DNA from: a virus
IMG/VR virus record: IMGVR_UViG_3300007708_000025
Coordinates: 1 to 25,221 of that record
Strand: one strand, 5' to 3'
Length of the DNA: 25,221 nt
A program made the translations under genes and the position numbers. Of the stretch, positions 1 through 25,221 are shown piece by piece. The notes beneath the pieces are model-generated. The model was not told the origin of the DNA. It searched no databases and saw only the letters and a list, made by a program, of their open reading frames with translations. Position 1 is the stretch's first letter, and each line of letters opens with the position of its first letter.

Positions 1-232
1 GCATATTCCAGCGATATTGTCAATAGCCCCGTAAATGGCATATTTGGCCCACATTGTCAACATAATTTGTATAACAATTGTATATAAATTCTGACAGATT
101 CTGGGTATATTATGCCTAATTCATTATATGTTTTATTAGATAATATATTCATTTTATTATATTCTCCTGAATATTCCAGGGATTTTTTTAGCTTGGTCGT
201 AAACGAATAATTTTGCCCACATGCCCATACAT
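1..232. other. AT-rich intergenic segment, no gene seen
   Basis: I see no credible reading frame. The stretch lies beyond the terminator of the leftward operon, so it is probably the control region of the next leftward gene outside the window. It contains TTGACA-like hexamers on the minus strand and an ATTCCAGGGATTTTT motif at 174-188 that recurs beside operon boundaries further right. No convincing -10 partner could be assigned. Confidence 0.5.
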
Positions 233-275
233 AAAAAGATATCCACAGGACCTGTGTAGATCCTATGGATATCTT
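233..275 (-). terminator. Rho-independent terminator
   Basis: A 15-bp stem (236-250 with 261-275) is perfect on the minus strand if one G-U pair is allowed, has a 10-nt loop, and is followed in the minus direction by a short T run (233-237). It ends the leftward gene whose stop codon is at 297. On the plus strand the same position would be a C-A mismatch, which supports minus-strand use. Confidence 0.75.
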
Positions 276-296
276 GGGCTATATATTTAATCTATC

Positions 297-572
297 CTAT
301 GTTGTAATAGGTTCAAAGTTAGCAATGTAATCATTTAGTCTATCTGCCATCATTAGGGCTTCTGATGTTACTCCTTCTTCCCAAGCATTATCAAATTGTC
401 CCGCCGTTTGTTTGATAATTTCGACACATAGTTCCATTACCTTTGATTGAGTATAATACCCACAACCATTTACGAGTTCCCGTGCCATGATAGTTGGATT
501 AAACCAATGACTATCCATAGCCTCCAGTACTTTTTCTGCTGCTTTGGTTTCGATTGATGATGTTTTTGCCAT
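297..572 (-). CDS. Hypothetical 91-aa phage protein
   Basis: The family is not recognised. The 91-residue protein is acidic and predicted to be mostly helical, with one cysteine pair region (NGCGYYTQSKVMELC) and no membrane segment or signal peptide. The ATG at 572 is preceded by GAGAGGCGG, a usable ribosome binding site. A consensus sigma70-type promoter (TTGACC-17-TATAAT at 596-624) lies just upstream, so this gene has its own transcript, ended by the hairpin at 233-275. It is the last gene of the leftward region within the window and, unlike most neighbours, lacks the TGTC-type promoter. Cytoplasmic; function unknown. Confidence 0.8.
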   Translation of the reverse strand: MAKTSSIETKAAEKVLEAMDSHWFNPTIMARELVNGCGYYTQSKVMELCVEIIKQTAGQFDNAWEEGVTSEALMMADRLNDYIANFEPITT

Positions 573-595
573 GTCCGCCTCTCGCCTAACTATTG

Positions 596-624
596 ATTAT
601 ACCAAAAATAAGAGAGGAGGTCAA
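596..624 (-). promoter_or_regulatory. Sigma70-type promoter, TTGACC-17-TATAAT
   Basis: On the minus strand TTGACC (619-624) is separated by 17 bp from a perfect TATAAT (596-601), placing +1 near 589 and leaving about 17 nt before the ATG at 572. The -35 overlaps the hairpin that ends the upstream transcript. Confidence 0.8.
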
Positions 625-646
625 GGACCAACGAGCCCCGACCTCC
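604..646 (-). terminator. Terminator hairpin overlapping a promoter
   Basis: The stem GGAGGTC/GACCTCC (616-622 and 640-646) is followed in the minus direction by TCTCTTATTTTT. It lies directly behind the stop codon of the 49-aa gene (656). The downstream half of the stem contains the -35 box of the next promoter, so termination and re-initiation share sequence. Confidence 0.6.
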
Positions 647-655
647 ACCCTGGTT

Positions 656-805
656 TTACTTAGCCTTCTTGGCTGGTGTTTCTGCAGTAAATGTAACGCC
701 CTTGGCTACCGCCTCCGCTAGAGCTACCTTTGCTGCGCCTGAGAAGCGACCACGTACGCCGACTGTGATGCCCTGTGCCTTTAGATATTCACGCTTTGTT
801 GCCAT
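656..805 (-). CDS. Lsr2 C-terminal-like small basic protein (49 aa)
   Basis: The 49-residue product contains KREYLKAQGITVGVRGRFS followed by an Ala-rich helix (GAAKVALAEAVAKG) and a Lys/Ala tail ending AKKAK. The order helix, RGR turn, helix resembles the DNA-binding C-terminal domain of Lsr2 (and the related E3-binding fold), in which the RGR loop contacts the minor groove of AT-rich DNA. The oligomerising N-terminal half of true Lsr2 is absent, so it could compete with or modulate the host nucleoid silencer rather than bridge DNA; that is inference. AAAGGAG lies 6-7 nt before the ATG at 805. It is monocistronic, with its own sigma70 promoter (842-870). Confidence 0.7.
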   Translation of the reverse strand: MATKREYLKAQGITVGVRGRFSGAAKVALAEAVAKGVTFTAETPAKKAK

Positions 806-841
806 TTGTTGATCTCCTTTCAAGAGATATAGTTTGATTTA

Positions 842-870
842 ATTATAGCAACTTTCCACGGATTTGTAAA
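842..870 (-). promoter_or_regulatory. Sigma70-type promoter, TTTACA-17-TATAAT
   Basis: On the minus strand TTTACA (865-870), a 17-bp spacer and TATAAT (842-847) with an extended TGC form a strong housekeeping promoter for the 49-aa Lsr2-like gene. The leader is about 30 nt. The TGTC motif of the other leftward promoters is missing, so this belongs to a different expression class. Confidence 0.8.
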
Positions 871-898
871 TAGTTGCCGTAAGACATTTTTTCTGCCC

Positions 899-1033
899 TT
901 ATGAAACTTGTTCTATCTTATCTTTAATTAATCTAGAGATTATATTATGTGCTTCAATGTTCTCAGTTTCGCTGCCACCCCACAAAAGCTTTTGGGCTTT
1001 GTTTAACTGATCATTAATATAGTCATCACTCAT
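899..1033 (-). CDS. Hypothetical 44-aa peptide
   Basis: This short frame starts with MSDDYINDQLNKAQKLLWGG and ends IKDKIEQVS. Its ATG overlaps the end of the upstream acidic gene by 8 nt, as in the other coupled gene pairs here. The peptide is amphipathic and helical with no Cys or membrane segment. It is the last gene of the operon that begins at the promoter near 3,084. No family recognised; supported by position and coupling. Confidence 0.6.
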   Translation of the reverse strand: MSDDYINDQLNKAQKLLWGGSETENIEAHNIISRLIKDKIEQVS

Positions 1034-1340
1034 CTTCATCTTCGTCCTCCTCTTCCTCAAACATTGTGTCCACAATGTAGTCCCTGCTCAACATCCAGTC
1101 TTGTACTTCTTCGTGGTGCTGTTCGGCACCGTATTCCAAGGAGAAGCCTTGGCCAGCCTCTACAGCCTCGCAGAGGTGGTCCCACATCTGGTCCTTGGTT
1201 ACCTTGGCCTTGTAGGTCTCATCCTCTAGAATGTTGCCAATTGTTGACCATGTCCATAGCCATACCATAGAGAGACCTAGGTCGGTAGTATCTAGAATCT
1301 CTAGACATTTGTTTAGTTTATCTTTATCGTCAGACTTCAA
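1026..1340 (-). CDS. Hypothetical acidic protein, TTG start (104 aa)
   Basis: The family is not recognised. The likely start is a TTG at 1340 (LKSDDKDKLNKC), because GGAG lies 6 nt before it inside the end of the preceding gene; an earlier TTG at 1358 is less well placed. The protein has a Trp-rich middle (MVWLWTWSTIGN) and a purely acidic tail of about a dozen Glu/Asp, reminiscent of DNA-mimic or chaperone-type tails, though no function can be assigned. It overlaps both neighbours, indicating translational coupling. Confidence 0.7.
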   Translation of the reverse strand: MKSDDKDKLNKCLEILDTTDLGLSMVWLWTWSTIGNILEDETYKAKVTKDQMWDHLCEAVEAGQGFSLEYGAEQHHEEVQDWMLSRDYIVDTMFEEEEDEDEDE

Positions 1341-1602
1341 TTTGTTCTCCAATCGCAAATGATAGTTGGTATGTTAGTTCATATAGAGCAACCAAGGTGT
1401 CTAGTCGTCCTTCACATTCTGTACGGACCATAGAATCCATTGCTTCTTCGGAGCGCTCCTCTTGTTCTAATGCGTCTGCTAGGTCCTGCTCAGCAATTAA
1501 CATTAGATTCTTTAGTTCTCCGTGTATGATGTCAAGACCTGATACACGTGCATTAACCATGCGTTGCAAATGGGGCGGGAGCCCAATGTCTTCTTTATTC
1601 AT
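1330..1602 (-). CDS. Hypothetical helical protein (90 aa)
   Basis: The protein is 90 residues and rich in Leu, Glu and Ala with heptad-like spacing (LMLIAEQDLADALEQEERS), so probably an alpha-helical or coiled-coil cytoplasmic protein. It has a private promoter of the TGTC class (1629-1650) inside the preceding gene. Its ribosome binding site AACGAAAGG lies 7-8 nt before the ATG at 1602 and at the same time encodes Asn-Glu-Arg of the upstream gene, which it overlaps by 8 nt. Function unknown. Confidence 0.75.
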   Translation of the reverse strand: MNKEDIGLPPHLQRMVNARVSGLDIIHGELKNLMLIAEQDLADALEQEERSEEAMDSMVRTECEGRLDTLVALYELTYQLSFAIGEQIEV

Positions 1603-1810
1603 TGATATACCTTTCGTTAGAGTTATTCATTATATCATCTGCCACTGACAAAATATGTTCCATGGTATCAATTGCACCTGTGTAATATGCATCTGATTCA
1701 AAATACTCATCTTCATTTAAAGGTATGTTATTTCTAGCATCCTCTAAATCTTGTTCTAAACTAATCTTATGTATCTTCATGTATTCCAGGAAATGTGATG
1801 ACTTAGTCAA
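1595..1810 (-). CDS. Hypothetical 71-aa protein, probable TTG start
   Basis: No family recognised. TTG at 1810 is preferred because GGAGGG lies 6 nt before it and it overlaps the stop of the upstream gene (TTGACTAA). An internal ATG at 1780 (MKIHKISLEQDL) is the alternative and would give 61 aa. The protein is acidic and helical. Its 3' part hosts an internal promoter (1629-1650) for the next gene. Confidence 0.65.
   Translation of the reverse strand: MTKSSHFLEYMKIHKISLEQDLEDARNNIPLNEDEYFESDAYYTGAIDTMEHILSVADDIMNNSNERYINE
1629..1650 (-). promoter_or_regulatory. TGTC-class promoter (copy 1), intragenic
   Basis: TGTCAGTGG (1642-1650), 7 bp, TATAAT (1629-1634), with TGA before the -10. It lies inside the coding sequence of the 71-aa gene and drives the 90-aa gene. 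No CRP-like box is visible at the phased positions. Confidence 0.7.
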
Positions 1811-1976
1811 AATAGCCCTCCGCCCAAAGCCCCTGGAGAAAACTAACTGTCATCTCCAAATTAGTTCTAAGTTCTGTCTTGTCCATTAAATCGGACGGGG
1901 ATCGAAGATAGAATAACTTAGCATCATGTACTGAGTTAATCATAGTATCTAAATCCTTTTTCTCATAACCTAGCAT
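1803..1976 (-). CDS. Hypothetical 57-aa protein
   Basis: The frame reads MLGYEKKDLDTMINSVHDAK and continues to an end of QGLWAEGYFD. Start and stop overlap both neighbours (ATGCTAG with the gene before, TTGACTAA with the gene after), the signature of a real translationally coupled phage gene. GGAGG lies 9 nt before the ATG inside the preceding gene. No known motif. Confidence 0.7.
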   Translation of the reverse strand: MLGYEKKDLDTMINSVHDAKLFYLRSPSDLMDKTELRTNLEMTVSFLQGLWAEGYFD

Positions 1977-2116
1977 TCAATTGCCTCCATATATTTAATC
2001 ATAGTATTAAGTGTTATATGAATGTGACAGTCACAATCATCTGATGTATCTCTGTCGTCAAAATGGATTAAGTTGTCATCGTACATATAATCAATTAGTT
2101 CTTGGCTGGTAATCAT
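1970..2116 (-). CDS. Hypothetical Asp-rich peptide (48 aa)
   Basis: This 48-residue frame starts MITSQELIDYMYDDNLIHFD and contains DDRDTSDDCDCHIHI, an Asp/Cys/His cluster that could hold a metal. The ATG overlaps the TGA of the preceding gene (ATGA) and GGAG is present just upstream. Fourth gene of the operon; function unknown. Confidence 0.7.
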   Translation of the reverse strand: MITSQELIDYMYDDNLIHFDDRDTSDDCDCHIHITLNTMIKYMEAIEC

Positions 2117-2325
2117 AGGAGAAATTCATCTCCTTCAATATAACCATAGTATTCATTGTATGATTGTTTTAAGGTATCAGGAGCAAATTGCATAAATCTA
2201 TATTCAGCATATGCTTCACCCTCATCTAAGTTAGATTGATTCCAATCTTCAAATAGTGCTTGCTCAATATCTACTTGAATTGCTCCAAGGATATGTTCTC
2301 CTACTGTATCTGTAAATGCTTCCAT
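2113..2325 (-). CDS. Hypothetical acidic protein (70 aa)
   Basis: The protein starts MEAFTDTVGEHILGAIQVDI and is acidic and aromatic-rich at the C-terminus (SYNEYYGYIEGDEFLL). It overlaps both neighbours: its ATG overlaps the stop of the YubB-like gene by 1 nt and its stop overlaps the next start by ATGA. No family recognised. Confidence 0.75.
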   Translation of the reverse strand: MEAFTDTVGEHILGAIQVDIEQALFEDWNQSNLDEGEAYAEYRFMQFAPDTLKQSYNEYYGYIEGDEFLL

Positions 2326-3056
2326 TATGCTTCCGCCTTTCTATATTCGGGTACTTTAGTTTCTAAGTATATCTTATGGGTCTGACAAATTGCGACAGCA
2401 TCTAGGTCAGCCTCTCCTAGCCAATTGCAGTTGCCACAAATCTGACCACATTCATTGTCGCAGTATTCCATTTGGTCAGTTGCATCACAATCACGGCACA
2501 TAGTATCGTATTCTGATTCTGAGATAACTTCTCCACGAAGGAATTCACATTCCCCACCCCAACCTGTTTCTTCTTCATATGATAAAGTAAAGAGTAGATT
2601 AGGATACTGTGCAGATAGTTTTTGGAGAGCAGGCATTGGTCGTGACCATGCAGTATTAAAGTTATAATGAACTACATAGTTCTCGCCATTCTCGGCTTCT
2701 TCCATAGTAGTATCAGGATACTTATCATCCTCAGATACGGCTACATCCCATTTTGTGCCCCACTCACGGACATTGAAGTTATACCAATCATTAGTATCAA
2801 ACTTAAACCAATCCTTTTCGGTAGAACGAGGCGGTTGAGAATGATAGGTCTCATCAGTAATACCAGCATCTCTATAGTTATAGATATTATGAAAAGCAAA
2901 GATAGGATTAACATATTTAGTCTGCTTAACATCATATGACAAATCACCTACTGCAGTAATAGAATAAATAAATGGCTTATTCATCTGCTTGATTAGAGAT
3001 TTAACTTGCTCAGGATTTCCCTCGATAGTCAAACCATTAAATACCCAATTTGGCAT
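2325..3056 (-). CDS. YubB/Api92-like ferredoxin-fold protein with zinc ribbon (243 aa)
   Basis: The start is placed at the ATG at 3056 (MPNWVFNGLTIEGNPEQV), because the conserved leader CAACGAAAGG lies 8 nt before it; longer frames would run through the promoter. The N-terminus MPNWxxNxLTIxG and the central NVREWGTKWDV are hallmarks of the YubB/Api92 ferredoxin-like family (formerly DUF1281), found in phages and plasmids with unknown biochemical role. The C-terminal third (about residues 185-220) has CRDC, YCDNEC and CGNC, a Cys-rich zinc-binding module, so this is a two-part protein. It heads a leftward operon of eight small genes under the TGTC-class promoter at 3084-3105. Confidence 0.85.
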   Translation of the reverse strand: MPNWVFNGLTIEGNPEQVKSLIKQMNKPFIYSITAVGDLSYDVKQTKYVNPIFAFHNIYNYRDAGITDETYHSQPPRSTEKDWFKFDTNDWYNFNVREWGTKWDVAVSEDDKYPDTTMEEAENGENYVVHYNFNTAWSRPMPALQKLSAQYPNLLFTLSYEEETGWGGECEFLRGEVISESEYDTMCRDCDATDQMEYCDNECGQICGNCNWLGEADLDAVAICQTHKIYLETKVPEYRKAEA

Positions 3057-3083
3057 TTTATATCCTTTCGTTGATATGTTCCA

Positions 3084-3105
3084 ATTATAGACTAGACCAC
3101 TGACA
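3084..3105 (-). promoter_or_regulatory. TGTC-class promoter (copy 2)
   Basis: TGTCAGTGG (3097-3105), 7 bp, TATAAT (3084-3089). It drives the operon 3056 to 899. A TGTGAGTCACA palindrome (3124-3134) and an imperfect CRP-like box (3151-3166) lie upstream. Confidence 0.75.
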
Positions 3106-3150
3106 AATGGAATACCTTTTGGGTGTGAGTCACACCACATTTTGTATGCA

Positions 3151-3166
3151 TGTGGTCAAGATCACA
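3151..3166. promoter_or_regulatory. CRP/GlxR-like box (1 mismatch)
   Basis: TGTGG-N6-TCACA, centred 74.5 bp from the -10 edge of the 3084 promoter. It is the least well phased of the ten copies. It is followed by ATTCCAGGCGATTT, the motif that flanks several of the other boxes. Confidence 0.5.
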
Positions 3167-3236
3167 GAATTCCAGGCGATTTCATATTGACACCGTAAAA
3201 GAAATATATTACCCTTAGTCTTTTGCGGGCCATGCA

Positions 3237-3276
3237 AAAACCCCAGCTGTAGGGGCTTATTCCATAACTGGGGCTT
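3237..3276 (-). terminator. Rho-independent terminator
   Basis: CCCCAG (3241-3246) pairs with CTGGGG (3268-3273); in the minus direction the stem is followed by TTTTTGC. It closes the operon whose last gene ends at 3372. Confidence 0.65.
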
Positions 3277-3331
3277 TACATAGGCTGCTAGAGGTTCACC
3301 AACGAAAGTAAAAGAACTCTGCTTTATTTAA

Positions 3332-3357
3332 CCCCTGGCCATTAATGACTATAGGGG
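3332..3357 (-). terminator. Weak hairpin behind a stop codon
   Basis: CCCCT (3332-3336) pairs with AGGGG (3353-3357), about 15 nt after the stop codon at 3372, with only an AT-rich tail. It may protect the 3' end or act together with the stronger hairpin at 3237-3276. Confidence 0.4.
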
Positions 3358-3371
3358 CACCCTTAGATTAA

Positions 3372-3773
3372 TTATGCATTAACCCTTGAGTACTTATTAA
3401 TAAATGAATCCAATGTCATTGTGAACATGGGCTCGTCTTGCATTCCACGTACCTTATATTCTGTCGACTCGGACCAAGGCGCCTCTTCGTGCAGTGAAAA
3501 CGTTTGTGTATTCCAGTCAATCAAAGGAATCTTGTGCTCGTTGTCTAGGATGTTATTAACAGATAATCCCCATCCAGTTGTATCTTGCCACTGCTCTCCA
3601 ACTAAATGCGAAACCGCAATGCGGGTAGCATATGATTCATCTCCCCACCTAGAACGTGCTGCTTCAACAGCATCTGCTAAGCGCTCTAACATACCGTGTC
3701 CAGCCCAATGTCCGTATAGCACAATTGTTTCTCCATTGGATTGTTTAAATCCGAAGTTTGCTCTATCTCCCAT
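3372..3773 (-). CDS. Hypothetical GDRANFGF protein (133 aa)
   Basis: The protein begins MGDRANFGFKQSNGETIVLY and continues GHWAGHGMLERLADAV, a pattern I associate with uncharacterised conserved proteins of actinobacterial phages; it has no named domain. About 133 residues, soluble, with several Trp and His. Its ATG lies 1 nt beyond the stop codon of the DUF7455-type gene and GGCGGAAT in that gene acts as its ribosome binding site. Last gene of the operon starting at 4944. Confidence 0.8.
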   Translation of the reverse strand: MGDRANFGFKQSNGETIVLYGHWAGHGMLERLADAVEAARSRWGDESYATRIAVSHLVGEQWQDTTGWGLSVNNILDNEHKIPLIDWNTQTFSLHEEAPWSESTEYKVRGMQDEPMFTMTLDSFINKYSRVNA

Positions 3774-3774
3774 T

Positions 3775-3972
3775 TTATTCCGCCATTTCTACTAGTTGAG
3801 GTACTTCTTCTGTTTTGTTTAATTCTATCACTTCGTAAGCGATTTTGTCAAGACTAGGCTTGAATTTGTTAAAGTGGTGGCCGCAGAAAGCAAGCTCTCC
3901 ACTAACCATCTTAACAAGATACATTGCAGGTACTACTGAGTTACACTTATCGCATCCAACCCATTCGCTCAT
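3775..3972 (-). CDS. DUF7455-like zinc-binding protein (65 aa)
   Basis: C7-x2-C10 followed by SGELAFCGHHFNKFKPSLDKI gives the CxxC...CxxH arrangement of DUF7455 proteins, small zinc-binding proteins widespread in actinobacteria and their phages and of unknown function. The 65-residue length fits the family. It is translationally coupled to both neighbours (ATGA with the gene before, 1-nt gap to the next). It supports an actinobacterial host. Confidence 0.75.
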   Translation of the reverse strand: MSEWVGCDKCNSVVPAMYLVKMVSGELAFCGHHFNKFKPSLDKIAYEVIELNKTEEVPQLVEMAE

Positions 3973-4115
3973 ATTGTTCCGCCTTCAATCATGTCAGATA
4001 GTCGATCAAGAATCCATGTATCGATATCAGTGATATCAATCTCTGCTAGTTTTTCTATAATCTCTTCACGAGCAAATTTGTACCCGTCTTGAAATCCATC
4101 TTTATAGTCTGACAT
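3969..4115 (-). CDS. Hypothetical 48-aa protein
   Basis: The frame MSDYKDGFQDGYKFAREEII ends LSDMIEGGTI. The GYKFARE segment followed by an amphipathic acidic helix is typical of very small phage proteins. TAGGAG lies 7 nt before the ATG, and the stop overlaps the next start (ATGA). No family recognised. Confidence 0.7.
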   Translation of the reverse strand: MSDYKDGFQDGYKFAREEIIEKLAEIDITDIDTWILDRLSDMIEGGTI

Positions 4116-4123
4116 TATTTCTC

Positions 4124-4327
4124 CTAGTATCCTGTAACTTTACTATCGCTTACATAAGATTCGATTAAGTTATACTTATCACGAAGCCTACTTACTTTCT
4201 CAATACTACCAGTTCCGATGTTGAATGTCAATGCTGACATTGCTTCAGGGTCCAGTCCAGTTATCTCTGCATCCCAATAGGCCCTCTCCATAGAGAGCCT
4301 ATCGGGAGCGGTAAGTTCAAAATACAT
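4124..4327 (-). CDS. Hypothetical 67-aa protein
   Basis: This soluble protein of 67 residues begins MYFELTAPDRLSMERAYWDA. No Cys, no membrane helix, no recognised family. Its ATG overlaps the stop of the upstream gene (TAATG), so its translation is coupled to the 205/138-aa gene. Confidence 0.75.
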   Translation of the reverse strand: MYFELTAPDRLSMERAYWDAEITGLDPEAMSALTFNIGTGSIEKVSRLRDKYNLIESYVSDSKVTGY

Positions 4328-4743
4328 TAGCCCTCAATTCTATCTACAGATGATGATAGCCAACTAATACCGTCTGAGTCATAAGACACAGTGTCAAAAT
4401 CAATATCATGAATTAGATTGTGTGCACTCTCTTCATCACGAGCATTAACTGTAATTGAATATAGAACTGTTACTTCTAGTTCAAACTCATTTGTTAGTTC
4501 AAATCCACAGATGCCAGCAATTTCTTCTGCTTGAAATTCTGTAAGAGATTCGTCATCAAGGCCTTCGAGTGTGAATACCTTCATGTCATCACGCAATTTG
4601 CTTAGAGTTCCTGCAGTTGCATAATCACGCTGAGTTATACGCTGGATGTGCTCTTCTAACTGCGTAATGCGGGCTTTGTTATCTACTAACTGTGACTCAA
4701 GGAATTCTCGTGTCATGTAGTGATTATCTGTAGTTGTTTCCAT
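4327..4743 (-). CDS. Nested short form, coiled-coil protein (138 aa)
   Basis: An internal ATG at 4743 (METTTDNHYMTREF) has its own GAAGAGG ribosome binding site, the shared leader (CAACAACAACGG), a TGTC-class promoter (4772-4793) and a perfect CRP-like box (4822-4837). The product is acidic, with a predicted coiled coil (residues about 12-50) and a C-terminal beta-rich part ending WLSSSVDRIEG. All upstream signals match those of stand-alone genes here, so this is likely the main product, with the 205-aa form as a second product of the same frame. Confidence 0.75.
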   Translation of the reverse strand: METTTDNHYMTREFLESQLVDNKARITQLEEHIQRITQRDYATAGTLSKLRDDMKVFTLEGLDDESLTEFQAEEIAGICGFELTNEFELEVTVLYSITVNARDEESAHNLIHDIDFDTVSYDSDGISWLSSSVDRIEG

Positions 4744-4944
4744 TTTTACCTCTTCCGTTGTTGTTGGTGTAATTGTAGCATGCTCGACTGACAATAAGGT
4801 GGTCTTACGTCCGCAAGGGCATGTGAGTTCTGTCACACCTGAAGGAAAACCAAATCCATCAGATGATGTTAATTGAATTAAAGAATCGCATTCATCTGGG
4901 TCACAGACAAATGTATATACGCTTGATACTAGTTCGTTGGTCAT
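4327..4944 (-). CDS. Zinc-finger plus coiled-coil protein, long form (205 aa)
   Basis: From the ATG at 4944 the protein has an N-terminal module (residues 1-67) with CDPDEC and CPCG, which looks like a small zinc-binding domain, fused in frame to an acidic coiled-coil protein (from residue 68, METTTDNHYMTREF). The TGTC-class promoter at 4952-4973 puts +1 one base from this ATG, so the long message would be leaderless. No Shine-Dalgarno is present. A second promoter and ribosome binding site inside the frame give the short form described separately. The N-terminal part may have been an independent gene that lost its stop codon. Function unknown. Confidence 0.7.
   Translation of the reverse strand: MTNELVSSVYTFVCDPDECDSLIQLTSSDGFGFPSGVTELTCPCGRKTTLLSVEHATITPTTTEEVKMETTTDNHYMTREFLESQLVDNKARITQLEEHIQRITQRDYATAGTLSKLRDDMKVFTLEGLDDESLTEFQAEEIAGICGFELTNEFELEVTVLYSITVNARDEESAHNLIHDIDFDTVSYDSDGISWLSSSVDRIEG
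4772..4793 (-). promoter_or_regulatory. TGTC-class promoter (copy 3), inside a gene
   Basis: TGTCAGTCG (4785-4793), 7 bp including TGC, TACAAT (4772-4777). +1 near 4765, leader about 22 nt. It drives the nested 138-aa form. Confidence 0.75.
4822..4837. promoter_or_regulatory. CRP/GlxR-like box (perfect)
   Basis: TGTGA-GTTCTG-TCACA lies within coding sequence, centred 57.5 bp from the -10 edge of the internal promoter, the same spacing as boxes in intergenic regions. Confidence 0.7.
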
Positions 4945-4951
4945 GTAGAGA

Positions 4952-4973
4952 ATTATACAGGGTCCCACTGACA
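4952..4973 (-). promoter_or_regulatory. TGTC-class promoter (copy 4), leaderless output
   Basis: TGTCAGTGG (4965-4973), 7 bp, TATAAT (4952-4957). The expected +1 (about 4945) abuts the ATG at 4944. Confidence 0.75.
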
Positions 4974-5001
4974 TTTGTCTATAGATTCCAGGGACTTTTT
5001 A

Positions 5002-5017
5002 TGTGATCCGTAACACA
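5002..5017. promoter_or_regulatory. CRP/GlxR-like box (1 mismatch)
   Basis: TGTGA-TCCGTA-ACACA, centred 57.5 bp from the -10 edge of the 4952 promoter. One base differs from the palindrome. Confidence 0.5.
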
Positions 5018-5049
5018 AAATTTTGTCCCTAAGTACTGCGGGAATTTTG

Positions 5050-5123
5050 CGATCCATAACGGACTTGAACCGTCGGCCTCTACCGTGACAGGGTAGCGCT
5101 CTAACCAACTGAGCTAATGGACC
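5050..5123 (-). tRNA. tRNA-Asp (anticodon GTC)
   Basis: This 74-nt cloverleaf has an acceptor stem of 7 bp (one G-U), D stem GCTC/GAGC, anticodon stem CTACC/GGTAG with loop CTGTCAC (anticodon GTC), and T arm with TTCAAGT. The discriminator base is G, as expected for tRNA-Asp. CCA is not encoded. It lies between the DUF932 gene and the next operon, 12 nt behind a terminator-like hairpin, so it may be released from read-through transcripts. Proteins translated across it are artefacts. Confidence 0.93.
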
Positions 5124-5135
5124 TAGAAAAAATTG

Positions 5136-5158
5136 TGAGCAGTTTTTATTCATGCTCA
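5136..5158 (-). terminator. 3' hairpin, family copy 1 (terminator)
   Basis: TGAGCA/TGCTCA stem with an 11-nt loop, followed in the minus direction by CAATTTTTTC, directly behind the DUF932 stop codon. Two related hairpins with changed but still pairing stems are at 6647-6669 and 7173-7195. Confidence 0.65.
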
Positions 5159-5170
5159 GGAATTTATTTA

Positions 5171-6178
5171 TTAAAACGCAGAAATTAATTTCTTAATTTT
5201 ATTTTTTTCTGCGGTGAGAATTGGGTCAAACCCTGATGCACCAGCCATAAGTGTTTCAGAATTTCCGCGACCTGAACGATAGTAGTCAAGGCGTTCAGTT
5301 AGTGCATTGAATGCACCCCACTTAGTTCCCTTGATGTTAGCGTTAGTTGGTGAGTTGTGATAAAGATTGTCAAGAAGCACAACCTTATTCTCCCACTTAG
5401 TTAGCGCAACCTTAGCAGAATCTTTATCTGGCTTAGGATAAATTGTCTGAATCAACTTAGAAAATTCAGCATCAGTAATTGATTGAGAATAAAGAGCCTG
5501 AGCCTCTTTCTCAAATTCATCAAAGTATCCAAGAGCAAGACCAAGAGTCTCGCGGGCTACCTGAATGCGACCTTCAACAGATTGCGTGTGACGAATCTTG
5601 AAAGATTGCTTAGCATTCTTCATTGCTAGGTTTAGTGTATTTTGGCAAACTACACGAACAGGAGTAACCGCAGCCTGAACAGCAACAGACCCGTCATGAG
5701 ATGTCCATACGATTAGATATAACTTGGTTGCATCATTTGCGCCTTGTGGGTCAAGCACCATTGTGCGAGGAATATCCACAGTACCGAAAACAACCTTACC
5801 GCTACGAAGCGAGCCAGCAGATTCCCAACGGCAATCGGCATTGGCATCATGAATTGCATCAGCGAATGCAAACAATTCTTCATTCTGCACAGGCTTGTAA
5901 CGCTTACCAACAGTAGCAAGAACATCAGTTCCGCTATTGAATGGGTTGTCACGAATAACTAATTGAGCATTAGATACATCATTCCATGTATCTGAGATAT
6001 GGTCGGTCAATGGAGATAGACGGACATTCCAGTTAGATAGTTTTGCCTCATCTAACATCATTTGAGTAGTAACATCTTCATCTTGTGTGAAGATACGATT
6101 AGCAAGATTATGCCATGCAGGTGCGCCACGCAATGCAAAAGCAACTTCGCCGTTTTCAGTTTCTAGATTATGAGCCAT
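5171..6178 (-). CDS. DUF932 phage/plasmid-like protein (335 aa)
   Basis: This 335-residue protein has the typical start MAHNLETENGEVAFA, then RGAPAWHNLANR, and the downstream VVCQNTLNLAM segment of the DUF932 (TIGR03299) family. These proteins are common in phages and plasmids, often expressed early, and have been discussed as DNA- or replication-associated without an established activity. The start is supported by AAACGAAAGG 9 nt before the ATG. It forms a single-gene unit: TGTC-class promoter 6209-6230 with a perfect CRP-like box at 6269-6284, and terminator 5136-5158. By size and own promoter it is probably one of the most expressed leftward genes. Confidence 0.9.
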   Translation of the reverse strand: MAHNLETENGEVAFALRGAPAWHNLANRIFTQDEDVTTQMMLDEAKLSNWNVRLSPLTDHISDTWNDVSNAQLVIRDNPFNSGTDVLATVGKRYKPVQNEELFAFADAIHDANADCRWESAGSLRSGKVVFGTVDIPRTMVLDPQGANDATKLYLIVWTSHDGSVAVQAAVTPVRVVCQNTLNLAMKNAKQSFKIRHTQSVEGRIQVARETLGLALGYFDEFEKEAQALYSQSITDAEFSKLIQTIYPKPDKDSAKVALTKWENKVVLLDNLYHNSPTNANIKGTKWGAFNALTERLDYYRSGRGNSETLMAGASGFDPILTAEKNKIKKLISAF

Positions 6179-6208
6179 TATTTTTTACCTTTCGTTTGAT
6201 TAGTTGTA

Positions 6209-6230
6209 AGTATAACAGATGCCACTGACA
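6209..6230 (-). promoter_or_regulatory. TGTC-class promoter (copy 5)
   Basis: TGTCAGTGG (6222-6230), 7 bp including TGT, TATACT (6209-6214). A TAGACA hexamer at the normal -35 distance (17 bp) may also contribute. Confidence 0.75.
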
Positions 6231-6268
6231 TTGTCTAGGATTAGTTACTATATGTCCGAATTGATCCA

Positions 6269-6284
6269 TGTGATTAATCTCACA
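6269..6284. promoter_or_regulatory. CRP/GlxR-like box (perfect)
   Basis: TGTGA-TTAATC-TCACA, centred 67.5 bp from the -10 edge of the DUF932 promoter. It fits the GlxR consensus TGTGANNTANNTCACA at all arms, although the central TA is displaced. Followed by AATTCCTGGCG. Confidence 0.75.
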
Positions 6285-6300
6285 AAATTCCTGGCGTTTT

Positions 6301-6347
6301 CCACAGGCCCTCTTAAACCTGTGGATAACCCCGCACATTATTGCGGG
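6301..6347. other. DnaA-box and hairpin cluster
   Basis: CCACAGG/CCTGTGG inverted repeat (6301-6307, 6318-6324) runs into TGTGGATAA (6320-6328), the exact complement of the DnaA box TTATCCACA, and then a CCCGC/GCGGG hairpin (6330-6347). Nearly the same block recurs at 8091-8140. It could be a DnaA-binding element or part of a conserved operon-end module. Confidence 0.5.
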
Positions 6348-6359
6348 CCAAGCTTGGGC

Positions 6360-6379
6360 GGGGCAGAATTAGCTGCCCC
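6360..6379 (-). terminator. Strong hairpin at operon end
   Basis: GGGGCAG/CTGCCCC with a 6-nt loop, 6 nt behind the stop codon of the 75-aa gene. No T run follows, so efficiency is uncertain. Confidence 0.5.
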
Positions 6380-6384
6380 ACCTT

Positions 6385-6612
6385 TTACTTAGATAAGGAC
6401 TTTACGTAGTTTACTGTTTCCATTGGAAAGAACGCTGCTGATGTTTTCTTTTTATTTTTTTGATCATAAACAAAAGCCTTAACATTTCCATCAAATCTTT
6501 TTAAGTTTGAGAAAACTAATTCCTTTAGGCTCTCATTGTCATAGCCTTCTTCAGAATAAATTGTTAAATCGTTTTGCTTTACTTCATCATACATTTCTAT
6601 CTTGAATCGCAT
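6385..6612 (-). CDS. Hypothetical 75-aa protein
   Basis: MRFKIEMYDEVKQNDLTIYS and the following acidic and basic segments give a small soluble protein with a Lys-rich middle (DQKNKKKTSAAFF). AAAGG lies before the ATG at 6612. Immediately upstream in the leader is a UUCG-tetraloop hairpin (6636-6647), which may isolate its ribosome binding site from the preceding gene. No family recognised. Confidence 0.75.
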   Translation of the reverse strand: MRFKIEMYDEVKQNDLTIYSEEGYDNESLKELVFSNLKRFDGNVKAFVYDQKNKKKTSAAFFPMETVNYVKSLSK

Positions 6613-6635
6613 TGTATTGCCTTTGTTAGTAGTTG

Positions 6636-6669
6636 TCCCCGAAGGGAGAGCAGTTTGGCGACATACTCA
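6636..6669 (-). other. UUCG tetraloop hairpin and family 3' hairpin (copy 2)
   Basis: Behind the 140-aa gene the transcript can form a 23-nt hairpin (6647-6669; GAGTA with TGCTC using a G-U pair) followed immediately by TCCC-TTCG-GGGA (6636-6647), an exceptionally stable tetraloop. No T run follows, so these may be processing or stability elements rather than terminators. Confidence 0.5.
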
Positions 6670-6683
6670 GGTCGTTGGATTAT

Positions 6684-7106
6684 TTAGAGATAACGAGCAA
6701 TAGCGTTGTATGTGCTAGTGCTAACTGTTTCCTCATCTGTCATCTTGAGAATACGAATAGCGTTCTCAAGTTCCTCTTTCATCTCATTGTATGAGTGGCG
6801 GTGTAGAACTTCGTAGTCCTTCTCAGGCTCTTTAGGAAAGTCTGACTCATTAACTGTTAAATCAAAATCAACATTTAGAGTCTTGTTCCATGAGCGATAG
6901 TTTGTGCGGAAGTTTTCTGCCTTAGCAAAATTAGTCATAGCAAACTTTCCTACTTCTTTGCGCCACTTTTCCATAGCCTTTTCATGCTTTGCTTCGTTGG
7001 CTTCCTGTGATGCGTAGTCTGCTTGTAACTTTGTAAGACGAGTTTCTAGTGCCTTGATTACCTTTGGTGTTGCGATTTTAACTGAGATTGCTTTCTGTCG
7101 TGCCAT
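6684..7106 (-). CDS. Hypothetical coiled-coil protein (140 aa)
   Basis: The basic N-terminus MARQKAISVKIATPKVIKAL leads into a predicted coiled coil (residues about 14-60, rich in Lys/Glu/Ala) and a helical C-terminal part. No Cys. The start follows AACGAAAGAGAG in a typical leader, under the TGTC-class promoter 7138-7159, for which I see no CRP-like box. Family not recognised; a structural or nucleic-acid-binding role is possible but unsupported. Confidence 0.8.
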   Translation of the reverse strand: MARQKAISVKIATPKVIKALETRLTKLQADYASQEANEAKHEKAMEKWRKEVGKFAMTNFAKAENFRTNYRSWNKTLNVDFDLTVNESDFPKEPEKDYEVLHRHSYNEMKEELENAIRILKMTDEETVSTSTYNAIARYL

Positions 7107-7137
7107 TTATTTTCTCTCTTTCGTTGGTTGGTTGATT

Positions 7138-7159
7138 ATTATAGCAGATGCTACTGACA
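7138..7159 (-). promoter_or_regulatory. TGTC-class promoter (copy 6)
   Basis: TGTCAGTAG (7151-7159), 7 bp including TGC, TATAAT (7138-7143). No CRP-like box at the phased positions. Confidence 0.75.
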
Positions 7160-7172
7160 TTATTAAATTGTG

Positions 7173-7195
7173 TGAGTAGTTTTAAGACATACTCA
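7173..7195 (-). terminator. 3' hairpin, family copy 3
   Basis: TGAGTA/TACTCA stem, 11-nt loop, followed by CACAATTTAATAA. Compared with copy 1, one base pair has changed on both sides (C-G to T-A), which supports a functional RNA hairpin. It lies 41 nt behind the stop at 7236. Confidence 0.55.
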
Positions 7196-7235
7196 GGTCT
7201 TGGCTTAGCACCCTTTTATGGTGTGTGCCTCCGCT

Positions 7236-7418
7236 TTATGCGCCCGCTAAGGTGCTTGCTGATACTGTTGTCCAGCGAGTTTCCTTTGTTGGCATTTCTA
7301 ATAGCACACGCACCGAGCCAGATGCCTGTGGGTGGATTTCTTTAATCACACCTGTTTTCTTTGACTTTAGTGTGGTGAATAAATCGCCAACCTGATACAA
7401 CTTATCTTGTATTGTCAT
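7236..7418 (-). CDS. Hypothetical SH3-like small protein (60 aa)
   Basis: MTIQDKLYQVGDLFTTLKSK followed by TGVIKEI, VRVLLEMP and TRWTT looks like an alternation of short beta strands, compatible with an SH3-like barrel; this is a weak inference. GAAAAGAGG precedes the ATG. Single-gene unit with its own TGTC-class promoter (7447-7468) and a CRP-like box. Confidence 0.75.
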   Translation of the reverse strand: MTIQDKLYQVGDLFTTLKSKKTGVIKEIHPQASGSVRVLLEMPTKETRWTTVSASTLAGA

Positions 7419-7446
7419 TTATTGCCTCTTTTCTTTGTAGGGTAGT

Positions 7447-7468
7447 ATTGTAGCATTGGGGGCTGACA
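7447..7468 (-). promoter_or_regulatory. TGTC-class promoter (copy 7)
   Basis: TGTCAGCCC (7460-7468), 7 bp including TGC, TACAAT (7447-7452). Confidence 0.7.
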
Positions 7469-7506
7469 TTTATCAACCCCCATCTCATTATTTGAGAAAG
7501 TTATTG

Positions 7507-7522
7507 TGTGACCTTAGTCACT
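7507..7522. promoter_or_regulatory. CRP/GlxR-like box (1 mismatch), overlaps a stop codon
   Basis: TGTGA-CCTTAG-TCACT, centred 67.5 bp from the -10 edge of the 7447 promoter. It covers the stop codon of the 89-aa gene. Confidence 0.55.
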
Positions 7523-7783
7523 TTCAGGTAGCCAAAAGTGTAAGTGGTGAGCCTCGATGATCGCCCATACTGGCGCACATGTTTCACCCTTGTAAGAAAT
7601 ACCATCAGGCATTTCAATAGTTTCGTCCCACATTTCATCATAAGCAAAGTCTATTGCTTGAATACATACTGGCACCATAGAAAGTGGAACGGGTGGGTAA
7701 TGATTACCCTGTAAGTGATAGGCTAATTGTGTTTCTAAATCTAACACACTGTCCTGAATACCTAATGCTGTTACGCTTCCCAT
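7514..7783 (-). CDS. Hypothetical 89-aa phage protein
   Basis: LDLETQLAYHLQGNHYPPVP and the following SMVPVCIQAI are a pattern I associate with uncharacterised actinophage proteins. The C-terminus carries EAHHLHFW, a His cluster. Soluble and acidic. The ATG overlaps the stop of the preceding 67-aa gene (TAATG). Function unknown. Confidence 0.8.
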   Translation of the reverse strand: MGSVTALGIQDSVLDLETQLAYHLQGNHYPPVPLSMVPVCIQAIDFAYDEMWDETIEMPDGISYKGETCAPVWAIIEAHHLHFWLPESD

Positions 7784-7986
7784 TAGTTAGCCACCTTTAG
7801 AATTGCGTAAGTGCCATTTTCATTTATTTCATCAAGGATTGGTTGTAAGCGAGAGCCTACTAAATCCTTTAGCATACCTTCAAGCATTTCAATACGCATT
7901 GACTCATCAAGTGCCATTACCTGTGCAGTTACTGGGTGGCCTTCTGCAAACTCAGTTACAAACTTTAGGTTGTGTTCTATTTTCAT
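7783..7986 (-). CDS. Hypothetical 67-aa protein
   Basis: The product MKIEHNLKFVTEFAEGHPVT continues into an amphipathic helix (MRIEMLEGMLKDLVG) and a short beta-type end. The canonical leader CAACAACGAAAGG lies before its ATG. First gene of a two-gene operon under the 8015-8036 promoter and a perfect CRP-like box. Confidence 0.8.
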   Translation of the reverse strand: MKIEHNLKFVTEFAEGHPVTAQVMALDESMRIEMLEGMLKDLVGSRLQPILDEINENGTYAILKVAN

Positions 7987-8014
7987 TTATTGCCTTTCGT
8001 TGTTGGATAAGAGA

Positions 8015-8036
8015 ATTATAGCATAGGCCACCGACA
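8015..8036 (-). promoter_or_regulatory. TGTC-class promoter (copy 8)
   Basis: TGTCGGTGG (8028-8036), 7 bp including TGC, TATAAT (8015-8020). The best match to the class consensus. Confidence 0.8.
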
Positions 8037-8063
8037 TTACCTAATCCATTTGCCCATAAGCCT

Positions 8064-8079
8064 TGTGATAAATCTCACA
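8064..8079. promoter_or_regulatory. CRP/GlxR-like box (perfect)
   Basis: TGTGA-TAAATC-TCACA, centred 56.5 bp from the -10 edge. Identical in all 16 bases to the box at 9526-9541. Confidence 0.75.
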
Positions 8080-8093
8080 TAATTCCAGGGGGT

Positions 8094-8102
8094 TGTGGAT
8101 AA
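8094..8102 (+). promoter_or_regulatory. DnaA-box-like site
   Basis: TGTGGATAA is a perfect DnaA box on the opposite strand. A second, one-mismatch copy TGTGGAAAA is at 8115-8123. The arrangement parallels 6301-6347. Confidence 0.45.
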
Positions 8103-8119
8103 CTCCCTTAAACCTGTGG

Positions 8120-8160
8120 AAAACCCCGCAACATTGCGGGCCAGCTTGACATTGTCAAGC
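8120..8160 (-). terminator. Tandem terminator hairpins
   Basis: In the minus direction GCTTGAC/GTCAAGC (8144-8160) is followed by CCCGCA/TGCGGG (8125-8140) and then GTTTTCC. This closes the transcript ending with the 32-aa membrane peptide. Confidence 0.65.
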
Positions 8161-8170
8161 CGAAACGCTT

Positions 8171-8269
8171 TTATAAATTAGAAAAAATATAATAAACAAG
8201 AGCAAAAGGCAAGAGGGCCAATCCGATAGCAACTACTCCACCAAGTGCACCAATTAGATCATAGATCAT
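8171..8269 (-). CDS. Single-helix membrane peptide (32 aa)
   Basis: MIYDLIGALGGVVAIGLALL and the following PFALVYYIF form one long hydrophobic segment with almost no charged residues, so an inner-membrane peptide. AAGGG lies 5 nt before the ATG. It overlaps the preceding basic-peptide gene by 11 nt. No function can be assigned. Confidence 0.65.
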   Translation of the reverse strand: MIYDLIGALGGVVAIGLALLPFALVYYIFSNL

Positions 8270-8390
8270 TTTTACCCTTGTGTTTTATTTTACGTGTGTA
8301 TTTTTTTTTATTACGAACAGGTTGCGCCGCATTACTGCGGCGCAATTCCTGAATTCGTTTTACTTTATCTCGAAGTGAATTTTGGAACAT
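8259..8390 (-). CDS. Very basic 43-aa peptide
   Basis: The frame MFQNSLRDKVKRIQELRRSN continues with NKKKYTRKIKHKGKN; more than a third of the residues are Lys or Arg, suggesting nucleic-acid binding. It overlaps the gene before (by 26 nt) and after (11 nt). The ribosome binding site is weak. A perfect 9-bp inverted repeat (8322-8345) lies in the middle of the frame, so the region may also work as RNA structure; the gene call is moderate. Confidence 0.5.
   Translation of the reverse strand: MFQNSLRDKVKRIQELRRSNAAQPVRNKKKYTRKIKHKGKNDL
8322..8345. other. Perfect 9-bp inverted repeat, 6-nt loop
   Basis: TTGCGCCGC/GCGGCGCAA around ATTACT. Much more GC-rich than its surroundings and without an adjacent T run, so not a standard terminator. 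It sits inside the basic-peptide frame, behind the stop of the 63-aa gene. Confidence 0.6.
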
Positions 8391-8556
8391 TGTATCCACT
8401 CGCTTCGTGAAATCGTGTTACATCAAATCGCTCATTATCTTTTGCGAACATCTCCGCAAAATCATTTACCATTTTAGAAAATAAAGCAGGGTGCGTTTTA
8501 TCGCTTGCATACTTTAGAATTTCTGCGGTTGCTACATAGTCTTTACGAGTCATCAT
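8365..8556 (-). CDS. Hypothetical MTRKDYVATAEIL protein (63 aa)
   Basis: MTRKDYVATAEILKYASD and the later MVNDFAEMFAKDNERFDVTR resemble a small conserved protein seen in many environmental actinophages, with no assigned role. The start is one of two adjacent ATGs behind ACGAAAGG. It overlaps the preceding 68-aa gene by 4 nt. Confidence 0.8.
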   Translation of the reverse strand: MMTRKDYVATAEILKYASDKTHPALFSKMVNDFAEMFAKDNERFDVTRFHEASGYNVPKFTSR

Positions 8557-8759
8557 TTAATTACGACCTTTCGTCCTGCACGATAAAAAACTTTTGTGTG
8601 GCATTTGCCTGCTGGCGTGTATAGATTTACAGTTGAGTATTCATCTGCAAAACCCCAATCGGTAAATAAGAAAAAGTTTTCCCATGCCCCGTATTCGTTT
8701 TCGTATTCTGCTGACCAATGCGGAGCATTTCCGTCATAAGCGCAAGTTATTTTATACAT
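8553..8759 (-). CDS. Hypothetical 68-aa protein
   Basis: MYKITCAYDGNAPHWSAEYE is followed by a strongly aromatic part (GAWENFFLFTDWGFADEY) and a basic C-terminus (FYRAGRKVVIK). Probably a small beta-rich soluble protein. AACGAAAGGG leader, TGTC-class promoter at 8789-8810. Function unknown. Confidence 0.8.
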   Translation of the reverse strand: MYKITCAYDGNAPHWSAEYENEYGAWENFFLFTDWGFADEYSTVNLYTPAGKCHTKVFYRAGRKVVIK

Positions 8760-8788
8760 TAGTTTCCCTTTCGTTTGTTTGTTTGGTA

Positions 8789-8810
8789 ATTATAGCACCT
8801 GCCACCGACA
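8789..8810 (-). promoter_or_regulatory. TGTC-class promoter (copy 9)
   Basis: TGTCGGTGG (8802-8810), 7 bp including TGC, TATAAT (8789-8794). No CRP-like box upstream; the phased positions fall within the 47-aa gene. Confidence 0.75.
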
Positions 8811-8812
8811 AA

Positions 8813-8956
8813 TTATTCGGCTTCGGGGGTATAGAATAAGGCTCCCTCATTAAGTAGCCCAACCTCAATAGTAAATAGTTCATCTGGGGTGGCTTCGGAT
8901 AAATCTACCCAACCCGCCCCGTCTTGATCCATTCTAAAAATCTCAATGTATCCCAT
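8813..8956 (-). CDS. Hypothetical acidic peptide (47 aa)
   Basis: MGYIEIFRMDQDGAGWVDLS continues EATPDELFTIEVGLL and ends PEAE. Acidic, with WVDL; no metal-binding residues. GAGGAAC before the ATG; the ATG overlaps the preceding stop by 1 nt (TAATG). Confidence 0.7.
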   Translation of the reverse strand: MGYIEIFRMDQDGAGWVDLSEATPDELFTIEVGLLNEGALFYTPEAE

Positions 8957-9120
8957 TAGTGTTGTTCCTCGCAATCCTTATCGTAGTCAAATCCGCAAAA
9001 GTAGCAACCCATAAATTCTAGGTGTTCGATACAGTAATACTTAAATTGACTTTCATCACAACAAAAATGTTGCTCGTCTGCGATTTCATAGAAATCAGTT
9101 TTGTCGATTATGTTTAGCAT
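8956..9120 (-). CDS. Cys-rich zinc-type protein (54 aa)
   Basis: The 54-residue protein has HFCC, YYCIEH and CYFCG, seven Cys in all plus His, a likely zinc-binding arrangement. It starts at 9120 after AACGAAAGG. Unusually, its leader is preceded directly by a terminator-like hairpin with a run of seven T (9136-9185) and has no clear promoter, so it depends either on read-through from the 9211 gene or on an unseen promoter. Function unknown. Confidence 0.7.
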   Translation of the reverse strand: MLNIIDKTDFYEIADEQHFCCDESQFKYYCIEHLEFMGCYFCGFDYDKDCEEQH

Positions 9121-9135
9121 AGTTTTCCTTTCGTT

Positions 9136-9185
9136 AAAAAAATTGGTGAGAGTTCTTACTTACGACATTGGGCGAGAACACTCTC
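9136..9185 (-). terminator. Terminator or attenuator in a gene leader
   Basis: GAGAGT/ACTCTC (9148-9153, 9180-9185) with an inner TCT/AGA extension, then ACCAATTTTTTT in the minus direction, only a few bases before the ribosome binding site of the 54-aa gene. A TGTCG lies in the loop but no -10 follows it. Confidence 0.6.
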
Positions 9186-9210
9186 TAAACTGCCCCTGTT
9201 TCGATTTTAT

Positions 9211-9423
9211 TTAATCGGAAGTTTTTACCGCTAAATAGCGGTAAGTATCTTTTAGATTTAGTGGTGCAGAATAAATTGGGCGTACCTGCACTTTGTAAGT
9301 ATCTGCATTTGCATACCAGACACTATCATTTTTTTCTGCTGAGATAATTTCTCCAGTAATAGAATTTGAGCGATACATTTTCCCTACAAGTAGGCTTTCG
9401 ATTGTGTAGACATTTGCGGACAT
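9211..9423 (-). CDS. Hypothetical 70-aa protein
   Basis: The start is set at 9423 (MSANVYTIESLLVGKMYRSN) because AACAACGAAAGAAGG lies just before it; the longer frame to 9540 would cross the promoter. Beta-rich and soluble, with several Tyr. First gene behind the promoter at 9456-9477. Family unknown. Confidence 0.8.
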   Translation of the reverse strand: MSANVYTIESLLVGKMYRSNSITGEIISAEKNDSVWYANADTYKVQVRPIYSAPLNLKDTYRYLAVKTSD

Positions 9424-9455
9424 TAGTTGCCTTCTTTCGTTGTTGTTATAAGAGT

Positions 9456-9477
9456 ATTGTACCAGAACGCACCGACA
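9456..9477 (-). promoter_or_regulatory. TGTC-class promoter (copy 10)
   Basis: TGTCGGTGC (9469-9477), 7 bp including TGG, TACAAT (9456-9461). Confidence 0.7.
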
Positions 9478-9499
9478 TAATCTAATTACTAGCCAGTAA

Positions 9500-9637
9500 T
9501 TCCAAATAATGAGACGCTCAACCAATGTGATAAATCTCACAAATTTCAGGGGATTTTATAACGACTTCATAACGACACGCCCGACCCCGTGCATATGTGC
9601 GGGGCGCATCGCCTTTGTCAAGACGACACGCCGCTAT
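9500..9637. repeat. Operon-boundary module, copy A
   Basis: It holds GAGACGCTCA, the CRP-like box, TTTCAGGGGATTTTATAAC, CGACACGCC twice (9573-9581, 9624-9632) and the hairpin CCCCG/CGGGG (9585-9604). The same elements in the same order recur at 10458-10633, with a roughly 40-bp insertion there. No gene is seen in this stretch. Confidence 0.65.
9526..9541. promoter_or_regulatory. CRP/GlxR-like box (perfect)
   Basis: TGTGA-TAAATC-TCACA, centred 77.5 bp from the -10 edge, followed by AATTTCAGGGGATTTT. Confidence 0.75.
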
Positions 9638-9736
9638 CTATTGATAATCTTTTAGAATTTCTTCTAATTGATTTATTTGTTCATCGCTAAGATGATCTAA
9701 TTGAATTGCTTTTTCAAATCCGAATAAATCGCTCAT
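9638..9736 (-). CDS. Hypothetical 32-aa peptide
   Basis: MSDLFGFEKAIQLDHLSDEQ continues INQLEEILKDYQ: an acidic amphipathic helix. The ATG overlaps the TGA of the previous gene (ATGA). Supported by coupling only. Confidence 0.6.
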   Translation of the reverse strand: MSDLFGFEKAIQLDHLSDEQINQLEEILKDYQ

Positions 9737-9927
9737 TCGTTTTCCATTTCTGCCAAATAATCTTCATGCTCTGCTAAACCAATTGCAAATGCTATTGGGT
9801 CACAACATTCTAAAATTTCGGCGGGGGTAAAAGTAGAGTATCCAATCTTTACACTAGGATAAACATCATTAAGTAAATCTATAAAGCTTTCTTTTGTTTC
9901 TATGTCTTTTTCTAATTGTGATTTCAT
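9733..9927 (-). CDS. Hypothetical 64-aa protein
   Basis: MKSQLEKDIETKESFIDLLN is a helical N-terminus, followed by ILECCDPIAFAIGLAEHED. Acidic, soluble, with one Cys pair. Preceded by GAGGAGG inside the gene before and overlapping it by 1 nt (TAATG). No family recognised. Confidence 0.75.
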   Translation of the reverse strand: MKSQLEKDIETKESFIDLLNDVYPSVKIGYSTFTPAEILECCDPIAFAIGLAEHEDYLAEMENE

Positions 9928-10058
9928 TAGTTAGCCTCCTCTAAAAATAAAGCGTACATTGGTGAACATGTTAAGCAAATCGGATACTCAAAACGGAAAT
10001 CGAAAAAATCATCTTCCATGTTTACTGAGCATTCCTCGCAATAAGTTAAATCTTTCAT
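9927..10058 (-). CDS. Two-CxxC zinc-ribbon peptide (43 aa)
   Basis: CEEC at residues 7-10 and CLTC at 28-31 frame a short acidic aromatic linker: a minimal zinc ribbon. GGAGG lies 8 nt before the ATG at 10058. One of at least six Cys-pair mini-proteins in the window. Partner unknown. Confidence 0.7.
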   Translation of the reverse strand: MKDLTYCEECSVNMEDDFFDFRFEYPICLTCSPMYALFLEEAN

Positions 10059-10060
10059 TG

Positions 10061-10198
10061 TTAAGCCTCCAATTGCTTATAGTCGATTACATGAAAGTCT
10101 AATTGTCTCTCAAGGGGCATAGCCTTTAGCCATGAGTAGGCAGACTCAAAATCATCTGCCTCTACATCTACAAATAACTCAAAATTAAAAATAGCCAT
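10061..10198 (-). CDS. Hypothetical 45-aa protein
   Basis: The start is placed at 10198 (MAIFNFELFVDVEADDFESA) behind GAGGAG in the preceding gene; the longer frame is not supported. An alternating beta pattern, then DDFESAYSWLKAMPLERQ suggests a small alpha/beta fold. It is 2 nt from the next gene. Function unknown. Confidence 0.7.
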   Translation of the reverse strand: MAIFNFELFVDVEADDFESAYSWLKAMPLERQLDFHVIDYKQLEA

Positions 10199-10199
10199 G

Positions 10200-10379
10200 T
10201 TACCAACACTCCTCACATGTAAATTTGGTAAAGTCTGCATCTTTTGCAAAAATCTCTAAATAGTTATTTGCACAAATTGTGCAAGCAAGTAAATAAGTAT
10301 TTGCCTTGCGGTACATGTAAGGCTGAGCAATAGACAAGGCTCTATTCTCCAAAACCTCTGAGGCTATTAGTATGGTCAA
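10200..10379 (-). CDS. Zinc-type protein, TTG start (59 aa)
   Basis: The frame has no ATG behind the canonical leader; TTG at 10379 lies 9 nt after AACAACGAAAGG and is the likely start (MTILIASEVLENRAL). CTIC in the middle and CEEC at the extreme C-terminus form a zinc-binding pair. First gene of a five-gene operon under the 10412-10433 promoter. Confidence 0.7.
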   Translation of the reverse strand: MTILIASEVLENRALSIAQPYMYRKANTYLLACTICANNYLEIFAKDADFTKFTCEECW

Positions 10380-10411
10380 GGTATGACCCCTTTCGTTGTT
10401 GTTATAGTGGA

Positions 10412-10433
10412 ATTGTAGCATGGGGGTACGACA
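10412..10433 (-). promoter_or_regulatory. TGTC-class promoter (copy 11)
   Basis: TGTCGTACC (10425-10433), 7 bp including TGC, TACAAT (10412-10417). Confidence 0.65.
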
Positions 10434-10457
10434 TTTCTCTACCTACTAGCGAGTAAG

Positions 10458-10633
10458 TCCAAGATGTGAGACGCTCAGCCTATGTGATACTAGTCACACG
10501 CAAATGTCCGATTTGTCCGTCAAATCGACACGCCGTAGAATTTCAGGGGATTTTATAACATGTTCATAACGACACGCCCGACCCCGTGCTTTTGCGGGCC
10601 AGCTTGACTATGTCAAGCCGACACGCCGTAGCG
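10458..10633. repeat. Operon-boundary module, copy B
   Basis: It repeats copy A (GAGACGCTCA, CRP-like box, TTTCAGGGGATTTTATAAC, CGACACGCC three times) with a roughly 40-bp insertion containing TGTCCGATTTGTCCG. Two hairpins lie at the right end: CCCG/CGGG (10583-10598) and GCTTGAC/GTCAAGC (10602-10618). They probably terminate the operon ending at 10634. No gene. Confidence 0.65.
10483..10498. promoter_or_regulatory. CRP/GlxR-like box (perfect)
   Basis: TGTGA-TACTAG-TCACA, centred 78.5 bp from the -10 edge of the 10412 promoter. Confidence 0.75.
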
Positions 10634-10756
10634 CTAGTGTGATTCTTGCCACAATTCACGCATCTCTGCCATGAAATCATGATAGACGATCCTCGCCATG
10701 TATAGGGCGGGGATAGCGATAGATAGTTGCACTAGTGTAGTTAGTAAGCGATTCAT
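10634..10756 (-). CDS. Small membrane peptide (40 aa)
   Basis: MNRLLTTLVQLSIAIPALYM forms one N-terminal hydrophobic helix after a single Arg; the rest (ARIVYHDFMAEMRELWQESH) is charged. Coupled to the upstream membrane protein by ATGA. Function unknown. Confidence 0.7.
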   Translation of the reverse strand: MNRLLTTLVQLSIAIPALYMARIVYHDFMAEMRELWQESH

Positions 10757-10944
10757 TTAGTCATCCAATCATCATCATTGTTAAAGCCGATAGGGGCTAC
10801 TTGCTTATTACTCTTTATCTTATTGTATACCTTAGCACCGACAAGAATAACGGCGGTCAAGATAATAAAAGCCCATGATAGCGATACATAGAGAAAGTCC
10901 CCTAGGTCAATCATTAAGCCGTAGTCATTTAGTTCGATAGTCAT
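10753..10944 (-). CDS. Single-helix membrane protein (63 aa)
   Basis: About residues 17-40 (LYVSLSWAFIILTAVILVGA) are a clear transmembrane helix, with a Lys-rich region after it (KVYNKIKSNKQ), so the C-terminus is probably cytoplasmic. Overlaps the next gene by ATGA. Together with its neighbour it may form a small membrane complex; not recognised. Confidence 0.75.
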   Translation of the reverse strand: MTIELNDYGLMIDLGDFLYVSLSWAFIILTAVILVGAKVYNKIKSNKQVAPIGFNNDDDWMTK

Positions 10945-11108
10945 GCGGTCACCTTGATGTCCATTACATTAGCGGTAAACTTTTTACCCTTGCCTAATTC
11001 GCTATTGTTTAGCGATTGTATTAAGTGGTCAATAGCATTTACATCATGAGCAATGTTATCGATTGAGATTAGTTTAGAGCCTTGCCAAATTGAGTATTTG
11101 ATAGTCAT
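10941..11108 (-). CDS. Hypothetical 55-aa protein
   Basis: The ATG at 11108 is preferred over one at 11123 because GGGAG lies 8 nt ahead of it. The product MTIKYSIWQGSKLISIDNIA looks like a short alpha/beta protein. Its stop overlaps the start of the membrane protein gene. Confidence 0.7.
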   Translation of the reverse strand: MTIKYSIWQGSKLISIDNIAHDVNAIDHLIQSLNNSELGKGKKFTANVMDIKVTA

Positions 11109-11110
11109 TA

Positions 11111-11290
11111 TTAGTTCTCCCATGTTAGTGCGAATAGTTGTGCTAGTTGTTCAGAATCTTCATCATAGAATTCATCTAGTGGAGGTTGTTCCTCATCTAC
11201 CTCATCAAGGTAAGTGTATTGGTCTGCGACATCCTCTTGGATAGTATCCCACTTAGACACGCTATTAGTTTGGTATGAGTATGCGTACAT
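11111..11290 (-). CDS. Acidic hypothetical protein (59 aa)
   Basis: MYAYSYQTNSVSKWDTIQED leads to a strongly acidic middle (YLDEVDEEQPPLDEFYDEDS). AACGAAAGAGG precedes it and its ATG overlaps the stop of the 30-aa gene by 1 nt. No family recognised. Confidence 0.7.
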   Translation of the reverse strand: MYAYSYQTNSVSKWDTIQEDVADQYTYLDEVDEEQPPLDEFYDEDSEQLAQLFALTWEN

Positions 11291-11382
11291 TATTTAACCT
11301 CTTTCGTTAGTACGGATAGGGCTTGTGCAAGGCTTTCCTTGCGTTGCGCCTCAATAAGCGCCTTGTATTCTTCTAGAGTCAT
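11290..11382 (-). CDS. Hypothetical 30-aa peptide
   Basis: MTLEEYKALIEAQRKESLAQ continues ALSVLTKEVK: one amphipathic helix. First gene behind the 11413-11434 promoter, with AACAACGAAAGG 7 nt before the ATG, which makes translation likely despite its size. Confidence 0.65.
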   Translation of the reverse strand: MTLEEYKALIEAQRKESLAQALSVLTKEVK

Positions 11383-11412
11383 GTTACGACCTTTCGTTGT
11401 TGTTATGTTGTA

Positions 11413-11434
11413 AGTGTAGCGTATAGAGCAGACA
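11413..11434 (-). promoter_or_regulatory. TGTC-class promoter (copy 12)
   Basis: TGTCTGCTC (11426-11434), 7 bp, TACACT (11413-11418). The most divergent copy, yet with unchanged spacing. Confidence 0.6.
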
Positions 11435-11461
11435 AATTGGGGAGGTTGCTAGGGTGTGTCG

Positions 11462-11477
11462 TGTGATTTACCTCACA
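11462..11477. promoter_or_regulatory. CRP/GlxR-like box (perfect), overlaps a stop codon
   Basis: TGTGA-TTTACC-TCACA, centred 56.5 bp from the -10 edge. The stop codon of the 50-aa gene lies inside it. Confidence 0.75.
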
Positions 11478-11620
11478 CAACAAGCGCAATAGGTAGGGAG
11501 AGAGAATAAGTGCTTAAGTAGCGCCTTACGCTCAGCAGTAGTCAATTCGGGGTGATTAGATTTCACGCCCCCGTGTTGGTATTCATAGACGATTGAGTCT
11601 AGTGTGTTTTGAGTGAGCAT
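11468..11620 (-). CDS. Hypothetical 50-aa protein
   Basis: MLTQNTLDSIVYEYQHGGVK, then TTAERKALLKHLFSLP and a C-terminal CACCVR. AACAAACGAAAGGGG lies before the ATG. It is the first leftward gene next to the divergent region, single-gene unit. The last codons lie inside the CRP-like box of the next promoter, so its C-terminus and that operator have evolved together. Confidence 0.7.
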   Translation of the reverse strand: MLTQNTLDSIVYEYQHGGVKSNHPELTTAERKALLKHLFSLPTYCACCVR

Positions 11621-11653
11621 TTATTTGCCCCTTTCGTTTGTTGTTATACCTTA

Positions 11654-11675
11654 AGCATAGCATGGGGGACCGACA
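11654..11675 (-). promoter_or_regulatory. TGTC-class promoter (copy 13)
   Basis: TGTCGGTCC (11667-11675), 7 bp including TGC, TATGCT (11654-11659). Confidence 0.65.
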
Positions 11676-11713
11676 TTTATGCCCGTTTCTCGGGCGTGTC
11701 GTCAAAAAACTTT

Positions 11714-11729
11714 TGTGAGGTCAATCACA
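11714..11729. promoter_or_regulatory. CRP/GlxR-like box (perfect)
   Basis: TGTGA-GGTCAA-TCACA, centred 67.5 bp from the -10 edge, as at the DUF932 gene. It is about 190 bp from the rightward gene start, so it could in principle act on both directions. Confidence 0.7.
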
Positions 11730-11893
11730 TTCACGCTTAAGCCCTTAAACCTATGTGCGGACTATGCAGACAAAACGGACATTTTAAATACGTGTATCAT
11801 ACATATTAAAAATTTATTAACATTTTATGAAATCTAAAATAGCAGTGAACTAGGATTTATATTAATGGACCACAAAACCTATTAAAATACAAA
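11730..11893. other. Divergent intergenic region
   Basis: No gene seen. It contains CCCTTAAACCTATGTGCGG (11743-11761), a decayed relative of the 6311-6334 and 8105-8128 boundary blocks, and an AAAATGTCCGTTTTGTC-type element on the minus strand near 11767-11786, resembling 10505-10518. The rest is very AT-rich. Confidence 0.45.
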
Positions 11894-11902
11894 TGCTATA
11901 AT
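11894..11902 (+). promoter_or_regulatory. Extended -10 promoter, leaderless
   Basis: TGCTATAAT (11894-11902) places +1 at about 11909, exactly the A of the ATG. No ribosome binding site precedes the gene. Confidence 0.75.
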
Positions 11903-11908
11903 TAAGAT

Positions 11909-12532
11909 ATGAGCCTAACACCAGTTATAATAAATTCTCCTCCTGGATCAGGCGGGATATTTGCAAGAGAGTTAATAAGAAACAATTTAAAAGCAGAAGT
12001 GATTTGGCCACTACATCAGCTTGATGGGTTTAAAGAAGACTCTATTAACATATGCATAATAAGAAATCCATACGAATGCTTAGCATCAGGATTAGAGGCT
12101 GGATTTAGAGATAAAGATAGTAGAACTCAGGAAGAGCTTGATTGGTATGATCGAGATCCATATAATGCAACGCTAACAGTTTTGCCATTCACCTTAAAAA
12201 TTTACAATGACTTTTTAGATGCTTGTGAAAATCTTGAATATGTTACTGCAATTAGTTTTGAATTTTTAACAGAAAATCCAGAAAAATTTTTAAAATATAT
12301 TTCTGAAAAATTTAAAATTGATTTTAGACCTGAGCAAGAAAGGGTTTCTGCAGAAGATACTAAATTAATGATAGCAAGTAATGAAAGTCATGGGACTAGA
12401 GTTCCACGTGAAACAACTGAAATGCGAAAAATAATGGATCCTGTAGTTAGTGAATATTCTGAAGTTAAAGATGCTTATGATAGGCACCTTATACTAAAAA
12501 ATACTATCCAGTTGACTGAAAATATGTTATAA
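11909..12532 (+). CDS. Sulfotransferase-like P-loop protein (207 aa)
   Basis: The N-terminal INSPPGSGGIFARELI (residues 8-23) matches the 5'-phosphosulfate-binding loop of sulfotransferases, and IRNPYECLASGLEAGF (51-66) matches the 3'-phosphate-binding region (RNPxE...S). The likely reaction is transfer of sulfate from PAPS to an alcohol or sugar; the acceptor is unknown. The 207 residues are short for a complete enzyme but acceptable for phage types. The gene is probably leaderless: no Shine-Dalgarno, +1 at the ATG. Neighbours (SGNH-like and dioxygenase genes) suggest a modification cassette, perhaps for cell-surface or virion glycans; that is inference. Confidence 0.75.
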   Translation: MSLTPVIINSPPGSGGIFARELIRNNLKAEVIWPLHQLDGFKEDSINICIIRNPYECLASGLEAGFRDKDSRTQEELDWYDRDPYNATLTVLPFTLKIYNDFLDACENLEYVTAISFEFLTENPEKFLKYISEKFKIDFRPEQERVSAEDTKLMIASNESHGTRVPRETTEMRKIMDPVVSEYSEVKDAYDRHLILKNTIQLTENML

Positions 12533-12533
12533 T
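12525..12533 (+). promoter_or_regulatory. Extended -10 promoter inside the sulfotransferase gene end
   Basis: TGTTATAAT (12525-12533) puts +1 at 12540, exactly the next ATG: another leaderless arrangement. TTGACT at 12512 is too close to be its -35. Confidence 0.65.
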
Positions 12534-12539
12534 CATATT

Positions 12540-12656
12540 ATGAAATGTGATTTCTGTGAAAACCCAAAGTATGTTGAGCGTATCAACTCTAAAGGCATAC
12601 TTGAAAACTTTTGCACGAACTGCATTGAAAAATTAGTAGCAAGCCGAATACGCTAG
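12540..12656 (+). CDS. Zinc-ribbon peptide (38 aa)
   Basis: CDFC (residues 3-6) and CTNC (27-30) with a basic spacer and a basic end (KLVASRIR) form a minimal zinc ribbon. The ATG coincides with the predicted +1. It lies 6 nt before tRNA-Ile, so both may share a transcript. Function unknown; similar mini zinc ribbons exist in the leftward region. Confidence 0.7.
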   Translation: MKCDFCENPKYVERINSKGILENFCTNCIEKLVASRIR

Positions 12657-12662
12657 TCCCTA

Positions 12663-12737
12663 GGGGATATAGCTTAATCTGGTTAAAGCACTTGTCTTAT
12701 ATACAATAGATTCTGGGTTCAAATCCCAGTATCCCTA
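12663..12737 (+). tRNA. tRNA-Ile (anticodon TAT)
   Basis: This 75-nt cloverleaf has acceptor GGGGATA/TATCCCT, D stem GCTT/AAGC, anticodon stem CTTGT/ACAAT (outer pair mismatched), loop CTTATAT giving anticodon TAT, and T arm CTGGG/CCCAG with TTCAAAT. The discriminator is A and CCA is not encoded. TAT reads the AUA codon; most bacteria use a lysidine-modified CAT tRNA for it. AUA is frequent in the rightward genes, so this tRNA may support their translation. Confidence 0.9.
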
Positions 12738-12751
12738 CAATGGAGTTATAT

Positions 12752-13417
12752 ATGAAAAACATCTATATGCTTAGTGATTGTCACTTATCTAGAGCCATAG
12801 AGCACTACTATCCAGAAAAGCATGATGTCACATTTATTCCTTGGCCTAAAGCTGGACTTAAGATGCATGCATTCAGTATTGAAAAAATGCGGGAAGAAAA
12901 AGAAATGTCATCTGGAGTTGAATTTACAAGAACTGTTAATCATTTGCCACAACCAATATCAATTGTTAAAGATGATGGCATATTAGCTTTATGGATGGGA
13001 TATGTAGATACTAGAACTTTCTTGCCTAGATATCAAAATGCAGATGTTACAGTAAAAAACTTTATCGACAATATTAAATTAAACTTTCCTAATTCTCGTG
13101 TTGTGATTATAGAGCCATTACCTCAGTTTACTGAGATGCTGCTAAAGCATGAAGGAATTAGTCCTTACTACACACATGAGCAGAGGATAGATCAGAATAG
13201 AGAGTTCTTGGCTGCATTACACAAGTATTCAAGTGAAGCGGGATTCGAAATAATTATTACTCAGCAGGATATACTAGATGCATTAGGAGTTCCTGAACTA
13301 ACTCCATCTATGACACATACAGATGCTCCTCATCCAGTAGATGGATTAAAGCCTGAGTACATGGAAAAGATCTGGAAGCTATTCTCAGATAAACTTAGTA
13401 TAATTGCAGTTGACTAG
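12752..13417 (+). CDS. SGNH-hydrolase-like protein with Ser-to-Cys change (221 aa)
   Basis: The start at 12752 is chosen because GGAG lies 7 nt before it. The order of motifs follows the SGNH family: block I at residues 8-11 (SDCH, in place of the usual GDSH), a WMGYVDTR segment at 81-88 in the region of block III, and D191-x2-H194 (DAPHPVDG) as block V. SGNH enzymes hydrolyse esters, often acetyl groups on sugars. Here the nucleophile position is Cys10 rather than Ser, so it may be a thiol variant, an inactive form, or a non-hydrolytic member. It follows tRNA-Ile and precedes two membrane peptides. Moderate confidence. Confidence 0.65.
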   Translation: MKNIYMLSDCHLSRAIEHYYPEKHDVTFIPWPKAGLKMHAFSIEKMREEKEMSSGVEFTRTVNHLPQPISIVKDDGILALWMGYVDTRTFLPRYQNADVTVKNFIDNIKLNFPNSRVVIIEPLPQFTEMLLKHEGISPYYTHEQRIDQNREFLAALHKYSSEAGFEIIITQQDILDALGVPELTPSMTHTDAPHPVDGLKPEYMEKIWKLFSDKLSIIAVD

Positions 13418-13424
13418 GATATAT

Positions 13425-13553
13425 ATGAAGAAGATTTACGCAGGGATATTCCTAATTGCGACAGCAATCCTTACAGGAGCTATGTTGTCTTCATTTTTAA
13501 AATGGGCGGGGGATAAAGAGATCTTTGATTTCGATGACGAATATGACCTATAA
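13425..13553 (+). CDS. Membrane peptide (42 aa)
   Basis: MKKIYAGIFLIATAILTGAM has the two Lys plus hydrophobic core of a signal anchor; the remainder ends in an acidic tail (FDFDDEYDL) probably outside the membrane. AGGA lies 7 nt before the ATG. Overlaps the next gene by 11 nt. Confidence 0.65.
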   Translation: MKKIYAGIFLIATAILTGAMLSSFLKWAGDKEIFDFDDEYDL

Positions 13554-13641
13554 GAAATGGAAAGTATATATCTATCTAATTAGATTCTCTATGACTCTTA
13601 TCAGTCTAGTTATCGTCCTACTTGCTACTGGGAAAATTTAG
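13543..13641 (+). CDS. Membrane peptide (32 aa)
   Basis: A basic start (MTYKKWKVYIYLIRFS) leads into LISLVIVLLATG, one transmembrane helix. It overlaps the previous membrane peptide, and the pair could act together; sizes are small for holins, and no function is claimed. Confidence 0.55.
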   Translation: MTYKKWKVYIYLIRFSMTLISLVIVLLATGKI

Positions 13642-13831
13642 AGTAATTACGTAAAGGGCTTTTTTGGCCCCTTCCCGCCCTTGGGTAGGCAAAGAGTCCA
13701 GAAATGGCTTAGAGAGCCTCTAGAGGCTTTATGAAGGGTATTTCAGATAATATGTTCCACGTGAAACCATATATTACAGTTGACTAGAATGTTCTTCTCT
13801 CGCGGCGCACTTTTTTCGCACTATATAGCGA
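13642..13831. other. Convergent intergenic region
   Basis: No gene. It holds a GC-rich hairpin around 13654-13672, a perfect 14-bp palindrome AGCCTCTAGAGGCT (13715-13728) followed by TTT, which may terminate the rightward transcript, the parS-like site, and a CAGTTGACTAG sequence also present near 13408. Confidence 0.55.
13753..13768. promoter_or_regulatory. parS-like ParB-binding site
   Basis: TGTTCCACGTGAAACC matches the bacterial chromosomal parS consensus TGTTNCACGTGAAACA at every defined position but the last. The core GTTCCACGTGAAAC differs from the fully palindromic GTTTCACGTGAAAC by one base. No parB-like gene is seen in the window. Confidence 0.65.
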
Positions 13832-14680
13832 TTAGTGTTCTTTAAATTCTCCCATAAATGCATCAGAAAGTTTTTCGCCTTCTAATCCAGAAGCCTGATA
13901 TTTTTTAATCAGCTCTCTTGTAAATTGTGGGTTTTCTTTTAAAGGTTGCATCCACTTACCAATAAATTGCATAAATGTAATGTCGTCTTTATCTTTAATC
14001 TGCTCATAATATTCTGGAGTCTTGTAGTTATAAAATGTTCCAGGATTATCTTCTGCTTTTAGCACAAAGTTTGAGAACGCATATCTTCTTCCAGAAGAAA
14101 CTGGCTCAACTCCATGTGCATGTGTGTTAAAAGCTCCATGAATAACAAGGTCGCCTCTTTCTGGCTTTATTCTTAACTGATCTTCTTGCTTAACTGCATC
14201 TTGTCTAATTCCGTCTTTGTCTATGTTTACATAGAATATTTCTCCGCCTTCAAAATCGCCAAAGTATGCTACTAGGCCAAAATCAAGCTCGCAGCAAGTC
14301 TTCCATACGTCAACTTGTGACAGTCTGTGGCACTCGCCTTTTCCAGGAGAGTCTGAGTGAGTAAACATTCCCTCATTCATTTCTGGAGTGATAATTAATA
14401 CGTTTCCTTGTGGGTGCATGACATACTCTGGATACAAAAGCTCGCTTGCTTTTTCCCAAAGCGGGTGAATAGATTGAAGAGGTGGGCTTATTTTATTAGA
14501 GTACCAGCTTATAAGCGTATCCATGTATTCTTGATCACATTTGTAGTCTTTAAGTTCTTCTTCAACCGTCTTACACTCTTCGTCAGTAAAAAATCCTTTA
14601 AATATAAAAACTCCGCTTTGGGTGCCATATTCATCTAAAAAGAATGAAGCCTTGATGCAATCTTCTCTATCGTAGAACAT
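13832..14680 (-). CDS. 2-oxoglutarate/Fe(II)-dependent dioxygenase (282 aa)
   Basis: The prolyl-4-hydroxylase-type facial triad is visible: H108-x-D110 (FTHSDSPG) and H189 (HGVEPV), with R199 of GRRYAFSNF as the 2-oxoglutarate-binding Arg. The fold is cytoplasmic, 282 residues. Such enzymes hydroxylate amino acids, peptides, sugars or nucleobases using O2 and 2-oxoglutarate and are common accessory genes in marine and freshwater phages. The substrate cannot be read from sequence. The start overlaps the stop of the 44-aa gene by one base (TAATG), so the two are co-expressed from the promoter at 14824-14832. Confidence 0.85.
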   Translation of the reverse strand: MFYDREDCIKASFFLDEYGTQSGVFIFKGFFTDEECKTVEEELKDYKCDQEYMDTLISWYSNKISPPLQSIHPLWEKASELLYPEYVMHPQGNVLIITPEMNEGMFTHSDSPGKGECHRLSQVDVWKTCCELDFGLVAYFGDFEGGEIFYVNIDKDGIRQDAVKQEDQLRIKPERGDLVIHGAFNTHAHGVEPVSSGRRYAFSNFVLKAEDNPGTFYNYKTPEYYEQIKDKDDITFMQFIGKWMQPLKENPQFTRELIKKYQASGLEGEKLSDAFMGEFKEH

Positions 14681-14814
14681 TATTTTCTTACCACCTTTTT
14701 TATAATTTTTTCAAACAAGGATTCTTGCTTGTGATGATCTTTAATGCTACATGCGCCATCGCAGTTATGATTAAACTGTGGGCTAGCCATAAACTTAGCA
14801 AAATGATGAGCCAT
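14680..14814 (-). CDS. His/Cys-rich peptide (44 aa)
   Basis: MAHHFAKFMASPQFNHNCDG, then ACSIKDHHKQESLFEKIIKK: two Cys and six His in the first 29 residues suggest metal binding, followed by a basic helix. It precedes and overlaps the dioxygenase gene and could assist it, for example with iron; that is inference. The promoter leaves only about 3 nt of leader. Confidence 0.65.
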   Translation of the reverse strand: MAHHFAKFMASPQFNHNCDGACSIKDHHKQESLFEKIIKKVVRK

Positions 14815-14823
14815 AGTAATTAT

Positions 14824-14832
14824 ATTATAGCA
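14824..14832 (-). promoter_or_regulatory. Extended -10 promoter, almost leaderless
   Basis: On the minus strand TGCTATAAT (14824-14832) gives +1 near 14817, 3 nt ahead of the ATG at 14814. There is no Shine-Dalgarno. Confidence 0.65.
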
Positions 14833-14835
14833 TGC

Positions 14836-14867
14836 AAAACCCCTACAGAGGCGGATCCGTAGGGGTT
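14836..14867 (-). terminator. Rho-independent terminator
   Basis: AACCCCTAC/GTAGGGGTT 9-bp stem (14838-14846, 14859-14867) with a 12-nt loop, followed by TTTTGC in the minus direction. It closes the lysis-type operon and directly precedes the dioxygenase promoter. Confidence 0.75.
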
Positions 14868-14884
14868 ATGTGCATCTTCATGCA

Positions 14885-14911
14885 TACGTCAGGATTGACT
14901 CAACTGACGTA
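14885..14911. other. 8-bp inverted repeat, possible operator
   Basis: TACGTCAG/CTGACGTA (14885-14892, 14904-14911) with TTGACTCAA in the loop. No T run follows. It lies behind the lysis-type operon and could be a first terminator stem or a binding site. Confidence 0.45.
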
Positions 14912-14948
14912 ATTATATGATAGTATATATATTATTAAAAATCAATAC

Positions 14949-15131
14949 TTAAAATATATTTTTTTCAAACATTTTTTCTACAACTTGGGCCAACAAAAAC
15001 TTAATAGATACAGAATATTCTATGTTTTTGGCGTCTGCCTCTTCTGCTGACATACCACTATTTATCATAGCTTCTTTATTAGCACTTTCAAACTCAGTTA
15101 TCATAAAATTTAACAACTCTTCTTTATTCAT
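14949..15131 (-). CDS. Hypothetical 60-aa protein
   Basis: MNKEELLNFMITEFESANKE and the rest are helical and acidic, ending VVEKMFEKNIF. GGAGAA lies before the ATG, which overlaps the preceding gene by 8 nt. Last gene of the operon behind the lysin; function unknown. Confidence 0.7.
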   Translation of the reverse strand: MNKEELLNFMITEFESANKEAMINSGMSAEEADAKNIEYSVSIKFLLAQVVEKMFEKNIF

Positions 15132-15336
15132 TTTCTTCTCCTGGGTTAAAAGATGGGACTGGTCCTAATAGGTATCCCGCATCATGATATTCAATTATTT
15201 TTTCTACATCTTTGGGATCCGCTACTTTACTAGCTATCAAACTAAGCAAATCATATATTCGGTGAAGCATTATGTAAGTAACCATTGGTAGGCTATCTTC
15301 TAGGTTACTGGTTTCTGCCTTCTGGTCTTCCTGCAT
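15124..15336 (-). CDS. Hypothetical 70-aa protein
   Basis: MQEDQKAETSNLEDSLPMVT followed by a moderately hydrophobic helix (YIMLHRIYDLLSLIASKV) and an acidic end. Possibly membrane-associated. It overlaps a shorter frame (15305-15415) by 32 nt and the 60-aa gene by 8 nt. No family recognised. Confidence 0.65.
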   Translation of the reverse strand: MQEDQKAETSNLEDSLPMVTYIMLHRIYDLLSLIASKVADPKDVEKIIEYHDAGYLLGPVPSFNPGEENE

Positions 15337-15415
15337 CTTCCCACCAAATTTCTCTTCCCATAGAATCCGTAGTGGATACTATGCTTGACTCAAACTCAAT
15401 CTCTTTTTTGTCCAT
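15305..15415 (-). CDS. Possible 36-aa peptide
   Basis: MDKKEIEFESSIVSTTDSMG then REIWWEDAGRPEG. It bridges the gap between the 71- and 70-aa genes and overlaps both. No clear ribosome binding site, so translation would rely on coupling. Called with low confidence. Confidence 0.45.
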   Translation of the reverse strand: MDKKEIEFESSIVSTTDSMGREIWWEDAGRPEGRNQ

Positions 15416-15611
15416 TTACTAATTCTACTATATTTTCGTACTTTGCTATGCCCATTGTGTTTTTATAATTGCACTCAAGACAGTATAAATAAATTAAAGA
15501 ATCTCCGTCGCCATTACATTGAAGAGAGCCTTGATCCTGTGGGCATAATAGCTTAGGAACAAGGCCCTCTTCCGAAAGTTTAATGTATGTAGACACATAT
15601 TGTATCCTCAT
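15396..15611 (-). CDS. Zinc-ribbon protein (71 aa)
   Basis: LLCPQDQGSLQC at about residues 21-33 and YLYCLECNY at about 42-50 provide four Cys in zinc-ribbon spacing. The C-terminus is charged. It lies 12 nt downstream of the lysin gene in the same operon. Function unknown. Confidence 0.75.
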   Translation of the reverse strand: MRIQYVSTYIKLSEEGLVPKLLCPQDQGSLQCNGDGDSLIYLYCLECNYKNTMGIAKYENIVELVNGQKRD

Positions 15612-15623
15612 TACACTTCCTTT

Positions 15624-16172
15624 CTAATTTGTCGGGAACTTTAAATAAAATTCCTTTGCTCTTGGGGTTAAACCCTTCCAAGCTGTCCAATTTTCTCCGC
15701 CATTGGACATATGGTACGCTATCTCTGCATTTATAGTTGGGTCAAATAATAGTACGTTTGACTTTAAATTAAATTTTTCTTTACGATCTGTGCCGAGTGA
15801 ACCCAACATATTGATCTGAAAAATTCCGTAAGAACTGTCTCCAGTATTCCTGTTACCATTGTATGCCATTGGTCGTCCGTTGGACTCCCTCTTGGCAATG
15901 GCCCAAGCCGTTTTAAGGGCTTTTCCTTCAAAGCCTACTGCTGCCAGTAGTTCTTTCAGTTCTGTGTCTGAAAGCATTTCTGAAGGCTTATAAACAGTAT
16001 TGCTGTACTTCTCTAAGGTTTCTTTCTTAAGTTGTACTTCTGTCTTTGGTTTTACTATTAGAGCTTGAGCGGCTGGTGCACCAACTGTATTCGAAAACAA
16101 AAACATTACTGTAATTGCAATCGCAGCATATTGATGAACAATATCGCTTAAACTTTTCTTTATATTCTCCAT
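15624..16172 (-). CDS. Secreted lysozyme/transglycosylase-like protein (182 aa)
   Basis: The ATG at 16172 is preferred (AGGAGG at a spacing of 8); the ATG two codons upstream would be too close. Residues 1-37 form a signal peptide or anchor (KK, hydrophobic 16-32, ending AAQA). The catalytic region has AIAKRESNGR with Glu96 and then NTGDSSYGIFQIN (109-121), the pattern of lysozyme-like/SLT-type enzymes that cleave peptidoglycan glycan strands. It is therefore a phage lytic enzyme or infection-related muralytic protein exported by the host pathway. Resuscitation-factor-like domains are an alternative. It heads a five-gene leftward operon. Confidence 0.8.
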   Translation of the reverse strand: MENIKKSLSDIVHQYAAIAITVMFLFSNTVGAPAAQALIVKPKTEVQLKKETLEKYSNTVYKPSEMLSDTELKELLAAVGFEGKALKTAWAIAKRESNGRPMAYNGNRNTGDSSYGIFQINMLGSLGTDRKEKFNLKSNVLLFDPTINAEIAYHMSNGGENWTAWKGLTPRAKEFYLKFPTN

Positions 16173-16205
16173 TGGCATTTCCTCCTTTAGAGATAGCGAG
16201 ATATA

Positions 16206-16235
16206 ATCATACCATTTGAATTAAGAACATGTCAA
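16206..16235 (-). promoter_or_regulatory. Sigma70-type promoter, TTGACA-18-TATGAT
   Basis: On the minus strand TTGACA (16230-16235), 18 bp, TATGAT (16206-16211) ahead of the lysin gene; a leader of about 27 nt with AGGAGG. Confidence 0.75.
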
Positions 16236-16247
16236 ATCATTTTTCTC

Positions 16248-16275
16248 TTGACAAAGAATATGTAAATAGTATACT
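16248..16275 (+). promoter_or_regulatory. Sigma70-type promoter, TTGACA-16-TATACT
   Basis: TTGACA (16248-16253), 16 bp, TATACT (16270-16275), divergent from the lysin promoter and directed to nrdJ and perhaps the virion genes. The transcript would begin close to GGGGGGTCGGGGGGTC. Confidence 0.75.
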
Positions 16276-16474
16276 TCCAATAGGGGGGTCGGGGGGTCAG
16301 CAAATCAACAAAAATCAACATATATTATATATATGTATATATAGAGTATTATATATTATAGTTAACTAAAAAACAACAACAAAATTATTTTTCTTTTCTT
16401 TTATAAAAAAGTTTGATACACTTAGACTTCACTTAAAAAATAATTAATCCGTATGGCGGAAGAAAAGGCGACAA
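16276..16474. other. Long AT-rich leader of nrdJ
   Basis: Nearly 200 nt without a gene. It has two runs of six G (16283-16288, 16291-16296), long TATATA stretches (16320-16360), then a poly-A/T segment. No B12 box was found, so no cobalamin riboswitch is called. An AT-rich hairpin could form. Confidence 0.5.
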
Positions 16475-18409
16475 ATGAAAAATACTATTGAAAATCCTTA
16501 TGAAAACTTTATTGCACTATCAAGATATGCTAAATGGGTAGAAGCAGAAGGACGTAGAGAAACATGGGGAGAAACAGTAGATAGATACTTTTCTTTTATG
16601 ACTAACCACTTAGAAAAAAATCACAATTACATTCCAAATGAAAAGCTAGTTGCGGAATTAAAAGAGTTTGTTTTTGAACGAAATGTAATGCCCTCCATGA
16701 GATCTGTAATGACTTCTGGAGCAGCCCTTGAAAGAGATAATGTAGCTGGGTATAACTGTGCTTTCTTGCCAGTTGATTCCCCACGTTCTTTTGATGAAAC
16801 TATGTATGTTTTAATGTGTGGAACTGGCGTTGGATTTTCAGTAGAATACAAGTACATTAATAAACTTCCTGCCGTACCAGAAAAACTTGAAAAAACAGAT
16901 ACGGTTATTGTAGTTGAAGATTCAAAACAGGGATGGGCTAAAGCATATCGTGAACTTCTTGCTTCACTTTGGGCAGGATATATTCCAGCAATTGATGTAA
17001 CAAAGGTTAGACCTTCTGGTGCAAGATTAAAAACAATGGGTGGTCGCTCATCTGGTCCACAACCACTGGTTAACCTTTTTGATTTTACTATTTCAAAATT
17101 TAAAGGTGCAACAGGAAGAAACCTTAAACCAATTGAGTGCCATGACATAATGTGCAAAATTGGTGAAGTGGTTGTAGTTGGTGGAGTTAGACGCTCCGCA
17201 ATGATTTCACTTTCAAACATAAATGACATTGAAATGGCACAAGCAAAATCAGGAAACTGGTGGGAAGCTAGCCCACAACGTGCACTATCTAATAACTCAG
17301 TTGCATATTCACGCAAACCAGGAATGGAGCAATTTATTGCAGAGTGGAAATCACTTTATGATTCAAAGTCTGGAGAACGTGGCATTTACAACGTTGCAGC
17401 AGCACAAGCACAAGCAGCTAAGTTTGGTAGAAGAGATCCAGAGATACACTATGGAACTAATCCATGCTCTGAAATTATTTTGCGTCCATATCAGTTTTGC
17501 AATCTTTCAGAAGTAGTAGTTCGTGAAAATGATACTAAGAAAGACATTCAAAGAAAAGTTGAGTTAGCAACTATACTTGGAACATGGCAATCTACACTGA
17601 CTGATTTTAAATATCTTAGAAAGATATGGAAAGATAACACAGAAGAAGAAAGATTACTAGGAGTTTCCTTGACTGGACAATTCGGACACAAGTTTATGTC
17701 TGGAAAAGAAGATTTAGTTATGCTTGAAGCATTCCTAATGAATCTTCGTGAAAAAGCAAGAGAAGTAAATAAAGAAGAGTCTGGGAAAATTGGGATTCCT
17801 GAGTCTGCAGCTATTACATGTGTAAAGCCTTCTGGAACAGTGTCTCAATTGGTCGGGGTATCTTCAGGAATGCATCCATGGCATTCTCCATATTATATTC
17901 GTACAGTTCGTGGTTCTAAGGGAGATCCAATTTCTACATTTTTAAAAGAAGTTGGAATTCCAGTAGAGGACGACGTTATGAAGCCAAACGAAACATATGT
18001 ATTTTCATTTCCAGTCAAAGCCCCAGAAGGTGCAATTGTCAGAAATGATCTTACAGCAATTGACCATTTAAATATTTGGTTAGTTTATCAACGTGCATGG
18101 TGTGAACACAAGCCATCTATTACTGTTTCTGTAAAAGAAGACGAGTGGATGGAAGTTGGAGCATGGGTATATAAGAATTTCGATGAAGTTTCTGGAATTT
18201 CATTCTTACCACACTCAGATCACACATATAAGCAGGCACCATATCAGGAAGTTTCAAAAGAAGAGTATCTGGATCTTGTTTCAAAAATGCCTAAAAGTAT
18301 ACGATGGGAAGATTTATCATTTTATGAGACAGAAGATGGAACTTCACCCTCTGCCACCCTTGCATGTAGCTCAGATGGTAATTGCGAGCTTGTAGATATA
18401 TCCGCATAG
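16475..18409 (+). CDS. nrdJ: Adenosylcobalamin-dependent ribonucleotide reductase, class II (644 aa)
   Basis: It converts ribonucleotides (probably triphosphates) to deoxyribonucleotides using coenzyme B12, providing dNTPs for phage DNA. Motifs fit the monomeric Lactobacillus-type enzyme: C95 (GYNC) and C342 (QFCN) as the redox pair, C331 as thiyl-radical Cys in NPCSEI with N329 and E333, and the 11-residue spacing C331-C342 equal to C408-C419 in that enzyme. GVRRSAMISLSN is also conserved. A C-terminal Cys pair, C631 and C637 (CSSDGNC), serves for re-reduction. At 644 residues it is about 95 shorter than the bacterial enzyme (739), common for phage forms. AAGG lies 8 nt before the ATG. Confidence 0.93.
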   Translation: MKNTIENPYENFIALSRYAKWVEAEGRRETWGETVDRYFSFMTNHLEKNHNYIPNEKLVAELKEFVFERNVMPSMRSVMTSGAALERDNVAGYNCAFLPVDSPRSFDETMYVLMCGTGVGFSVEYKYINKLPAVPEKLEKTDTVIVVEDSKQGWAKAYRELLASLWAGYIPAIDVTKVRPSGARLKTMGGRSSGPQPLVNLFDFTISKFKGATGRNLKPIECHDIMCKIGEVVVVGGVRRSAMISLSNINDIEMAQAKSGNWWEASPQRALSNNSVAYSRKPGMEQFIAEWKSLYDSKSGERGIYNVAAAQAQAAKFGRRDPEIHYGTNPCSEIILRPYQFCNLSEVVVRENDTKKDIQRKVELATILGTWQSTLTDFKYLRKIWKDNTEEERLLGVSLTGQFGHKFMSGKEDLVMLEAFLMNLREKAREVNKEESGKIGIPESAAITCVKPSGTVSQLVGVSSGMHPWHSPYYIRTVRGSKGDPISTFLKEVGIPVEDDVMKPNETYVFSFPVKAPEGAIVRNDLTAIDHLNIWLVYQRAWCEHKPSITVSVKEDEWMEVGAWVYKNFDEVSGISFLPHSDHTYKQAPYQEVSKEEYLDLVSKMPKSIRWEDLSFYETEDGTSPSATLACSSDGNCELVDISA

Positions 18410-18476
18410 TGGTAGAATAACAGTATTGGGTAAAACCAAAATTCATGGGCAATACCGCCCAAATGGAGATGATAAA

Positions 18477-18719
18477 ATGGCTATCAAAAAATTTGATAAA
18501 GCTGATTTAAATAAAGATGGGAAAGTAACAATGCAAGAACAAATTTTAGCAGCACTAGGAACATACGGCAGAGCATTTTTGGCCGCAGCTACAGCTCTAT
18601 ACATGACTGGAAATACGAATCCAAAGGATTTAATTGCAGCTGGCGTAGCCGCAGTAGCTCCAGTAATTTTAAAGGCATTAAGCCCAAGCAATAAAGAATT
18701 TGGATTTACAAGCAAGTAA
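18477..18719 (+). CDS. Holin-like protein with EF-hand loop (80 aa)
   Basis: The start is at 18477 (MAIKKFDKADLNKDGKVTMQ), with GGAG 9 nt ahead. Residues 10-21 (DLNKDGKVTMQE) form a canonical 12-residue EF-hand calcium loop with D, N, D, G, V and E in the right places. Two hydrophobic helices follow (AFLAAATALYMTG; LIAAGVAAVAPVILKAL) and a short basic, Phe-Gly end, an arrangement seen in putative actinophage holins. It would form membrane lesions that release or activate the lysin. Calcium control is inference. It lies apart from the lysin gene. Confidence 0.7.
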   Translation: MAIKKFDKADLNKDGKVTMQEQILAALGTYGRAFLAAATALYMTGNTNPKDLIAAGVAAVAPVILKALSPSNKEFGFTSK

Positions 18720-18735
18720 TTATTAGTCAATTAGG

Positions 18736-18774
18736 AATACCCTTATGCTAAAATGGTGTAAGGGTATTTCCTTT
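18736..18774 (+). terminator. Terminator hairpin containing a promoter
   Basis: AATACCCTTA/TAAGGGTATT 10-bp stem (18736-18745, 18759-18768) followed by TCCTTTT. Its loop contains TGCTAAAAT, the -10 of the next promoter. Confidence 0.65.
18746..18754 (+). promoter_or_regulatory. Extended -10 promoter for the virion genes
   Basis: TGCTAAAAT (18746-18754) with +1 near 18761; AGGGG then lies 7 nt before the ATG at 18787. It probably drives the tail-protein operon. Confidence 0.55.
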
Positions 18775-18786
18775 TAGGGGTAAAAA

Positions 18787-19131
18787 ATGGCAGCTCAAAA
18801 AAATTTTCAAGTAGACGAGAACACGACGTTTACTTTTGAGGTACAATATCTTGATGAAGAAAATGCTCCAATACAATTAAATCACCACACAGCAAAAATG
18901 CAAGTGAGAGATACACAAGGTGGTAAAAAGTTAGCATTTACACTAACAGAGCAAGACGGAATTGTAATTACCCCATCTTTAGGAAAAATTTCAGTTTCTT
19001 TATCCCCAGAAAGAACTAAAAAGCTTTTTTACCCAAAGTCTGCATACGACTTAGTTATAATTGATCCAAGCATTAATATAACAAGATTACTAGAAGGATA
19101 TCTAACATTAAATAGGGCGGTGACTATATAA
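18787..19131 (+). CDS. Tail/baseplate-associated beta protein (114 aa)
   Basis: FTFEVQYLDEENAPIQLNHH, TAKMQVRDTQGGKKLAFTLT, and YDLVIIDPSINITRLLEGYL follow the pattern of small N-terminal BppU-like or neck-adjacent beta-sandwich proteins encoded before tail-fibre genes in many phages. 114 residues, no signal. First gene of the virion operon; overlaps the next start by 1 nt. Confidence 0.65.
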   Translation: MAAQKNFQVDENTTFTFEVQYLDEENAPIQLNHHTAKMQVRDTQGGKKLAFTLTEQDGIVITPSLGKISVSLSPERTKKLFYPKSAYDLVIIDPSINITRLLEGYLTLNRAVTI

Positions 19132-19568
19132 TGGCAACCCGCTTAATTGTAACCGAAAATAATCCACTTGTAGTAGTAAGAGCATCTGGGTCTCCAGGAA
19201 GAACAATTATTAGCGGTGAAGGAAATCCAGCAAATTCTCTCGGAGCTCCAGGAGACTTTTACTTTGATACAAACACCACAAGATTTTGGGGTCCAAAGTC
19301 ATTAGTTTCAAATTCCTGGAGTATACAGGACAGCTTTGTTCTAGATAAGCAAGTATCATTTATGTATTCATGGGAAATGAGCCAGATAACTGGCCCAGTA
19401 AATGGCATATATTCAGTAGTTATAAATCATAATTTGCAATTTAACCCAAATGTTTCAGTCAAGTCAAGTTCTGGGGACATCTTAGAAACTGGAATAGACT
19501 ATAATAGTATTAACCAAATAACATTGACAATGGCCCAGCCATTTTCGGGGACAGCATACCTGTCCTAA
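19131..19568 (+). CDS. Virion/tail fibre-associated protein (145 aa)
   Basis: The middle has GAPGDFYFDTNTTRFWGPKS, the short Gly/Pro, Tyr-Phe-Asp pattern that is common at fibre N-termini. The C-terminal half (VVINHNLQFNPNVSVKSSSG, then QITLTMAQPFSGTAYLS) is a beta domain of the His-Asn-Leu type also present at the end of the next protein. Starts in overlap with the previous gene (TAATG). Role in the tail inferred from context. Confidence 0.65.
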   Translation: MATRLIVTENNPLVVVRASGSPGRTIISGEGNPANSLGAPGDFYFDTNTTRFWGPKSLVSNSWSIQDSFVLDKQVSFMYSWEMSQITGPVNGIYSVVINHNLQFNPNVSVKSSSGDILETGIDYNSINQITLTMAQPFSGTAYLS

Positions 19569-19584
19569 AAAGGAGATATAAAAA

Positions 19585-20784
19585 ATGGCAAGAAAATTTT
19601 TAGTAAGCATTGATTTAAACAAGAATGAATTACTCAATGCTAGAATTCAAAACTTAGGCTCAGCCCCATCAAACCCAGTCATTGGTCAGATCTACTACAA
19701 CAGTGGCGACAATGTTATGTACTACTACAATGGACTAGCATCACCAAATGGTCCATGGCAGTCAATGAGTGGTTCTCAAGAAGTAATTCAAGATGCAATT
19801 GGCGCATCAATCGAAGGCGGAGTTGGACTAACAAAGACATACGTTGATTCTACGGGAATCACAACAATAGATTTAGACAATACAGCAGTAACAACTGGTT
19901 CATACGGATCACAAACAAAGATACCTACATTTACAGTAGATCAGCAAGGTAGATTAACTGCAGCTGGTGAAGTAGATGTTGCAACAGAGCTTTCAATAAC
20001 TGGAGATACTGGAACAACTGCAATTTCTCTTCTTACAGAAGGTTTAACAGTAAATGGCGGAGAAGGAATTGATGTTGCTGTAACAAATAATGCAATTACA
20101 ATTTCAGCAGAAGATGCAAGCACAACAAACAAAGGTGTTGCTTCTTTTGATGCAGCAGACTTTAATGTAAATGCAGGAGTCGTATCTGTAAAAGATATTA
20201 ATTTAGATTCACAAACAACAGGCGATTATGTAGCAACAATTGTTGGAACAGCAAACGAAGTTACAGTCTCTCCAAATAGCGGACACAATGCTGCAGTAAC
20301 AATCGGCTTGCCAGACAATGTAGAAATTACTGGTAATTTGCAAGTTGGCGGAAACCTAAATGTTATTGGAACTGTTAATTCTGTAAATACAACTCAGATT
20401 AATATTGAAGATAATAAGGTAAAGCTTAATAGCAATTTTACTGGAACACCTACAACAGATGCTGGATTAACAGTAGAGCGTGGCACAGAAACAGATGTAG
20501 AGATTTTATGGAATGAGACATCTGATACATGGACATTAACAAATAATGGAACATCCTATCACGCAATTGCTAGAAAATATGCAGAAACTCTAGGAGCTTC
20601 AGCAACATCTTATACAATAACACACAATCTTGGAACAACAGACGTAACTGTTCAGATTTTTGAAGCTGCAATACCGTTTGCTCAAGTAGAAGCAGATGTT
20701 CAAAGATCAGCTGCAAATTCTGTAACTATTAACTTTGCCTCTGCACCTGCTGCTGGAGAATACAGAGTAGTTGTAGTAGGCTAA
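19585..20784 (+). CDS. Tail fibre protein (399 aa)
   Basis: AAGGAG lies 7 nt before the ATG. The N-terminus has MARKFLVSIDLNKNELLNAR and GQIYYNSGDNVMYYYNG, typical of phage adsorption proteins. A long Thr/Ala/Gly-rich beta region (residues about 75-330) follows, including LQVGGNLNVIGTVNSVNTTQ, a fibre repeat found before fibre tips. The end (TSYTITHNLGTTDVTVQIFE) repeats the His-Asn-Leu beta domain of the previous protein. Expected to be a trimeric fibre component outside the virion. Confidence 0.8.
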   Translation: MARKFLVSIDLNKNELLNARIQNLGSAPSNPVIGQIYYNSGDNVMYYYNGLASPNGPWQSMSGSQEVIQDAIGASIEGGVGLTKTYVDSTGITTIDLDNTAVTTGSYGSQTKIPTFTVDQQGRLTAAGEVDVATELSITGDTGTTAISLLTEGLTVNGGEGIDVAVTNNAITISAEDASTTNKGVASFDAADFNVNAGVVSVKDINLDSQTTGDYVATIVGTANEVTVSPNSGHNAAVTIGLPDNVEITGNLQVGGNLNVIGTVNSVNTTQINIEDNKVKLNSNFTGTPTTDAGLTVERGTETDVEILWNETSDTWTLTNNGTSYHAIARKYAETLGASATSYTITHNLGTTDVTVQIFEAAIPFAQVEADVQRSAANSVTINFASAPAAGEYRVVVVG

Positions 20785-20786
20785 TC

Positions 20787-21245
20787 ATGTCTAGACAAAT
20801 GCTAGTCCCACTAAGACTTCTAGCTTTGTCAACAGACCCAGTTTTTGGACAAGTTGGCGAAATTTATATAAACACACTAACTAAAAATTTGCGTGTTCAT
20901 AATGGAACTACTTGGATAGAGCTAACTCCACCAAGTACAGACCCAACACCATTTTACATGCACACCCACACATTTGATGGAGATGTTCATACAATTGACA
21001 TACAGAATCAAATTGATTTTAAATCATTGTCTAACCCAAATACACCAGGAAAAGTATTACCAGAAATTATAGGATATGATGGTGGAAATCCAGCAGACAA
21101 TCTACTAACACCGTCATTTGTAGAAGAAAGCTTATTCGATGCTGGTCTATTTGATGGCACACAAGAATCAACAATAGAAACAGGAACAGGTGGCGGAGGT
21201 TCCGAAGATTTCGACGCACCATCACTTGACGGAGGAGGCTCATAA
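20787..21245 (+). CDS. Tail fibre-associated protein (152 aa)
   Basis: LVPLRLLALSTDPVFGQVGE then IYINTLTKNLRVHNGTTWIE is a fibre-type N-terminal module shared with its neighbour. A His-rich MHTHTFDGDVHTIDI region follows (residues 52-70). The C-terminus is Gly/Asp-rich and flexible (GGGGSEDFDAPSLDGGGS), perhaps a linker. Starts 2 nt after the previous stop and overlaps the next start by 1 nt. Confidence 0.65.
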   Translation: MSRQMLVPLRLLALSTDPVFGQVGEIYINTLTKNLRVHNGTTWIELTPPSTDPTPFYMHTHTFDGDVHTIDIQNQIDFKSLSNPNTPGKVLPEIIGYDGGNPADNLLTPSFVEESLFDAGLFDGTQESTIETGTGGGGSEDFDAPSLDGGGS

Positions 21246-22840
21246 TGGCATTAAAAATTCAATTAAGAAGAGACATAGCAGCAAACTGGACAGCAAATAA
21301 TCCACTTCTTTTAAATGGTGAAATTGGAATAGAAACCGATACATTAAAGTTTAAAGTTGGAAATGGAACGCAGAGATGGAATGTTCTTGGAAGCTATGCT
21401 TTAAGACCAGGAGAGGCAAACGGTGTTGCTACACTAGGCTCAGATGGCAAAATACCATTATCTCAACTTCCAAGTCAAGTATCACTTGACGCAGAAGCTT
21501 TAATAGCAATACAAAATGCTTTATCTTCAATTACAACAACAAATATTCCAGAAGGAAATAATATATATTTTACAAACGCTAGAGCGATTAGTGCAGTAAA
21601 TGGATTATTTGATTCAGCGGGATCTTCTGCTAATGCTTTAGATGCAGCAAAATTAGATGCAACATCAAAAGTTAATACAGGAATTTCAATTTCATCAACT
21701 GACGCAAGCGCAAAAGCTACTCAATCGCTTTTAATTGCTAAAGCAGACTCTGAACTATTTACAACTAATGCAATTAATTCACTTACAACATCTGATATAG
21801 AAGAGGGAACAAGACTTTATTTTACTCCATTAAGAGTTGATAATATAGTTGGCCCACTTATTTCAGAAACAAGAGGATACGTAGACAGCCAACTAGTTGT
21901 TGCTAAAGCATATACCGATGCAGCAGTATCTAGTTTTACTCCACCACCAACAACATTTACAGGAACTACTTCAGATGTTGCAGAAGGAAGTAATTTATAT
22001 TTCACAAATTCAAGAGCAATTACGGCAACTCAAGCAGCAAGAACTTCAGTCCTGGTCTCAGCGCTTGGAGCAGTAGATGATTTAAGAACTGAAATTCAAA
22101 CTAGTTTAAATAATTATCTTTTAACATCTGAAAGAAATGCCATAAATGGTTTAGCTGGATTAGATTCAAACAGCAAAATACAGGAAATTCAAATTCCATC
22201 AACGATTGCAAGAACAGCGGATGTATCATCTACTGTAACATCTGCAATAGCAAGTGTTGTTGACTCTGCACCAACAGCTTTTGATACTCTTAAAGAAATT
22301 GCAACGTATATTGCCTCAGACGGAGCCGCCGCTACTGCCTTAGCAACATTAGTTGATACAAAGCTTGCATCTGAATTAGCAGCAACAACATATTCTCCAA
22401 TTGCGTCTCCTACATTTACTGGAACAGTTACAATACCAGCAGGGGCATTAATATCTGGATATGCAACAGCCATCAACCTAACTTCAGGTTTGGCTTCTAC
22501 TTTAACCTCTGCTAATGATTACACTGACTTAGCAATAGAAGGAATAGAAAACTCACTTGGTGGGTATCAGCCAGAAAATGAAAGAAACCAAAACAATGGG
22601 TACGCTGGTCTAGATTCAGCAGGCAAGATATTAACATCTGCTGTGCCAGCAATATCAAATACAATGCTTGAAAATAATTCAATTACCATAAATGGAACAG
22701 CGATAGCACTTGGCGGAACTGTTATTACTGGATACACAAATGGTATATCAGGATCAAATATTAATAAAATTACTTATGGAACAAATATAACACCACCTTC
22801 AAGCGGAAACTCTGCTGGAGACATCTACATTCAATACTAA
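21245..22840 (+). CDS. Repetitive tail fibre protein (531 aa)
   Basis: Residues 1-50 (MALKIQLRRDIAANWTANNP, then GEIGIETDTLKFKVGNGTQRW) form the Mtd-type N-terminal domain found on many fibres. Two internal repeat families follow. The first is TTSDIxEGxxLYFTxxR, seen three times at about residues 96, 180 and 240. The second is NGxAxLDSxGKIxxxxIP, seen at about 58, 300 and 455. Both are known from fibre shafts and give beta-helical trimers. The C-terminus ends SAGDIYIQY. It probably forms the shaft of the host-recognition fibre. Confidence 0.85.
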   Translation: MALKIQLRRDIAANWTANNPLLLNGEIGIETDTLKFKVGNGTQRWNVLGSYALRPGEANGVATLGSDGKIPLSQLPSQVSLDAEALIAIQNALSSITTTNIPEGNNIYFTNARAISAVNGLFDSAGSSANALDAAKLDATSKVNTGISISSTDASAKATQSLLIAKADSELFTTNAINSLTTSDIEEGTRLYFTPLRVDNIVGPLISETRGYVDSQLVVAKAYTDAAVSSFTPPPTTFTGTTSDVAEGSNLYFTNSRAITATQAARTSVLVSALGAVDDLRTEIQTSLNNYLLTSERNAINGLAGLDSNSKIQEIQIPSTIARTADVSSTVTSAIASVVDSAPTAFDTLKEIATYIASDGAAATALATLVDTKLASELAATTYSPIASPTFTGTVTIPAGALISGYATAINLTSGLASTLTSANDYTDLAIEGIENSLGGYQPENERNQNNGYAGLDSAGKILTSAVPAISNTMLENNSITINGTAIALGGTVITGYTNGISGSNINKITYGTNITPPSSGNSAGDIYIQY

Positions 22841-22849
22841 GGAGACCAA

Positions 22850-25221
22850 ATGCCGCTAAATATTTTTGACGGTTCCAGTTGGAATCCTTTAAAAAAAGTA
22901 CAGATTCATGATGGCACAGCCTGGAATGAATCAAAGGCGGCATATGTGTGGACAGGTACAGAATGGAAGTCTCTACTTGATCTAAAGCCAAAAAATACAG
23001 AGCTTCCAATATTATCTTTACAAAATGGTGCATTTTGGTATGCTGCACAAGAAACAGTATCTGTATCAAATGGTGTGTGGGAAAATTCTCCAACATCATT
23101 TAAATATCAGTGGCAAAAATCATCCTATAGTCAATCTGCATACAATTGGTCAAACATACCTGATAAAACTTCAAGTACATTATTATTTGACGAAGACGAA
23201 TGGGCAACAATAAGATCTTTAAAGTATGTTGGATATGCTGTAAGATGTAAAGTAACAGCTACAAATGCAGCTGGTGACAATGAAGATCCTGTCTATACAC
23301 TACCAAGCCCATTAATAGGACCACAAAAGCTTACTGTTTTAACTGCCGCTGTAGTTGAAATTGCAGGAATAAAACAAAACGGACGCATAAAGCTAGATTG
23401 GGTTAAACCAATTGGAGCAAATGATTTTTATATACAATATTCAGGTGCAGCATCAGGCGAAGTAGCCCTTACTGGTGACGTTAATACATATGAAATAGAT
23501 ACTGGGAACGGCAGCGGAGGATTGATAGTATTAGTTAGACCAATAAACACATCTAATGTAAGCGGAATAAATGTTGAAGGACTAGGAACAAATGCATCAG
23601 TTTCTGATGTTAAGCCAAATAAACCTGCAGTAGCATCAAGCCTTGTTTCAAAATCAAGTGGCGGAACCTTTAGCTGGTCACTGAATTTAATTCAACCTAC
23701 AGAGTGGATTATTTATAATAACGGAGAACTGTATACAAGTTCTTATCTATCAGGTCTTGGTGCATCAGCAACATCTTATGAAATTGATAGAATTGGTGCA
23801 GGCGGAACCACATTTGGTTCATTTACAATTACGGTTACTGGAACAGCACCAAGATTCTCAGATACTTCATGGTCTTCTTCACCAGCCCTTACAATAACAT
23901 ACCCATCAGTTCCGCTTCCAGTAAATCAATCAGCTCCAACCGTATCTGGAACTGGAAGATCATTTACGTCAACAAATGGAACATGGAGCAACTCAAATTC
24001 AATATCTTCATATATACATGAATGGTATGCAGACGGCGTCACAATACCATTTGGAATTGGAAGCAGTTTAAGTTTAGGAGATACAACACAGTATGATAAT
24101 AAAGCAATAACATCTTCTGTTTACGTATTGACCACTGATTTAAATACTACAGCAAAAACATATAGTAGTAATTCGGTACCATCAACAACAATTGCTGCTG
24201 AAGAACCTACTTCTCCAATTCAATATTGGGGTTGTTGCTCAAATGGTGGAGGAGTAACTGGAGTTTATGCAAATAGCAGCGCAGCCGTAACTGGTTTAGG
24301 TCAGCTATGTGCAAATGACGAACCTGGTAACACTTTAACTGGTGGAGTGTCTAAAACTGCAGTTTGTGTATCTACAAATTATACAATTCCAAACTTAGTT
24401 GGTCTTTCTAGCGTTTCTAGTAATTCAAGCTATAACATTTTAGTTGGAACTACAGTCGGTACTACTGATTATACAAAAGAAGGCATAGTTGCTTCTCAAT
24501 CTCCAGCATCTGGCACAATTGTAAGCTCACCTCCAATTCCTACAATTACTGTACGTAAATTTACATATGAGCCAGCAACACCACCTGCTACACCACCTGC
24601 ATCTAAACCAGCGTGTCCTGGAACAATAACTAATGCAGCAAACTATACTTGCGATGAATTAGGAAGAACATTACTTGGAAATGCTACAGACTATGCAATT
24701 AGCACTGGACAACAATGCTGTGGAGATCTTGTAACATGCCCTTCTCCAGGAGAATGGAGCGCATGGAGTACATGCGTTGATAATAGCCAAAGCAGAACAA
24801 GAACAAATTATCGTTATTCTACATGTACTTCTTATACTCAAACTCAAACACAATCTTGTACCCCTCCAGTAGTCAATGTAACTTACTATATTGGATATTC
24901 TTTGTGCAATAACAATTCTGGTGTTTATGGTTCTAGTACCCCATCTGTTAGCGGCCCATATTCAGCAGCATCAATACCATCAGATGTAATTATGGGGCCA
25001 AGCACAGCAAGAGAAGTATTTAGATATAGATCTACATCAGATGCTGCTTTGTCTGCAGCCGCACAAGCAGGTTGTTCAACCCCAGTATTTGCGCCACCGT
25101 TCTTCCCACCAAGCTTCTTTGCGCCACCAAGCTTTAGTTTTGCGCCACCAAGCTTCTTTGCCCCACCATCTTTCCCAGCAACACCACCAGCAACACCTCC
25201 AGCAACACCTCCAGCAACACC
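22850..25221 (+). CDS. Large modular adhesin-like tail protein, partial (790+ aa)
   Basis: AAGGAG lies 5 nt ahead of the ATG at 22850; the frame is open to the window edge. Order: Trp motifs (residues 1-45), an Ig-like domain (about 58-145: YQWQKS, VRCKVTATNAAGD), fibronectin-III-like segments (about 160-350), a second Ig-like domain (about 355-425), a PASTA-like domain (about 510-570: YTIPNLVGLSS, SQSPASGTIV), a thrombospondin-type repeat (about 633-675: WSAWSTC, SRTRTNY) and a Pro-rich repeat tail (from about 745). PASTA domains bind peptidoglycan stem peptides or muropeptides, so it is probably a receptor-binding protein for a Gram-positive-type wall. Many Cys (CC pairs) suggest disulfides outside the cell. 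Confidence 0.75.
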   Translation, partial: MPLNIFDGSSWNPLKKVQIHDGTAWNESKAAYVWTGTEWKSLLDLKPKNTELPILSLQNGAFWYAAQETVSVSNGVWENSPTSFKYQWQKSSYSQSAYNWSNIPDKTSSTLLFDEDEWATIRSLKYVGYAVRCKVTATNAAGDNEDPVYTLPSPLIGPQKLTVLTAAVVEIAGIKQNGRIKLDWVKPIGANDFYIQYSGAASGEVALTGDVNTYEIDTGNGSGGLIVLVRPINTSNVSGINVEGLGTNASVSDVKPNKPAVASSLVSKSSGGTFSWSLNLIQPTEWIIYNNGELYTSSYLSGLGASATSYEIDRIGAGGTTFGSFTITVTGTAPRFSDTSWSSSPALTITYPSVPLPVNQSAPTVSGTGRSFTSTNGTWSNSNSISSYIHEWYADGVTIPFGIGSSLSLGDTTQYDNKAITSSVYVLTTDLNTTAKTYSSNSVPSTTIAAEEPTSPIQYWGCCSNGGGVTGVYANSSAAVTGLGQLCANDEPGNTLTGGVSKTAVCVSTNYTIPNLVGLSSVSSNSSYNILVGTTVGTTDYTKEGIVASQSPASGTIVSSPPIPTITVRKFTYEPATPPATPPASKPACPGTITNAANYTCDELGRTLLGNATDYAISTGQQCCGDLVTCPSPGEWSAWSTCVDNSQSRTRTNYRYSTCTSYTQTQTQSCTPPVVNVTYYIGYSLCNNNSGVYGSSTPSVSGPYSAASIPSDVIMGPSTAREVFRYRSTSDAALSAAAQAGCSTPVFAPPFFPPSFFAPPSFSFAPPSFFAPPSFPATPPATPPATPPAT
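25088..25221 (+). repeat. Pro-rich tandem coding repeats
   Basis: Units of about 18-30 nt built on TTTGCGCCACCAAGCTTC (25088-25176) encode FAPPSFF-like repeats, followed by a 12-nt tandem unit CAACACCTCCAG (25178-25221) encoding PAT-P repeats. The array runs off the window. Confidence 0.85.

Follow-up and report, generated by a model that had tools for sequence, protein, structure and literature searches.

The leftward gene arm of the window (the whole stretch of DNA analysed here, 25,221 nucleotides) carries an array of CRP-type palindromes, TGTGA-N6-TCACA, which stand upstream of many arm promoters at distances that mostly differ by whole helical turns, and which recur in relatives of the phage. 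These boxes suggest, as far as sequence can tell, that control over the first phage genes is left to a regulator of the host. In the reading that we favour, at a probability of about 65%, a host CRP/GlxR-type protein binds the boxes, contacts RNA polymerase in class I fashion and raises initiation in the arm. This reading draws on the conserved boxes with their N6 spacing, which keep to one arm in the two long records examined, on the helical phase seen in several sets and with two types of core promoter, and on the lack of a CRP in the phage records searched. What we infer beyond the sites is that the protein comes from the host and belongs to the CRP family, that cAMP is its ligand, that it activates and that expression of the arm is early.

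Boxes and promoters in the window

The arm, a run of small genes on the minus strand (297–11729), holds all perfect and one-mismatch boxes of the window and all its promoters of the TGTC-type class. Seven perfect boxes were found against an expected mean of 0.07, and seven or more appeared in none of 100 dinucleotide shuffles. The original prediction had placed these seven boxes at the same positions; its chance estimate of 0.02–0.03 perfect sites was slightly low, whereas the excess itself is upheld. At up to two mismatches there is no excess in the window (20 sites versus 14.8 expected, with at least 20 in 11 of 100 shuffles). One-mismatch boxes number five, comprising the three already predicted, at 3151, 5002 and 7507, and two further ones, at 3124–3139 and 10638–10653.

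Leftward promoters were located with a relaxed motif, a search pattern that itself imposes their core; it returned 15 on the minus strand and none of the TGTC-type class on the plus strand. The claim that boxes stand at most leftward promoters holds for 10 of the 15, which have a box of at most one mismatch whose centre lies 47–79 bp from the final T of the −10, and does not extend to the other five. The ten distances predicted earlier came out unchanged when recomputed. The perfect box at 4822–4837 lies 57.5 bp from the last T of the −10 at 4772 (core TGTCAG-N10-TACAAT, 4772–4793), and that at 6269–6284 lies 67.5 bp upstream of the −10 of the DUF932 gene (TGTCAG-N10-TATACT, 6209–6230). The perfect boxes at 8064–8079 (56.5 bp; TGTCGG-N10-TATAAT, 8015–8036), 9526–9541 (77.5 bp; TGTCGG-N10-TACAAT, 9456–9477), 10483–10498 (78.5 bp; TGTCGT-N10-TACAAT, 10412–10433), 11462–11477 (56.5 bp; TGTCTG-N10-TACACT, 11413–11434) and 11714–11729 (67.5 bp; TGTCGG-N10-TATGCT, 11654–11675) are placed likewise, all of these cores being on the minus strand.

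The one-mismatch box at 5002–5017 is 57.5 bp from the minus-strand core TGTCAG-N10-TATAAT at 4952–4973, whose gene has its start codon at 4944 and is possibly leaderless, and that at 7507–7522 is 67.5 bp from TGTCAG-N10-TACAAT (7447–7468, minus strand). Two one-mismatch boxes serve one and the same minus-strand promoter (TGTCAG-N10-TATAAT, 3084–3105): the outlier of the earlier list at 3151–3166, which is out of phase at 74.5 bp, and the box at 3124–3139, absent from that list, which is in phase at 47.5 bp. The box at 10638–10653 lies inside an ORF (10634–10756) and has no paired promoter of the TGTC-type class. Among minus-strand promoters of the same class, those at 8789–8810, 7138–7159 and 1629–1650 are without a box, that at 2366–2387 has none within 47–79 bp, and the motif match at 10822–10843, inside the ORF 10753–10944 and also without a box, is possibly due to chance.

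Conservation in relatives

Relatives were fetched through the DUF932 gene (5171–6178, minus strand; Pfam PF06067, 2.8e-56) and not through the box, which gave three sets of loci, A, B and C, each the best 80 of 255, 391 and 162 relatives, respectively; the queries for B and C came from pattern-fetched loci themselves. A perfect box is present in 239 of these 240 loci, which hold 1208 boxes versus 4 matches to the reversed pattern. No exact 120-mer is common to A and B or to B and C, whereas 148 of the 6400 A–C locus pairs have one in common, and A and C are therefore not fully independent. Promoters near locus ends were dropped before counting (120–200 bases upstream and 60–400 downstream, by script), and clusters and families are simple ungapped groupings made for this analysis. 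The box and promoter pattern scans returned at least 120 stretches each, which were taken as samples. Each of 26 long phage records, 14 from the sample of the combined box and promoter scan and 12 from a gene scan, has 3–10 perfect boxes, and the reversed pattern occurs in none of the 26.

The spacing is specific, with 212 distinct N6 sites in the 80 set A loci versus 0–9 sites for each of 14 other spacings. The DUF932 promoter has a box of at most one mismatch at 67.5 bp in all 80 set A loci (72 + 8, two groups). In 24 dereplicated loci of these 80, identity to the majority is 1.000 and 0.992 in the arms of the box, 0.79 in its N6 and 0.81 in the spacer, showing that, in this one orthologous promoter, the CRP-type contact bases are kept and the core is free. 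The same box is carried by WhiB-bearing contigs whose fetched stretch has no match to 21 window proteins (28 of 86 at 46.5 bp). Two phage isolates of 'Ca. Planktophila' have two perfect boxes each, and one of these four faces a promoter over the threshold of 7.2 at a phased distance.

Helical phase and register

Most boxes are centred 47, 57, 67 or 78 bp away from the end of the −10. A period of 10.4 bp fits best in both set A (R 0.76, n = 72) and set C (R 0.72, n = 97); the period is less sharp in set B, where the best value is 9.6, or 10 among six tried. The first histogram came from pattern-fetched loci (L005–L124), and a selection artefact was discounted by repeating the phase tests on the DUF932-fetched loci. 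Relatedness does not account for the phase either, which is kept when each gene family contributes a single value: the 66 families in A and C, from which promoters without an ORF of 25 aa were also dropped, give R 0.754, a value matched by none of 20,000 random sets. A box with at most two mismatches stands at phased offsets in 340 of 538 distinct promoters, compared with 13 of 538 at half-turn offsets; the other 198 arm promoters have no phased box at this stringency. Orthologous promoters of one gene have boxes at 56.5/57.5, 67.5/68.5 and 77.5/78.5 bp, and registers within one family differ by about one- or two-turn steps in 12 of 21 cases and by other steps in 9.

In set B, the same distance phase is seen with TTGACA-type promoters (R 0.53, n = 98), and only 59 of 356 boxes lie near a TGTCRG core. 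With a strong-promoter threshold of 7.2, chosen by the analyst, box clusters in this set have a strong promoter on the gene side in 100 of 123 cases and on the other side in 18; 23 of the 123 lack an expected-side promoter over threshold, and 2 of the 100 promoters are beyond 110 bp. The predicted phasing thus persists in relatives fetched without the box, with the blunter set B and two kinds of box as exceptions. Boxes at 62.5 bp, out of phase by half a turn, recur as a class, mostly in one module. Upstream of the gene at 3056 (the 3105 promoter), a conserved out-of-phase box stands at 74.5 or 75.5 bp in most of 63 loci (counts of 37 and 22), and 38 of the 63 have an in-phase one-mismatch box at 47.5 bp.

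Counting the final T of the −10 as −7 puts the box centres at about −54, −64.5, −74.5 and −85. At E. coli class I promoters, CRP is centred at −61.5, −71.5/−72.5 and −82.5. The predicted likeness to class I CRP promoters holds only in outline; on this assignment the register would be roughly 2–3 bp off the E. coli positions.

Identity and action of the binding protein

Class I CRP/GlxR promoters have their upstream sites at whole helical turns. In the favoured reading, the actinobacterial host supplies a dimeric regulator of CRP/GlxR type that would occupy the boxes; sites at whole turns would put the bound dimer on RNA polymerase's side of the DNA, where it may touch the enzyme, probably like class I CRP via the alpha subunit's flexible C-terminal domain, and this contact would raise initiation at the phage arm promoters. 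Promoters of this kind, served by E. coli CRP, C. glutamicum GlxR or M. tuberculosis CRP, have the same palindrome: the available text of PMC4117774 gives TGTGA-N6-TCACA as the E. coli CRP consensus and calls the M. tuberculosis motif similar. Here, by contrast, the sites form a phage-borne array of arm promoters, shifted by 2–3 bp in register, and the regulator is deduced from its sites. A literature search found nothing joining Planktophila with Crp as a transcriptional regulator.

The original prediction had also allowed for a phage homologue elsewhere, which is not borne out: the cNMP-binding domain of CRP (PF00027) was found in none of 69 phage records (26 + 43, many of them fragments), and HTH_Crp_2 (PF13545) exceeded the cut-off in none of 26. 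Five of these 26 have sub-threshold HTH_Crp_2 matches of 12–13 bits in frames of 50–51 aa, which were not accepted, and a phage-encoded class III adenylate cyclase was found in none of 29 records. What stands of the prediction overall is a conserved, phased CRP-type palindrome in a phage group that carries WhiB. The palindrome might still be bound by a DNA-binding protein of the phage in which no CRP domain can be recognised and which serves as the arm's own regulator; we consider this unlikely. Such a regulator may have been missed, given that the arm ORFs seldom match families (no more than 6 of the 33 scanned have a Pfam match, and of 15 PHROG matches a single one has a function, Lsr2-like DNA bridging, at 8.5e-07) and that relative G001 was scanned with Pfam and PHROGs on 87 of its 145 ORFs (the first 25 of 42 and of 85 families). 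However, the domain searches speak against it, and the presence of the box in WhiB-bearing contigs that match none of the 21 window proteins fits a shared host factor.

A slightly less probable alternative is that the host CRP-type protein does bind, but that its main effect is to repress or tune the arm, e.g., by keeping it down in starved, high-cAMP cells. Phage T1 offers a precedent, since the available text of PMC6737242 reports that host cAMP-CRP represses pir, dam and recE; host CRP would act on phage promoters in both cases, by that report in T1 and as a putative regulator in the window phage. The T1 case is nevertheless one of E. coli repression within a lysis–lysogeny switch, as far as that text goes, whereas here there are ten box-bearing promoters in the window and several phage lineages. 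The −35 match score is 3.48 at box promoters (n = 64) versus 2.45 at box-less ones (n = 49), with a background of 2.46. The idea that an activator makes up for a poor −35 was dropped, the better −35 matches of box promoters being the opposite of simple activator dependence, and because these promoters have fair −35 elements and frequently an extended −10, an activator is perhaps dispensable. Repression is disfavoured by the position of the boxes upstream of the core, mostly in whole-turn steps, an arrangement that suits contact with the polymerase rather than steric hindrance.

Far less probable is another host regulator that shares the palindrome from outside the CRP/FNR family; the register, unlike that of E. 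coli CRP, speaks for it, but the bases near the fixed ones, with T commonest at position 5 and A at position 10 between flanks rich in A, are those of the CRP consensus. Chance, or a repeat with a non-transcriptional role in replication or packaging, is highly improbable given the box excess, the promoter association on one strand and the phase, even with DnaA-box-like TTATCCACA sites close to several boxes.

Kinship, hosts and relation to known systems

Judged by its genes, the window probably comes from a relative of the Streptomyces BE-cluster phages (Stanwilliamsviridae), with which DUF932, RNR and arm layout agree, and it covers part of that phage's genome. Long relatives of the window phage are about 115 kb. 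The arm layout also occurs in two long relatives, and in the two long records examined the boxes and the arm promoter class are confined to one arm. The arm genes are plausibly an early/middle set, as had been proposed, early expression being what we infer. The box-bearing phages form a large uncultured group whose hosts are probably freshwater actinobacteria; relatives carry WhiB, an actinobacterial marker, in 19 of 26 and 11 of 11 records (counts for relatives and not for the 25 kb window), which is why we assign them to the actinobacteriophages.

BE-cluster phages have a similar arm layout and a DUF932 protein about 50% identical to that of the window, but in two cultured ones no perfect box occurs in the stretches examined, 22.2 kb of Samisti12 and 40.2 kb of Wofford, and the sole one-mismatch box there (L206:175) lies outside the arm. 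Absence of the boxes from related phages, which the original prediction took to count against it, is thus seen in these two stretches and not in the DUF932-fetched loci. A 10,665-base terminal repeat of Samisti12 contains the DUF932 gene together with the genes around it; the available text of PMC8612146 gives 10–12 kb for BE-cluster terminal repeats.

A literature search, mostly of non-subscription literature, yielded no recognised report of such boxes in phages beyond T1. T4 middle promoters have a MotA box near −30. The set A promoters likewise combine a weak −35 with an upstream element from about −31 (WWWTGTCAG) and a partly extended −10, their logo having N7 before TGn; the element differs in sequence, and the resemblance is one of working only.

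A broader reading, which we hold tentatively and at less than even odds, is that a guild of freshwater actinophages, of several genome types, converged on wiring their first-expressed genes to a host nutrient sensor of the cAMP-receptor type, whereby infection would run at a pace set by how well supplied with energy these abundant lake bacteria are. If so, common uncultured phages would let a metabolic regulator of the host decide when their programme starts, by way of arrayed sites that follow a helical grammar, and infection would be tied to host nutrition in hard-to-culture bacteria. Hundreds of natural promoters would then be at hand for testing CRP-type contact with actinobacterial RNA polymerase, and a promoter class that both long records examined show on a single arm would gain a first functional handle.

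Two side results concern single contigs. As portal or capsid candidates, L210:3986-5581 and L210:8305-9228 were rejected, since the first matched cyanophage structural proteins over a short length only and the second had no match. One scan of genome contigs yielded only a contig that is probably misbinned. L205, which is phage DNA within a MAG that bears a cyanobacterial label, was set aside as host evidence; in this MAG, 8 boxes lie outside the L205 contig in about 5.3 Mb, and the control pattern occurs 5 times in the whole MAG.

Boxes and promoters of the leftward arm

The palindrome TGTGA-N6-TCACA, a CRP/GlxR-type box, occurs seven times without mismatch in the window, as the original prediction had stated, vs. 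0.07 expected, and five times with one mismatch; with two mismatches allowed, the excess is gone (20 found vs. 14.8 expected). The promoters that follow these boxes have the core TGTCRG-N10-TAYAMT or one near it, and a relaxed form of this motif finds 15 leftward and 0 rightward promoters in the window, 10 of the 15 having a box (at most one mismatch) whose centre is 47–79 bp away, measured to the final T of the −10. All ten box-to-promoter distances first reported were reproduced. At 4944–4957, the first base of the start codon is 8 bases from the end of the −10, and the predicted transcript is possibly leaderless.

Small leftward genes occupy about 300–11,700 of the 25,221 bases of this IMG/VR virus record (38% G+C), and beyond them genes lie in both orientations, including a ribonucleotide reductase gene right of the arm (PHROG 3e-184) and rightward tail-fibre-like genes in the right part. 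Two tRNA genes are present, tRNA-Asp(gtc) at 5049–5123 (minus strand) and tRNA-Ile(tat) at 12663–12738 (plus strand). The DUF932 protein (gene at 5171–6178, minus strand) has counterparts in 609 phage records, none of which reaches 60% identity; the best match is at about 51% over 99%. Streptomyces BE-cluster phages are among the deposited phage relatives, and the layout of two of them, Samisti12 and Wofford, resembles that of the window. Bases 1–10,665 of the Samisti12 record are identical to its right end, with the DUF932 gene inside the repeat; direct terminal repeats of 10–12 kb are described for this cluster in PMC8612146. WhiB, an actinobacterial marker according to PMC6802176, was found in 19/26 and 11/11 records of relatives, and the contigs appear to come from freshwater. 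One 110 kb contig of this phage family with boxes and promoters (L205, CAINGU010000031.1) lies in a metagenome-assembled genome labelled as a cyanobacterium, where it is probably misbinned.

Three sets of relatives were fetched through DUF932: the best 80 of 255 with the window's own protein (set A, L125–L204), the best 80 of 391 with that of locus L017, 50% identical to it (set B, L234–L313), and the best 80 of 162 with that of L036, 65% identical (set C, L314–L393). The B and C queries were taken from box-scan loci, and the fetched loci themselves needed no box. Exact stretches are common to 148 of 6400 A–C locus pairs, and none is common to B and either A or C. The box, whose presence in related phages was among the checks proposed with the original prediction, was perfect in 80/80, 79/80 and 80/80 loci of A, B and C (485, 356 and 367 boxes; 212, 246 and 278 distinct ones when counted with their flanks), vs. 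0, 3 and 1 matches to a reversed-pattern control. TGTCRG-core promoters on the gene strand and the other strand number 924/0, 318/20 and 773/0, and 368/485, 59/356 and 206/367 perfect boxes lie 40–110 bp from one. Two long relatives, G001 (117 kb) and G003 (115 kb), each have 13 such promoters, all on a single strand in a stretch of about 11 kb and none elsewhere, with 7 and 8 perfect boxes, respectively, in or just beside that stretch and a few one-mismatch boxes outside it.

Helical phasing

Among 142 promoter clusters of set A, 63 have a perfect box within 20–200 bp, and the best period for the 72 cluster distances in the 40–110 bp range is 10.4 bp (R 0.76); set C gives the same period (R 0.72, n = 97). 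Taking one value per downstream gene family, for the 66 of 243 A and C families with a perfect box, R was 0.754, which none of 20,000 random sets reached. Of 538 distinct set A promoters, 340 have a box (at most two mismatches) at phased offsets and 198 do not, vs. 13 with one at half-turn offsets. The predicted one-turn phasing holds, but not throughout: set B, with the TGTCRG core only, has a best period of 9.6 bp (R 0.47 at 10.4, n = 33), and two classes are exceptions. The recurring 62.5 bp class, mostly from one module, is half a turn out of phase; five B and C examples of it also have a one-mismatch box at 78.5. Orthologues of the promoter at 3084–3105 retain a box that is out of phase (74.5 or 75.5); in 38 counts, an in-phase box with one mismatch is present at 47.5 as well. 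More than one register is seen in 16/66 families; of the 21 steps within families, 8 are 9–11 bp, 4 are 19–23 bp and 9 are others (4–7, 25, 28 and 32 bp), so that whole-turn steps are the largest group, not the rule.

Two kinds of core promoter

The set A logo (162 cluster representatives) consists of WWWTGTCAG, a seven-base spacer, TGn (T 0.63, G 0.80) and a TATAAT-like hexamer; the search pattern fixed TGTCRG and TAYAMT but left WWW and TG free. The −35 is poor, slightly less so with a box (3.48 of 6, n = 64) than without (2.45, n = 49), the background being 2.46. This core, which recalls activator boxes near −30, is found at 1629–11675 (minus strand) in the window and in one arm only of two long records. 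Many set B boxes lie upstream of ordinary TTGACA/TTGTAA-N17-TANNNT promoters, a strong one lying on the gene side of 100/123 box clusters and on the other side of 18/123. Their distances cluster at 46.5, 57.5, 67.5 and 76.5–78.5 (R 0.53 at 10.4), with n = 98 inflated because many 46.5 clusters look homologous. Since boxes precede both kinds of core, the box is independent of any single core type.

The box in other phages

A scan for the box with exact TTGACA and TANNNT gave at least 114 distinct matches, distributed over 110 new loci. Among the 114 listed, 28 are family-like, as judged by tblastn with 21 window proteins (1e-6, stretches of 1.5–14 kb) or by at least three boxes at low G+C, and 86 are not. 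Of these 86, the 46.5 position accounts for 28 and 47.5 for 4; the others are scattered, with lesser clusters at 56.5 and 68.5. WhiB was found in 23 of 32 records picked from these matches. The 'Ca. Planktophila' phages LanE43-AprE7 and LanE43-AprF5 (PMC10202952), identified by name as OX376640 and OX376641, carry two perfect boxes each (0.06 and 0.12 expected), and only one of the four faces an above-threshold promoter at a phased distance (67.5). The palindrome thus occurs also in Nanopelagicales-infecting phages, without clear promoter geometry.

Candidate binding protein and sign of regulation

According to PMC4117774, TGTGA-N6-TCACA is the E. coli CRP motif and that of M. tuberculosis CRP is similar; among the strongest sites reported there, one is at −62.5 and others are within genes and far upstream. 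Passages of the acI genome paper PMC5301498 do not mention 'Crp'. Taking the final T of the −10 as position −7 puts the phage box centres at about −54, −64.5, −74.5 and −85. Class I CRP sites of E. coli are at −61.5, −71.5/−72.5 and −82.5. The class I comparison made originally holds in outline: the step is equal, and on this numbering the register differs by 2–3 bp; the actinobacterial polymerase or the start-site positions may explain this offset.

Upstream positions at whole turns argue for activation through polymerase contact, which we predict from these sequences with moderate confidence. Repression by cAMP-CRP has a precedent in phage T1 (PMC6737242), so that host CRP action on phage promoters as such is already known, and tuning would also fit, since the core promoters that have boxes are fair ones. 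A phage CRP homologue, offered as an alternative binder, was not borne out: no cNMP-binding domain was found in 26 + 43 phage records, many of them fragments (0/69), and no HTH_Crp_2 above cut-off in the 26. Nor was a class III cyclase found in 29 records. Host CRP is the predicted binder, and the best explanation (probability roughly 0.65) is that a host CRP/GlxR-type protein on these predicted sites raises initiation at the arm promoters in class I fashion. A wider reading, that a freshwater actinophage guild of several genome types has wired its first-expressed genes to a host cAMP-receptor-type sensor, is offered tentatively. Both readings are slightly weakened by the counts of steps between registers, the out-of-phase boxes at 74.5/75.5 and the poor promoter geometry of the 'Ca. 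Planktophila' phages. In the open-licence literature searched, we found no report of a phased CRP-type site array as a common upstream element of an arm across divergent phages.

Box footprint and neighbouring motifs

The DUF932 promoter (6209–6230 in the window, with its box at 6269–6284) was found in 80/80 set A loci. In 24 dereplicated copies, identity to the majority is 1.000 and 0.992 in the two box arms, 0.79 in the N6 centre and 0.81 in the spacer; core conservation is not evidence, because the core was selected for by the search. Varying the gap in TGTGA-Nk-TCACA gave 212 distinct set A sites at k = 6 and 0–9 at each of 14 other k.

The motif CCCTGGAAT occurs at 173, 4985 and 8082 (minus strand), a few bases from a box in two of three cases, and a motif resembling it directly adjoins the DUF932 box in relatives. 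DnaA-box-like TTATCCACA sites lie near boxes at 6320–6328 and 8094–8102 in the window, at 27320–31515 in G001 and at 15755–19794 in G003. Exact sites are inside the arm in 7/7 cases in G001 and 6/7 in G003, and several are paired, 21 bp apart.
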